Source: Aphrocallistes beatrix (taxonomy: Eukaryota > Porifera > Hexactinellida > Sceptrulophora > Aphrocallistidae). From it: a stretch of 64,000 bases of DNA. Below are positions 1 to 64,000 of this stretch, piece after piece. Within the stretch, counting starts at the first letter, position 1. Each line of letters starts with the position of its first letter. Below the pieces are notes generated by a model. That model was given only the letters and a program-made list of their open reading frames with translations. It searched no databases and was not told where the DNA came from. The stretch lies in NCBI GenBank assembly GCA_963281255.1, contig OY725502.1, positions 3,844,001 through 3,908,000 on the forward strand. Direction: 5' to 3'. Made by a program: the position numbers and the translations under genes.

Positions 1-655
1 TTTAGTAAGGATTCTACCAATAAAATCACCTACAGACATAAAAAATAATATCACAAACTCCAGCTAATTTACATATTTGGCACTAAAGCCTAAAATTACT
101 GGAGCACATTAAATGATATTATAAATTAAATATTAATTAGGATATTCGATCTAGGTCTATGAAATTAAATGAATAGATTTGTTCGTAATCAATTCTCAAA
201 TTATGCATTAGTTGGATTCCTTCAATCTTTTGCATAAATTTCCAAAAGCGATATACTTTCTTCCAATATTATCTTTTTGATCATTCACCTTAAGAGTCAT
301 ATATCTGATCTCCTTATTCAGAAATAAATGGAATTGATTGAATCAAATTACATGTTCTAGCATGTCATGTTTTTCATTAAACACCTGGATACTGAACTCA
401 ATCCTTAATTCTACGAATTAGTTTACTATGCTTCTTCAGTGTGATATTTAAAATTTAGGAATATTCAATATAAATTCGGTATTGGATATTAAAATGATTT
501 TCTCCTCTTTTGAAAAATCAGAATGCAATATATTCTGAAATTTTTCATTAACTAATTGATTAATCAATTAAGAAAAATTGTGATTGTATCCATTATATAA
601 TTGATCTTTTTAAACAATAATTCACATGCTCCAAACAATCACTTTTACACTACAG
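1..655. other. AT-rich stretch without recognisable gene
   Basis: I see no frame with family similarity on either strand. It should contain later exons or an intron of the ERMP1-like gene if that gene is intact, but I could not find the peptidase core here. Confidence 0.4.
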
Positions 656-752
656 TGAAACCTGTTATCACGGTTACTCTATATTATGTTTGGCCATTTT
701 TGTCTATAACTGCTATTTTGGCCAATCCCTAGGGTAACCGCAAGCAGATGCC
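656..752. mobile_element. Small pogo/Tigger-like inverted-repeat element (tentative)
   Basis: The ends, CAGTGAAACCTGTTATCACG on the left and CAGTGGCATCTGCTTGCGGT read inward from the right, are imperfect inverted repeats that both lead into GGTTAC. The left flank is TA, but the right flank is not, so the target duplication is incomplete. It resembles the other CAGT-ended elements in this window. It overlaps the 3' end of the ERMP1-like open frame. Confidence 0.4.
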
Positions 753-1136
753 ACTGTTTTTATCTATTTTTAAGCTTTCGCCGTCTATCGAACTATTAAA
801 TTCCTCACCTGAACTTCTGGTTTCTTGAATTTCATATGACATTTCCTTTGAATTCTCCATTATCTGGTCTAGCGCTTTCTTGAAATAGATGGGCATATCT
901 ATTTCATTGGCTTTCGAACCGACTTGCCTAACTCCATAAGATGTGATAGATTCAAGATAATGACGTGCGTTTTTCACCGAGAAATTAATACTAACCAATA
1001 CTCCACTATCCGTGATGGTTGGTAATCGAAAGGTAAAATGATACACAGTAGCAAAAATTGTCACGTGGTATCCTATGATAAAGAAGATTAGGATATAACT
1101 TTGACGTTTCTGAAATTTGGTTTGCATCCTCTCCAT
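753..1136 (-). CDS. ERMP1-like (M28) ER metallopeptidase, 5' exon only
   Basis: The first methionine (1136) is followed by a hydrophobic segment at about residues 12-34, read as a type-II membrane anchor. After it comes an NARHYLESITSYGVRQVGSK stretch that matches the start of the lumenal M28 peptidase domain of ERMP1/FXNA-type ER metallopeptidases, where ARxHLexItxxGpRxxGSxxNe is typical. Only this N-terminal portion is visible. The zinc-binding histidine/aspartate core that would follow is not in the 700 bases to the left, so the gene either continues beyond the window edge across an intron or is truncated. The last codons of the open frame, from about 752 downward, overlap a MITE-like inverted repeat and are probably not ERMP1 coding sequence. 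The exon end is therefore uncertain. Family assignment is moderate; functionality is unknown. Confidence 0.6.
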
Positions 1137-1826
1137 TGATTAAATTTAGCTTTACAGGGTGTTATATTTCCATTGACTTGAATAAAAATGGTTGGATTTA
1201 AATTAATACTGTTTCTAGTATTAGGTGGTCATTTGTGCTCAGCCACATAGTATCACAATTCAATAGGTTTCAATGCTCGAGTAGGAACATTTCTCATTAC
1301 ACATATTTTCTTTTATTTTGACGAATTTCGTAAGCCCATTACTAATTATGATGAATGCAACGAGATGATTAATAATTTTAATAATTGTGAATTCAATTAT
1401 CACACGATGACATTAAAATTTTAAATTTATTCATCAGTAATATTCTATTTTTGAGATGAATAATGGGAAATTTTCGTCCTATCACTAAGTACTAATAAAC
1501 TTACACCTATGACAAGGATTTTAACGTTCCTTGGCGAATCCATCATGACACTGCTAAAAGCTTATCAAAAATTTTTTTTCTTACTCTTTACACGGTCTTT
1601 GAAAAGAACATTTCAGCCTGGAAGTAGACTGATAATTACATATAAATAATATACACATTTTTTTAATGAGAATATATCAAGAGTATATAGTATTTTTCGC
1701 TTTGCCATCCATCAATTTATAATATGCTTTCCACATACCAAGGCTTAGATACATATGATCGACAGACAACATAACATGAATAGACAACATAACTAACATG
1801 ATGAGAATTGGTTCCCGTAAGGAAAT
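1137..1826. other. Intergenic, nothing recognised
   Basis: AT-rich DNA between the ERMP1-like first exon (transcribed leftward) and the stop of the integrase gene. It should hold the ERMP1-like promoter. No exon, repeat or RNA gene was recognised. Confidence 0.5.
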
Positions 1827-3380
1827 TTAAGAATCAAAAAGTGGCATACAATTTACCTCAAACTGGTTGCCAACTTGTTCAAATATTCCCCTCATTGCCT
1901 CATTTGGAAATAATTGGTTCGTACAAGTATCTGTGTCGAAGTTTGCCAACATTTCAGGGAGTTGAGGTAGCTCACTGCTTATCTCATTTGAGACAATACT
2001 TGAGATTATTTCTTGCTCGTCTTTGCTCGTTTTTGGCCTGAGCTCAATGTTCCTACTGCTAATTTTCCTCTTCTGACCACTCGAACTAATTACCACATCT
2101 TGAATGCATTGATTACAAACTGTATTGGAAATCACATCGCTTTGCCCCGAAGTTTGTGAGCATTTATGATGCACTTGTTTTTTACATTTGATGCATGTGA
2201 GTGGGCTATCCAAAATAGTTTGGTTACACACATTGCATGCGTATTGTGCTGTCATAGCATTTGTCTCGGTTAAGAAATCTGACATTTCATCAAGGTAGGA
2301 ATTCTCAATTTTTAAATCTAACGGAATGTTTGCTGGAGGTAAATCTATACTGTCAATGTCTGATAATTCTTCTGCAATGCAATGTTTTGCAATGATAGCT
2401 TTCAAATCTTCTTCAGTCTCTATGACATTTTCACTTAAAATATTAGGAGGTATATCTTGTTTCAATCCTATGATGGGGTCTTGGTTGAATATAGCTTTGA
2501 ATGGAGTCAATGGAGTATTTGACCCCGAATTTTTTTCTAGTTGGACAAACTTGAGACAATCAGACCATCCTATATTTGGATGATCACTCATTCGAGATTT
2601 TAATAGACTTTCGACTAGCACATTTTCTTCGTCATTGTTTTTATCGTAATTCCTTTTTCCTTGTACTATCAACAGCTCCGGCCATAAAGCCTGAAGTTCA
2701 TGGATAACTTGAGCAATAAAATCACCTTCTCTATCGCTATGTAGCATACGGGGTGCCCCGAATGTAGTGAAGATATCGACTAACTGTATCGCAATCTCAG
2801 CAGGTTGAGTGCTATACAAGGGACGTAACAAACTGAACTTTGTTTCGAGGTCGAAATAATTAAGGATATAGCTGTATCCTTTATGAGGCATACTCTGAAA
2901 ATCGACTATATTTACTTGCCCTCGACTGCCGAACCTTTCTTTCAGGTTTGGATTCCATGTTTCGGATTCGTATCCATTAGTCTTTTTGGCTTTGCAAACA
3001 TCACAAACTGATTTGAATATTTTGATTTGGTTCATGGTAATATTAGCATATTGTTGACTCAAAATTTTCATAATTCGCTTTTCTCCTCCGTGATTGCACA
3101 TGACGTGGACTTTTTTGATCAAATCATACAGCTCGCTCGTATCGGAGTAGTATCTATAGGGCTCGGAACCCTTCTTAATCAAATGTTTTTTCCCGTCTTT
3201 CTCGATAATATCGTATCTAGTGAGCAACTCAGAATCACCTCTGTCCTTTATCCCAGCTTTGGTTTTAGCATATTCAAACCTGGCAATGTGCTGTTTAATT
3301 CTCTCTTTGGTATAGGTCGAACGGGATATGTTAAGTTGCTCTGTGATCTTCTGATCGAATTCTTCCTTGTTTTTGTCCAT
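1827..3380 (-). CDS. KRBA2/SCAND3-type integrase protein (transposon-derived)
   Basis: An intronless 517-residue frame. Residues about 80-135 form an integrase zinc-binding region (HxxxxHGGxxRxxxxL then CxVCxxKK). Residues about 145-310 are a retroviral-type integrase core introduced by SRGQVNIVDFQSMPHKGYSY, which closely matches the SRGQVDLIDMQSM signature of KRBA2-like integrases. The C-terminal part holds a cysteine/histidine cluster (YACNVCNQ, CIKCKKQVHHKC, CNQC) like a PHD/RING-type finger. Such proteins occur as multicopy integrase genes in many animals and as the domesticated KRBA2 and SCAND3 genes in mammals. They are related to GIN/Ginger transposons and Gypsy integrases. The frame looks whole. 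I saw no LTRs, capsid or polymerase beside it and no clear terminal repeats. Whether it is a mobile-element relic or a host gene cannot be decided here. Confidence 0.75.
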   Translation of the reverse strand: MDKNKEEFDQKITEQLNISRSTYTKERIKQHIARFEYAKTKAGIKDRGDSELLTRYDIIEKDGKKHLIKKGSEPYRYYSDTSELYDLIKKVHVMCNHGGEKRIMKILSQQYANITMNQIKIFKSVCDVCKAKKTNGYESETWNPNLKERFGSRGQVNIVDFQSMPHKGYSYILNYFDLETKFSLLRPLYSTQPAEIAIQLVDIFTTFGAPRMLHSDREGDFIAQVIHELQALWPELLIVQGKRNYDKNNDEENVLVESLLKSRMSDHPNIGWSDCLKFVQLEKNSGSNTPLTPFKAIFNQDPIIGLKQDIPPNILSENVIETEEDLKAIIAKHCIAEELSDIDSIDLPPANIPLDLKIENSYLDEMSDFLTETNAMTAQYACNVCNQTILDSPLTCIKCKKQVHHKCSQTSGQSDVISNTVCNQCIQDVVISSSGQKRKISSRNIELRPKTSKDEQEIISSIVSNEISSELPQLPEMLANFDTDTCTNQLFPNEAMRGIFEQVGNQFEVNCMPLFDS

Positions 3381-6300
3381 GTATTTTCAAATATATTTCT
3401 ATGGCACTTGAGGCTAGATGAAATTGAATGAATTAAGTTATTACTCTATTATTCATCTCGTATTCAGCATTATCTGTATTGCCGAGTAGGCCTAATCTCT
3501 CCTGCAAACTATTACATATTTCATCTCGACTGTGCACTTTATTCAATAATCAGTGGTTGCACAAGTCTAGGTTCATGAATACTAATGACTGATCAAAATG
3601 ATCACCAACCACACTTATAATGTTATTAGCGATGTTCAGCAAAAATAATTGAGTAAGTGTGAACATTTATAATTCTTTACTTGTCCATTGTTTTACTCAA
3701 TTAAGGATGCCTACCTCCGTTAATTTTATTCGAACAATTTCCTAACAAGCAATATTGTAACTTATTTTTTATATTTTGTGCCTACCTCCCAAAACTGATG
3801 CTCCCGCTACATCTTAATAAGGTCTTTAGATACAAATTTGTATTCACGAAGTAACTAGTAGACTTGTCAATATGTTAGGTATAGATCGCTGATGACGAAT
3901 AATTTTGGAATATATTTGCCTAATAATTTGACCTAGTACATGACGTATATTGGTTAGACAAAATTATGCTGTGAGATTCAAGAATTATACTGACATATTT
4001 ATCTAAAATATTGCTCAAGAGAATTGACACGAAGTAACTTTTACTACAATAAATGCTCTAACTCGCATAGCTACACTTTACAACTTTTTCCAAGTAGATC
4101 AATCTTATAAGTTTGTACGTAAATACATTATTTCCTTTCAATAAATATTTAATTAAAATCTCTAGCTTTGATGAATTATTTGACATATTTTTTGTTCATA
4201 TTATGAAAATGTATAAGTAATAGGAAAATATTTTGAAAATTGATCCCTTATCAATCTTCTTCCATCAAAGCCACATTGAGGCTGGCATGAATTTCTAAAA
4301 CATTACCACTAAATGTGTCATTGGCTCATTGCATTACTTTATCAATTTTTTAAATTAAACGTGGTGTGTTGTTTTCTAATTTATCAAAATCTCCTTCAGC
4401 TGTGTATGGCCAATACTTTGTGAAAATACTTTTGATGTGTGTTTTCCAACAAATGTATATGCCTGTTCTTGCTGAATTAGGTGATATGACACAGACCACT
4501 AGACATGCTGGTTGTTCAAACATTATTTAGTGCCCAAACTGATTATTTGATTTTTAGTTTTCCAGGGAAGCATCACATGACCTCAGTTATGTCTTCTAAC
4601 TGGGGTGAACGATTTGCGTCAGTAACTACAATTAATTTCTCTAATTACTTATAGCGATAGTATAATTGAGCATTTAAGTAATCAACCCACTGATGAAGTA
4701 ACTATAATAATATTTAATTTGGCGATTTTCTAATATAATCTCTTTGTAATATTTGATTGGCCGATAATTGCTAAAATTACGAATATATTTGTTCGTGTTC
4801 GTGTACGGCTGGTATTAGTTTCAAATAACAAGTTTACCTTGATCAAGAATAGCGAAATTTTCGCACTTAAAACATCTGATTATAGTTCATGTCTTGATTA
4901 TCAAACATTTAATTCATAGGCTCCATAATTGGATTCCATTAGACCCTTAACCTTTATCTTTTATTGTCATATACTATATTGACCAGCAATATTGTTTTCA
5001 TTTTAGCAATCACTCGATCCTTGATATTGGTCTTGTCACACGTTTTCACATTACATAATGCAGCAATGCTGAGACTCGAGTATTTTACATAGGATAATCA
5101 TCTGTTCGAGGAAATATCGAAGTAACTTTAAAACTGACATGGATATGATCAATCTTAAATAAAAAACAACCAGCAGATGTCCATTTCGTTGCGAATATTT
5201 CCAATCTCACTTTAATATGATACCCATGTATTGTCTAACTATACCAGCTCAATGATACGTTGACTCTACGGTATAATATGGATTTTTCAGTGGCTTTTAA
5301 TTTGATCCTGTATTAAATTTCCTTGGAATCCATCAGATGGTTCTTAACTATGATTCAATAGATTTAAAATTCTCAAAATGTGTTATTGAATTGATTATGT
5401 TTATCATATTAGAATGATAATATACTCGTTTATATATAATACCACACTGTTTCTCGAAGTTACAATATATTCTCGTAACTACTATGCTTTTATCTGTCTC
5501 TAAATTAAAATAACTAAGAAATTCCCACTCTTTCCTACAAACATTTTCCTGAGTGCCAAAATATTAATTGAAAACTCTCCATTTTTTGATTGCGTAATAT
5601 TCAGTCTGTGCAGTTGGATAATATCCGTACTAAAGGATATTATATGTCAATATGACTAACATTATGGATGGTCCAGCTGTTAAATATGTAAATGTTCAAT
5701 GATTTTTGCAATTAAATATCCGTTCATCCACATGATTGTCATTTCCATTTTTGCATGCCATCTGTTAACATAAGTTTCGCTTAGTTAATTCGCATCAACA
5801 TAGTATGGTAGTCATTACTTTTAGAAATCAATATGGTTGTGTAATTCATGCATAATCCATTATACGAATCTGGATGTCTTCGTAATCATCGAAAAAAGTT
5901 AGTTGCAGCTTATTATCACTTGGTTTAGCACCATATCATCTGGTTGCATATTTCAAGCTTTAAAGTGTATTAGGGTACGGAAAGAGTGTAACAATTGTGT
6001 CGAGCTCCAATTGTTTCAATTTGCTCTTGACACATAATTAGAATCTCTTTTTCTAGTTTGTGATTGCACTTGAAATCCTTATAACCAGAATGTTAGAAAT
6101 CACGTTATTTTGTGAATGAACCAATTGACATTGTATTATACATCCAGAAATATAACTTTTAAAATCGATGATTAGTTATACGTAGTACTCATATGTGCCT
6201 TTATTACAATGATCTGAATATGATTTATAAATTCTAATCCATTACCGAAAATATTTGATTAGGAGCCGAGGTCTTGTAAATATTTCAGCCGTTCTGGCGT

Positions 6301-6769
6301 TATAATTTTAAGGTAAATATTCAACAAATGTGATAGTCGAGTGATTAAATTAAGGAACAAGACAATAGTTCCTGTGAAGTAATTAGAAGTTTTTAGTACT
6401 CTCTTGAGAAGTATTTGAGGATATGCAGTATTTCTAATATGAAATTTCATTACATTTATTGTCTTTGAAACTTAGTTCAAAGAGATTGAATAATATTTTG
6501 CGGAATCAGCTACTTGAGTTATTTATTGACATCAAAGCTAAATGTGATGTTTTATTCAATATTGAGCTAAGCAAGTTTCTCATGCAAGTATTCCATGAGC
6601 CAGCTCTTTTTTATGGTTTGTTGTTTACCATTTATTCACAATCTTAGCTGATATATTTTTGGAAAATTGTAGGTATCATATCAATTAATGTTAAATAAAT
6701 ATTTGGGTAATTGATTCATTAAACCAATCCTAAATATGGAAATGGTTAGATTTCAAAAATGTTAAAATA
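3381..6769. other. Gene-poor AT-rich region
   Basis: About 3.4 kb with only short, low-quality open frames (the longest about 60 codons, none with family similarity). It probably includes the 5' flank of the integrase gene at its left end. No terminal-repeat element, tRNA or conserved exon was seen. Confidence 0.5.
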
Positions 6770-6777
6770 TTTAGACG

Positions 6778-7174
6778 CAGTGGCGGCGCCAGGGGGGGCA
6801 GGGGGGGCACGTGCCCCCCCTATAATTAGTGGTGCCACTTATTCACTAAATTCACATATTCACGCAGTGTCATGGACGATGACAGGCTGGGAGACCTTGG
6901 AACTTTATCAATAAACAGAGATAGATCGTCCCGAATCAACATGGAGGACATCGTGGATGACTTCGCAAAACTAGGAAATCGTAGAATCGCACTTATATAA
7001 GTACGTATTTATAATTTCATACAAATATAAATAAATCAATTGTTGCTACAAATGTCTTTAATGATTAGTTCTCATTGGCGGGTAATCTGTACCCAAAAAA
7101 TGTTGGTGCCCCACTGGAAATGATTTGTGCCCCCAAGGTGCCCCCCCAGTGGCGGCGTCCTGGCGCCGCCTCTG
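6778..7174. mobile_element. Non-autonomous hAT-type element (MITE), 397 bp
   Basis: The element begins CAGTGGCGGCGCCAGG and ends with the near-perfect inverse (CAGAGGCGGCGCCAGG read from the right). It is flanked by a perfect 8-bp target-site duplication, TTTAGACG, at 6770-6777 and 7175-7182. The CAG start, GC-rich TIR and 8-bp duplication are diagnostic of the hAT superfamily. Long G and C runs near the ends could pair or form quadruplexes. There is no transposase, so movement would need an autonomous relative elsewhere. The intact duplication argues for recent insertion. Confidence 0.9.
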
Positions 7175-7182
7175 TTTAGACG

Positions 7183-8447
7183 TAGGAGTTCGGATATAAT
7201 GTATTGGTATAATAGAGTTGTAAATATGTATAGATACATATATATATTTAGGTTGCTAAATAATGTAATTAATGATGTAAACGAGGTATATGAATGCAAT
7301 TAAGGTGTATGCGTAGGAGAAACAAGTAGTGGGCAGGCTTAACCTACTCGTGTTAGACTGCATTATTAGTACATTTCTAGCTAATACACCTTTCAACTAC
7401 AGACCTTAAGTTACTGTACAATAAGACTGGCTGAGCGGCACCATTTTTTGAACCATTATCAACCAGTAGTCTCGTAACGTTTTGAAACGTTACGAGACAA
7501 CTGGTTACTAATGCATTAACCCAACTTCATTGAGACAGTACATTACCCAGAATAAGTTAATTATTACATTCCAACAAACTTTCAATAATTTATACGTATT
7601 GTGACAGTTCGAATATATAGATTGTCCGCGTAGGATGGAATACAAAGGAGTAGGAATTTGGGATAATTCTTAAATTATTGAAATCAAATATATTGATGGG
7701 GTAAGACTGATTCAATAGATGCTTGAAGATTGGCTATTGTTCCGTTCTTATCAAATTATATTCACGTCTAACATTCTATGATATTGATATGCCAACCAGA
7801 TGGTCATTCCAAATAATATCTAGTGAGTGACAATATGTACCAAATCAAATTACAAGTCAATATCATCTTTCCTCTTAATACATATATGATGCATGTATAT
7901 AATTCTAATCAGTGCTATTTCTGTTTGGTAATTGTAGCCATCTCGTCGGAATATAGTCTCCGCTATTGCTAGAGCTAGTTAGTAAATGCTATCGGACGAT
8001 CCACGTGTTGTATTAGCTTGACAATTTCTTTGTGTGGTCAATACTTGCTGAATGCTGATCTATATTCGTAGAATAATTAAAAGTTATTGACGTCAAGCTT
8101 TTGTTGGTGTTCTCTGTCTGCTTTATAGAATGCTCCTGCTTATCTAGACTGTATTCTTTCTTGTTCCAATAGCTACCTATTGTCTGCATCTGTTCAATTC
8201 TACAAATAGAAGCTGCAACAGACGGGTTGACATACTATAATTTTATTAATTCAAATTTTATTGGGTTTACTTTACTTGCTTATCACATTGAGTTATGCAA
8301 TTCAATGGGTACTGTTAGACACAAAAGTTTGGGTAATAAATGATTTACCATTAAAATTTGATGTACACACTTGTTTCAAACCATTCAATGAATAGACTTA
8401 GCTTAACAAGCTTCCTTTTGTTTGAGTTTTACGTATATTAATTAATA
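7183..8447. other. Intergenic, no gene recognised
   Basis: AT-rich sequence containing the hairpin at 7461-7506. No coding frame with family similarity was seen. Confidence 0.5.
7461..7506. repeat. Perfect-class hairpin, 21-bp arms, 4-nt loop
   Basis: The left arm (7461-7481, AACCAGTAGTCTCGTAACGT plus T) pairs with 7486-7506 across a TTGA loop with one mismatch. It lies in gene-free DNA. No flanking duplication was identified, so it may be a tiny foldback remnant or a hairpin RNA source. Confidence 0.75.
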
Positions 8448-8449
8448 TA

Positions 8450-8617
8450 CAGTGGAATTCGCTTATTAGCTACTCCCTTATTAGTAATATTGCCCTATTA
8501 GCAACCAATTTTCAGGTCCCAAGTGAAGATTCTGTGTTAATTCTGTTCCCTTATTAGCAACTTCGCGTATTAGCAGCCATTTTATGAGCAAAACTCGAGT
8601 TGCTAAAAATTCCACTG
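8450..8617. mobile_element. pogo/Tigger-like MITE, 168 bp
   Basis: TIRs begin CAGTGGAATT at both ends, and the element is flanked by TA on each side (8448-8449 and 8618-8619). The interior repeats a CTTATTAGCAAC-like word. A CAGT start with an ATTCGCTT continuation and TA target duplication is the signature of pogo/Tigger elements in the Tc1/mariner superfamily. No transposase is present. A sister copy lies at 9405-9576. Confidence 0.85.
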
Positions 8618-9404
8618 TAGTACTACATTATGGTCAGTATTGCTAATCATCAGGTTGGGCACGTGGCCACCTAAAATTGACTCAATTGCGCATAGCAATG
8701 TATATACGTATATTTGCTGTACAAGAAAAATATATGAGTTGAACAATCTTCGTAGACGAATGATTAGAACAATCGTGAGGTCTTGTTGATAAAATGACAT
8801 ACTCTACTATTACTTTTTGCATATCATGCAAATCGTAACCTCTTCGTAGTTGTGAACTTTAACCTTTATAGTGAGTTGTAAGTTGTTTTGCCCTGTTTTT
8901 CTATCCTCTTTCTCTTACGTATCACATTACTCTGAACAATTAAAAATTCAAAATATTGCCATTAACTCATTAGTCATGCAAATGAATAATTCGTGTGGTT
9001 TCAGTCATCTCTATCTTCAATGTCCCTCCTCTATAGACAGTTTAGTGGTCTTGAAGTCAATCAGCGTTGTTTACTGTATAGAAATATAACTTTATTTAAT
9101 ACCTATGGTGTGATTATACATTTGTATCATCAAGTTTGTTTTTATGTTGGTGGAGTTTGAGACTAAACAATATCAAACTTGGTTAGAAAGGTTTTCCAAA
9201 ACTCCAAATTCATTCCAAAATCTATTTTCTAGTCAACTGTCGTAAATATTTTTAGAAATATCAAAATACCTATAAATTCAATCAAAGTAAACGAAATCAA
9301 CTGTTGCCAGTAGCCATGCTTAATTCTTTATACTGAGCAATGAATATAACTATTTTTGATATTTCCTCGAAACCTGCTTTGATGCATTTTTTAAATTACA
9401 CGTA

Positions 9405-9576
9405 CAGTAGAGTTCGCTTATTAGCAATTGCCTTATTAGCAAGATTCGCTTATTAGCAAGTTTTTTAAGGTCCCAATGGACCAAAATGTATTAATTATGT
9501 TCCCTTATTAGCAAGTTCGCCTATAAGCAAGTTTTTCTCGTGCAAAACACGACTTGCTAATAATGGAACTCTACTG
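9405..9576. mobile_element. pogo/Tigger-like MITE, 172 bp
   Basis: The TIR is CAGTAGAGTTC followed by an ATTAGCAAG word at both ends. TA duplications sit at 9403-9404 and 9577-9578. Length, internal TTATTAGCAAG repeats and ends mark it as the same family as the 8450 copy, but the terminal bases differ, suggesting two subfamilies. Confidence 0.85.
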
Positions 9577-9979
9577 TATTTATATTATAAATAAACTCAG
9601 TTTGCATTCGTAAATAAGATCATTTCTCCTTACACAAATCATGTGTGAACTTTAAAATAATGTTTTGGTTATTTTACTCTAGAAATTTGTCTAAAACCTT
9701 TGACCTTTTTGTTTACGCCCAATGTAGTAGATGCCTACATACATTTATGTTGGTAACTGAGTATGTGTTCATAGTAAAACATATTTACTTGCGTGTATAT
9801 GTAACAACCTTGACCTCCTTATGTAACATTTGAATCATCTGACATACTTGTATTTACTTTGTGTAATCAATATCTCAACAGTTTTTAATTGACGGTAGAC
9901 ATTTTGATATATATGATTAAATTCTATGTAGATTAAGACATAATAAACATTTTACCTAAACCCGCTTAAACTTTTGATA

Positions 9980-9980
9980 G

Positions 9981-10061
<81 letters not shown>
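9980..10061. repeat. (ATT)n microsatellite
   Basis: About 80 bases of uninterrupted ATT/TTA trinucleotide repeat. It produces a spurious poly-leucine open frame. Confidence 0.95.
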
Positions 10062-10108
10062 GTTGTTACCCACACTGGCGTCCATTGAGACAAAAAAATT
10101 TACTGGTT

Positions 10109-10156
10109 GCCCCCCCAGGTTTTTTTAACTTTTCAGTTAAAAAAACCTGGGGGGGC
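10109..10156. repeat. Perfect 21-bp inverted repeat, 6-nt loop
   Basis: The arms at 10109-10129 and 10136-10156 are perfectly complementary: a C7/G7 run, AGG/CCT, a T7/A7 run, then AAC/GTT. The loop is TTTTCA. It directly follows the ATT microsatellite. It is strongly stem-forming and could be a MITE remnant whose outer ends I could not delimit. Confidence 0.85.
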
Positions 10157-10169
10157 ATTGGTTGCCTAT

Positions 10170-12298
10170 TCTAAGAGTGGAGTCATGAATTGAAATATTT
10201 CCCTTTGCGAAACCACTGGCATCAATCAGTATTTATTCACTCATTTTGGTTATCAACGAATCCATCAATATTTCCCTAATTTGAATTTAATTGGTATTAC
10301 CTAAATGCTTATTGTAAAATCAGACATAATTCTGAGTAACCATTTGAATATGAAACTGTTAGAATATTTTGCAACCAATCTCATCCAATTATTTATTGAA
10401 TTTTAAATTTTTCTAATAAACTATTACCAATGTAATCTAAACAACTCCTTTATTTAGTTTGAATGATGAAGTTTTAATCTTATCCCAGTCTGTCTTTCTT
10501 GAAATAATTTTCAGCGTTTTCATTATTAGCTATTATTAGTAGTAAATTGTAATTTTTTGTAATTTTGATAGTATCACTTATTATTTGCATTTGGTTGAAG
10601 CAAAGGAAATGAATGTAAACAAGTATAACTAAAAAATATGCAACCAAATAAATAATAAAATGGATGGGAAAGTACACACTATTATGTGATGCAAACTCTT
10701 ATTATTCAATCGGGGCCAATCACTCGGCATTATTTAAGTAGAAATGTTCGTGCTTATTTAGCATAGTATAAACATATTGAACAACTGATACAAGAATAAT
10801 ATAATTTTGTGAGGCAATAAAAATGTCTGTTTTGCTCTTTTTAAAAAGTTATCAAAAGGACGGGAATCTCCTATGACTATGGTCATTTTACAAATATATA
10901 ATTAATTTGTAATTGAGAACATTATTAGATTTGCTCAACAACATTATCAAGCAATGATGGTATAATCTGAATTAATTATCCTATCTTGTCCCGCCTTCTA
11001 TTAAATTAATGCATACAGGCTTTCCACTACTGGGAAGAAATGGGATGTCTCCCAGCTTTTACTTGTTATTTTATTTCAGAAAAGTTTTGTATTACATCTC
11101 TATACTAAGACTTGGGCACCGTCTGTACACCCCACCCCACCCCACCCTGAAGATTTGAATAAAATGCATGTAGAAGGATGTGCTACCATCACATGTACCC
11201 ACAATAGGTTTAATTGTAATTATTAAATCTCGAGAACTTGTTTTAACTAATTCTCCTCATGAATAAAATTATGTCTAAAATCAGTTCCAGTTCAAACTAA
11301 ATCAATTTTCAGTTCATTCGTTAGGTCATAATGTTCTTGTAAAAACATCGGTTAAATTGGTTCAATTTTGCTGATTCATTTGATTACAGGAAGCTTGAAG
11401 TGGTGGACCTAAATTTATCCGAAATGTTTGTGTCACATTTTTAAACTTCAATGTCAGTTTTTCCAAAGTGGACCAATCACCGGCTTGTTATATTCAGTTA
11501 TACGGTTTGATTCTGTTTTTTTGTATAAATTAATAATCAGCATTCCAGCAAATTTTAAATCCCCCCGTGAAGTTAATCACTATTTTTGCAAAAAAGCACT
11601 ACTATCCAGCAGGTGCGAGACTCCATCTTTTGAGCATACGTTATCCACGTAACCTAATTAAGCCGTCTCGATAACTCGGCTGATTAAAAGAGTGCAGTTC
11701 GATTATACTTATCTGAATTAACACGGTAGTAAAATTGTACCTGCTATTTCTACATCAGCTCATTTTCTCAACATATGATTATTATAATTTTGATACTTGA
11801 AGTGCAAATCGGCTGACTGGAATAGAATGATAGCTAATCTAAATCGTTAATGGCGGATTAAAATGACCTTCTCACTCTGAAATGCTGATCAATGCATGTA
11901 TTTTTGCGTAAAATCGACTAAATTGATTATTGTAATGTAAATCCTAGCTTTAGCATATGCACGCATGAGTAGATATGACACTCCTTTGACACTCCCATAA
12001 AACCCCATATTTGCATTTGAAATATGATATTTGGTCGTAATCGTTATCTCGTTCATTATCCCTGAAAATTTATATCTTTATCCTATGTTATACAGTAAGT
12101 ATGTATATTACCATTTGGATACTATGAAGTATTTTTGAATCCATTAGGGGGATGGACAGCTTTTCAATAGAAGTTTAATAATTAGATTTTGATAAAATTT
12201 ATTTCAGTGAATTCAGTGAATATCAGTTTGATTATTGAATGAATTATCTAAAATATACTTTACAAAATAATGAAATGGATAAGCTAAAATATGGTCGA
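10170..12298. other. Intergenic, no gene recognised
   Basis: AT-rich DNA downstream of the minus-strand TRAF-like gene. At 11130-11147 there is a CCCCA tandem run with four C-tracts (a G-quadruplex motif on the minus strand). No coding exon was recognised. Confidence 0.5.
12198..12203 (-). terminator. Candidate polyadenylation signal of the TRAF-like gene
   Basis: AATAAA on the minus strand, about 100 bases past the stop codon of the TRAF-like gene. Confidence 0.4.
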
Positions 12299-13999
12299 TT
12301 AGGTACAAACAATTTCAGGTTGTGCGTAACACTTTTCTTCTTTTCGGGTGCTTTGTGTATGTACAAGCGCTGTTTTATCCTTCATTTCTCCGAAAACCGT
12401 CAAGCAATCATCTTCAATTACTCCTTCCCTTTCCAATGTTTCCTCGTCACACATAAAGTAACACAGTGAGCATAAGTTGTTCGATTTTTTAGGCATTTTT
12501 GCACCCGGTGTGTCTCCTTTGACCTGGGACTTTGATTGTATTTCATTGCCCAAGGCAATGTTTGCGAGCTTAATTGTGCATTGTCCTTTATATGGCCATT
12601 TCAGACGTTTGTCGTTTTCGCCACGTTGCAAACATAGGTAAAATGATGCTTTTCCATTTCCAAAGTGAGCACGAATACATGCCTTATAACCTTTCGGGTT
12701 TGTGTAAAACGGGGGTGAGTAGTGGATGGATGTGCGGTCTTTCTTTAATAGCGATGAAATGTCTTTTATTTTCCATTCCATGGAACCATTTGTACTAGTA
12801 TTGCTTAAATTATCGTCGCATCTGGTTTTCTCGGGCGCGAAAATGTCCTTTTTTTTATTCCAGCTTGACTTGCTATTTTTATTCAAAAACGAAAATTTGG
12901 GCGCTTTGAAAAATTTACGATTTTTTCTTAGTTTCGCTTCGGGTAAATTTGGTGATTTATCATCGTGCGAACTAAAAAATCCGGAATCTTCAGAGTGAAT
13001 TTCTGGCAACTTTTCGCTCTTCTTTCGAGTAAGTTTTAATTCGGCATTTGTGAGCGTTCTCGCAACTGGTCCAACACTGGAACATTCGCTGCTACTGTCA
13101 TTACAGTACTCGAATGATTCGCAGTATGTGAAGACGGATGGCTTGCATTCTACTGTTTTAACTGTATCGGTAGTACACACGGGAGTATTTGTGTTGGGAA
13201 GTTCATTTCGTATTGTTGACGTTCGTCTTGAATTGCGTGAATTTTCAGTCGATACACTGTCGGTCGAAACTTGTGGTGGGCTGTCGCTGATGACTACTTT
13301 TTTTCGCGGGTAATATTTCATTGTGTAATTACTTAAATTTACACGTGAGCTCTCACTAACCTCTAAGTTTCCGTCCTCAACTTTTACGCGCCAGAATGTT
13401 TCCCCGCCGAAATTTTTGCACGAGTTTGTATCATGGTTGTACATGTCACGGGCGAGTATCGACTTCGTACAGAAGGCACACTTCAACGGTCGTAATTGGC
13501 ATTCTGAGTTCTCGTGATGGAGCATTTCTTTTAACTGTAGTACCTTTCCGCAGTTGTGCTTGCACTGGACTTTCGAGAATCTACATGCCGCGTAATGTTG
13601 GTATATTCCGCGAAGTTCTCCTCTCCAGTTGCATCCTTTATTGTTATTAACGCATATTACTGGCTGTGATTGTATATTTTTCTGTAAATTCTCGAGTGTG
13701 TAGCTTTCACTGCCATTGAACCGGGAGTCATCTATCGGACATTTATTCGCTTTTGAGATGCAACTTCTGCAGAACCAGTGGTTACAAGGGAGGATGGTTG
13801 GTTTATGAAACAATCCACGACAATTTTGACATGTTAACGGTGCTAAATCCTGGAGATCGTTTGTAAAGAATTGTATTTTATAACCGCACGCATCTATATT
13901 TGAATTCTTAATCCGTAAAATGTTATCACACATTTCCTTAGCCTTCAATTCAAGCTCTGATAATCTTTGATTTGCCATTGATAGGTTTAGTATTTTCAA
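12299..13999 (-). CDS. TRAF-like RING/zinc-finger/MATH-type signalling protein
   Basis: Intronless, up to 566 residues from the first ATG; a second ATG seven codons later (MANQRL) may be the real start. Residues about 55-95 are a RING finger, CQNCRGLFHKPTILPCNHWF then CRSC and CPID. The last ligand is aspartate, as in TRAF6 (CPVD). TRAF-type zinc fingers follow at about 115-195 (CNWRGEL...HYAACRF, CKHNCGK, HHENSECQLRPLKCAFC). A long serine-rich low-complexity middle separates these from a C-terminal part (FYTNPKGYKACIRAHFGNGK, then YLCLQRGENDKRLKWPYKG) that matches the TRAF/MATH β-sandwich. TRAFs are cytosolic adaptors and E3 ubiquitin ligases for TNF/Toll-type receptors. I saw no clear coiled coil, which is unusual and may mean weak trimerisation. 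Confidence 0.85.
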   Translation of the reverse strand: MKILNLSMANQRLSELELKAKEMCDNILRIKNSNIDACGYKIQFFTNDLQDLAPLTCQNCRGLFHKPTILPCNHWFCRSCISKANKCPIDDSRFNGSESYTLENLQKNIQSQPVICVNNNKGCNWRGELRGIYQHYAACRFSKVQCKHNCGKVLQLKEMLHHENSECQLRPLKCAFCTKSILARDMYNHDTNSCKNFGGETFWRVKVEDGNLEVSESSRVNLSNYTMKYYPRKKVVISDSPPQVSTDSVSTENSRNSRRTSTIRNELPNTNTPVCTTDTVKTVECKPSVFTYCESFEYCNDSSSECSSVGPVARTLTNAELKLTRKKSEKLPEIHSEDSGFFSSHDDKSPNLPEAKLRKNRKFFKAPKFSFLNKNSKSSWNKKKDIFAPEKTRCDDNLSNTSTNGSMEWKIKDISSLLKKDRTSIHYSPPFYTNPKGYKACIRAHFGNGKASFYLCLQRGENDKRLKWPYKGQCTIKLANIALGNEIQSKSQVKGDTPGAKMPKKSNNLCSLCYFMCDEETLEREGVIEDDCLTVFGEMKDKTALVHTQSTRKEEKCYAQPEIVCT

Positions 14000-14100
14000 A
14001 TTTACGTTGATTTAGAGTATTCTATATTACTTATATAGTAGCTGTGATAGCCTAGAAAAGCATTCATTGTAGTATTATCGTACTTTACTTAAGTGAAAGC

Positions 14101-14310
14101 TTGCCCACAGCAGAATACGATAAGTTACATATCTTCATTAATTATTCAAATAACCACACAAATTTAGGGCGATTAGGAAGCTATTCGGCTCCAGATGATA
14201 TCGAATATGATAAAGAGCCAAAACTAGTTTCAGATGATGGCCCTTACGTATCCCAGCTGATGTATCGCTCAATAAAGCGGCATCAATCTTTTTTTATGAA
14301 TTGCAATTAA
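14101..14310 (+). other. Possible small exon, product unknown
   Basis: About 65 codons open from a possible acceptor (CCCACAG at 14104-14110) to a stop. The composition (SYSAPDDIEYDKEPKLVSDD) looks more coding-like than its surroundings. There is no in-frame ATG nearby, no matching donor found and no family recognised. It lies 100 bases upstream of the TRAF-like start, on the opposite strand. Confidence 0.2.
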
Positions 14311-15780
14311 TTATTACTACCACAGGAAATTTGGTAATAATGATATTTCGTTAAATATCTGCGTTTCGATTCTCCGCAGGAAATTGCAGTCATTCTAAAT
14401 TGTGGTTTATTCGTCTTAGCTATTATTTGTCGAATTTTCTTCATTATGATGCTCTAAAATTCCCTTCCAAAAAGCGCTATAGACATATGTTCTAACAGAC
14501 TCATTTTCCAGGAATTCCATCAAAAAGGGAATAATTTTTCATTTAGATATTTAAAAACGGTTATGTTATAACCTTTGTTCTTTATAACTGTTTCCCTTCA
14601 TGGCTAGAAACATATTGTAGTGTGGTAGAGACGTAGGTATTGTACAAAACTAAAATAGATAATATTTATGTCTGCAAATATTTGTGGACAGATCTACTCT
14701 ACGTAGTGTTTGCACAATAATTTATTCGCCTCATTTGATTTGATGTGGTTTCATCCCCCAATTAAAAATGAATAATCATATTATATTATAATAATCACTT
14801 GTAATACTGAGTAATACTAATTTACTTTTCTGGCTACAACTACATACTATTTTGGTCGCTAACTACAAAGCCATAACTAATTTAATTGCGTTAAGTAGAA
14901 ATACATTTAATAATTTAAAAAATCTGCAAAGGAATATATTAGTTAGTACATATTCGTTAAGTAGTTGGAATTTAGAGAGTAATTATCTATTTTAACTTCT
15001 TAATCCAGGAAATTCTATTTTCTCTTATATTATCTAGATTTTTGGATCTTCTATGTGATACTAATTACTGAAGAGAAACATGTCAATGTAATGTAATTTC
15101 TTGAATTTTAGCACCTAATCAGGATCGAAAAGTATTAGTAGATAATTTATTTTAACGACTTCCCTTTAAAACAAACATTTTTGTATATATGTGTTAATGA
15201 TCTGTGAAATACACCATGGATTAATGTTAATTCAGATCCGTTTCGAACTTTGACTTTCGACTTAAACACCAAAAAATTTCGACTTAAACACCAAAAAATT
15301 TCGACTTAAACACCAAAATTAAACTATCAACTAACTTCACGTTTTCTCTGATGACTTGCTCTTCCTATAAATGATAAATGGTCATTTCTCAACTACTTTC
15401 AAAATAGTTAAACTATATATCGACATCCCTCTAAATTCTAAATTTTTCTCTCTCATTACACGTGCTATCAAAATTTTGCCCAACGTAGGTGTTATTTTTC
15501 AAGCGTACCAATCGTAATTTCTCATCTACATGTAGGAATGTAGGTTCGCACAGATAGCTCAAATTAAAAGAAGTGTTCAAATGAATCGTGACAACGATAA
15601 GCCACGATGTCTGCACTCATTTAGATAAGCTAAAAGGGACATATCACCTTCAATGATCATCTGGTTACTAGGTAATATTAGAGGATCTGTTTTCTTATCT
15701 TTTGATAACCCTGCATAAATTTACCTCTATTTGCCGTTCAAATTATAAGCTATTTAGGGCATTTTCGTAGCGAATTTAGC
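14311..15780. other. Intergenic between TRAF-like block and PSMD13
   Basis: AT-rich. It contains a short tandem repeat at 15256-15320 and should hold the PSMD13 promoter at its right end. No gene was recognised. Confidence 0.5.
15256..15320. repeat. Three tandem copies of a ~22-bp unit
   Basis: The unit TTCGACTTAAACACCAAAAA occurs three times head to tail with nearly no divergence. Confidence 0.9.
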
Positions 15781-17329
15781 ATGACTTCCAAAGAATCTGT
15801 GCTAGAGTATCTCCAATTTCAAAGAAAACAAGCGACCAGCACCGAGATCGCAGAAATATGGAGTCAGCTCGAGTATCTCTATACCAACAAACTGTGGCAT
15901 CAAATTACTGTTTTGCTGCAGGATTTCATTCCAACAATGCCATCTGGACGAGTTGAATTGTACCAAAAGTTTGTGACAGACTTTGTGCAACGACTGAGTC
16001 CGATCTCTTTAGTACAAATTGTATTACAGGTGTGTCGACTATTTTAATAATTCAAAAATGTTAAGTCCATCAAATTTTAGTTTATCATTAATCTCAGGTA
16101 CTCGATGAACTGGCTGACCCCTTGGAAGCGCTTGAGCTGCTCAAATCCGTGTTGAATGATGTGAAACTACATCCAGAAGCTAAGGCTCTTTGTCTATCCG
16201 CTATTGCAATGTGCTATCTCAAAACTAACCAGGGGGATGAGTGTAAAACCAGGCTCCAAGAAGCAGATGAGATATTGGATAGTTCGAGTTTGGAGGTGAG
16301 CTGATACGAGAAGAATACCAAGGATAAGAAAATTATTTTAAATTTCACGGACTTTTTTTGCCTTATATCAGGGCATGCCTAATTTCCGGGACGGGACGGA
16401 ACCATCTGGTACCTAATTTCCGGGACGGGACGAGTCAAGATGCCTAATCTCCGGGACGGGACAGAAAAGGTACCTAATTCCCGGGACGGGATCCCTCCCT
16501 TCCCGGAAATTAGGCATGCCCCTTATATTAAGCTTTGTAAATACTTTACATTATTTTAGGAAAATATTTGCGCTCATATGATGCCTGATTCTTATAGGTT
16601 GGGACTATACACGCATTCTACTACAAAGTTAGCAGCGAATACTACCGTTTTACTGGACAGCATGCATTGTACTACAGAGACTCACTTCGATACCTCGGCT
16701 GTCAGACCAGCTTCAAACACTATGACACTGAATCCCCACCCGAATTCATTACCACCAATATAGAAGCAGATCGAGATCATGCTTATTCATTGGCTATTGC
16801 AGCTATGATCGCGGATGGTGTGTATAATTTCGGTGAAATTTTATTACACCCAATTTTACAAACTTTGAAAGGAGACCCAAATAGGGGTTGGGTCATAGAA
16901 CTGTTGAGAGCTTTCAACCGTGGGGATATTGCTAAATTTGAAGAATCAAGAAACTTCTGGGCCGATCAGACTGATTTGAAGGCTAACGAACTTGCACTAC
17001 AGCGAAAATTGCGACTTTTATCACTTATGGAATTGACTTTCCAGCGACAGGCCACACAAAGAACTCTTCCTTTCACTCTAATCTCAGAAACTGCAAAAGT
17101 TCCATTCGACGAAGTAGAACAATTGGTCATGAAAGCCTTCAGTCTAGGTCTGGTAAAAGGTGCTATTGACGAAGTGGAGAAGTTAGTGCACTTAACTTGG
17201 GTAAAGCCGCGTGTGTTAGATATGGGACAGATTAAAAGCATGGCACAAAATATTAAGGATTGGAAGCAGAAAATTTCCACAGCATCTGTCTTGTTTGATG
17301 AGCAAGTAGCGCAAGATTTATTAGTTTAA
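15781..17329 (+). CDS. PSMD13: 26S proteasome lid subunit Rpn9/PSMD13
   Basis: Three exons, 15781-16029, 16098-16295 and 16598-17329, all joining in phase 0, give 392 residues against 376 in human. Exon 1 carries LEYLYTNKLWHQITVLLQDF, as in human (LEELYTKKLWHQLT). Exon 3 begins V-GTIHAFYYKVSSEYY and continues HALYYRDSLRYLGC, then ANELALQRKLRLLSLMELTF and the winged-helix PCI end (FDEVEQLVMKAFSLGLVKGA, IDEVEKLVHLTWVKPRVLD). All these blocks align with human PSMD13. The protein is a structural PCI subunit of the 19S lid near the Rpn11 deubiquitinase. Intron 2 hosts a hAT-like foldback element. The P2X gene starts 520 bp downstream. Confidence 0.95.
16369..16521. mobile_element. hAT-like foldback element with internal tandem repeats, in PSMD13 intron 2
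   Basis: Perfect 21-bp inverted repeats lie at 16371-16391 and 16501-16521 (GGGCATGCCTAATTTCCGGG start). A CCTTATAT direct repeat at 16361-16368 reappears at the right end. Between the arms, a unit of about 32 bp with core CTAATTTCCGGGACGGGA is repeated four times. A CAGGG left end and 8-bp repeat fit hAT, but the right end lacks the expected CTG, so the boundary is approximate. It is strikingly GC-rich in an AT-rich intron. Confidence 0.75.
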
Positions 17330-17744
17330 GGTGGGTGTGGTATGTTGCTGGTTATTAGTTTGATTAGGTCATTGATTTGTCGTTGAGACAAAGATGTTTG
17401 ATTTGATAATAGTTAATGAAAACATATATATTTAGTCAATATTCACTGAACTTATCAATGTTTAGTGTCTTATTTTGAGCAAACTGCATATACTCTGGGC
17501 ATTAAAAAGTGATTTGGAATCTTGTTGACAGAATTCTACTTTTCCAGTATTGAAGTTTTGGGCATATAAAACACTGTACATTTTGAAAGGTTGGATCATA
17601 AATCTGAAAATTCAATAGACGAAACATTAGCCTCAAATGGAATCGCTTACTAGACTCTCATCGTACTTTTCAACAAACATTGAACTCCCTCAATTTACTA
17701 ATCCCGATCAAAGGTACAATTGTACACTTCTTGTAAACAAATTG

Positions 17745-17750
17745 AATAAA
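17745..17750 (+). terminator. Candidate polyadenylation signal of PSMD13
   Basis: AATAAA about 415 bases after the PSMD13 stop and 100 bases before the P2X start. Confidence 0.35.
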
Positions 17751-17847
17751 ATTGACTCCTCTTCTATAAATGAACTTTGTACGTAATATAGATCTTGAAT
17801 AAACATGATTGTCATAATAATAACATTTCTTTGATAATTCCTATCCA

Positions 17848-19044
17848 ATGTTTAGCATGTCTAGCTTTTTAGACTACACAACATACAAATATGTGACGGT
17901 CCGCGACAAGCGGTTAGGAGTTACCTACTACATTTTTGTGTTCCTTATCTTCGCATACCTCATCCAAGATATATTCGTTGACAAGGGTTACCTAAAGATT
18001 GACACTAACCCACATGGTACGCTTAGGATCCTAGTGAAGGACCCCAATAATGAAGCTCCTATCACAGCTCTACCCTATTGCCCTGGATTCAATACGGATC
18101 TTCCAACCAAATTTCAATATAATCGCACTGACCCTTGTATTGATTATGATGCACAAGAATTGTCATGGCCAGTGGAAGCACATGCTGTCAATATTATGAC
18201 GTTCGGGAAAGACAATTGGCAAGAACGGAAGAAAAGTGAAATGGGTACCTACAATTTTGAGACCATCACAGAAAAACAATATTTCACACGTAACCCTGAG
18301 TCCACCATTCTTAAAATCGATCATTCAATTCTTTCCACACAATTTTCCGGAAAAGGATTTCTCGGTGGGTCGCACAGGACAATGGTCGGGTACTTAGAGG
18401 ACAAAAATGGCAAAATAATTCGTCAGATTTCTGACCGAGAAAAACCTGACAAACTGAAAGTGGACGAACTGTTAATGGCTGCCGGGATTGATACCTTGGA
18501 TCAGGTTTCTGATGCATTGAGTGGACAAGGTGAATCTTATCGCATGCGTGGACTCATCTTGAAAATCTCTATCTACTATACCAACCATGAACATACGTGG
18601 TTCGGAACAGGCCAAATCCGCTACACGTATCGGATCCAACATGTACCATTGGTTGACTACCAAACTAAACAACTGATTCCCATCATGAAAGATCTTCCCG
18701 ACGAACAAATTGAAAGCGCGACTTTTCACACCAATAAACGTCTATTGAGAAAAAGATACAGTTTGAGATTGATATTTGAGCAGGAGGGTAGTTTGGGAAA
18801 AACGTCTCTCAACGCCTTGGTCTATCAGTTGATCGCTGGTACCAGTTTGCTAACTTTACTTGCGACTGTAATTGACGTAGTTGCGCTGAATTTGATCCCA
18901 ACTTATTCCCGTTACATGATGGATTCTAGCCCTGAGTTAGGGAAAAAAGAAGAAAAGAAGGACAAAAAGTCTCCTGAGAAAGATGACATTGTTTCTGTGG
19001 ATGAGAATGTTGGAGGGGAGAAAGAATCGAAAAAGGATCAATGA
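17848..19044 (+). CDS. P2X-type ATP-gated cation channel
   Basis: Intronless, 398 residues; a second ATG lies at codon 4. The topology is P2X: a short cytosolic N-terminus with YTTYK (the TxK site), TM1 at about residues 27-48, then KGYLKIDTNPHGTLRILVK, a large ectodomain, and TM2 at about 333-355 following NKRLLRKRYSLRLIFEQEG. The NxR and lysine pattern there matches the ATP-contacting residues of the family. The tail is charged and lysine/glutamate-rich. The conserved ten-cysteine pattern of vertebrate P2X ectodomains is absent: only two cysteines (YCPGF and DPCID) are evident, placed as in Dictyostelium P2XA. P2X trimers pass Na+ and Ca2+. In amoebae they act on intracellular vacuoles, in animals at the plasma membrane; the location here is unknown. 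Confidence 0.88.
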   Translation: MFSMSSFLDYTTYKYVTVRDKRLGVTYYIFVFLIFAYLIQDIFVDKGYLKIDTNPHGTLRILVKDPNNEAPITALPYCPGFNTDLPTKFQYNRTDPCIDYDAQELSWPVEAHAVNIMTFGKDNWQERKKSEMGTYNFETITEKQYFTRNPESTILKIDHSILSTQFSGKGFLGGSHRTMVGYLEDKNGKIIRQISDREKPDKLKVDELLMAAGIDTLDQVSDALSGQGESYRMRGLILKISIYYTNHEHTWFGTGQIRYTYRIQHVPLVDYQTKQLIPIMKDLPDEQIESATFHTNKRLLRKRYSLRLIFEQEGSLGKTSLNALVYQLIAGTSLLTLLATVIDVVALNLIPTYSRYMMDSSPELGKKEEKKDKKSPEKDDIVSVDENVGGEKESKKDQ

Positions 19045-19230
19045 GAAGTACTAAATAAGTGTTTTGTATGGAAATTATAAGAAAGCGGATTTTTGTTTCT
19101 AGGAAGTAGGGTAGAGTATAGATTTTGTTTGTATAAATTATAGTTATAAAATATTGACTTCTTATAGGGGCTCCTCAGTAGCAGTAGTTCGTGATAATGA
19201 ATGCTAAAAACTTCACTGAAATTCGTTGAA

Positions 19231-19236
19231 AATAAA
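19231..19236 (+). terminator. Candidate polyadenylation signal of the P2X gene
   Basis: AATAAA about 190 bases after the P2X stop. Confidence 0.45.
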
Positions 19237-19391
19237 CAAAGGCATGGCAAATAATTCAAAAATAAAATTGTTTTCAGTATCTTTTTACCCCACCACTAGA
19301 TGAATAATTTATAATCCTATATACTCATTATTAGACAATTAGATCCATTGTATTTCACCTACTTTTCATTCAATAATCTAAAGGATTGACC

Positions 19392-19844
19392 ATGCCAACT
19401 GTAAAAGATGTGCCTGCAGATAAATTCATCGAGGAATTCGCCAAATTCTTGAAGAAAGGTGACAAAGTGAAACCCCCTGACTGGGCAGAACATGCTCGTA
19501 CCGGGCATCACAAGGAATTGGCGCCTTACCGCCCTGATTGGTGGTACATACGCTGTGCTTCCATAGCTAGGCGCGTGTTTATCCGCAAACGCGTGGGTGT
19601 TGGTGGACTGACCAAGGCGTACGGTGGAAGAAAACGTCGTGGGGTTCGCCCGGGGATTTATATCCGAGGATCATCAAGCATCGCAAGGAAGGCTTTGATC
19701 CAGTTAGAAGACGCGGGGATTGTTGAGAAAGTACGCAAGGGAGAAGAAGAGGGCGGGGAATTCGCAGGGAGACAGGTGACACACGAGGGACAGCGTCATC
19801 TCAATGAGATCGCGGATGAAGTTTATAAAAATCTAAACCCATAG
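19392..19844 (+). CDS. RPS19: 40S ribosomal protein S19 (eS19)
   Basis: Intronless, 150 residues, start MPTVKDVPADKF at the first true ATG. The family blocks are all present: FAKFLKKGDKVKPPDW, ELAPYRPDWWYIRCASIARR, then VGGLTKAYGGRKRRGVRP, SSSIARKALIQLEDAGIVEK and the C-terminal GRQVTHEGQRHLNEIA. The length is typical (145 in human). It is needed for pre-18S rRNA maturation and for the 40S head. The GC content and codon use are visibly higher than in neighbouring genes, as expected for a highly expressed gene. Introns present in most animal RPS19 genes are missing, so a retrocopy is possible, although the frame is intact and looks functional. Confidence 0.97.
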   Translation: MPTVKDVPADKFIEEFAKFLKKGDKVKPPDWAEHARTGHHKELAPYRPDWWYIRCASIARRVFIRKRVGVGGLTKAYGGRKRRGVRPGIYIRGSSSIARKALIQLEDAGIVEKVRKGEEEGGEFAGRQVTHEGQRHLNEIADEVYKNLNP

Positions 19845-20546
19845 ATTGATGAATTGATTTATAGAGTATTTAGGCTGATTAGGATTTCAACATAGTGATA
19901 ATTTACTAGCTGCGTAGTCGTAATAATTAAAATATCTCCAAAGTTGGACCAAATTTTATTTATTATAGGTGATGGAAGAGAATAGATAATTCCATTTAGA
20001 ACACATAAAATTTCACAATTTCAAAAGATGATAAATATTAATTGATAATTATTCGCAAATCAAATATTAATTAAAACTTTATTTCAATGACATAGTTCCA
20101 AGTATATGTGGGAGGATGCTTATGTCTGTGATTTAAACAGAAAACGAAATACATACGCAGACACCACAAAATGAATTACACATCTTATTTAGAATCACGA
20201 GATCGAGAGTTTGAAAGCACTTCACTTATTTTATAAAACAAAACTCATGCCATAATCATGTTTTATTTCAATTCCATATTAAACCAGAACTATGGTTCAC
20301 GTGATAAAGTTCGCAATCGATTGACGCCTAATCGTATTTCGCGAAATTGGTGGTTAATACTTTTCCTGCTATAGGCTAATCATCGTGTGTAGGTCTACCT
20401 AAAGTATATTTTCGCATTTGTAATCTTGTATACGTCATTCCCTAGATGGAAATATGCTCTCGTAACTTGAAGCCGAGCGTATAAATTTCTCAAAATGTGT
20501 ACACCTGTTTTTCACGTTTTTGTTGTTCGACATTTATTTACTTCAA
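19845..20546. other. Intergenic, nothing recognised
   Basis: AT-rich DNA between RPS19 and the next gene, presumably including the RPS19 3' end and the next promoter. No conserved feature was seen. Confidence 0.5.
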
Positions 20547-21352
20547 ATGTTAAAAACGTCAACTAACAATTTGCAACATGGCAATGATGAATCAAAACTA
20601 TTGAAGGATGACGATTTACTTGCATTTGTACAAAAGACTATCCAAGAAACTTCAAAACAAATTGATCTCGAGCTCACCCCGAAAAAGGCGCCTGAAACGA
20701 TGAAAAAGCGACCCAAAACTCACACAAGGCACATCATCAATAACATGACTCGTAATGGCATGAACTACTATCCATATATGAAATGTTATCAGAAAATCCC
20801 GACCACTTATAGCCGAACCACGAACCTGAAATGTTATATGGACGAGTCTGTGAAAGCGTTGTTCCTGAGTGAAAACGATGACGAATGCACTTACCGTATA
20901 AAAAAATTCGAGAAAAAGTCCCTGAGGAAACTACGAAAGAATGCAATAAAAAGGAAAAGGTGCGTTGAGACCTAGAATTATTTTTTTGATTTATTTCATG
21001 TTGAATTTTTTGATAGATTGTCACTCTTAAAAACTGTAATAACAAATAAGGTTCTTAATTGTTTTGATGAAACAAGTTTATAATATTATTTTTTCTAAAT
21101 AAAAGTACCTAAAAATCCGTAAAATTAATATACAATACTTTTTACAGAATCAACGAACCAATCCATGGTACAGTTCCAACAGTACACAAGAAACCCTACG
21201 GCTCCAAATCTCCCTCTTCTATCCCACTAGACACAAAATTTGATGATCCTATCATTAGCAATGTTCTCGATGATCTAGTGTCAAGAGGCTCTTTCAACGA
21301 CGAATTTGAAGATCTCTTCTGCTCAACTTTCTCAGCCTCTCAAACGCTATGA
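20547..21352 (+). CDS. Unknown two-exon gene, 205-residue basic/acidic protein
   Basis: Exon 1 (20547-20959) ends at an AAAAG|GTGCGT donor, and exon 2 (21148-21352) follows a TTTTTACAG acceptor. The phase-2 join gives a clean frame. The protein has an N-terminal acidic/neutral part, a basic stretch KKAPETMKKRPKTHTRHIIN, a tyrosine-rich middle, a second basic block (KKSLRKLRKNAIKRKR, a likely nuclear signal) and an acidic C-terminal helix-like segment (DPIISNVLDDLVSRGSF, DEFEDLF). I do not recognise the family. The splice fit and downstream AATAAA support a real gene; nuclear localisation is inference. Confidence 0.65.
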
Positions 21353-21989
21353 CAACTCAGTTACAAAACTACGTCGTTTTACGTTTAGTTTAGAAGATAT
21401 GTTCTTTACGATGTACGTTTCGAAGCTCGCACGCATAGGCCTTTAACCTTAATTTCGATTTTTACTTTATGATTTTGTAAATATGCTAAGAATAATCTAT
21501 TTTGTATCATTGAATAAAATAGATTAAGACTCTACTGTCTATTAATTCTGGAGTTCAATCATGCTTGGATTTTCATATGATTTTTACATACATTTAAAAG
21601 TAGTACAGACCCGAAGGTATAAATTAGTGGCTCTACACTCTTCCTATCCATACACTTCCAATTAACTCTAATTTTGTTGGAATATTCGAATAATTATACC
21701 GAAATGTTTTTTGCCCGGGCATAAATTATCAAGACTCTTATATCGAAATCTTGGGCGTTTTTACTTATAGAGAAAGTGATAAAAATCTAGAGAAACAGAT
21801 AAATATGAGTTTATACATATATATAAGAGTCGTGATCATAATGACGTGGCATCTATTATCTTTTTGTTTTTTATATTTGAATCCAAAGTTGTAATTAAAT
21901 TGAACATTTTAAAATGATAAATATGAATTACAATTCATTACATTTCCATTTCGATAGTATTTGTATGTGCAGACTTTCAATTAACGCCA
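21353..21989. other. Intergenic between unknown gene and SMIM14
   Basis: Contains the upstream gene's 3' end and the SMIM14 promoter/5' UTR. No other feature was recognised. Confidence 0.5.
21513..21518 (+). terminator. Candidate polyadenylation signal
   Basis: AATAAA about 160 bases after the stop of the unknown two-exon gene. Confidence 0.5.
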
Positions 21990-22289
21990 ATGGATGAGTG
22001 TGAATGTATTTGTTCGTATATTCGGGCCATGAGCCGGATAATGCAAATGATTTCTTCAAGCGATGGCTACTGTACCCAGGACCAATGCTACCCTACATCC
22101 ACCTTAACAACGCAGAATGAGGAAGGGAATGCATTGTTTCAGCCGCAGAATATTAGTATTTTTGCTGTGCTCATTTTCTGGATAATTTTTACTTTTTATT
22201 ATTTCCTTTTTGTAAGACCAAGTATTCGCTCCAGAAAGATTCCCAATTCCAATCAAGATTATCGTCGAGACAATGAAGGGATCATGTAG
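21990..22289 (+). CDS. SMIM14: Small integral membrane protein 14
   Basis: Intronless, 99 residues, the same length as human SMIM14. The cysteine-rich N-terminus CECICSYIRAMSRIMQMISS followed by YCTQDQC matches human [20 protein letters not shown] and YCTDTEC. One transmembrane helix (about residues 54-74, FAVLIFWIIFTFYYFLFVRP) ends in the family's FxxRP motif, and a short polar tail follows. SMIM14 is an ER membrane protein of poorly defined function. The conserved cysteines suggest a metal-binding or disulfide-bonded lumenal/cytosolic knot (inference). Confidence 0.9.
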   Translation: MDECECICSYIRAMSRIMQMISSSDGYCTQDQCYPTSTLTTQNEEGNALFQPQNISIFAVLIFWIIFTFYYFLFVRPSIRSRKIPNSNQDYRRDNEGIM

Positions 22290-22499
22290 CTGCGGTTTTC
22301 TATGATGTCCGTTTAATTTTCATATTCATATTTTTCCTAATTGTATTTGAGTATTTAACATAAAATGCTACTATTCATACGTATCAATTAAACTTGTTCT
22401 CAATTGTCAACAATGAGTTTCATGTGGTCGTGTTTCTACACATTGTACTGTAATGAATTTTACAAGCTGTTTTTCTCGGTTGCATGTTAACCAGCAAAC

Positions 22500-22505
22500 A
22501 ATAAA
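22500..22505 (+). terminator. Candidate polyadenylation signal of SMIM14
   Basis: AATAAA about 210 bases after the SMIM14 stop. Confidence 0.45.
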
Positions 22506-22824
22506 CTAGGCATCAACAATTTTATCAAATTGATAGCAATACTTATCAAACTATTGTTTTAATATAATTCTCTTTCTAAATGATGTCATATTTGTAAGGA
22601 AATTTAGTTTTGATGGCATTTACTTATATTCTAATTATATAATATTGTCTTATATTCAATATGAGGCAACCGTTATATCATATTTAAATTAATATTCTGA
22701 TTGGCTCAACTGGGTATTAAAAGGGAAGAAATTTGATGCTCTGTCTGTATGCATTACTTTACTAGTATTGTTCTTGTTTAAAGGGCCTGATTATCTTCTA
22801 AAAGTTTATTTTATTTTTTAACGT

Positions 22825-22857
22825 ATGATCATCTTGAAAAAGAACAATGGCATCCAA
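22825..22857 (+). other. Candidate first coding exon of the giant ankyrin gene (tentative)
   Basis: The 4514-codon frame has no in-frame ATG near its start (the frame opens at a GTG, and the first internal ATG is about 100 codons in), so an upstream exon is expected. This 33-base stretch starts ATGATCATCTTG and ends at a consensus-like CCAA|GTAAGTTA donor in phase 0. It would join in frame to an acceptor at 23946-23947 (GCTAAG). This is the only plausible pairing I found; the more obvious acceptor at 23923-23924 is out of phase with it. Confidence 0.25.
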
Positions 22858-22891
22858 GTAAGTTAATAAATTGAAAGAATGAACTTCTAAT

Positions 22892-23024
22892 CAGGGTTGG
22901 ATCCAGCCCTGCATCTCAGAGGGGGAAGGGATGCTGCTGTAGGGCTGAATAGACTCCCGGACCTAAGAGGGGAAAAGAGGTCAAAATATTTTCAGGAGGA
23001 GGGGGGAACTAGATAGGATCCCTG
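22892..23024. mobile_element. Non-autonomous hAT-type MITE, 133 bp
   Basis: Starts CAGGGTTGGATCC and ends GGATCCCTG, with a perfect 8-bp target duplication CTTCTAAT at 22884-22891 and 23025-23032. The interior is G-rich on this strand. It is probably inside the first intron of the giant gene or its 5' flank. Confidence 0.92.
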
Positions 23025-23367
23025 CTTCTAATACAATTTTGACGCAACCACGGTTAGAGACGGTTCATATGCCATAATTTTTCTCTGATGGAAATTTAAA
23101 ATAAAAGTTGTCTCTTGCCACTAACACTAGTCGTTGGTGTTAACATACTCACCATTGTACATACCCTTAGTTTGTATTTGATTATGATACTTCCTTATAT
23201 CCCAATATTTAGTACTCCCTCTCTCCAAATCCCCAAAACTACACCTCAATCTGGACATGTTCGTGACCTTAATTTGCCTTCAGGTATTGCTCATTTATCT
23301 TTGATATATTATACATAATATACTTAACAAGCAAGTAAATATCCTTGCTATTAATGGATTAATGTAT

Positions 23368-23609
23368 ACAAGCGCGCTTTGCTTGCTTGTGTTGCGCGGC
23401 TGGCGAACACCATGTGTCCGCCGGAGGCTCCCTTTGGCACCTAAGCTCACATTTTGATTAATTATAAGCTAGATAACATCTCTAAATACATCTGTCTTAC
23501 TGTTACAATCGATATCACTCGAAAATCACCGAATTTGCCAATTTGTAATTCTTTTTTTGACACAAAATGTCCGCCAGTCCCGCAGCACAAGCAAGCGAAG
23601 CGAGCTTGT
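23368..23609. repeat. Foldback element with GC-rich ~41-bp imperfect arms
   Basis: The arm at 23368-23408 (ACAAGCGCGCTTTGCTTGCT start) is the imperfect inverse of 23569-23609. The arms are GC-rich against a very AT-rich core and flank. I could not define a target duplication. It lies about 320 bp before the giant frame. Confidence 0.7.
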
Positions 23610-23929
23610 TTAATATATTTACTGTTAGTTTTCTATAGTGGCGAAGTTAAAATTTAATATGGTGTGGCAAAAAAGTTTTATGATTGTTTTCATATGATTT
23701 CATTGTACAAAAAAATGTGATCTTAAGAAAGATCACTTGCTAATCTAATATTTAATATTTAAATGTGTCCTATTTATATTTTTTATTGCTGGTTGTCAGT
23801 GCTTCTGACAGATAAAGATAAATTAGTTTAAGTTATTCTAAAATTGGTGGCAAATCCAGCCAGAATTGGATATATTCTATCTATATCCTAACATAATAAT
23901 GGAGATGACTAATTTATGTTTTAGAATTC

Positions 23930-26900
23930 GTGTTTACTTTAGCTAAGAAAACTACAACTGAAAATAATGTCGCTGAAGTTTTGAATAATGGAAAACTCTT
24001 TTATTACCACCACCATCATTACTCTATATTTAAAGTACCTCGGAATAAATATGGTATATGCTCACTCTTAAAAAGAAAGGATATTTTGATACAGTTATTT
24101 GATGAGCTAGATGTTAAGGTCTTGAAGCCTAATGACACGGAGTATACGTTCTATTCCGATTTATCTTTGATTATCGGTAATGAAAACTCTTATAATTCGG
24201 GAATTAAATTCATATCTGGCCAAACAATGACAAAACTAATATTTCATTTGGGAAAAAGAGACTGGAGCTCTCACTCTAACGATATCCCATTCATGTCTTT
24301 AGAAGCTTTCCTTCACTATCTCGTATCTTTTTCTATTAATGCTACAATGATAACCGCAATAATGAGCGACTGTATTATTGATTGGAGTTACATTGATGAT
24401 AAAGGCAATTCCTTCATTCACGCCACTTGTTTGTTAGAATCTAACGATATTCTTGCTAAGGACATTATCAACAAGGTGTTGGATAAACTACCTAATTTAA
24501 TAAACCATTATAACCAACAAGATCAAACTCCCCTAGCCTTGCTTTTGAGCAAAAATAACCCAAATATTCAATTAATCGATTTTTTGATAGAAAAAGGAGC
24601 ATCTTTATTCACTGATAAAAACGATTATAATATAATTCCTGGACAATTTATCATTAGTTTACAAGATGATAAAAGTGATAATATGGGTGAAGTGGTTATT
24701 GCATACGAAATTGTCAAAGGAGCTATAAAAAACCTTTACACAAGCACATACTTGATATTTAGCAGTAGCTCAGGAAAGCATACAATAACTCAAAAAATCC
24801 AAGAAGATTCTGAAAACTTGAAACAATGTTTTCTGCAGAGGTTCGACGCTTTAATAAAAACTAATTGTCCTCAAATAATCGATTACGTTTTTGATTCCAA
24901 AAATAAATTATTATCAGAGCCGGATAGAGAGTCATTGTTACATTTAACTGTTAGAACTGCTACTCCTCCCTTATTACGACATATTCTCAAATATGTTAAG
25001 AGATGGGATGTTGTTGATAACAGTAACTACAATTTTCTTCATACAGCGATTAATTGTAAGAAATTTGATAATCTCAACGTTTTGCTCAACACCATCCCAA
25101 CTTATCGTCTTAAAATATTAATGAATACTCCTAATGACGGGAATATGGTTCCATTTAATATGATGCTCAACGAACCAATATCTTACGAAAGTATATCCAT
25201 TGCATTAGGTAAGGAATGCGTTGATGTAAAAGGTAACAACTTCATTCATATCGCAATAGAAAAGGGAAAATTCGAATGTCTTCGATATCTCGTTGCGAAT
25301 GCAGATAAAAAATGTGTTTTGTTGGAGAATATATCTGGTGTCACTCCATTACAACTTGCTATTACCAAATCCTGTATCGACTCAGTAAAGTTATTGCTTG
25401 AGTGTTCAATTGAACTTTTGGACCATGAAAATAGGTTAGGGTGTAATTACTTACATTCTTCGATTATCCATTATAATTTTACCATCTTTAAAATGGTATT
25501 AGCAGAAGTATTGAAGTTTGACAAAGATCATACTGAAAACAAATTGATTAATAGAAACACCCGCTATACACAAGAAGAACAATCTTACAGCAATTATCCC
25601 ACGCCTTTTCTACTCAGTATTCAACATAATAAATTCGATGCTACTGAGTTGTTAGTTACCGAAGGAGTTGATATTGAAAAATCAGATAATCACAGGAAAA
25701 ATGTTTTTCATTATTTATTAGAGTATTGTAAAACACAAGATTATTTGACAAGAGTATTAAATCTTAGAATAAATAAAAGAAATTATATTGGTTTACAACA
25801 GACTGCTAAGATTCAAGATGTGGAGATTGAACAGAATAGCATTTTATTTTTTTTCTCTCAAAATGGTGATTTTGACTCTTTCAAAAGGTGCTTTCAAGCT
25901 CTATCTTTAAACAATATATTCAGGGTAAACACAGAAGGTGACACTATTTTACAAACAGTACTTAATATAAACAATGTATTCATTGGATATCTATTTCTTC
26001 AACTTTCTCAACTATCTAAAACATATGCTAAAGATGTAATGGATTTTATAAATTCCGCTAACCATCAAGGTGAAACCGCCTTATCTCAAGCTGTACGAAA
26101 TTTACTGCATTCGTACGTTAAGGAAATTCTTGATTTAGGAGCTGATATTCACACCATTTACCGAAATAATAATACCATTCTTCATATTGCGATTAACACA
26201 AATGATTCCGAAATGATTAGCATTTTGTTAAACTGCCCTGAAATTAATACGTTATTATGTAAAAAGAATGATAGTGGTGAGCTACCAATGATTCAACTCA
26301 TTAAGAGTGGGAAGGGGAGTGTCACTACTAATATTAAGGAAATTAAAGGAGGTAAATTACTCCATTATGCTGTTCAAATAAACGATATTTCTATTCAGAA
26401 CAGTCTATTTGGCCAAATAAAAATCAAATCTGAGATGAAAGTTAAAGCTAAAGATGGCAAAACTCCTTTCCATTATGCAATAATCTTCCAAAATATCCAT
26501 GCCATAAGAACTTTGATCAAACACGATGTTGATATATTGGTCCCAGATGATGATGGAAAAACAAGTATTCATCTCGCCATTGATGTAAAGAATGAAGGAA
26601 TATGGACTCTGATTTTTCAAAATTTGAGCACTCGTAAAAATAAAGTAGAAATCATTGATATACGATGCTTTAGTCAGATTAATCTTTTCCAATATTCTAT
26701 TCTCCAAAATTTTTTGCCAGCAGTCAGAGATATTTTAACATTGAAACCTAATCTATTCCCTTCTCATCCACAAAACAACACTATCATCCATCTAGCTGCA
26801 GAGACTCCAGAACTTACATCTATCCTATTACATCTCCTTCAGGAAATTAACACAGACGATTTGAACAATTTGCTTCAGAGTACCAACGAGGGACAATTGC

Positions 26901-29900
26901 GACCTCTACATCATGCTATCATCTGTAATAATACCCAAGCATTGAAAATATTTGAAACGTGCGATAAAGGAAAGCATAATTTTCAGATTGCTGTTCCTTT
27001 TAAGGGGAAATTAACTTTTTTCTCTCCAAAATTTCAAAATAAACTTCTCTTAGGCAAATACTTCCCTTCACATCCCAATGCTTCTAAGGAAGCAAAATTC
27101 CTATTTGGATATAGAGTCGAATCTCCCAATGAAAAATTACTAATTTTAACCGATATACCTGAATTAAAAACTACCAAGATTTTTCAGCCATCTAGTATAC
27201 AAGAAGTACGCAAGGTTGATGAAGCAGAACTTAAACTATTACTCAAAGTTGCTAGTGTTGATGTTATAATATATGCAATCAGGATAAATATCATTGATAT
27301 TAGCTCTAGGTTTTCAAATGGAGCCACAATACTACACCTTGCTGCCAAATTCGGATCTTGTCAAGTTCTAAACTATTTTCTCACCTATAAGGGTAGTGAT
27401 GCGCATCATAATGTATTAACATTAAATAGAGAACGGAACTCAATTGTATACTATGCTCTACAAAATATTATTGATGAGGTTTTCCAATTAATTTGTGAAC
27501 ATGTTTTTGATTTTTGCAAGAGGGAAAAGAAATTTAACTTCTTCGATATTCCTAATTCTAATGGAAAGAGATTGCTAGGTATATGTTTAGAAATGGACAA
27601 ATTAGCACCGTTTGAAATTCTTTCGAAGAAATTCAAAGTTGAATTGATGTACAAAGATGAAGATGGATCAACCCTTCTTCACAAGATAATTCAAAGTCAA
27701 TTTTGCGACAAATTCATTTCACCATTTCTTGAATCGTTAGAAGAGAGATACGATCTTGCAAAGATCAGAGAATATCTGGGATGCGTAACTAAAGGTTGTA
27801 ACGCTTTGCATTTGATAGCTTTAAATAATAAAATATCTTTATTATCAATCTTAATGGACAAGTTTAAAAATTATTTTCTCGTTCTCGTTAATTCTCAAAC
27901 GAATAAAAATCGTTTAACACCTCTACACTTAACCTCAAGAAATGAAGACATAAAAATGACTCGTATTTTACTTGAAAATGGCGCGAAACCGAATATCATA
28001 GATTGTGAAGGTAAAACTCCCCTCCATTATGCAGCATCTAGCAAAAATCAAACTGATGAATTGATTGTTATGCTATTGAATTCCCTTAGCTCGTTACTAA
28101 CTGTGAAGGATAACAGAGGCCGAACCCCAGTATTTTATGCTGTAACCGAAAATAATGTTATCGCACTTGAAGCATTAATGACTCGTGATAGAGACCTTCT
28201 CGACACAGACAATGATGGAAAGACTATAATACACTTTTCTATTGAAATGAAAGAAAAGAAAATTTGGGAAATATTGTTTTCAAAGCTTAAGGCCAGCATC
28301 ACCAGGGGAAACCTCCCAGTATCACATCTCTTTAACCTTCTCCAATACTCTATGATTGGAAATAATTCGATTGCTTTCACTGACCTACTTAGCCTTACCA
28401 GTCAAATTGAAATCACAGACACACATTTTATTAAGTTAATTGCAACACTGATTAGTTCAAATTCCCAAAGCTCGTTCCTTGTAACATTGATTGCGCATGT
28501 TAATAAATTCCCCAATTACATAGATCGTTTCTTCTGTCCTAAATCCCTTAATAATTTCGAACCTCCATTACAATTAGCTATCCGGAATTCAAACAGTTTA
28601 GCGATTCGCGTTTTGTTGGGCGAGAATATTCCATTAGCGTTCCCAATCGAAGGAGGACAAACGTCCCTTTACTCACAAAATAATCCTGAAACCCTTATCA
28701 TGGGTCAGTACATTAAGAAGTCTACTGACTTTTTAATTGGTTATAAAATTCGATCAGATAGTTCATATCTGTTAGTCACACTACCAGATTTTACTAATAC
28801 AAATATTTACAGCTCCCGAGAGGTGTTAGAATTGAAAAAACTGACAAAGAATAGCATTATTAAACTTCTGCAGTGCAATAGTATTGAACCGATCAATTCT
28901 CAGATGGATAAGATTAAAATGACCCCTAATATTGAAATAATATATCTTGCGGCAGAACATGGGTCCATTCTGGTATTAAAGTATTTACTTTCAAATCCAG
29001 ATAACATTAAATTTGTTCTAAAGCAAATATTGTTTTACGCAATACTAAATAAAAACAAGGAATCTTTTAAAATGGTTTGCAATTTTCTCGTTAACAAGAA
29101 AGCATTTGATGTGTTCAGTGCTACTAATGATGAGAACAAGAGAATTATTGAAGTTTGCTTGGAAAGAGATGACTATATTCTATTCTGCTTTCTGCTTAAA
29201 TCAGAATTTAAAGTTGAATTGAGTTTTATTGATGCAAAAGGCTATACTTTATTCCACAAACTCGTTCTCCTAAAAAGGGATCTGAAATTTCTTGAAGAAT
29301 TCCATGAGGCCTTCCCACATGACTCGAAAAAAAGATTCATAGACTATCCAGCTGGTCAGTCTAAACTAACTGCTTTACACCTTGCAATTCTTGAAAATCA
29401 GCCAAATCTTGTTAATTTTATGTTGAGGGAGAATTACGATGTAAATGCCAAAACAAACTGTGGAAACAGTCCCTTACATTTGGCTATTTTGTATAACTCT
29501 CTCGATATAACGAAATCTATCCTTGAAACTGTTTCTAATAAAGTATTGTTTAATGAACAAAACAAAAATGGATTCACACCCTTGCATATTGCAATACAGA
29601 ATGCTAATATCGAGATAATAGCACTATTACTAGGTAAGAGGACTATTAGACTAGATTTATATGATATTCTGGGTCGAAGCGTGCTTCATCATGCTGTATT
29701 GATACAAGAAATCGACCTTAGCACTCAAATATTATCATTCTTCCTCAGGAAATCGAATTTATTCCAAATTGAGGATAAGCAGGGGCAAACAGTACTGCAT
29801 TATTCGGTTATTCACGATAACTTAGATGCTCTAAATTTATTGCTTGAAAATTGTGATTGCAACATTTTATTCATTAGAGATAAAAGCAAAAATACAATTT

Positions 29901-32900
29901 TTCATTACTCCATTGAGATCAAAACAGTTTCTATATGGAAAGCAATCTTTGAGAATTTGAAACATTGTAAAAAATCCACATCAATAATTGATGTAAATAG
30001 CTTCAAGACATCCCTACTAGTATATTCTATTGAGCAGAACAATTTAACTGCTTTCCAAGATATTCTCTCACTGAATCCAAATTTAAACGCGACTGCTAAA
30101 GAAGGAAATACTCTTCTCCATTTAGCTGCATTATCTCCTGAAACCCAACATATCCTCAATTCACTTTTACATTATTTGAGTGAACATCAGCACGAAAAAG
30201 CGCAAGACATAACTTGTTCTCAAAATAACGATAATTTGGCTCCATTCCATCTTGCAATACTTCATAATAATATCCCCGCAATCGACATTTTTCTAAGATA
30301 CGATGTACCTTTAGTATTTTATGATAAACTTAGTAGTCAATATACGATTTGTTCGAAAGACTCTCCTCTTAAGTTGCACTTATGCAGGAATAATAGTAAT
30401 TTACTTATCGGATACAAGGTAATAGATCAAGTTTCTTCCAACAAAATCATTTATTGGATTTTGACAGAAATTCCCAAATTGAATCCAAAGGCCCTCAAGT
30501 ATCGTAGCAGAGAAATATACGAGCTTACAACAATATCTGAACATCATGTCCAGACTATTCTTAAATATCCAAGTCCTGAACCAATACTTACATTTTTACA
30601 CACAAAACTCATTCCAGAAACTTTACAGTTTACGAATAATTGTAACATACTACACCTTGCAGCCAAGTTTGGTTCAATTGAAGTTGTCTCAGAACTCAGT
30701 AAATCAATGCAATTTGAAGAACTCGATCAAAATATGGAAACAGTGCTATTCTACGCACTTGAAAATGGTGATATTACAATTTTACAATTTCTTTTGACAA
30801 AAATATCAGAGAATACGTCCAAAACATCAAGCATTATTAATAATGAGAATGCTTCTGGAAAACGAATTATAGAAGTAGCTATTGATATGAATTACTTTGA
30901 AGCTTTTGAGTGTTTATTAAAACGAGATTTTCAGGTTGAATTAACTTATCGAAATAAGAATGGTTTGACACTATTACATAAGATTATTCAAGACAAAAAG
31001 GAAACTAGTTTTTTCCAAGCACTACTCGAAGAGATCAAAGCTAGAAACCCGGAATTCCTGAATGAATACATTAACTCACCCAAACATAGTTCAAAGGAAA
31101 CTGCTTTACATCTTTGTTTACGCCATAAACAAAGAGAAATGCTGAACATTCTTTTGAATCTTAACCCCAATTTCTCATGCGAAGATGAAAACAAAGATAC
31201 GCCATTGCATTACGCCATAAAGTTAAATATCTACGTTGATCTGATTCTTAATTCCATCAAAAAATTGGAAGGTGACAATTTATCTTTGATCAATGCGGTA
31301 AACAATAAGAAATTAACACCACTCCATCTAGCTATAATTAACCATGACCAACCTAGCGCAGAGCTACTTCTAAACAAAAGGGCGAATTTATACGCGATTG
31401 ACACAGGAAAGAAATCCATGCTACATTATGCGGTTGAAATTGAATATAATATTTTTTGTCAAAGTGTGATTAAATTTCTTTTTCAATTTGAACAAGATCA
31501 TCCTTCACTCGACAATGACCTACTGCATATGCAAGATAATGCAGGGTCGACAGCTTTGCATATGACTGTGAAAAAGTCAAAAACAAGCACTACCAAACTT
31601 CTAATTCAGCAAAATCCTAATTTAATGCTAAAGGATGATGAAGGTAAAACAGTTCTTCATCATTCTGTTTGTAATGATAACCCAGATATTGTTGACTTAC
31701 TCATGGATTACATTGTTAAAACAGATACGCAGGCAATCAATATACAAGATTCTCAAGGCAATACACCATTGCATTTAGCTATTAGTCTGGATAGACAATA
31801 TTCACTGCCAAAATTGCTGGCGATGAATCCTGCCCTTGATCTCAAGAATGAGTTGGGACTAACTTTACTTCATCTTGCTGTAGTACAGAGTGAAGAAGTA
31901 TTTGATCAAGTATTGAAAGCTATTGAAGATAAAGTACAATCTTCCCGTTCTGATATCAGTCATTACCTTCAGGCATTGAATAATGAGCAGCTACCACCTC
32001 TTCATCACGCAATAATGTGTGCTACCAATATTGAATTAGTAAAAAAGCTGAAAGAAAAAGGAGCTAAACTAAATTATGAGGATGGCACAGGAATCATATC
32101 TTTATTTGCTGGCAAAGGTGGTTTAGATTTAGAAATTGTCAAAGTCAAAAGGAACATGTTGATGAAAAGAATCAGGAGTTCTAATCATTTTGTTGGTTTT
32201 AAAATGAATAAAATTCCATATTGGATATTAACTGAATTGCCTACCATGGATGTGATACTAATAGAAAAAGTTGAAATCAACTACGAAACAGTGAATACGC
32301 CATTGAATTATACTGATACATTTATGATTAATCTTATAAAATGTGAATGCATTGAACCAATCAAGATGGCAATTGAAAAGAAACTTGTAAATGATCGTGA
32401 AAAGGAAAAGGGAGGTAACAGGCTTTTAAACTTCGCTAGTAAGAATGGTGGCTCTGCAGTTGTGATAAACTTCATAAAAAGTACATCACTCACATTGGAA
32501 GTAATGTGCTCATGGATAGAGAGTAGCGTTTCAAATCTAGAATCATTGAAAATCATTTTTGAATCCATCCCTGATTATCACTATGATTCAATTATCAAAG
32601 ATTCGAGCGAATTATCCGGAGAAGATTTGAAGAGAAACAAGATTGCCATTGCGTTAAGCAACGCATTACTATCTTGTTTGAAGAACAAATCCATCGAAAT
32701 ATTTACCTTTTTGTTGTCGAAGAATTTATGCCTAAACATGCAATACGGTAATGGTAGGGATACTTTACTTCACTCAATGATTAGGCAAGGTGAGAGCGAA
32801 GACTTTATCACTTTATTCTTGGATAAAGTTAAAGAATACGAGAATGATAGAAATAAAAAACTTCTGATTGATGGTGAGCCCTTAATTGATGCACAAAACT

Positions 32901-35900
32901 CGGACTCGCAAACTGCACTGGCTCTTTGCATTCTTAAAAATCAAGAACAAAACTTCAATGCGTTACTTAAATACGATCCCTCACTGACCTTGAAAGATAA
33001 ATCGAACAATAATATTTTGCATCACATTTCAAAGACAGGAAATATGGTAATTGCGGCTATAGTTTTTAAAATATCTAAACTTGAATGCTTATTCAATGCG
33101 AAGAACTCAGAAGGTTGCATTCCCTTACACATCGCAATAGATCATGGCAATAAAAAGATAGCAGAGATGTTATTGGAGCAACGATCTGATTTTTATTCTC
33201 AGGACGATGCTAGTAGAACTGTTCTGCACCATGCATTACTCATTCAGGACCACACTACCAGTACTCAATCCTCGATGATAAAATTTATTCTCGACTACGA
33301 AAAAAATAATTACCCTCCATTACCATCAAAAATGGTAGGGCTGGCTGACAAAGAGGGATTTATTCCACTCAGTTATGCGATTATCCACAAGTCACTTCCT
33401 GCTGTTAAACATCTTGTCCCTTATGCATTCACGCTAAAACATCGGGATAAAGAAGGACAAACAGCTCTACACATAGCATCATTGCAGGATAATTCTGATA
33501 TTTTTCAGAAAATTATCGATCAAATTTCCATACAAGAGCAAAGTATAGAGGGTGAATCTTGGCTTGGTGACAGGGTTTTATGCTATCAAGACAAGCAAGG
33601 TCGGACAGCTCTTCACCTTTGCATTGAATACAAAAGCATTAACGCGTTACGAAGTTTACTAAAGAAAAGACCTTGTTTAAACTTGGTCGACAATGAAGGT
33701 AATTCCCTGTTACATCATGCTGTTGCCAATAAGAAGGATTGCCAATCAATATTAACCATTATACTTGCAGAGTTAAAAAATCGTTTCTCTGAATACGAAT
33801 CCTACTTTTATCTGACAAATAATCAAGGCCTTCCTGTACTCCAGTATGCTATCCAAAAAGACAACCTTATTGCTGTTGAGTTTCTTGTCAAAGAAGGAAT
33901 TAAACTAGCTTTTAAGCAACAGAGTGGGGAGATTACATTTTGTCACAAAAGGTCAAGTTTAGAACTTTTGATCTTTAATAATAAATCAAAGACATCTGAA
34001 TTATATGCTGGATTTCCGATTAAAACACAATTTGTTGTTGCAAAATTGGACAACCTTGAATTGAGCAAGCCATCCCTTGAGAAGAGTGAAATTCAGCAAT
34101 TGAATAATGCCACTTCGTTAAAAAAACGGTATTCAAAATCCATATTTCGTTGTGATTCTTCTGAACCATTTGGTGCAATTAGTAACCTTCTAGAATTAAG
34201 TGATGAGATTGGAAACGATTCTCTGATAGAGTTTGCAGGAAAATACTCATCTGTAGAAGTAATTAATTGCTTCCTTGATTGCTTCAAAATCGATGTTTTT
34301 CAGCGATGCAAAATCACAATTCTCGAATCTGCTATATTACACAATCCAGATAAAAGAACAATAAAAGAAATCCTAGAGCGGTTACCCCTCATTGATAACC
34401 TTAGAATTCCTGAGCAAAATGTGCCTGATCTAAATCGCAATCAACTAATTTCTTTATGTCTCTATAATTCACTTCAGTGTAGTATTAAAAGGAAAGACAC
34501 AGAAATATTTGAAGAATTGCTTAAATTTGGTGCCAAACTGGACAATCCTTATGGTGATAACGCGGGTACCATACTGCACCTTTTGACCGACAAGAATTCC
34601 GATAATTTTGTTGAATCTCTCCTAAAATGGTTGACAATATTAAAAAGCGAAAATAAAGAGGTTTTCGTTGGTAGAATTCCTTTTATTGATGCCCTAAACA
34701 ACCTAGGAGAGACAGCTTTGCTCTTGTTTACAAGTAAACAATTAGAGTCCCATATAGAGTGTCTTCTCAAATATTCACCTAAATTATCCCAAACTGATTC
34801 TGAAGGTAATAATGCTCTACACCTTGCTGCACTAACTGACAACTTTAAAATCCTCAAGTTATTAGTTGCATATGCTATAGAATCAAATTCCAAGTCGCTT
34901 TTAGATGAAAAAAATTCGAACGGCCTGACTCCTATTTTCATTGCCATTGACATGTTGAACCTAGATATTACAGAACATTTAATATCCTCTGGGTCATCTC
35001 TATCCCTCATCGATAAAAGCAAGCGAAATGTACTGCATCACATTGCCATGCTAAAAAGTTCTTTTAAGCGATCTGAATTTATAACATTACTCGAAAGAGA
35101 AAAGGTCCTTTCTAACCTTTCGCGTACACAGGATATAGACGGAAAAACTCCTTTACATCTAGCAACAATTAATCAGTTCAAAGATACAATTGAAAATCTT
35201 TTAAAAGCAGATCCTTTTACACTGACTTTAATTGACACGAACAAAAGGACGGCATTGCATTATGCTGCTATGGGGAGAGATGAAAACATAGTGAAATTAC
35301 TTATCGATACAATTCAACATGAAGAGGAATCGCCGCATGGTTTGGACTGGTTGGAAGATCGTGTGATGTGTCGTCAAGACTTTGAGCATAAGACACCATT
35401 GCACTGCTCCATAGAGAATCAGAATTCTCAAATTCTCAATCTCCTCCTCAAGACCAAACCCTGTCTTGACCTAACTGATAAAAGCAAAAACAGTCTTTTG
35501 CATTACGCTGTCAGCAAATCCAGAAATGTGAAATACGTAGACTTATTATTGAAAGAGTTGGCGGAAAGACTTCCAAAATCCATGCCCGCATATCTTTATG
35601 CTGAGAATGTTGATGGTATTCCACCTTTACAATATGCAATCTTAAATAATAATCAAGAAGGGGCAGAAAAGTTGATCGAATACGAAGCAAATTTAGCTTA
35701 TGAAACTACTCATGAAGGCTATACGCTATGGCATGGCAAGAAGGGTCTTACTATCGAATTTGTCCAAAAACAGTCCAAAGATTTTGAATATTATGTTGGT
35801 CTAAAAATTGAAAGAAACTGCTACGTTGTCTGTTTACTCCCTGAGCTCAAAATAACGGCAATTTTGAAACCTTCAAAATTTGAAGTAGTTAAAGCATTTT

Positions 35901-37474
35901 CAGAGCCATTTTTATTTTCTATTTTAAAATCACGTTCAATCGAACCATTTATGGCTGCATTGAATTCCAAATGTGAATATTTTAATATTAACTCGAAATT
36001 TGAAGACGGAAGACATTTAAAACATTTTATTGCTCAGTATGCCTCTAGTCAAGTTACCGACTACTTTCTGACGCTTTTCCATGAACCAGTTTATGATCAT
36101 GAAGAAGGAAATAAGTCTATGATAGAGTTTGCGGTACGAAACAAAACAGATCCTGCTACCCTCCAGCTTCTGTTAAAAAAAGCAAAAGCATGTGACATTA
36201 GTAACCAAGAAGAGAGGAAGAATTGTATTGAATCTTGTATCAGCAAATCTTTCGAGTCGAGTTTGAGGGACAATGATACTCCAAATGCTTTCCAAGATTT
36301 GTTAGGCTTTGTTTCGAGAATCGATTACAGATATGCCCAAAATAACACTCTGCTCCACCTTACAATTGAAAAAGAAAAAAATCCCGAATTTATTCGTACC
36401 CTATTCACCAAAGTTAAAGATTTAGGAAACCCCTTAATTGAGGATGTACCCTTCATTGATGTTCAAAATTCGCATATGAAGACAGCACTATATACTTGTA
36501 TTGAATTGGAAGAGAAAGAAAATTTAGAAACTCTACTCACATATTCCCCAGATCTCACAAAACAAGACAACTTCATTCGAATGAATGTCCTCCATTTGGC
36601 AGTGCATAAAGATCTTTTCGAATTCGTGGAAATTTTACTTAAAAATTCCGCAGCGCAAGGAATAATAAATTCTCAAAACTGCATGGGTCTAACACCACTG
36701 CATTTTGCTGCTAAAAATGGAAATATTAACATGACGAAAATTCTTCTAGATCACAAGGCTAACTATTTGACCACTGATGATGTTGATAGGAATATTCTAC
36801 ATCATGCAGTTGCGATAGGCGATCCTTCTAAAAGAGAAGCTATTGTGAAGTTTATTCTGAGCCATAAAGTTGGTATTCAATCTCACTTAGAATCGGATGC
36901 TACAAAAGAAGTTGCTCAAGATCTTTCCATTATGGCTACGAAAAAGGATAACAAGGGCTACACTCCCTTGCATTTATCTGTCATACTACAATCGTTTGAT
37001 GCTGTCAAGCTACTCTTGGATTTCGATCCTCAACTCCTTTTTCAAAAAGATTTGATTTGGTATACACCATTACATCTTTCTATTATCCCACGCGAATATA
37101 TAATGGACAAATCAGATCCATTTTTCCCAACGACTAATTCCATTTTTCACAGCGAAATTTTCGATCAAATATATGAAAAAATAAATTCTCTTGGTAAACA
37201 TGGAGATTCCATCTCATGCAATAAGGAAAATATTATTTGTTGTCAAGACAGAAAACAAAGGACTGCAATGCATTATGCTATACAATACAAAAGGGTTCAA
37301 GCTTTTACGAAACTATTAGAAACAGGTTCCTGCCTCTATATCCAAGACGATGAAGGCAACTCTCTACTTCACGAGGCGGTGATGGATCCGGATGACGTAA
37401 TATGCTTAGACCTTTTACTTGCCGAACTAGACAAGCGATATAAAGGCGCCCATTTGGAATGTTTTAAATTTTAA
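23930..37474 (+). CDS. Giant ankyrin-repeat protein, N-terminal part of a split TRP-like channel
   Basis: A continuous 4514-codon frame without introns. Dozens of ankyrin repeats (forms of DGKTPLHYAI and NTLLHLAA) are interrupted seven times by a non-ankyrin domain of about 100 residues, at roughly 227-323, 1018-1123, 1565-1667, 2125-2230, 2708-2822, 3322-3420 and 3918-4015. Its signature is an aromatic-G-Y/F core, then WILTELPxL, then a KCxSxEPI-like motif. No transmembrane segment is seen. The frame opens at GTG with no nearby ATG, so the true start is probably spliced from upstream. It stops in the middle of a supermodule, just before the position where the next open frame (37843) continues the same module. 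I infer that the two frames were, or still are, one protein. The family is ankyrin-rich scaffold/TRP-like; the partner and ligand are unknown. Confidence 0.85.
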   Translation: MFTLAKKTTTENNVAEVLNNGKLFYYHHHHYSIFKVPRNKYGICSLLKRKDILIQLFDELDVKVLKPNDTEYTFYSDLSLIIGNENSYNSGIKFISGQTMTKLIFHLGKRDWSSHSNDIPFMSLEAFLHYLVSFSINATMITAIMSDCIIDWSYIDDKGNSFIHATCLLESNDILAKDIINKVLDKLPNLINHYNQQDQTPLALLLSKNNPNIQLIDFLIEKGASLFTDKNDYNIIPGQFIISLQDDKSDNMGEVVIAYEIVKGAIKNLYTSTYLIFSSSSGKHTITQKIQEDSENLKQCFLQRFDALIKTNCPQIIDYVFDSKNKLLSEPDRESLLHLTVRTATPPLLRHILKYVKRWDVVDNSNYNFLHTAINCKKFDNLNVLLNTIPTYRLKILMNTPNDGNMVPFNMMLNEPISYESISIALGKECVDVKGNNFIHIAIEKGKFECLRYLVANADKKCVLLENISGVTPLQLAITKSCIDSVKLLLECSIELLDHENRLGCNYLHSSIIHYNFTIFKMVLAEVLKFDKDHTENKLINRNTRYTQEEQSYSNYPTPFLLSIQHNKFDATELLVTEGVDIEKSDNHRKNVFHYLLEYCKTQDYLTRVLNLRINKRNYIGLQQTAKIQDVEIEQNSILFFFSQNGDFDSFKRCFQALSLNNIFRVNTEGDTILQTVLNINNVFIGYLFLQLSQLSKTYAKDVMDFINSANHQGETALSQAVRNLLHSYVKEILDLGADIHTIYRNNNTILHIAINTNDSEMISILLNCPEINTLLCKKNDSGELPMIQLIKSGKGSVTTNIKEIKGGKLLHYAVQINDISIQNSLFGQIKIKSEMKVKAKDGKTPFHYAIIFQNIHAIRTLIKHDVDILVPDDDGKTSIHLAIDVKNEGIWTLIFQNLSTRKNKVEIIDIRCFSQINLFQYSILQNFLPAVRDILTLKPNLFPSHPQNNTIIHLAAETPELTSILLHLLQEINTDDLNNLLQSTNEGQLRPLHHAIICNNTQALKIFETCDKGKHNFQIAVPFKGKLTFFSPKFQNKLLLGKYFPSHPNASKEAKFLFGYRVESPNEKLLILTDIPELKTTKIFQPSSIQEVRKVDEAELKLLLKVASVDVIIYAIRINIIDISSRFSNGATILHLAAKFGSCQVLNYFLTYKGSDAHHNVLTLNRERNSIVYYALQNIIDEVFQLICEHVFDFCKREKKFNFFDIPNSNGKRLLGICLEMDKLAPFEILSKKFKVELMYKDEDGSTLLHKIIQSQFCDKFISPFLESLEERYDLAKIREYLGCVTKGCNALHLIALNNKISLLSILMDKFKNYFLVLVNSQTNKNRLTPLHLTSRNEDIKMTRILLENGAKPNIIDCEGKTPLHYAASSKNQTDELIVMLLNSLSSLLTVKDNRGRTPVFYAVTENNVIALEALMTRDRDLLDTDNDGKTIIHFSIEMKEKKIWEILFSKLKASITRGNLPVSHLFNLLQYSMIGNNSIAFTDLLSLTSQIEITDTHFIKLIATLISSNSQSSFLVTLIAHVNKFPNYIDRFFCPKSLNNFEPPLQLAIRNSNSLAIRVLLGENIPLAFPIEGGQTSLYSQNNPETLIMGQYIKKSTDFLIGYKIRSDSSYLLVTLPDFTNTNIYSSREVLELKKLTKNSIIKLLQCNSIEPINSQMDKIKMTPNIEIIYLAAEHGSILVLKYLLSNPDNIKFVLKQILFYAILNKNKESFKMVCNFLVNKKAFDVFSATNDENKRIIEVCLERDDYILFCFLLKSEFKVELSFIDAKGYTLFHKLVLLKRDLKFLEEFHEAFPHDSKKRFIDYPAGQSKLTALHLAILENQPNLVNFMLRENYDVNAKTNCGNSPLHLAILYNSLDITKSILETVSNKVLFNEQNKNGFTPLHIAIQNANIEIIALLLGKRTIRLDLYDILGRSVLHHAVLIQEIDLSTQILSFFLRKSNLFQIEDKQGQTVLHYSVIHDNLDALNLLLENCDCNILFIRDKSKNTIFHYSIEIKTVSIWKAIFENLKHCKKSTSIIDVNSFKTSLLVYSIEQNNLTAFQDILSLNPNLNATAKEGNTLLHLAALSPETQHILNSLLHYLSEHQHEKAQDITCSQNNDNLAPFHLAILHNNIPAIDIFLRYDVPLVFYDKLSSQYTICSKDSPLKLHLCRNNSNLLIGYKVIDQVSSNKIIYWILTEIPKLNPKALKYRSREIYELTTISEHHVQTILKYPSPEPILTFLHTKLIPETLQFTNNCNILHLAAKFGSIEVVSELSKSMQFEELDQNMETVLFYALENGDITILQFLLTKISENTSKTSSIINNENASGKRIIEVAIDMNYFEAFECLLKRDFQVELTYRNKNGLTLLHKIIQDKKETSFFQALLEEIKARNPEFLNEYINSPKHSSKETALHLCLRHKQREMLNILLNLNPNFSCEDENKDTPLHYAIKLNIYVDLILNSIKKLEGDNLSLINAVNNKKLTPLHLAIINHDQPSAELLLNKRANLYAIDTGKKSMLHYAVEIEYNIFCQSVIKFLFQFEQDHPSLDNDLLHMQDNAGSTALHMTVKKSKTSTTKLLIQQNPNLMLKDDEGKTVLHHSVCNDNPDIVDLLMDYIVKTDTQAINIQDSQGNTPLHLAISLDRQYSLPKLLAMNPALDLKNELGLTLLHLAVVQSEEVFDQVLKAIEDKVQSSRSDISHYLQALNNEQLPPLHHAIMCATNIELVKKLKEKGAKLNYEDGTGIISLFAGKGGLDLEIVKVKRNMLMKRIRSSNHFVGFKMNKIPYWILTELPTMDVILIEKVEINYETVNTPLNYTDTFMINLIKCECIEPIKMAIEKKLVNDREKEKGGNRLLNFASKNGGSAVVINFIKSTSLTLEVMCSWIESSVSNLESLKIIFESIPDYHYDSIIKDSSELSGEDLKRNKIAIALSNALLSCLKNKSIEIFTFLLSKNLCLNMQYGNGRDTLLHSMIRQGESEDFITLFLDKVKEYENDRNKKLLIDGEPLIDAQNSDSQTALALCILKNQEQNFNALLKYDPSLTLKDKSNNNILHHISKTGNMVIAAIVFKISKLECLFNAKNSEGCIPLHIAIDHGNKKIAEMLLEQRSDFYSQDDASRTVLHHALLIQDHTTSTQSSMIKFILDYEKNNYPPLPSKMVGLADKEGFIPLSYAIIHKSLPAVKHLVPYAFTLKHRDKEGQTALHIASLQDNSDIFQKIIDQISIQEQSIEGESWLGDRVLCYQDKQGRTALHLCIEYKSINALRSLLKKRPCLNLVDNEGNSLLHHAVANKKDCQSILTIILAELKNRFSEYESYFYLTNNQGLPVLQYAIQKDNLIAVEFLVKEGIKLAFKQQSGEITFCHKRSSLELLIFNNKSKTSELYAGFPIKTQFVVAKLDNLELSKPSLEKSEIQQLNNATSLKKRYSKSIFRCDSSEPFGAISNLLELSDEIGNDSLIEFAGKYSSVEVINCFLDCFKIDVFQRCKITILESAILHNPDKRTIKEILERLPLIDNLRIPEQNVPDLNRNQLISLCLYNSLQCSIKRKDTEIFEELLKFGAKLDNPYGDNAGTILHLLTDKNSDNFVESLLKWLTILKSENKEVFVGRIPFIDALNNLGETALLLFTSKQLESHIECLLKYSPKLSQTDSEGNNALHLAALTDNFKILKLLVAYAIESNSKSLLDEKNSNGLTPIFIAIDMLNLDITEHLISSGSSLSLIDKSKRNVLHHIAMLKSSFKRSEFITLLEREKVLSNLSRTQDIDGKTPLHLATINQFKDTIENLLKADPFTLTLIDTNKRTALHYAAMGRDENIVKLLIDTIQHEEESPHGLDWLEDRVMCRQDFEHKTPLHCSIENQNSQILNLLLKTKPCLDLTDKSKNSLLHYAVSKSRNVKYVDLLLKELAERLPKSMPAYLYAENVDGIPPLQYAILNNNQEGAEKLIEYEANLAYETTHEGYTLWHGKKGLTIEFVQKQSKDFEYYVGLKIERNCYVVCLLPELKITAILKPSKFEVVKAFSEPFLFSILKSRSIEPFMAALNSKCEYFNINSKFEDGRHLKHFIAQYASSQVTDYFLTLFHEPVYDHEEGNKSMIEFAVRNKTDPATLQLLLKKAKACDISNQEERKNCIESCISKSFESSLRDNDTPNAFQDLLGFVSRIDYRYAQNNTLLHLTIEKEKNPEFIRTLFTKVKDLGNPLIEDVPFIDVQNSHMKTALYTCIELEEKENLETLLTYSPDLTKQDNFIRMNVLHLAVHKDLFEFVEILLKNSAAQGIINSQNCMGLTPLHFAAKNGNINMTKILLDHKANYLTTDDVDRNILHHAVAIGDPSKREAIVKFILSHKVGIQSHLESDATKEVAQDLSIMATKKDNKGYTPLHLSVILQSFDAVKLLLDFDPQLLFQKDLIWYTPLHLSIIPREYIMDKSDPFFPTTNSIFHSEIFDQIYEKINSLGKHGDSISCNKENIICCQDRKQRTAMHYAIQYKRVQAFTKLLETGSCLYIQDDEGNSLLHEAVMDPDDVICLDLLLAELDKRYKGAHLECFKF

Positions 37475-40400
37475 TCTACAACTAGTTAAGGTATAGATTT
37501 GTAGAGTAAGCCCCTCCCCCAGTACTTACCTCTCGGATTCAGGTATTCCTCTTTTGCTTTTGAATTTCAGTGCTTTTGTATTTATTTTATGGAACTTTTA
37601 TAGTTATTACTTTCTACTTTATCTTTAGGCTTTGGAGATTAGTATTTCTCTTAAATTTAGTCCTAGACGCTTATACGTACAGGTTGTTTTTACCCCGAGT
37701 TTTTTTGTGATAGGCCTCGATTCATTTTTCGTTTTGAGTTTTTGAGAAAAAATTCCGAGAGCGCAATTTAACCAAATTTAGATACTAAATTTGCTATTAT
37801 TTTTAAAAATATATTCATACAATTAGATATTTCTGTTCCATCATGGATCCTAACATTCCCATCTGCCAACGATCAAACAACCGGCTTCCACCCTTACAAT
37901 TCGCGATATATCAAAAGAACAACAAGGCAATCGAACAGCTTTTAAAAGCAGGTTTCAGTTTAACGTGTAAAGATAAAGAAGGAAAGTTGATTTTAACTGA
38001 GCATGATACTCTTCCTCTCTACCTGATATACATTAATCCTGGTGGAATAAAACAAGAATTTCTAAGACCAAAACCAAGAAAAAAGTCATTTTACGCCGGA
38101 TTTTTGATGGAAAGAGAATCTTCGATTCAATGGGTTGTCATAAAACTACCTAAACTCACTAAAACAATAATCCTTGAACCCTCTGTAAAAGTATATCCAT
38201 TAGACGTAAAGTCTATTGCGACAGCCCTTGAACCAATCGTCAAATGCCGTTGCCCGCAACCACTCCTAGTCGCATTCAAACAAAAGCTTATTGAACCAAA
38301 TGCTATGCTTTCTAATGGTATGCATCTTAGTCAGTATATTTCCACTCATGGCACAAAAGAAATAACCAAACAATATCTTGGACAATGCAGCGAAACACTC
38401 TATAAAGGAATTGGCGATCAAAATTCAATGATTGAATCTGCAATCGATAACCCTGATGTTTTGAAATTATTGTTGGATGCATTGTCTCAAAAGCAAAATA
38501 TAATTCCTCTAGAAGAATCAAAAATAAGAGATTGTCTTTCTAATTCTCTTAGGCTAAGCGTCATGTCAAACGATATCAAGGCTTTAAACCACCTTTTGGA
38601 TCATGTTGATAGGTTTAATTATACTTATCCAAACGATTGCGAAACATTGATTCAAATAACTTTGGCTCAAGGTGAGAAACCCGAATTTATTGAAGCTATA
38701 TTGAATAAAATATCTACTCTTACGAATCAAGATCACACACACATTATGGATAAAAGCGATGCACCAATTCGTTTCATTGATTGGAAAAATAGCGCTTCTC
38801 ATACTGCATTGCATATCTCTGTTTTAAAAGACCGTGAACAATCATTGGCCATTCTACTCAGATCTTCTGATATCTCGATCCCTGACAATGAGGGAAATAG
38901 TGCACTTCACATCGCAATTAAAACACAAAATTTTACGATGGTTGAATGTATTGTCCAACAGATTCTTGAAGTAGATCGTGGAATCCTCAACCAACCCAAT
39001 GAACTCGGCTGTACGCCTCTCCATTTAGCTGTTGAAAGCCAAAATGAAAAAATAACAGTCTTTCTTCTTGAAAAAGGTGCAGCATATAACCTTACTGATA
39101 ATAATGGATGCACCATCTTGCACTATGCAGTTAAGATAAGAGGTGTTGATGCGCGAAAACGTCTAATTAACTGTATACTTAATCATGAGAAAAAAGTTCC
39201 AACCAGCAAATCTTTAACGCATGGATTTGAGAAAATTAGTGGATATACACCACTTCATTTAGCTGTTGTCTTACAATACTACAATGCTGTCAAACTTTTA
39301 TTATCAGCAGATCATGAATGTCTAAAAATGCAAGACAAAAATGGGCAAACTATATTACATATTGCAGTCACCCCCAAGTTGAATGTTTGCCAATATTCCC
39401 TTAATTTAGAGCCGCCTAATCAAGAGATTTTTAATCTATTCCTCGAGACTATCATAGAACAAGAAAAAATACTATCCGATTCTGATGAAATTGAAGAAAG
39501 ATTGAGTTCTTACAGAGACAATGGAGGTAAAACTGTACTTCATCTTTGTTTGAAGTTTCAAAATATCCACGCTTTAACCAAACTTCTTGAAACAAATCCT
39601 TGTCTCAACATAACAGATAATGCTGGTAATACACTAATTCATGAGGCTGTTTTAATACAGAGTGATGCTGGCAAAGGTTGTCTTGAATCACTCCTTAAAA
39701 CCATTGAAAATATTCAACCAAAAGAGAAACAAAAAGACTATTTCTATGCACTTAATGATAATGGCTTAACTCCACTTCATTCTGCGATTAAAGAAAATAA
39801 CAAGTTAGCTATAGAGTGCTTAATACATCACGACATACAGTTAGCTTTTGAAAATGCTGACTCATTAATAACGCTTCTTGATGATGGTAAAGACTTTTCA
39901 CTAGATTTTCTTACAAAGAACAGCGAGTTTTATGTTGGATACGCAATTACCTTTCACCAAGTTGATTACTGGGTGACTTCTCAAATGCCAGGACTGAAAA
40001 CGACTAAGATTTTCGAAAAAAAAATCATAGTACACCTGAATGATTCTGTTGAAAGTGCAATTTTTGTAATTATTAAGTGCCGATCATTTGAACCTTTACA
40101 AGCTGCGATTCGAAAACGATTGATTGATCCGGAAGGGAGAATTGACGAAAAACATATGTCCCAACTTGTATCTAAAAATGCTACTAAAGAAGTCATGGAA
40201 TTCTACATAGTTGAACACAATTGGGCATTGTTTGATTTTCCGGAAGAAGAATCAATGATTGAATGTGCTATTTCGAATGACGATAATGAAACACTTGAAT
40301 TGCTCTTACAAAAACTTCCAAATGTTGATCGCCAAGAATTACCTCCTATGAACAATTCCACTCCCACAAAACAACAATTGATATCATTGTGTTTATATAA

Positions 40401-43400
40401 ATCGATAAAGAAATCTGTTTTTAATGATGATACTGAAGCCTTGAAACTCCTACTAAAGTACAATGCGAGGGTTAACTATACATATGATCCAGCCAAAGAT
40501 ACTTTGTTACATCTCATTGTGAAAAATAAAGTGCAAGATTCTTTTGCAAAGTTAATTTTAGATAAATTAAAAGATACCCATGAAGACCATCTTAAATGTT
40601 TCGATGATATCCCATTTATTGATGCCAAAAATGAAAACGGAAAAACTGCATTACATCTCTCTATCGAGACGTCACAGTATACCACTTTTAAAACACTGCT
40701 TGAATATCTACCGAACCTCTTAATACAAGATGACAATGGAGATACTGCGCTTCATCATGCTGTAAAGGTCACACAACAATTATTTGTTGAAGACATTATT
40801 GAACTATCTGAAAAATCTTGTGATGTACTAGAGGCTAAAAATAACGATGGGTGCACAGCTTTACACTGTTCCATTGATGTTGCTGAGCGAAGTATTGTAG
40901 AATGTCTTCTAAAGAATGGTTCGAATTTTTATTCTACGGATCATAACCAGCAAACATTGTTACATCATGCAGTATTGCTATCTAATACTCACTTTAGAAA
41001 GGCGATGGTTGATCTAATTTCACAATATGAAAATTCAACCCTTCAAAAGTGTGAAATTGCACAGATGCAAGATTATCGCAAATATTGTCCGTTACAATTA
41101 GCAGTCGATTTACAACTTCCTGATCTTATCGAGAGCTTACTCTTAATCGATTCTGGAGTTCTAAGCCTCAGAGATAAATTGGAGCGATCGGTTCTCCATC
41201 TCGCCATCTTAGCTAGGGAAAATCCTGAAAACTATGAGATTCAGGAGTCTATTTTTGGCACAATTCTGAGCGGAATTCTTACCCAAGAAAAAAATGACGG
41301 AGGACAATACATTGAATCCAGGATTATCAATTATCAAGATTCTCTGGGGAAAACAGTTTTACACTATTGCCTACAGTTGAATGATGTGAATTCTCTTAAA
41401 AAGTTACTCGCTGCATCTCCAGACTTTGGTTTAAAGGACCTTGATGGGAATACCGCCCTACATCAAGCTGTGGTGAACTATGAATATGCAGATTGTCTTT
41501 ATCCACTTCTTAATGCAATGAAGGATGAACATAATAACTATTTTTATTCACTGAACAAAAGAAATTTACCGCCACTTCAGTTTGCTATTCTTAATAACAA
41601 CCATCCATCAATTGAGATACTGAGAGAATATCGATTTCAATTAGCCTTCCTTAACCCAAACTCAGATGCAATAACTTTATGTGATGAAATGGAAGATTTC
41701 TCTTTGAAATTTATTTATCAAACCTCTACCCATCTTTATTATACTGGATACGAATTCAAGTTCAATGATATCGAATATTGGGTTGTCTCACAATTACCCG
41801 AACTTAAAGTGACTTGGATATTTGAAAAATCAGATCTAATAGAACCTGATATTTCTGCTGAACCTGCTTTGCTCAAAATTATGAAATGTAGATCTCAAGA
41901 GCCGCTCAAGGCTGCTTTTAGGAACAAACTCCTCTTTCCTAATCAACAACTTGATGCTAATACGTTTTTGAGCCAATTTGCTGGACGACATGCAACCAAG
42001 GAAGTTATGGAATTTTATCTCCAAGTGTATCGAATTACTCTTTTTAATTTCGGAGAAAATAATTTATCGATTATTGAATCCGCGATATCTAACCCTGAAC
42101 TAGCAACACTAGATCTTCTATTGAAAGCTCTCAAGAAAGTTGACTCGACACAGGAAGTTATTAAAACATATATTTTGGCATGCCTTCATAACTCACTTGA
42201 ATTTAGTGTAGAAAATGATTCAAGTAATGCTTTATCTCTTCTACTTGAGTACAATTCAGTGCCAAACGATTTGTATTCTTCACTAAAGAACACTCTGCTT
42301 CATCAGATCATTTTGAAAAACAAAAAGTCAGAATTCATTTCTTGTCTTTTAGATAAGATTAGAGTCCTTGAAAACGAACATCCCGATTCAACCAAAATAC
42401 ATAACGAAAACTTTATCGATGTAAAAAATGGCAATAGTAAAACTGCGATGCACTTATCAATTGAATATCAACAAAAAAGTAATCTTGAAATGTTGCTTAA
42501 ATATGGACCGAGATTAGATGTTCATGACCAAAATAAGAATACAGCACTGCACCTGGCTGTTTGTATCCAAAAGCTGGAATTTGTCCAAATGATTGTGAAT
42601 GAAATTATTCGTACTCGTAGGATCGAAATGATGAACGCCAAGAACACCCAGGGATGCACACCACTTCATTTGGCGGTATATGTTGGGAATGTTGAGATCA
42701 CAGAATATCTCTTACAAAATGGGAGTGAGTTTCAAGTTGTTGATGATTGTGAACAAACCATACTACATTATGCAGTTAGTGTACCAATTTTTTCTTTCGA
42801 ATATCCTCATATTGCCGTCCTTATACTTGAAAAATACCCTTCACTCCTGAAAGCCATCGATAAATGGAAACGAACTCCACTTCATTTGGCTGTCATTCAA
42901 CATAATCATAACAGTTTTGATTCTCTTCTACAAGCGATGAACGAAATAGAAATGGAATCATCATATGACAATCGTATCATTTCTTACCAAGATTACCAAG
43001 GAAAAACAGCCCTACACCTTAGTATCCAGCATCAAAATTTCCATGCTCTAGATCGACTATTGGAAACGAATCCTTGCTTGCATCTAGAAGACGAAGATAA
43101 AAATACTATTCTCCACTACGCTACTATGCAACCAAATGATGGTTATAGCATTCATCAGGTTCTGTTATCGATTAAGACGCGTTTCAAAGACCAGTTTGAA
43201 AATTATATTTACCATACGAATAACCTCAAACTAACACCTTTACAACTTGCCATCAAACATTGCCATATGAAAGCGATTGAAACATTGGTTATTAAATTCG
43301 GCGTTTCTATTGTCCATATTGACCAAACTATAATCAAACTGAACTCAAATTCTGAATTACCATTAAGATTTTATGTTTCAACAAGTGGTTATAATCAATA

Positions 43401-45540
43401 TTACATCGGTTATCCTGTTATCACAAAGGAAAGAAAGTTCGTTGTCTGTAGAATTGCTCTTCGCATGGACAATCTTTCTGAGACTGAAATTTTACAAAAA
43501 GTTGAAATTGAAGAGGACTTAAATGAAGATCTTTTAATCCAAATTATGCTTTCTCAGACTTCAGAACCCCTTGAAGCATATCTATATCTTAGAATAATCG
43601 ATCTTGCAGTATCTCTTTCCGAAGATTCTACTCTCATCCATTTTGCTGCACAATATGGTACACACCAAGTTGTTTCTTTCTTAATTTCCAAATTTAATGC
43701 GCTTCCTGCATTTAAATATGAAAGACAAGATGAAGACGGAAATAGCATTTTACATCGTGCGATTGACAATGAAGATTTCGAGAGTGTTAATTTATTGTTG
43801 AAAAGGGTCCGAAATTATGAGAACTTGCCACCAACAGATCGAATTATTAACATAAAAAATAAAGAAGGCTATTCAGCATTAGATGTCGCTTTAGAAAAGG
43901 AGAGAATCGATGTGTTTCTTGAGTACATTAATATAGAAAATAATGCTATCCTCAACTATTTCGATCCTAGTCAAAACACATTATTGCATCATATTGTTGT
44001 TTCTCACAGACATCACACAGAAGTATGTCTCAATGCTTTAATAGAGAATATAAATAGTCGTGAAAATCAAAAGGAACGCTCTACTTTGATAAATGATGTT
44101 CCTTTAATTGATTGTTACTCTCATAACAAATACACAGCTCTACATCTTAGCATTTTATATGAGAATATCGTTGCGTTGGAGATTTTATCAGAAAAAGACG
44201 CTCAATTATCACTCACAACAGTAGATGACGAAAATTCAATTGTCCATCTTGCAGTGCTGTGCTTAAAAGATGAAAAATACCTGAAAATTGTCGTAGATGC
44301 AATACTTTCTGCTGATAAACCTGAGTATTACCAACTTCTCAATGAGAAAAATCATGATGGAAACTGTCCATTACATCTCGCAACTGCTGATGCGAAGTAC
44401 GAGTATGTTGAAGAATTGTTGAAACAGACAGATAAACCTGCCGATAAAACAGAGGAGTACACCAACGTACGTAATGAGCAACTTTATGTCAGGGATCAGA
44501 AAGGATATACACCTCTACATACGGCAACCCTACTTAACACTAAAGAAGCAATCAAAATAATCAACATCTTGTTTGAAACAGAAAAAAACTTGAATATAAT
44601 GGGTAGAACAATACTAAATCAGCGATGTAATGAAGGTAGAACTCCTCTACACCTCGCAATCTCGAAAGGGAGCCCAATCATAAAAGAGAATACTGAAACA
44701 GCAATCGATATCCTGGATCTCATATTCAAGCTTGCAGATGAAGTAGATCCTGAACTTGAATATCTCTTGTGCATAGATCATAATCTATGCTCTATCCTGC
44801 ACCACGCAGTCATAGTTAATAACTTTGAAATTTTTGAATGTGTGATTCAAAAACTAACCAATGTACTACCTCGCCTTGGACAACTTCTTTTGAACTTGCA
44901 AGATAAAGATGGAAGAACAGCCCTCATAATAGCCATCGGAACAGAAAATTTCGAGATCTTCGAGAAATTGTTGAAGTTGAATCCATCCCTACACTGTCGA
45001 GACCATGTGAATCAATGGACAGTTCTGCATCATGCAATTGACAAATATTCAAAAAGCACCACATTTTTTGATGAAATTAAGGAAAGTTTGGAGAAAGCAG
45101 AATTCCAGTCTTTAGTGAATATAATGGACAAAAATTACCACACTGCATTACATCTAGCTATGAAAAAAGGTAACGAACAAATAGTTGAATTGCTGATTAA
45201 TACACGTGCGAAAGTCGCTGTAGAGAAAGAATATGGTTCTGATACATATACTGTTGGAGCTTCTGGTGATAATCCTTTGGATGTAATGTTTGGGAGAGAG
45301 GGTCATGAAACGGATGTTCAGATGTACGTATTTCTTATCGCATATAGAATTGGTAGTAAACATTTAGTTTCAACTCTCCCTAATTTTGATGATACAAAAT
45401 TGTTAGATAATGAAGCTTTTAATCACAATGTTCAATTACACAAAGACTTTAAAGACGAAACCACAAAACTGGTTAGAAAGGTCGTTGCTAGTAAGTGCCC
45501 AGAACTTATCAAAATGATGCTCAAAGATAAGATAATTACC
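24610..45540 (+). repeat. Twelve copies of an uncharacterised ~100-residue domain within ankyrin supermodules
   Basis: Copies start near 24610, 26985, 28625, 30305, 32055, 33895, 35685, 37950, 39835, 41635, 43300 and 45205. Spacing is mostly 1.6-1.9 kb (550-630 residues). The shared pattern is a β-rich segment with xLAFxxxxG, then [FY]xGYxI, then YWVxTxLPxL and a T-K-I-F-like strand, then an acidic stretch, then KCRSxEPLxAAIxxKLI. Examples are YYVGLKIERNCYVVCLLPEL (copy 7) and YWVTSQMPGLKTTKIFEK (copy 9). The first copy and the last are the most divergent. Confidence 0.85.
37475..37842. other. Interruption between the two giant frames
   Basis: About 370 bases with stops in all frames. Codons immediately before the second frame's ATG (37828-37842) still read Y-F-C-S-I, matching the module consensus YFYSLN. 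The first frame ends GAHLECFKF at the equivalent site. A GT at 37461 and an AG at 37825-37826 (AATTAG) would remove almost exactly the extra DNA but join one base out of phase. The stronger donor AAG|GTATAG near 37484 lies past the stop. I see no AATAAA here. Confidence 0.6.
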
Positions 45541-48500
45541 AAAGAGTATGCTTCTGAAACAAAACTGATCTACATTGCAGCCCAAAATGGATCAAAAGCT
45601 GTCATGAGATATGTATGTGAAGTAGTAGAGGCTGACTTTGACTATGAATCACAAGACAACTCTGGGAATACTTTAATACATTATGCTGCGAAGAACACCA
45701 TTCCAAATATTAAAACTCTAAAATATGTGCTAAAGAGATCAGAAGAGTTCGAAAAGGCCAAAAAGGAGAAATCAGCACAAAAAATCATTAATTTTACTAA
45801 TAACAAAAATCGAAGTCCTCTCCAAATTAGCATAAATTCGAGAAAATACGAATTTTTCATTGCTTTGATTAATCGTGGTGCTAATTTGACTGAACAGAAT
45901 GACAAGGGCAATTCAATTCTCCATGTACTCTTACTAGAAAAAGACTCGAGCAAAAGCTCAAAATTTGAAGGAATAAAGATTGTTATAGATTCAATTCTCA
46001 AAAACGAAAAGCTCAAGAAAAAACTGAATACTTTGTTGAGCATCAAGAATCATAATGACTGCACAGTCCTCCAAATAGCCATCATGGAATGCCAAAATGA
46101 AATCGTGAAATTTCTGATTAAAAATAAAGCGAGTGTCAAAGATATTCAGTCACTAAACAGAAACACCATTCTACACATGGCAACGTTAAACGAGTGGGAT
46201 GAGTCAGATATGGAATGTATTTCCGCCGTTTTCAATGCTGTGAAACAACAAGATAAAGACAAGACTGTTTTACGTGTAAGAAACATTGACCTCGAAACGC
46301 CGTTGCATATATCAGTACGTGACAAGGAAAAAAACTTTATGATCAAATCCCTTCTGGACGTAGGTGTCCCGCTGGGAATTTCTAATCGAGAACGTAACAC
46401 TGCTTTACATGTAGCCGCCATAAACGAAGATCATAACACTCTTGAATTAATTATGCGCCATCTTATCAAAAAAGCCAAAGAACATCAACTTGCCGACCGA
46501 CGATTAGAGTATATGAGAGAATTGGTTCGAGAAAATAAGAATAAATTAATGCCGATTAGTATTCCGAAAAAGAAAAGAAACTTAAAGACAATGCTTCGTG
46601 CTTGGAACCACTATCACGAAGTAAACATGGGAGACGGGAGGCAAGGATTGTTAATCCACTTTGCTGTTTTCAATGAGAAAACTGAGTTAGTCGAAGGTAT
46701 CCTTGAAAGTATCAAAGAGATCGAGGAGCGACATGAAGTAGATAATCAAAATCTCCTTTCAAGTCGTGATACGGACGATCTGACTCCACTTCATGTCGCA
46801 GCTGAGATTGGTAATGAGCAGATCGTTGATTTGTTAATACATTATGGTGCAGACATCCAATTGAATAGTGCTCGGGGTGCCCCAGTGGAAATTGCAATGC
46901 AAAAAGATCACATCCACCTGGCGCTAAAATTTGTGAAAGCAGGTGCGAAAATTAACAAATATCTCGATCTATTAACATACGACAAAATCGACGACCGTGA
47001 TATTCAAGAGATCTTCGATAAGAATAAGATCAACGTGGAGAGACGGATCAGTTCAGCTGACTGCACCGTTATTCATTATGCGGCAAAGCAGAGTAGCGTA
47101 TCACGCATCGCACTGCTACTACGAAACAACATTGCCTTAACTGCTTCTGACAGAGACGGAAAACGTGTCTTACACTACGCGGTTCAGTACAGAGATGATT
47201 ACGATGTGTTAAAGTTCTTTCTAGACGAGGCCTCCAAACGAGATGAAGCAATTGAGCGAAAACTTGGGAGAGAATCGGAAGAAAACCGATTAGAATACGA
47301 AGAGTTGAATCTATCATTCATGGAAGCATTGTTCTATCATGATTTAGATGGCATCAACCCAGTAATGCTGGCAGCAAGTCTGGATAGGATCCAATTATTC
47401 AGACTACTCACCACATCCAAGTATGAGTATCTCCTTGACTCTTTGGATGCCTGTGATCCCGATGAGAATAACGTCATGCATTACCTAGCCAAACACAGAT
47501 CCATCAAAACGGCGAGGTATATCGTCCCACGCATCTACAAGTATGACGTCTATCTATTCACACGTATAATGAACGACAGAAATGTCCGAGGAGAAAGTCC
47601 TATAGACCTGGCTCGTAAACGAGGCTTGCAGGAAATGGTGGATCTCTTCATTGAGCATTGCGATTGTGAGTATTTTGAAGCTTGTCCTGACGTAGTGCAC
47701 AGGATGGTTAGAGGGAAAGACTTTCACAACTTTGAAAAAGTCCTCGATAAAACTGTAATTCAGGGCACACAGAAAGTTCAGATTGCCACAAAGCTAATGG
47801 ACTCGAACGAAGAAGGTGCTTATCCTAACTATGCTTATTTCAACTTCCACTTAGATGCGTTATGGCATAAGTTGTACAAATCGAACGAGATCAAGTTCAA
47901 GTACCATCCTATGGTAAAATTTCTCATTGAAGAAAAATCTAATATCTACAAATGGTGGTTTCTGATGCTGTTTTTGCTCTATCTATTTTCCTTTTATATT
48001 CCCTTAGTCATTGCACTCTCCTTAGCATCTTCTCGTTGTGATTACGAACTATTCCTGTATAATACTCCTGGAGACTATGCCCGTTTGACGTTCGAAATGT
48101 ATATCTTGATTTTCACTTGGGTGTACATGATGAATGAGGTAATTGAAATATTTGGCAAATATCTTTACTTTGAATCTCTGGACTACACAACCAACGATCT
48201 TCGTTACCAAAGAGGTCTTCAAGTCCAGTATTATGGCGATGAAGAATCGAACAAATTAACAAAACTAATACAGAATATAGTGAAGCAATTATTTTACGAA
48301 ATTCCAATCAAATTGAAGATGTATTTGTATAGATGGGAGCGTAGCGATAATTTTTTTATTCCTCGATTTTTACCACGTGCAATCTACCACCATTATTCCA
48401 ATACATACAACATGATCGATCTGAGCGGTGTTTTTCTTCTCCTCTTTCTTTTCTTTTTTCGTTTCTTGTTGTACTTTTCTAAATCTGCTGTGGTGGTTGA

Positions 48501-49461
48501 ATTGCATTGGGCAATTCAGGCTCTTACATTCACAGCATTTACATTAAAATTCTTCAAATACACCAAAATGATTCCATCACTTGGAATTTATATCGAGACG
48601 CTTTCGAATGTTCTTTCCAGAGACGTACCAAGATTTACTTTGGTTGTCTTAATTGTATTGATCGGATATACAGGAAGTATCCAACAGGTAGCTCGAACAT
48701 ACACATCTTCTCAATGCGAAAAGGGTAGCTGTTCATTTTCTGGTTGGTTCAACGACGATTCAATTCCATTTTCACCAATCACCACCCCATTGATTTCCGG
48801 GATTCTGTTCACGATAGATGGTGGACCTTCCAACTATGAGGGAAGTCTTCGTGATGTGTCGTTTATATTTTCTGTTCTTTATCTCATTTTCGCGTTCAGT
48901 ATCATTGTGATCCTCCTCAATGTTTTCATTGCACAACTTTCTCAAACCTATTCAGATATCAATTCAACGAAAGATCTTTGGGACTTCAAAGCAGATCTAG
49001 CATTAGAGTTTGAAACTCAGTCAAACATTCTGTTTGTTTTTACCCAACAAAATCCGCTTAAACGTTCTTTGAAAAGAATAATGGTTCAGAGCATCATAAT
49101 CCCAATTGATGTTTGGAAAGAATGTTGGGATTCATATCTCAAGAAGGTCAGTGATTCTACTTCCAGCGATGAAAGCAAACATTTACAAACTGAACAAGAT
49201 GATTCTAAAATTGAAAAACGACTATCTATTGAAGACATTCAAAATACAATTGACAAAATTCTAGATAAAAAAATACTTAAGCATGATGTGGGTACTGAAA
49301 CAGCCGAACCATCTGACGACAAAAATAAACAAGGACAAAACGAGGACCTGAAAAGCATGAAAAAGAAAATTGAACACATAGAAGATATGCTGAGTGATTT
49401 TGTGAAGGGACAAAACAAATCACAGCCAAAATCTGATACGCCTCAAGGAGTGAACAAATAA
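37843..49461 (+). CDS. Giant ankyrin-repeat TRP-like cation channel
   Basis: An intronless 3872-codon frame with an ATG start. It begins mid-module (LPPLQFAIYQKNNKAIEQLL). It carries five further copies of the unfamiliar ~100-residue domain (residues about 36-156, 664-766, 1264-1366, 1819-1921, 2454-2566) among many ankyrin repeats. Residues about 3366-3710 form a six-helix ion-transport domain: S1 starts KWWFLMLFLLYLFSFYIPLV, a re-entrant pore segment reads LISGILFTIDGGPSNYE, and S6 ends IVILLNVFIAQLSQTY, typical of TRP/Cav channels. The C-terminal ~90 residues are charged with a coiled coil (MKKKIEHIEDMLSDFVKG), which in TRPs supports tetramer assembly. Architecture resembles TRPA/NOMPC (ankyrin spring plus pore) but is several times longer. 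Gating stimulus and location are unknown. Confidence 0.88.
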   Translation: MDPNIPICQRSNNRLPPLQFAIYQKNNKAIEQLLKAGFSLTCKDKEGKLILTEHDTLPLYLIYINPGGIKQEFLRPKPRKKSFYAGFLMERESSIQWVVIKLPKLTKTIILEPSVKVYPLDVKSIATALEPIVKCRCPQPLLVAFKQKLIEPNAMLSNGMHLSQYISTHGTKEITKQYLGQCSETLYKGIGDQNSMIESAIDNPDVLKLLLDALSQKQNIIPLEESKIRDCLSNSLRLSVMSNDIKALNHLLDHVDRFNYTYPNDCETLIQITLAQGEKPEFIEAILNKISTLTNQDHTHIMDKSDAPIRFIDWKNSASHTALHISVLKDREQSLAILLRSSDISIPDNEGNSALHIAIKTQNFTMVECIVQQILEVDRGILNQPNELGCTPLHLAVESQNEKITVFLLEKGAAYNLTDNNGCTILHYAVKIRGVDARKRLINCILNHEKKVPTSKSLTHGFEKISGYTPLHLAVVLQYYNAVKLLLSADHECLKMQDKNGQTILHIAVTPKLNVCQYSLNLEPPNQEIFNLFLETIIEQEKILSDSDEIEERLSSYRDNGGKTVLHLCLKFQNIHALTKLLETNPCLNITDNAGNTLIHEAVLIQSDAGKGCLESLLKTIENIQPKEKQKDYFYALNDNGLTPLHSAIKENNKLAIECLIHHDIQLAFENADSLITLLDDGKDFSLDFLTKNSEFYVGYAITFHQVDYWVTSQMPGLKTTKIFEKKIIVHLNDSVESAIFVIIKCRSFEPLQAAIRKRLIDPEGRIDEKHMSQLVSKNATKEVMEFYIVEHNWALFDFPEEESMIECAISNDDNETLELLLQKLPNVDRQELPPMNNSTPTKQQLISLCLYKSIKKSVFNDDTEALKLLLKYNARVNYTYDPAKDTLLHLIVKNKVQDSFAKLILDKLKDTHEDHLKCFDDIPFIDAKNENGKTALHLSIETSQYTTFKTLLEYLPNLLIQDDNGDTALHHAVKVTQQLFVEDIIELSEKSCDVLEAKNNDGCTALHCSIDVAERSIVECLLKNGSNFYSTDHNQQTLLHHAVLLSNTHFRKAMVDLISQYENSTLQKCEIAQMQDYRKYCPLQLAVDLQLPDLIESLLLIDSGVLSLRDKLERSVLHLAILARENPENYEIQESIFGTILSGILTQEKNDGGQYIESRIINYQDSLGKTVLHYCLQLNDVNSLKKLLAASPDFGLKDLDGNTALHQAVVNYEYADCLYPLLNAMKDEHNNYFYSLNKRNLPPLQFAILNNNHPSIEILREYRFQLAFLNPNSDAITLCDEMEDFSLKFIYQTSTHLYYTGYEFKFNDIEYWVVSQLPELKVTWIFEKSDLIEPDISAEPALLKIMKCRSQEPLKAAFRNKLLFPNQQLDANTFLSQFAGRHATKEVMEFYLQVYRITLFNFGENNLSIIESAISNPELATLDLLLKALKKVDSTQEVIKTYILACLHNSLEFSVENDSSNALSLLLEYNSVPNDLYSSLKNTLLHQIILKNKKSEFISCLLDKIRVLENEHPDSTKIHNENFIDVKNGNSKTAMHLSIEYQQKSNLEMLLKYGPRLDVHDQNKNTALHLAVCIQKLEFVQMIVNEIIRTRRIEMMNAKNTQGCTPLHLAVYVGNVEITEYLLQNGSEFQVVDDCEQTILHYAVSVPIFSFEYPHIAVLILEKYPSLLKAIDKWKRTPLHLAVIQHNHNSFDSLLQAMNEIEMESSYDNRIISYQDYQGKTALHLSIQHQNFHALDRLLETNPCLHLEDEDKNTILHYATMQPNDGYSIHQVLLSIKTRFKDQFENYIYHTNNLKLTPLQLAIKHCHMKAIETLVIKFGVSIVHIDQTIIKLNSNSELPLRFYVSTSGYNQYYIGYPVITKERKFVVCRIALRMDNLSETEILQKVEIEEDLNEDLLIQIMLSQTSEPLEAYLYLRIIDLAVSLSEDSTLIHFAAQYGTHQVVSFLISKFNALPAFKYERQDEDGNSILHRAIDNEDFESVNLLLKRVRNYENLPPTDRIINIKNKEGYSALDVALEKERIDVFLEYINIENNAILNYFDPSQNTLLHHIVVSHRHHTEVCLNALIENINSRENQKERSTLINDVPLIDCYSHNKYTALHLSILYENIVALEILSEKDAQLSLTTVDDENSIVHLAVLCLKDEKYLKIVVDAILSADKPEYYQLLNEKNHDGNCPLHLATADAKYEYVEELLKQTDKPADKTEEYTNVRNEQLYVRDQKGYTPLHTATLLNTKEAIKIINILFETEKNLNIMGRTILNQRCNEGRTPLHLAISKGSPIIKENTETAIDILDLIFKLADEVDPELEYLLCIDHNLCSILHHAVIVNNFEIFECVIQKLTNVLPRLGQLLLNLQDKDGRTALIIAIGTENFEIFEKLLKLNPSLHCRDHVNQWTVLHHAIDKYSKSTTFFDEIKESLEKAEFQSLVNIMDKNYHTALHLAMKKGNEQIVELLINTRAKVAVEKEYGSDTYTVGASGDNPLDVMFGREGHETDVQMYVFLIAYRIGSKHLVSTLPNFDDTKLLDNEAFNHNVQLHKDFKDETTKLVRKVVASKCPELIKMMLKDKIITKEYASETKLIYIAAQNGSKAVMRYVCEVVEADFDYESQDNSGNTLIHYAAKNTIPNIKTLKYVLKRSEEFEKAKKEKSAQKIINFTNNKNRSPLQISINSRKYEFFIALINRGANLTEQNDKGNSILHVLLLEKDSSKSSKFEGIKIVIDSILKNEKLKKKLNTLLSIKNHNDCTVLQIAIMECQNEIVKFLIKNKASVKDIQSLNRNTILHMATLNEWDESDMECISAVFNAVKQQDKDKTVLRVRNIDLETPLHISVRDKEKNFMIKSLLDVGVPLGISNRERNTALHVAAINEDHNTLELIMRHLIKKAKEHQLADRRLEYMRELVRENKNKLMPISIPKKKRNLKTMLRAWNHYHEVNMGDGRQGLLIHFAVFNEKTELVEGILESIKEIEERHEVDNQNLLSSRDTDDLTPLHVAAEIGNEQIVDLLIHYGADIQLNSARGAPVEIAMQKDHIHLALKFVKAGAKINKYLDLLTYDKIDDRDIQEIFDKNKINVERRISSADCTVIHYAAKQSSVSRIALLLRNNIALTASDRDGKRVLHYAVQYRDDYDVLKFFLDEASKRDEAIERKLGRESEENRLEYEELNLSFMEALFYHDLDGINPVMLAASLDRIQLFRLLTTSKYEYLLDSLDACDPDENNVMHYLAKHRSIKTARYIVPRIYKYDVYLFTRIMNDRNVRGESPIDLARKRGLQEMVDLFIEHCDCEYFEACPDVVHRMVRGKDFHNFEKVLDKTVIQGTQKVQIATKLMDSNEEGAYPNYAYFNFHLDALWHKLYKSNEIKFKYHPMVKFLIEEKSNIYKWWFLMLFLLYLFSFYIPLVIALSLASSRCDYELFLYNTPGDYARLTFEMYILIFTWVYMMNEVIEIFGKYLYFESLDYTTNDLRYQRGLQVQYYGDEESNKLTKLIQNIVKQLFYEIPIKLKMYLYRWERSDNFFIPRFLPRAIYHHYSNTYNMIDLSGVFLLLFLFFFRFLLYFSKSAVVVELHWAIQALTFTAFTLKFFKYTKMIPSLGIYIETLSNVLSRDVPRFTLVVLIVLIGYTGSIQQVARTYTSSQCEKGSCSFSGWFNDDSIPFSPITTPLISGILFTIDGGPSNYEGSLRDVSFIFSVLYLIFAFSIIVILLNVFIAQLSQTYSDINSTKDLWDFKADLALEFETQSNILFVFTQQNPLKRSLKRIMVQSIIIPIDVWKECWDSYLKKVSDSTSSDESKHLQTEQDDSKIEKRLSIEDIQNTIDKILDKKILKHDVGTETAEPSDDKNKQGQNEDLKSMKKKIEHIEDMLSDFVKGQNKSQPKSDTPQGVNK

Positions 49462-49781
49462 ACTAAACATTCCCACTACATTATTACATTTTTTAATTAT
49501 TTTTCTTAACTCTTTTTTTCATATTATTCCTTGAAATATAACTTTTCATTTCTCATGTATTTATATCCCTAAATGTTCTATGGGCTCGTGTCCTGTGCTT
49601 TACGTATTTAAAACCAAATTTGCCTTGGGTCAATTCTATTTATAGTATAAACCCCACATTTATATAACTTCCCTGCCCAAAATGACTTTGAAATGAGTTA
49701 GCAACATCCCTGGTCCATACGAAGGATATCGTATTATTAATTAAAAGTACCCAAAGGAATCTTCCTTTGTGAACCTCATAG
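49462..49781. other. Intergenic with one copy of a dispersed repeat
   Basis: Separates the channel gene from the ZC2HC1-like gene. Positions about 49625-49705 share similarity (CAATTCTATTTATAGTA, then CATTTATAT, then AAATGACTTT) with 54608-54685. Confidence 0.55.
49625..49705. repeat. Dispersed repeat, copy 1
   Basis: About 75 bases are alignable with 54608-54685 in the last intron of the ZC3H14 gene, in the same orientation. The family is unknown. Confidence 0.6.
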
Positions 49782-51032
49782 ATGGCCTTGGCGTTTGCCC
49801 CTGTCACGGATTTATTTACAAAAAGCAAAATTCTGTGTGACAAACTTTCTTCTAGCTTAGTATTTCCAAGCAAAATGTCAGAAACACCGTTTCCGTTGTG
49901 TCCATGTAATACTTGCGGAAGAAGTTTTCATCCTGATGTAATCGAAAGGCATAGTAATGTATGTCAGAAAAGCATAAAAAGTTCACAGAAGAGGAAGACA
50001 TTTGATTCAACTAAGATGAGGGCAAGAGACACAGAGCTTGAAAAACTACAAAACGAACAAAAGTATATGCCGAATCATTTGAAACCAGAAAAACCCAAGT
50101 TGCCGGTCAAAAAGGCAAATTGGAGAGCGAAACATGACGATTTTATCAAAACAATTCGTGCGGCTCGAGGAGAAGACACAGTTCCCAGTCAGATGCAGAA
50201 AGAAGCAACCCCCTATGTCAATCCTGATTACGTTCAGTGTCAATATTGTTCAAGACACTTCAATGAAGGAGCCGCAGAAAGGCACATTCCATTTTGTAAG
50301 GACAAACAAAATAGGATACAACAAAAAGGTCCTGACAAAGCTGGAGATGCTTCAGATAGAATGTCGAAAAGGACTCAATACAAAGCACCTTTGCCTAAAT
50401 CTGCTCAGAAAAAAATGCCCGTTCCAAGGACCAAAGATGCGAAAACCCGATCACTTCACGAAGGAATGGAATCTAACCACAGTTCGATTCCTATGCCCAA
50501 TTCGAATCGTAATAAACAGTTTATTAGACACGATACCTCAGGTGGTGGTGGTGGTGATCTATCTTCGACGAGGGATTTATCTAAAGATAAACGACCACCC
50601 ATAGTGAAAAAAGATTTCCATAAGCCATCACTTCACAGTAGAGGGTCCGAGGCAAACTCTAATAACTCGCATCAGGATGTGAATATAAGGGAAAGATCTG
50701 TTGAAAAAAGGAGGGACAGGCGAACCTTCAACAGAAATGATGGCGGCATCAATCAAATTACATCAGATATTCCAATATCAACATCAGATTCCTCACAATC
50801 AATGTACTCAAATAACCTTCCATATAATTTCCCTTCTCAGTTGCCTTCACTTCGCAAAAAGAGTCACTCGGCCAGTTCGCTAGGCAGTAATGAGAGCAAT
50901 GGTAGTTCGCATAGGGATGTGCCACTCAATGAGTATGGCACTCCGATGGCTAAATTTTGTTATGAATGTGGTGGGCGATATCCTGTTCCTCAGGCGAAAT
51001 TCTGCTGTATGTGTGGAACTCAGCGGATATAA
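49782..51032 (+). CDS. ZC2HC1-type (FAM164) zinc-finger protein
   Basis: Intronless, 416 residues from the first ATG. The alternative ATG at 49875 (MSETPFPLCPCNTCGR) is closer to family starts and is my preferred start. Two C2HC fingers are clear: CNTCGRSFHPDVIERHSNVC, followed by KKRKTFD-like KRKTFDST, and CQYCSRHFNEGAAERHIPFC. Between them is the family's NWRAKHDDFIKTIRAARG block. A long serine-rich region follows, and the C-terminus adds a double CxxC zinc ribbon (FCYECGGRYPVPQAKFCCMC). ZC2HC1 proteins are conserved in ciliated eukaryotes and often flagellum/basal-body associated; the exact role is unclear. The terminal zinc ribbon is not something I recall from vertebrate ZC2HC1A. Confidence 0.88.
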   Translation: MALAFAPVTDLFTKSKILCDKLSSSLVFPSKMSETPFPLCPCNTCGRSFHPDVIERHSNVCQKSIKSSQKRKTFDSTKMRARDTELEKLQNEQKYMPNHLKPEKPKLPVKKANWRAKHDDFIKTIRAARGEDTVPSQMQKEATPYVNPDYVQCQYCSRHFNEGAAERHIPFCKDKQNRIQQKGPDKAGDASDRMSKRTQYKAPLPKSAQKKMPVPRTKDAKTRSLHEGMESNHSSIPMPNSNRNKQFIRHDTSGGGGGDLSSTRDLSKDKRPPIVKKDFHKPSLHSRGSEANSNNSHQDVNIRERSVEKRRDRRTFNRNDGGINQITSDIPISTSDSSQSMYSNNLPYNFPSQLPSLRKKSHSASSLGSNESNGSSHRDVPLNEYGTPMAKFCYECGGRYPVPQAKFCCMCGTQRI

Positions 51033-51380
51033 GTTACCTCTCTGTACCCTTCTTTTTCGAAATCACCTTTTTTGTCCAACTTCTATATACAATATTGATG
51101 TGTGTCTGTTATGTATTGTAAGGTACACAAATTATATTGAACAATCTCAAGCTTCAACGCGACTTATTTGTTTAATTATATGTGATTTTTTACTATAAGT
51201 ATACTTTGTGAAAATATCGTTATATATAGCCATGGTTACCTCTACTCACCACAGGCTTATTTCTAAAATACTAAAATTGAAAGTAGAAAAAAATATTTTA
51301 TTGACAGCTTAATCGGTCTTATAGTGTGTTATAAAAAATAGCCTAATTTTATTATTTACTTTTTTAAATATTTAGTCCAT
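51033..51380. other. Intergenic between ZC2HC1-like and ZC3H14
   Basis: AT-rich. It includes the 3' end of the upstream gene and the ZC3H14 promoter. No other feature was seen. Confidence 0.5.
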
Positions 51381-54300
51381 ATGTCAGCAGAACTAAATCT
51401 GGCTGATTTGGGGTTCCCACTAATTCTAAAATCAGAAATTGAAGGAAAGTTGAAAGAACTTGACGTTTACATTGATGAAGAATTACCTGACTATATTCTT
51501 GTCCTTCTTGCAAACAAAAAGAGTCAACAACAGATGTGCAAAGACTTGAGACTATTTTTTGGCTCGCTGACGGAGACATTCGTTGAGTGGGTTCATAGTC
51601 GAACAAAGGAAATGAAAACAAATCAAATTGAGATCAAAGAGGTTGATGAAACGAATTCGGAAGTCAAGGTAGTGTTTTAAAATAGTGAGAAATGTATTTT
51701 GTGCTCAAGCTGTTATAATGTAATCACAAAATACTTTCTCTTCCTTCCTTTCTTCCCTATCATGAAAATCATTTCAAATTTTTACATAAACAATTTATGA
51801 TAGACAAAAAATATAATGTATAGGTATTTGGATCTTGTCAAGAATTTGTTACATAATATTCCAGCGAATGATTTTTTACGGGTTGGAACCTAATGTCCAA
51901 AAGGAGAATACCAAACTCGAATATAAACCTTTAGTAATAAACGAATTCTTTTAATAATTTTAAAATTATAGAATTCTACTTTAATTTATAGACAAAACAG
52001 AACAGAAGGTCATCATTATCTTCGGATAAAAAACCTGATTCGAACCCTCCAACTTTAAGAAAGAAGAGTCCAACATTGAGTAGTCCCAAAGGCAGAAAGG
52101 CAGAAACTGTAAAGGATCAGTTGACTTCTTTAGGGAAGAGGAAGTCTAGATCTCCAGAATCAGAGTCTAAACCAAGAAAGTCACGAATATACCAAGAAGG
52201 TAAGGAAATCCTTTGCTGAAATTACTGCTGGGATGTCATTTAATATTTTTGTTATGAAAGAATTCATCTAGGCTGGCCTAAAACTGAGAAAAAAATGGTG
52301 AAATCCTCATCAATTTTTTTAAATTTTTGGTAGGGGCAAGACAATGTCGATCCTAATATAGCAATAAAGAGTTCTCTTTGGGGAGTTTTGGTATATCGGC
52401 CTATACGCCTTCAAAAAATATCTACACAATTAGACAAGTGACTATTGACCAACGTGATGATATATCAGTAGATATTCCTTAAAAATCAAGGCATATCAAT
52501 CGATATATTCATAATCAAGACGCATCGCCAGATACCCCCTTCGAAATCAAGATATATTGGCCGATACTCAGAGAGATATTACAGTGTCCTCCCCGAGTAT
52601 CGGCCAATGCATCTCGATTTAGAAGGATATCGGCCAATATATCTTGAATTAGGAGGGGTATCGAGGATGCGCCTTGATTATAAATATATCGATTGATATC
52701 CTCATCAAACCTTGTCAATTTCAGAAAATATGTTTATGTTCTTTTAGTTACAGACTACCTCACTTCAAATAGAAGACGATTCAAAATGAATGATGCACCG
52801 AATCATCAAGTTTCCACTTCGCATATCGATGAAATAAATACGATTATAAGTCCAGAGAAGAAATCGAATCCTCCAGATACAAAGTGAGTCAGAGTTTCCT
52901 ATTGACATTTTCAAAATGAGAAATTGCCATGTTTTGTTAATATATATCATATTTAGAACTATTTCCAAACGCCCATCGACTCGCACAACCATCCAACCTT
53001 TTAGAACAGAAATGGTGACACCTCCTCCTCCCACGAGATCTTTTGAGAGCGGGAGAAACAAGTCTGTGAGTCCTGTCAGAGATGCGCGAATAAGGGAGAA
53101 GGTCAGAGGTAGGGAACGCGAGATCTCAGGAGAAAAGGAAAGAAAAGAAGAAAGGAGATTTAGATCTAGATCCACTCCACTCTCACCGGTGTTGAGGTTT
53201 GTAATAATATTTTATGCACAAATATATTAAAATATTTTTAATAGGCAAAATTCCGTGTGACAATAAAATCGTAGTATATACGTATATGTTACCGTTAAAA
53301 CGTCAAATCAGTTATTATGTAAAATACCTGAAAATTTCAGGCATTATGCATAATTACTGATGGAAAATGCCTGGAATTTCCAGGTATTATACATAGATAA
53401 CTAAAATTTTTCAGGGATTTTATATAATAACTGATTTGACGTTTTAACGGTAACACATACTTTACTATATACTATAATATCTTAACAGGAAACCCATAGA
53501 AGAATTTCCTCGCAGAAACAAGAACCCGGTCAGGCTACGCTATTTTAACAAGTCTCCATCTCCTCCTCTACATACCCAACCACAACTGTCTTCTGTGGTT
53601 AAGATTAAGTCTTCTAACAGAGTGGTGAGGGGCGTTAGGAATTTGGGGAACAAAGATGAACAAAAAGGTTAGCTTCAGTCGATAGTCCGTGCTAAATCAC
53701 GAACAAAGTCTGAATTACATGCAGGGCAAATGCAAAAGGTACATAATATGAAAATGAACTTATGCCAGTTTATTTTTAGGTTCAATTCGTCTTGTGCACA
53801 AGGCACTAAGCGAGGCCGCAGCTAGCACAGCCCGAGGCTTACACCCTAACCTCGGCAGTTCTAAGAAAAGGAAACCCATCATGTCGCGGCTAGGCCCTCA
53901 AGTGGATAACTCCAGCCTTATAAGAGAGGTTTGCATCTCACCTGAGAAGAAGCGGAATAGCCTAGTTCAAGCAGAATACTCGAATAGGGTACGATATGTG
54001 TGTATATATTATTCGTCACTAATCACTAATGAAATTGAAAATGTTTAATCTGTGTAGAGTGCATCATCCAAAAAGACGAAATACTCCGACCGCCAAACTG
54101 ACTCTTCTCAAGGAATCAACCAAATCAACGCACAATTTGATATAATTAAAATTCCTCGAGCAGAGTCGACGTGTTCTATTTCAGATGATGATCTATTTCC
54201 GCCTCGAGAAAATAGTCCAGAACGTAAGGTCCAAGCTAACAACATCTCCAGGAGCGCTCATGATCACGAGAGCAATCTATTTGATTCAGAAGAGGTTCTA

Positions 54301-55319
54301 CCTACTGATAGCCAAATCGCACATAAACGGAAAGTGCTTCCGTTGAAACCTAATAAGCCAAAGTTTTTTGTTACACTTGACGGGGCCCAGCAACATTATA
54401 GTCGACAAGTAATGAGCCCAGGAAGCAATCTTTATCTTAAAGAGAAAAGAGCAAGTGAGTAATTCTCTCATTAATCAAGTTGTATAATGTAGGAGACAAA
54501 AAACGACTAAAATTTTTTAGCTACAAAACTGTTCTTATCTTGGAACTCAATATTATTAGTTTATTGTACATAAACTAAAATAAGTTTAATTAATAATATC
54601 CGAATTGGTCTGGGGGCAATTCTATTTATAGTAATGATCCTCATTTATATGACTTTTACGCCCGAAATGACTTTTAGTTAGTAAAATTCAATACAAAAAG
54701 TTAATAGTGCTGACACTGGTTTTAGAAAACTTTAAAATTTATAGGTATTGGCAAGATCGACATCAAACATCGTTTAGGCAATAAACCGGTGGAAAGTCCA
54801 GAGGAACTGACAACTCTCGTCTACAATCCTCCAGACATTTCCCCACTCTCAGAAACTCTAAAAGCAACCACATTAAAACCGAAAACTTCAACCCCTACAT
54901 CCAAACCAACCGAACCACTCACTGAACGTTGTAAATTCTGGCCAAACTGCAAATTGGGAGACAAATGCGATTTTCATCACCCATCTTTACCCTGTAAGAA
55001 CTTCCCGTATTGCAAATTCAACCAAAAATGCCATTACGTACACCCAGACTGCAAATTTGATCCTTATTGTACAAAACAAGATTGTCCTTTTCTGCATAGA
55101 CACCCACGCAATTCCTTTCCGAATCACTTGAAAAGTACTTTTTCTTACACACCAGATAATAAATCTAGTTTCCCAACTCGCTCACAGTTAACCTGGACTC
55201 CTGGTCAAAAAATATCGACTCCAAAAGAGAAAGAAGATGACGCAACTCGTCACATTAGTGAGCGTAAATTTGCACTGGAAGAGGTCCAAACAGTTTTGAT
55301 ACCGAAAAATGAAACTTAG
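51381..55319 (+). CDS. ZC3H14: ZC3H14/Nab2 poly(A)-RNA-binding zinc-finger protein
   Basis: Eight exons with consistent phases: 51381-51668, 51992-52199, 52748-52883, 52957-53196, 53489-53667, 53780-53988, 54058-54454, 54745-55319. They give 743 residues (human 736). Exon 1 is the PWI-like N-terminal domain (ELDVYIDEELPDYILVLLAN, human ELGAYVDEELPDYIMVMVAN). The middle is basic and serine/arginine-rich. Exon 7 keeps KFFVTLDG (human KFIVTLDG). Exon 8 carries tandem CCCH fingers (CKFWPNCKLGDKCDFHHPSL, CKNFPYCKFNQKCHYVHP, CKFDPYCTKQDCPFLH). Human has five fingers; I see three complete ones, so the C-terminus is shortened. It is a nuclear protein controlling poly(A) tail length and mRNA export. 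Introns hold two inverted-repeat elements. Confidence 0.95.
52493..52699. repeat. Foldback element in ZC3H14 intron 2
   Basis: The left arm from 52493 (ATATCAATCGATATAT) and the right arm ending at 52699 are inverse copies over roughly 75 bases with scattered mismatches. Both contain AGATATATTGGCCGAT. The right half carries an extra tandem piece of the GGCCAAT end. The TATCGGCC word also occurs outside the arms near 52390. No target duplication was seen. Confidence 0.75.
53282..53460. mobile_element. TIR element (MITE), 179 bp, in ZC3H14 intron 4
   Basis: Terminal inverted repeats of about 45 bp with only a few mismatches begin GTATATGTTACCGTTAAAAC on the left and GTATGTGTTACCGTTAAAAC read from the right. 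The core has small palindromes (CCTGAAAATTTCAGG). The superfamily is unknown and the target duplication is not clear. Confidence 0.8.
54608..54685. repeat. Dispersed repeat, copy 2
   Basis: Similar to 49625-49705 over about 75 bases, in the last ZC3H14 intron. Confidence 0.6.
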
Positions 55320-55965
55320 CAGGAATGATCGGTTAACTTAGGGTGGAGCTTGGAAGCAAACTCACTTTAGAGACACTTACCTCATGCTTAAGTTAGCTAA
55401 GGATCTTTGGAGAGCTAAGAGAATTTGATAAGTAAATATATTTCAATCACTCAGAGGGTACTCCGTATTGCTGGATATTTAAACACTTTTTTGTGGGTGA
55501 ATTTTATTTTAGATTTTAAATGAAAACAATGATTTGGGCAATAAAATCACTAAAATTTTTGTGGACAAAGTTTATAAATCACTTATTAATTTCTGAAATG
55601 TAGAATTCCAGCAGATCGAGTGCCCTTTTTCTCGCTCTTCTAGAAAATGTCTGAATACTTATAACTGATCGTGTTTTGTTGTAATTACTCAATTTATATC
55701 ATTAAATAATTATTTCTTAGAAAAATATTTTGAGTGATAAAATAATCCATTCAAAATAGAATTCCATTTTTAAATGAAAAGGGTACTTTGATTGTTGGCG
55801 AACCTAAAGAAACATTCGCTTATTTACGGTTGTTCGTATAGGATAGGTAAATATCTTTCAAAGTATGACCACTTTTAGGTCTTCAAATTATATCTTATAA
55901 TTATGCATTAAAAGATAATTTAGAGAAAATAGTAATTAGATTTTTGCTACATATCAACACATGAA
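55320..55965. other. Intergenic between ZC3H14 and DHFR
   Basis: AT-rich. It holds the ZC3H14 3' UTR and the DHFR promoter. Nothing else was recognised. Confidence 0.5.
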
Positions 55966-56544
55966 ATGGCTATGGAAGGTTTGCCATCTAAAAGATTAAA
56001 TTTAATTGTGATTTATGACCAAAAATTTGGAATTGCAAAAGATGAAAAATTTCCTTTTCCAAAATTGAAAACAGATTTTGATTTTATGTGTCACGCCACT
56101 CAACTTGTAGAAAATCCTTCAAAACGAAATGCTTTGATTTTTGGAAGAAAAACCTGGTACAGTGACATCGAAATCATACAATCTCAATGGAAATCTGAAT
56201 ACAAAATAGTGCTATCTCGTTCTACGAAAGTGGTTGAAGGGAGTGATCACACGTCTACATCACTACATGAAGCTATAAATCATATACAAAGCCCGTTGAT
56301 CTGTAATGAAATTGAGAATATCTGGGTTATGGGTGGATATATCCCTTATAAACAAGCATTAGAGAGTGGAATGATAGTACGAATATATGCAACTGAAATT
56401 TTCCATGATTTCGGATGTGATGTATTTTTTCCTCTACAAAATTTTAGTGAATTGAATGAAACTGAAGACAAACTTATCCCTACAAAAGAAAATGTAATGG
56501 AGAATGGAATTGAGTACAAGTTCCATGTATATGAAAAGAAATAA
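55966..56544 (+). CDS. DHFR: Dihydrofolate reductase
   Basis: Intronless, 192 residues, close to the 187 of human DHFR; a second ATG two codons in is an alternative start. Family blocks in order are NLIVIYDQKFGIAKDEKFPF (NADPH/substrate loop), LKTDFDFM (the catalytic acid helix, with aspartate where vertebrates have glutamate), FGRKTWYSDI (GRKTWxSI), IVLSRS, IWVMGGYIPYKQAL (VGGxxxY), DVFFP and the end GIEYKFHVYEKK (human GIKYKFEVYEKN). It reduces dihydrofolate to tetrahydrofolate with NADPH for thymidylate synthesis. It is odd in having FPF where nearly all DHFRs have LPW, so the conserved tryptophan of the M20-like loop is replaced by phenylalanine. The frame is complete and most likely functional. 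Confidence 0.92.
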   Translation: MAMEGLPSKRLNLIVIYDQKFGIAKDEKFPFPKLKTDFDFMCHATQLVENPSKRNALIFGRKTWYSDIEIIQSQWKSEYKIVLSRSTKVVEGSDHTSTSLHEAINHIQSPLICNEIENIWVMGGYIPYKQALESGMIVRIYATEIFHDFGCDVFFPLQNFSELNETEDKLIPTKENVMENGIEYKFHVYEKK

Positions 56545-56757
56545 AGGGTAAAAATAGACATATCATTAGAATTCACTTTTGGATTTGTAATTATAAATAT
56601 GTACTGATTGAGTCTCCTTTTCCAATCCCGGATTAGCCTTGTCGGCAGTTGTTTTCATGGTTCTTTGATTTTTGAAACTTTCTTAAATTGTGAATCAACT
56701 TGCCCATGGTTGGTATTGTTGCTTTTATCAGAGAACCCATTACGAATTGTTAACATA

Positions 56758-56910
56758 CAGGCGACTCCGCTTAATCGGGACACTTTGGTCCCGGATATTT
56801 TGTCCCGATTAAGCTGAGGTCCCAATTAACCGATGAGATTTAGTATTAGCTTCTATGTATGGGAAGCATTCCGTTCCTGGAGGCTTGTCCCGATTAAGCG
56901 GAGTTAACTG
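56758..56910. mobile_element. pogo/Tigger-like MITE, 153 bp
   Basis: Ends CAGGCGACTCCGCTTAATCG and, from the right, CAGTTAACTCCGCTTAATCG. Both continue GGGACA. The left flank is TA, the right is not, so the duplication has decayed. The interior repeats the TCCCGATTAAG word. It is a different subfamily from the 8450/9405 pair. Confidence 0.8.
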
Positions 56911-57083
56911 TGCTTAGTATACGTTTTATTAATAAGTACTGATAAAAAGGTTTATTATAAATATATTGAAGGTCCCTGTGTATGCCCATATATAGTAAAA
57001 ATCGGAATTGGAAATGTCTTGGTTTTATATACATATGTTTACTACAAGTTATTATAGCCACCAAGTAGCACTGTTTAGCTTCA

Positions 57084-60000
57084 ATGAGTGTTGACTTATC
57101 ATCGTCACCTATCATGCATCCAACAATCAGGGAAGACGAATTGGATGAAACTACAGAGATACCCGACCAGGCGTCAACTCCATCCGACATTTTTTCAGAG
57201 AGAAGTAGGGTGTGGCTAGCTAGACATGGCGAAGCTGTGCATTCTAGGATCAGTAGCAGCAATCAAAAGTTTACTCGAGTGGTTAACAAAAAGACACTCA
57301 AAGATTTCGAGGGTGAAAAGACTACTGTTTTTATGGAGGTTATAAACCAAATTAGACAATATATAAATAAAAAATGTCGTCAGCAGATCGATAGTACAGT
57401 GCAATTAACGATGTGTAATTATCTTAATCCATTGGGAAATACTCATATTAGAGACTAAGTGTAAAATTTCAGACGGGCGGATGTTACACACCGTTAATTG
57501 AATCAGGGACAATAAAGAAAATGGATTATTTATAATTATACAATTTTAGACTACTCAACAACTCTCGTACGATGTTCTCGCAACAGAATTCCTTTCACAG
57601 AACTATACAACCATTGACACACGAATATATCTGCTAGACAAACTGATTCCTTGTCTTGCTTTCAGCCTACAAAGATTATTACTTCAAGTTGCAAAGCTAG
57701 GAGTAGTGGATAAAGATATCCCACAATCAGGATTCAACCCAGTCAATTTTCTAGCTCAACAACTAATGAGGAATAACCCCAAGTGAGATCACATTTTTCG
57801 CATAATTTTGAATTATTCATTGGTTTTGATTTTTCATCAGAATTCCTAATTTGGGAATAAATTAGTTCCATTACGAGTAGGTGCGCGCGCATTGTTAATT
57901 AATATGCATACATTATGCATATAAACAAGTTTGAATGAATTTATTTCTACTATTTTATAAAACTTTATTGATGTATTTCTCCGTTCGAATATCATGGCGA
58001 GTCATCTACGCCACTCTCACTACAAGTATCGCGTTGCTAATAGTCGGATTTGGATTTGGATTACCGTCTCCGATAGCAAGAGAAGTGAAAAGTGGCAAAC
58101 TCCTAAATGACTACCAATTCGGTCTATTCTCTGGCATATTTTTCTTAACGGCTGCTTTGAGTGGACTTTTGGCAATGCCACTGATGCATTATTTGGGAAG
58201 GAAGGCCGTACTCTTAATTGGGGCATTTCTATCTGGTTTGGGCTATCTTGTTTTAGGAAGTAGTCGCATTCCAGAATTGTTGATATTTGGACGGGCTTTG
58301 ACTGGTCTTGGATGTGGTCTGTCCTTGTCTATCGCACCGATATACATTGGAGAGCTGGCTTTTAAGAAGACGAGAGGGCGACATCTCAGTTTTATTATAT
58401 TTGGAATACCTGTGGGTGTCTTAGTTGTATACTTGTTAGGACTTGGATTGAATTATGATCGTCTCTCATGGATTGGGAGCAGTATTTGCCTCTTGCAGAT
58501 GGTATTGTTGCTGTTTGTATCTTACTCTCCAACGTACCTCCTGAGCAGGGATTTGGAAAAGCGAGCGTTTCACATTGTGAAACAAATTCGTTCTCAGGAC
58601 TACGACGCACTTGGAGAGATAAAGGAAATAAGAGACATTTTGAAAGAAGAAAGTTCAACATTTCTTTCAAAACTTTCAATCTTATTCAAGGTGTATCATC
58701 TGAAGGCATTCTTAGTTGTGATTGTATTCATGGTTGCACATCAGGGCTCTGCTGTCAATTTGATCGCTAGTTATTCTTCTGAACTTCTGGACAGTGACTT
58801 GATAAACTCCAACATAACTGGTTTAATATTTCCTATTGGAGAAATTATAGGTAGTTTAGTAAGCATATGCTTGATTGATAAATTAGGTCGGAAGATTCTG
58901 TTTATTTTCTCTAACATCGCCACGATCCTTTCTCTTGCATTAATAGCATCTTACCTTTTGATTAATGACCAAATATGTCCACAATTGCTCGCTGATTCTT
59001 CTATGAATTCAACTGGTCGAACTTTTTGCCAAAGCCCCTACTTGATAATATGGCCCATGTTTTCCATAGCAATGTTTGGATTAATGTTTTCAATCGGTCT
59101 AGCCTCTCTTGCATTTATTTCCTTGAGTGAGTTGATCCCTTTAAAGATGAAGAAGATAGTGACTGGAATTGCCATATTTATTCTCTTCATGACATCTTTT
59201 CTCATCAACACTCTGTATCCGATCATTTCGACCTCTGTACCAAGGTACACCATACTTTTCGCCCTCGTTTTGCTTAATTCATTGCTTTGCATCTATTTAG
59301 CGATTTTTACCCCTGAAACTAAAGGGAAATCAGTGGAAGAACTAGAGAGCATGTTCAAGAAAAATACAATATTCTGTCGCTTTTAAAGATGAATTACTAT
59401 AACCGACCTAAAAAGCGACATAATAATGTATTTGTTAAATAGATGCCTCAACCCTTACCTCTAATATTTAGATATACGTATCTTTACATTTATTATTTAT
59501 TAGTTTTAGGTTACACAGTAGTATTTTATTTGTATTTATGCCATATTAAAAATAGTATTAGTGTTTATCCAGTACGTTCTCACCTTATAATCCTTTGATG
59601 ACAGCTTTAAATTTCTTGAAGAGCCTTGAGTCTGCTGACATTACTAATCACTATTCTAACTAGGGTTCATGAATTAAGAGATGCATATTTAAGATTTTTA
59701 GGTGTGTGAGAACATAAATAATAATTTCTTTTTAAGTTGCAAAGCTAGGAGTGATGGATAAAATGATCCCAGAATCAGGATTCAACCCAGTCAATTTTCT
59801 AGCTCAACAACTAATAAGGTATAACCCCAAGTGCGATCAAATTTGTAGACGTAACTGTGAATTTTTGAATGTATGGAACTACGAAATTGATGAAATAGTA
59901 CATACAATTATGATTTCTCATCATAATTTCTAATTTGGTAATGGTTTAGTTCAATTACTAGTAGGTACAGACGCATTGTTAACATACATGTATACATTAT

Positions 60001-62556
60001 GCATATAACAAGTTTAAAAGAATTTCTTTCTACTATTTTATAAAAACTTTACTGATGTGTTTCTCCGTCCGAATATCATGGCGAGTCATCTACGCCACTC
60101 TCACTACAAGTATCGCGTTGCTAATAGCCGGATTTGGATATGGATTACCGTCTCCGATAGCAAGAGAAGTGAAAAGTGGCAAACTCTTAAATGACTACCA
60201 ATTCGGTCTATTCTCTGGCATATTTTTCTTAACGGCTGCTTTGAGTGGACTTTTGGCAATGCCACTGATGCATTATTTGGGAAGGAAGGCCGTACTCTTA
60301 ATTGGGGCATTTCTATCTGGTTCGGGCTATCTTGTTTTAGGAAGTAGTCGTATTCCAGAATTGTTGATATTTGGACGGGCTTTGACTGGTCTTGGATGTG
60401 GTTTGTCCTTGTCTATCGCACCGATATACATTGGAGAGCTGGCTTTTAAGAAGACGAGAGGGCGACATCTCAGTTTTATTATATTTGGAATACCTGTGGG
60501 TGTCTTAGTTGTATACTTGTTAGGACTTGGATTGAATTATGATCGTCTCTCATGGATTGGGAGCAGTATTTGCCTCTTGCAGATGGTACTGTTGCTGTTT
60601 GTACCTTACTCTCCAACGTACCTTCTGAGCAGGGATTTGGAAAAGCGAGCGTTTCACATTGTGAAACAAATTCGTTCTCAGGACTACGACGCACTTGGAG
60701 AGATAAAGGAAATAAGAGACATTTTGGAAGAAGAAAGTTCAACATTTCTCTCAAAACTTTCAATCTTATTCAAGGTGTATCACCTGAAGGCATTCTTAGT
60801 TGTGATTGTATTCATGGTTGCACATCAGGGCTCTGCTGTCAATTTGATCGCTAGTTATTCTTCTGAACTTCTGGACAGTGACTTGATAAACTCCAACATA
60901 ACTGGTTTAATATTTCCTATTGGAGAAATTATAGGTAGTTTAGTAAGCATATGCTTGATTGATAAATTAGGTCGGAAGATTCTGTTTATTTTCTCTAACA
61001 TCGCCACGATCCTTTCTCTTGCATTAGTAGCATCTTACCTTTTGATTAATGACCAAATATGTCCACAATTGCTAGCTGATTCTTCTATGAATTCAACTGG
61101 TCGAACTTTTTGCCAAAGCCCCTACTTGATAATATGGCCTATGTTTTCCATAGCAATGTTTGGCTTGATGTTTTCAATCGGTCTAGCCTCGCTTGCATTT
61201 ATTTCCTTGAGCGAGTTGATCTCTTTAAAGATGAAGAAGATAGTGACTGGAATTGCCATATTCATTCTCTTCATGACATCTTTTCTCATCAACACTCTGT
61301 ATCCGATCATTTCGACCTCTGTACCAAGGTACACCATACTTTTCGCCCTCGTTTTGCTCAATTCATTGCTTTGCATCTATTTAGCGATCTTTACCCCTGA
61401 AACTAAAGGGAAATCAGTGGAAGAACTAGAGAGTATGTTCAAGAAAAATACAATATTCTGTCACTTTTAAAGATGAATTACTATAATCAATCCAAAAAGT
61501 TACATAATATTGTATTTTTAAATCGGTGCCTCAACCCTTACCTCTAGTATTTAGATATATCATTACATTTATTATTTATTAGTTTTAGGTTACACAGTAG
61601 TATTTTATTCGTATTTATGCCATATTATATTGTAAAAATAATATTAGTGTTATTCCAGTACGTTCTCAACTTATATAAGTAATACTTTGATCACAGCTTT
61701 AAATTTTCTTGAAGTGCCTTGAGTCTGCTGACAGTACTAATCACTATTCTAACTAGGGTAATGAATTAAGAGATGCATATTTAAGATTTTTAGGTGTGTG
61801 AGAACATAAATAATAATTTCGGTATACGATTTTAGGTGTAGGGCTGAATCATTTCCGTCAAATTCCTATTTGTCAAAGTAGAACAGTTCCTAATTTACAA
61901 ACTTATAACTTTTAGGAACTCGTTTAAAAATAGTTGAATTGATAGTGCCCCTAATGCAACGTTAATTTAGGTATAATCCTTCATCTGAAAGCAGTCCATA
62001 TGGGGTGGGCATACGACTGGCTTCAGATGAAATGAGAAGACGATTATTTGCGATGGAAGAGAGCAGACTGGCTAAAATAAAGGCAGATGCACAGGCCAGG
62101 AGAAGGGAAAGAGAGAAACAGAAAGAATTGAAGAAACAACGTGAAGCATATAGATACACTGCTTTAGAGAGGTATCAAATATTACAAATGCCGATTTACT
62201 TACAAATGAATACTGGATAATCATACAACAAGTGATTTCCACGAATAAATATTGGCTAATACTATGTGTTTTCACTCTAGTTCTTATCAAGACTGGCTAA
62301 TTGCTGGACTCACGAATATCCCGAAGTCTCCGATATATTCAGCTCTTACCTCGTTTCAAGAACGCATCGCTAATGTCTCAAATATTTCTACTGAGCACTT
62401 TTCATTTCCAGATAGGGAAGAATTCGTTGACTCTTGTACCATAGTAGATGGCACTGAGTTTGCAGGTGTTATAATGCCAAGTGTGAAGCTAATTACCTCA
62501 GATTTGTTTACATTGTTTGAGGATCACTTAAAAGGATGTGGATCTTCTTATAGGTA
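57084..62556 (+). CDS. EFCAB5-like ciliary protein, intron hosts two transporter genes
   Basis: Four exons are visible: 57084-57398, 57550-57782, 61971-62171 and 62281-62553 or 62556. Phases agree at every junction (0, 2, 2). The join NNP-K-YNPSSESSPYG across the 4.2-kb intron is clean. Exon 2 encodes LLDKLIPCLAFSLQRLLLQV and GFNPVNFLAQQLMRNNPK, close to the FNPINFLAQYLMRNNP signature I associate with EFCAB5. The name is a recollection, hence moderate confidence. Exon 3 is a highly charged helix (EMRRRLFAMEESRLAKIKAD and on). Exon 4 has SSYQDWLIAGLTNIPKSPIY. The last exon ends at AG|GTAGG, which is at once a donor and an in-frame stop (R-TAG). The gene may therefore end here or run on past the window, with the NHL gene then lying in its next intron. 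I saw no EF-hand in this part. Confidence 0.65.
57971..59386 (+). CDS. MFS sugar transporter (GLUT/Tret1-like), copy 1
   Basis: Intronless, 471 residues from the ATG shared with copy 2; an ATG 12 codons upstream (57935) is unique to this copy. Twelve hydrophobic segments are consistent with the major facilitator fold. Sugar-porter signatures are present: YLGRKAVLL (loop 2-3), GRALTGLGCGLS, PIYIGELAFKKTRGR, LIDKLGRKILF (loop 8-9) and the C-terminal PETKGKSVEELE. A non-canonical feature is PTYLLSRD where PESPRWL is usual. Probably a plasma-membrane facilitator of glucose, trehalose or similar; the substrate is not readable. It lies on the same strand inside the EFCAB5-like gene's large intron, 150-190 bp after the exon-2 donor. 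Confidence 0.92.
   Translation: MYFSVRISWRVIYATLTTSIALLIVGFGFGLPSPIAREVKSGKLLNDYQFGLFSGIFFLTAALSGLLAMPLMHYLGRKAVLLIGAFLSGLGYLVLGSSRIPELLIFGRALTGLGCGLSLSIAPIYIGELAFKKTRGRHLSFIIFGIPVGVLVVYLLGLGLNYDRLSWIGSSICLLQMVLLLFVSYSPTYLLSRDLEKRAFHIVKQIRSQDYDALGEIKEIRDILKEESSTFLSKLSILFKVYHLKAFLVVIVFMVAHQGSAVNLIASYSSELLDSDLINSNITGLIFPIGEIIGSLVSICLIDKLGRKILFIFSNIATILSLALIASYLLINDQICPQLLADSSMNSTGRTFCQSPYLIIWPMFSIAMFGLMFSIGLASLAFISLSELIPLKMKKIVTGIAIFILFMTSFLINTLYPIISTSVPRYTILFALVLLNSLLCIYLAIFTPETKGKSVEELESMFKKNTIFCRF
59734..59829 (+). pseudogene. Fossil copy of the EFCAB5-like exon-2 tail
   Basis: A duplicate of the last ~97 bases of exon 2 (57686-57782), made by the 2-kb tandem duplication. The codons still read SGFNPVNFLAQQLIRYNPK, with the same length and only substitutions. 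The donor has changed from GTGAGA to GTGCGA. A T-rich tract plus AAG at its left edge looks like a weak new acceptor, but using it after exon 2 would give an early stop, so it is probably unused. Confidence 0.85.
60055..61470 (+). CDS. MFS sugar transporter (GLUT/Tret1-like), copy 2
   Basis: Intronless, 471 residues, with about nine amino-acid differences from copy 1 (for example FGYG for FGFG, SGSGYL for SGLGYL, VPYSPT for VSYSPT, SELISL for SELIPL). All transporter signatures are retained: GRALTGLGCGLS, PIYIGE, DKLGRK and PETKGKSVEELE. Both copies look functional and very recent; gene conversion could also keep them alike. The upstream ATG used as an optional start in copy 1 is not available here, supporting MxFSVRISW as the true N-terminus. 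It sits in the same host intron as copy 1 and may share its promoter sequences, since the duplicated unit includes the 5' flank. Confidence 0.92.
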   Translation: MCFSVRISWRVIYATLTTSIALLIAGFGYGLPSPIAREVKSGKLLNDYQFGLFSGIFFLTAALSGLLAMPLMHYLGRKAVLLIGAFLSGSGYLVLGSSRIPELLIFGRALTGLGCGLSLSIAPIYIGELAFKKTRGRHLSFIIFGIPVGVLVVYLLGLGLNYDRLSWIGSSICLLQMVLLLFVPYSPTYLLSRDLEKRAFHIVKQIRSQDYDALGEIKEIRDILEEESSTFLSKLSILFKVYHLKAFLVVIVFMVAHQGSAVNLIASYSSELLDSDLINSNITGLIFPIGEIIGSLVSICLIDKLGRKILFIFSNIATILSLALVASYLLINDQICPQLLADSSMNSTGRTFCQSPYLIIWPMFSIAMFGLMFSIGLASLAFISLSELISLKMKKIVTGIAIFILFMTSFLINTLYPIISTSVPRYTILFALVLLNSLLCIYLAIFTPETKGKSVEELESMFKKNTIFCHF

Positions 62557-62620
62557 GGCTAAGTATTGTTTAATGATACAATATTTCTACATGTAAATAT
62601 AAAACTCATAATTTAACTAG

Positions 62621-63700
62621 TTATACAGTCACCCATTTCAATCCATATTCATTTGAAGCCATTTCTCGAGGGACAACTATTCTTTTGTGCAAATGTATTC
62701 GAGGTTTATCCGCTGCATCCATTTCCTTGCTTTCATATTGATTCATCATACTTGTTCGATAAACATCTTCTATAATGATACTTTGATCTGAACGCACACT
62801 GAGATAAATGTTTTTCTCATCATTAATATTCATCATCTTTACTTTGAAGTCATATCTTATTTGTTTCACAAAGCAACCTTTCATATTAAATATTTTGATG
62901 GACATTCCCTCTCTATCTTCATCTAATACTATTATATTCCTTTTGTTAACCTGGATCCCAGTTGGTTTCGACAGTACTTTTCTCCCAAATTGAAGGCATA
63001 TTGGTATTAGTTCTTCAGATAGTATCATAATCCGAGCATTTAGTGAATCACAAACATAGATTTGACCTTGTGAATCGGTTGCTATTGCAGCTGGATTTTT
63101 TAATCGCATAATATGTTCTTTTAAAAATGTTTTATCGATCCTTCCAATATAATCACCAGTAAGTGTAAATAATGCGATTTCACCACGTTTACTCTCCGTG
63201 ATAAATATCATATTATTCATGATCATCATCCCGATAGGGGTTTTCAAAAGGTTGTTAGAAGGTCTTAGTTCCCATCTTGGAAAATGGAACTGGTAAGCCA
63301 GCTGATCTTGTGAGAATGCATAAACACAGTTATTAATAGAATCGGTTACGTATATTAACTCCGTTTCATTGTGTACTAAGATATCTTCAGGTTTAGTTAG
63401 CGTTGGCATTTTAGTTATTTTTAATGTATCCTCATGTTGTACCGGGTCATAGGACTTAATGTTCAATCCAATTTCATTTCTTCTCTTCCGATTTCGAAAT
63501 TTTCTTTTGTTTTCGTACGAATCTCTTTCGCTACTCGCGACATTGTCATTTTCCGCATCGTGTATGAAAACATCCGGGGTCTCAGGGGTCACTGACGAAA
63601 CGGAATCTTCATCTATTATTTTAGGCACTTTTGTTCTTTTTGGAGATTTCCATACGAAATGATTGGGAGAAGATCGAGACCGCGAATATTTGCTTCCCAT
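62621..63700 (-). CDS. NHL-repeat β-propeller protein with N-myristoylation signal
   Basis: Intronless, 359 residues. The N-terminus MGSKYSRSRSS fits the N-myristoylation rule (Gly2, Ser6) with following basic residues, so membrane attachment is predicted. A basic disordered region (to about residue 90, with KRKFRNRKRR) precedes NHL-type repeats: TKPEDILVHNETELIYVTDS, LKTPIGMMIMNNMIFITES, LKNPAAIATDSQGQIYVCDS and LSKPTGIQVNKRNIIVLDE. That is four or five blades, fewer than the six of TRIM/NHL proteins. There is no RING, B-box or coiled coil, so it is not a TRIM. Its 3' end lies 65 bp from the last visible exon of the EFCAB5-like gene, convergently. The function is unknown; NHL propellers bind protein or RNA. 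Confidence 0.8.
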   Translation of the reverse strand: MGSKYSRSRSSPNHFVWKSPKRTKVPKIIDEDSVSSVTPETPDVFIHDAENDNVASSERDSYENKRKFRNRKRRNEIGLNIKSYDPVQHEDTLKITKMPTLTKPEDILVHNETELIYVTDSINNCVYAFSQDQLAYQFHFPRWELRPSNNLLKTPIGMMIMNNMIFITESKRGEIALFTLTGDYIGRIDKTFLKEHIMRLKNPAAIATDSQGQIYVCDSLNARIMILSEELIPICLQFGRKVLSKPTGIQVNKRNIIVLDEDREGMSIKIFNMKGCFVKQIRYDFKVKMMNINDEKNIYLSVRSDQSIIIEDVYRTSMMNQYESKEMDAADKPRIHLHKRIVVPREMASNEYGLKWVTV

Positions 63701-64000
63701 ATTGTTAATAGAGCGAGTTAATAAGAGTTATTAAATTGATTTGAGAATACAGATTTAGTTTCAATATATATATTCACTTCAGGGTAGATTTCCCATTTGT
63801 ACCTTGGTAATAAAACTACGTTGTTTATTGAAATCATGAATAAATCACTAGCAAAGCTTTGAATCAAAATTACGATACACCCAGTACTAGTTAATAATCT
63901 CTCTGCTACCCTACAGTAACGCCCCCGCATCTACTTTTAATTATTGTCTAATTAATTTTGCAAGCATCTATTATATCTGCAATTCATATACTATATTTTT
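63701..64000. other. 5' flank of the NHL gene
   Basis: AT-rich. It presumably contains the NHL gene promoter, reading leftward. No other gene was recognised before the window edge. Confidence 0.5.

Follow-up and report, generated by a model that had tools for sequence, protein, structure and literature searches.

An ankyrin-repeat TRP channel with periodic, predicted small beta barrels and a pore-less companion frame in the glass sponge Aphrocallistes beatrix

Two giant open reading frames on one strand of the Aphrocallistes beatrix genome alternate ankyrin repeats with a recurring domain of unfamiliar kind. They raise the question of what this domain is, which channel family the locus belongs to and whether the frames encode one chain or two. 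The window analysed here is a 64,000-base stretch of DNA (C16:3844001-3908000, from a genome of 100.5 Mb in 28 contigs), and positions are those of the window unless a contig is named. ORF1 (P0001; 23930..37474, + strand) encodes 4514 amino acids with about 74 ankyrin repeats and seven inserts. ORF2 (P0002; 37843..49461, + strand) begins with ATG and encodes 3872 amino acids with about 56 ankyrin repeats, five inserts, a TRP-type pore and a C-terminal tail. Pfam matches in the two proteins were nearly all ankyrin (Ank_2, E = 9.3e-222 and 4.1e-157). The frames are separated by a stop codon, 368 bases and a start codon, and the gap (37475..37842, + strand) holds a donor-like site past the ORF1 stop (AAG followed by GTATAG) and an acceptor-like TTAG 16 bases before the ORF2 ATG. 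The first codon of ORF1 is GTG, with an acceptor-like site (TTTTAG) and a stop codon upstream of it; because this GTG sits behind the acceptor-like site, an upstream exon is likely, and the true ATG of ORF1 is probably located there. Giant one-exon genes are known in glass sponges, and the accessible part of a report on Aphrocallistes vastus describes a 49,014-residue protein encoded in a single exon (PMC10282587). Elsewhere in the window, an ORF about 5 kb 5' of the giant gene (17848-19044, +) matched P2X receptors, an ATP-gated channel family (E = 3e-11), a near-identical tandem pair of ORFs (57935-59386 and 60055-61470, +) encodes sugar transporters, and an ORF at 1827-3380 (-) gave a weak rve integrase core match under the curated cut-off (E = 0.0011) and is perhaps derived from a mobile element.

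Counting with a 21-position repeat model identified 74 ankyrin repeats in ORF1 and 57 in ORF2, one of the latter inside the transmembrane block; at E under 0.01 the numbers were 58 and 41. Ankyrin-2-type proteins are expected to contain 24 repeats, and the same model found 22, 22, 22, 23 and 18 in five of them. Blocks between inserts contained 7-13 detected repeats. With about 56 repeats on ORF2 against 29 in NOMPC, the original prediction of a protein richer in ankyrin repeats than NOMPC was correct.

We examined the recurring domain with a sequence profile built from ten seed segments of the window. Every seed was recovered when it was omitted from the profile (E = 9.5e-16 to 8.3e-31), and 200 shuffles per seed gave a top score of at most 9.5 bits. 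The prediction had been that ankyrin blocks alternate in both frames with a non-ankyrin domain present 12 times; profile and predicted structure bear out the alternation, and the count of 12 is right, made up of ten strong copies, one diverged and one degenerate, all on the + strand. The strong copies in ORF1 are copy 2 (26984..27346; 103 bits), copy 3 (28634..28930; 96.6 bits), copy 4 (30311..30664; 110.8 bits), copy 5 (32066..32437; 102.4 bits), copy 6 (33902..34237; 94.2 bits) and copy 7 (35690..36034; 123.2 bits), and those in ORF2 are copy 8, its first (37957..38340; 114.3 bits), copy 9 (39838..40170; 127.4 bits), copy 10 (41638..41982; 129.8 bits) and copy 11 (43339..43650; 103.5 bits). 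The diverged copy 12 (45238..45582; P0002 2466-2580) scored 17.8 bits and then 43 bits on iteration. For the degenerate copy 1 (24587..24952; P0001 ~220-341), the sequence profile gave no match in P0001 itself and 9-21 bits at the equivalent position in nine homologues, and hhalign detected it with a probability of 95.6 (E = 4.7e-9), or 88.2 (E = 2.9e-6) when only the 11 window copies served for comparison. Nine of the 11 start-to-start steps measure 1,650-1,899 bases, in line with the predicted spacing of mostly 1.6-1.9 kb, and the other two 2,397 and 2,267. Self comparison of both proteins, which had been proposed as a check, showed the expected off-diagonal signal, with a strong peak at 600 residues and more peaks near its multiples. 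The three motifs ascribed to the domain (FxGYxI, YWVxTxLPxL and KCRSxEPLxAAI) are real but loose: alignments of 11 copies have no invariant column, and 90% conservation is reached only by the G of FxGYxI.

The domain had been described as a single unit of about 100 residues, but the models indicate a composite, in which a beta part of about 75 residues carries the first two motifs and an ankyrin-like helix pair carries KCRSxEPLxAAI. An AF2 model of copy 10 with its ankyrin flanks (41422-42192) reached a pLDDT of 87.3 and a pTM of 0.84, and the roughly 75 residues before the helix pair were modelled as strands with a block pLDDT of 88-96. Ankyrins dominated the Foldseek list for this model, and the beta part (41626-41856) was therefore modelled by itself, giving six strands (pLDDT 83.7, pTM 0.65). 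Foldseek returned no match for the isolated beta part at E <= 0.001; in the VIA list for the beta part, by our own grouping of the rows, the majority were SH3-like barrels. The insert is thus predicted to be a small beta barrel of about 75 residues set between two ankyrin repeats, closest, with weak scores, to SH3-type barrels. That the inserts are degenerate ankyrin repeats rather than a distinct domain, an outcome named beforehand as one that would overturn the prediction, is very improbable, given the strands modelled both with and without flanks and the likeness to small barrels. Sequence searches with the insert gave no usable match. A Pfam scan of 11 copies, from which weak matches may be filtered, yielded three stray families with one member each (DndE, 0.0024; ALKBH8_N, 0.13; GatD_N, 0.15) and no match to the SH3 domain families, and the best E value of the profile against PDB sequences, similarly subject to filtering, was 0.47.

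A transmembrane block at 47590..49002 (+ strand) was recognized by its hydrophobic segments and profile matches, with the filter region LFTIDGGPSNYE and the last transmembrane segment IIVILLNVFIAQLSQTY. No pore was found in ORF1, where the 19-residue hydropathy maximum is one peak of 1.75. We compared a profile of 11 pores from the same genome, the window's included, with the PDB and obtained 52 distinct sequences with E values no higher than 0.001, of which 51 belong to TRP or TRP-like channels. The best was 6pw4 (E = 2.5e-13), entitled "TRP-like ion channel", from Chlamydomonas; TRPV2 (1.2e-9) and NOMPC (3e-4) followed, and TRPA1 was absent from the 52. The C-terminal 792 residues of ORF2 alone matched TRPV2 with E = 5.5e-9. 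Pfam Ion_trans matched five of the 11 aligned pores (best 3.4e-9), the window's pore matched no Pfam family, and the homologue P0030 carries a precomputed PF00520 annotation. The transmembrane block of ORF2 is thus related in sequence to channels of the TRP superfamily. The array ends in a TRP-like pore, as predicted, and this pore is confined to the second frame; its best matches of solved structure are 6pw4 and TRPV channels rather than NOMPC or TRPA1.

How does this architecture compare with known systems? NOMPC has 29 ankyrin repeats and is termed a tether-gated channel in the part of the source available (PMC12539804). ORF2 resembles it in placing a TRP pore after a very long ankyrin spring, and differs in having about twice the repeats, periodic inserts and a pore nearer to 6pw4 and TRPV. 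TRPN channels are recognized by an unbroken stack of about 29 repeats, whereas the roughly 56 of ORF2 lie in blocks parted by five inserts; in the profile search, which is not a subfamily tree, NOMPC ranked behind 6pw4 and many TRPV entries. TRPN has been reported absent from Porifera on the basis of Amphimedon and Oscarella, glass sponges not being among the species covered in the accessible text (PMC4494053). The best animal matches of the ORF2 pore are TRPV channels, headed by TRPV2. TRPV channels carry about six ankyrin repeats and are not known to contain inserts of this kind, and the roughly 56 repeats of ORF2 set it apart from this short-ankyrin type. TRPA1 has similar ankyrin stretches and about 16-17 repeats (17 in the title of 7ykr), and it was not among the 52 PDB matches of the pore profile. 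Two Oopsacas minuta proteins share both insert and pore: P0036 (3510 amino acids), named "Ankyrin repeat protein", and LOD99_15032, which is P0028 (2816 amino acids), each have three detected inserts and the same pore, and P0028 is 47% identical to ORF2 in the best local alignment. They differ from ORF2 in having fewer inserts, P0036 is a single frame, and the names of both are silent on a channel. OSTF1-type proteins have one SH3 beside a short ankyrin domain, with neither periodicity nor a channel; OSTF1 (3ehr) ranked 28th in the Foldseek list for the flanked insert model, with an rmsd of 7.7.

The original prediction read both frames as a single channel of 12 modules. We consider instead that the window probably encodes two chains, a pore-less ORF1 protein with seven inserts and an ORF2 channel with five: the ORF1 stop appears conserved, ORF2 has its own ATG, and no fitting in-phase GT-AG junction is present in the window. 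The two frames could alternatively be exons of one channel chain of about 8,400 amino acids, with 12 inserts and about 130 ankyrin repeats, which we judge possible but somewhat doubtful. A simple intron was at first expected. We enumerated GT-AG splice sites in three gene pairs of this genome, taking donors from the last 150 bases of ORF1 and acceptors between the point where the ORF2 frame opens and roughly 150 bases inside it. Besides the window, these were further ORF1/ORF2 pairs about 180-230 kb upstream on the same contig, at C16:3641321-3660888 (-), whose ORF1 falls into two overlapping frames in this assembly, and at C16:3669183-3686812 (+). Neither the window nor the plus-strand pair offered a fitting join. 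In the window, no in-phase GT-AG pair has its acceptor before the ATG, donors match at most 5 of 9 consensus letters, and every in-phase join deletes repeat sequence; in the plus-strand pair, donors match at most 6 of 9 and in-phase acceptors lie past the ATG. The minus-strand pair does contain in-phase joins. Two of its donors, each matching 6 of 9 letters, pair in phase with the TTAG site ahead of the ATG, and splicing there would produce CFKIE...MNQGD, a join like that in P0003 and P0004. A GTAAGT donor matching 8 of 9 pairs in phase with acceptors within ORF2, one of which preserves the repeat register. A TTAG precedes the ORF2 ATG by 16, 14 and 13 bases in the three pairs, as expected for a spliced 5' end, and a trans-spliced leader of about 37 bp is described for A. 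vastus in the accessible part of its report (PMC10282587).

Relatives bear on this question from both sides. In P0003 and P0004, from other assemblies, an ORF1-type end continues in frame into an ORF2-type start (CFRFETD-P-MDQTKSH), and these fused proteins therefore keep the intron reading alive; the read-through could be explained by intron loss or by one precise fusion, and P0003 and P0004 are themselves without a pore. In P0009, read at the protein level, a proline precedes the homologous Met after a stretch that may be the translated 3' end of an intron. Inserts and pore also share one chain in a single-frame relative of 3423 amino acids (C18:3076261-3086529, -), which has three detected inserts and shares 44% identity with Oopsacas P0036 along almost all of its length. 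Against one chain, ORF1-type ends look conserved: ORF1 terminates in CFKF-stop, and 22 of the 32 family members that lack a pore, the window's included and many of them close kin, stop 0-5 residues past C/P-F-x-F/I/L. In all 12 ORF2-type heads that matched the pattern, a Met stands 10-21 residues ahead of the first ankyrin motif; the ATG is confirmed in DNA for the three own pairs only, and machine-called starts read M by construction. Among 14 pore-bearing proteins this head pattern occurs in seven; of the remaining seven, four have the single-frame form and three are gene calls with a different start. Such pore-less proteins can also stand alone, as indicated by an open frame of 2116 amino acids with two inserts and a Cys-rich C-terminus (C7:1244640-1250987, +) that has no pore match nearby. 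An ORF1-type gene in three broken frames, perhaps a pseudogene, lies at C1:11991378-12002284 (-). The genome contains 72 pore-like matches, some of them fragments of one gene, and none of the 72 lies closer than 300 kb to C7:1.25 Mb or C1:11.99 Mb, where they would be expected if these pore-less loci were halves of channels. The idea that the frame break precedes different modules in different genes was dropped, as the insert tree unites the first ORF2 copies, copy 8 of the window among them.

Protein searches, restricted to lengths of 0.55-1.75 times the query, placed both frames in a wider family. The insert scan covered 119 homologues from the best 120 of 444 in the first search, together with the two window proteins, and the iterated profile exceeded 20 bits in 33 of these 121, the window's two included. 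Among the best 120 of 444, the only named proteins carrying the insert were P0028 and P0036, both from Oopsacas minuta, and it was absent from all other named ones. A second search brought in 22 further proteins, of which 14 carry the insert and eight lack it; a third, with the last 1,479 residues of ORF2, returned eight strong and six far weaker proteins, of which 12 were new and lie outside the insert scan. In a tree of 93 insert copies, the window's copies cluster with same-position copies of other genes: copies 2-5 with counterparts in P0020, P0024, P0017, P0004 and P0126 (copy 5 with support below star level) and copies 8-12 with counterparts in P0009, P0011 and others (copies 8 and 9 below star level). 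Copy 6 was placed weakly (84/78) and copy 7 without firm position. This placement by position, shared across genes, shows the array to be old. Copies 2-4 form one clade (92/91, unstarred) and copies 9 and 10 another (99/95), which we read as the trace of tandem duplication. The proposed growth by tandem duplication thus holds in part, for these clades, but the duplications are old, their positions being common to genes of other assemblies.

Some relatives appear to be clustered. A contig of 729,770 bases resembles a large tandem cluster, with many ORF1-type and few ORF2-type proteins (P0004, P0016, P0019, P0127, P0129-P0132, P0134-P0136, P0147), and within P0004 copies 4/7 and 5/8 are closely similar. 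The ORF1-type proteins P0008, P0012 and P0014, on a 1,161,782-base contig also listed for the window's ORF1, are only 70-90% identical to the C16 frames and may represent a second haplotype or copies that this assembly lacks.

ORF2 evolves under purifying selection. In comparisons with its two nearest paralogues, whole-frame dN/dS was 0.31 and 0.30; by part, it was 0.17 and 0.17 in the ankyrin repeats, 0.24 and 0.20 in the pore, 0.23 and 0.31 in insert copy 12, and 0.25 and 0.56 in the tail. The two paralogues compared with each other gave 0.49 overall, 0.22 in the pore, and 0.80 and 0.27 in their two inserts. These figures cover ORF2, and the c4 rows, with only 50 and 32 codons, were left out.

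What might such a channel do? Our working model, which we hold with middling confidence, is that ORF2 is a TRP pore subunit on a very long ankyrin spring, which SH3-like barrels divide into blocks of about 10-12 detected repeats, that ORF1 is its pore-less companion directly upstream, and that the system is a tethered force sensor, NOMPC-like yet not TRPN. The channel would be a tetramer, as are other TRPs, with the ankyrin stack as its tether. The barrels, one every 12 repeats or so, might be anchor points or hinges that tie the stack to cytoskeleton, membrane or companion, and the ORF1 protein could be a matching partner or extension. Cytoplasmic strain on the stack would then open the pore and admit cations, which could set off the calcium action potential by which a glass sponge, once touched or exposed to sediment, halts its feeding current. 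The accessible part of PMC5095125 describes calcium action potentials in glass sponges that are triggered by sediment, mechanical or electrical stimuli and arrest the feeding current; because the potentials follow such stimuli, a cation channel on a tether is a reasonable candidate for their trigger. We infer a mechanosensory role from this architecture. It is less probable, though far from negligible, that the inserts are scaffold-type binding modules on a channel that responds to chemicals, temperature or particles and not to force: SH3-like folds are often peptide binders, ankyrin TRPs of the TRPA1 type are chemical sensors, and the 72 TRP-like matches would fit a sensory repertoire, but in length and regular spacing the stack is closer to a tether than to the ankyrin domains of chemosensory TRPs, which are short. 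The most far-reaching version, in which the joined frames form a glass sponge channel of about 8,400 amino acids, with about 130 repeats and 12 barrels, that arose independently of NOMPC and acts as the mechanoreceptor starting the action potential, we regard as improbable; such a chain would be the longest tethered channel known to us.

Among open-licence PMC articles, a literature search on glass sponge ankyrin TRPs found no title or abstract opening on this family, which does not imply that it is unpublished, and the available portion of the A. vastus paper (PMC10282587) contains no word beginning with TRP. These proteins form an old, conserved ankyrin-TRP family that is set apart from the ankyrin TRPs compared here by its length and its periodic, predicted barrels. 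Glass sponge action potentials are known, and the accessible part of the work describing them names no receptor channel (PMC5095125); tether-like ankyrin TRPs are a testable candidate for this first step, and candidates for sensing force or touch in animals without nerves. The family would mean that the ankyrin-spring channel arose a second time, and its periodic barrel, absent from the ankyrin TRPs compared, could reveal how a very long spring is anchored.
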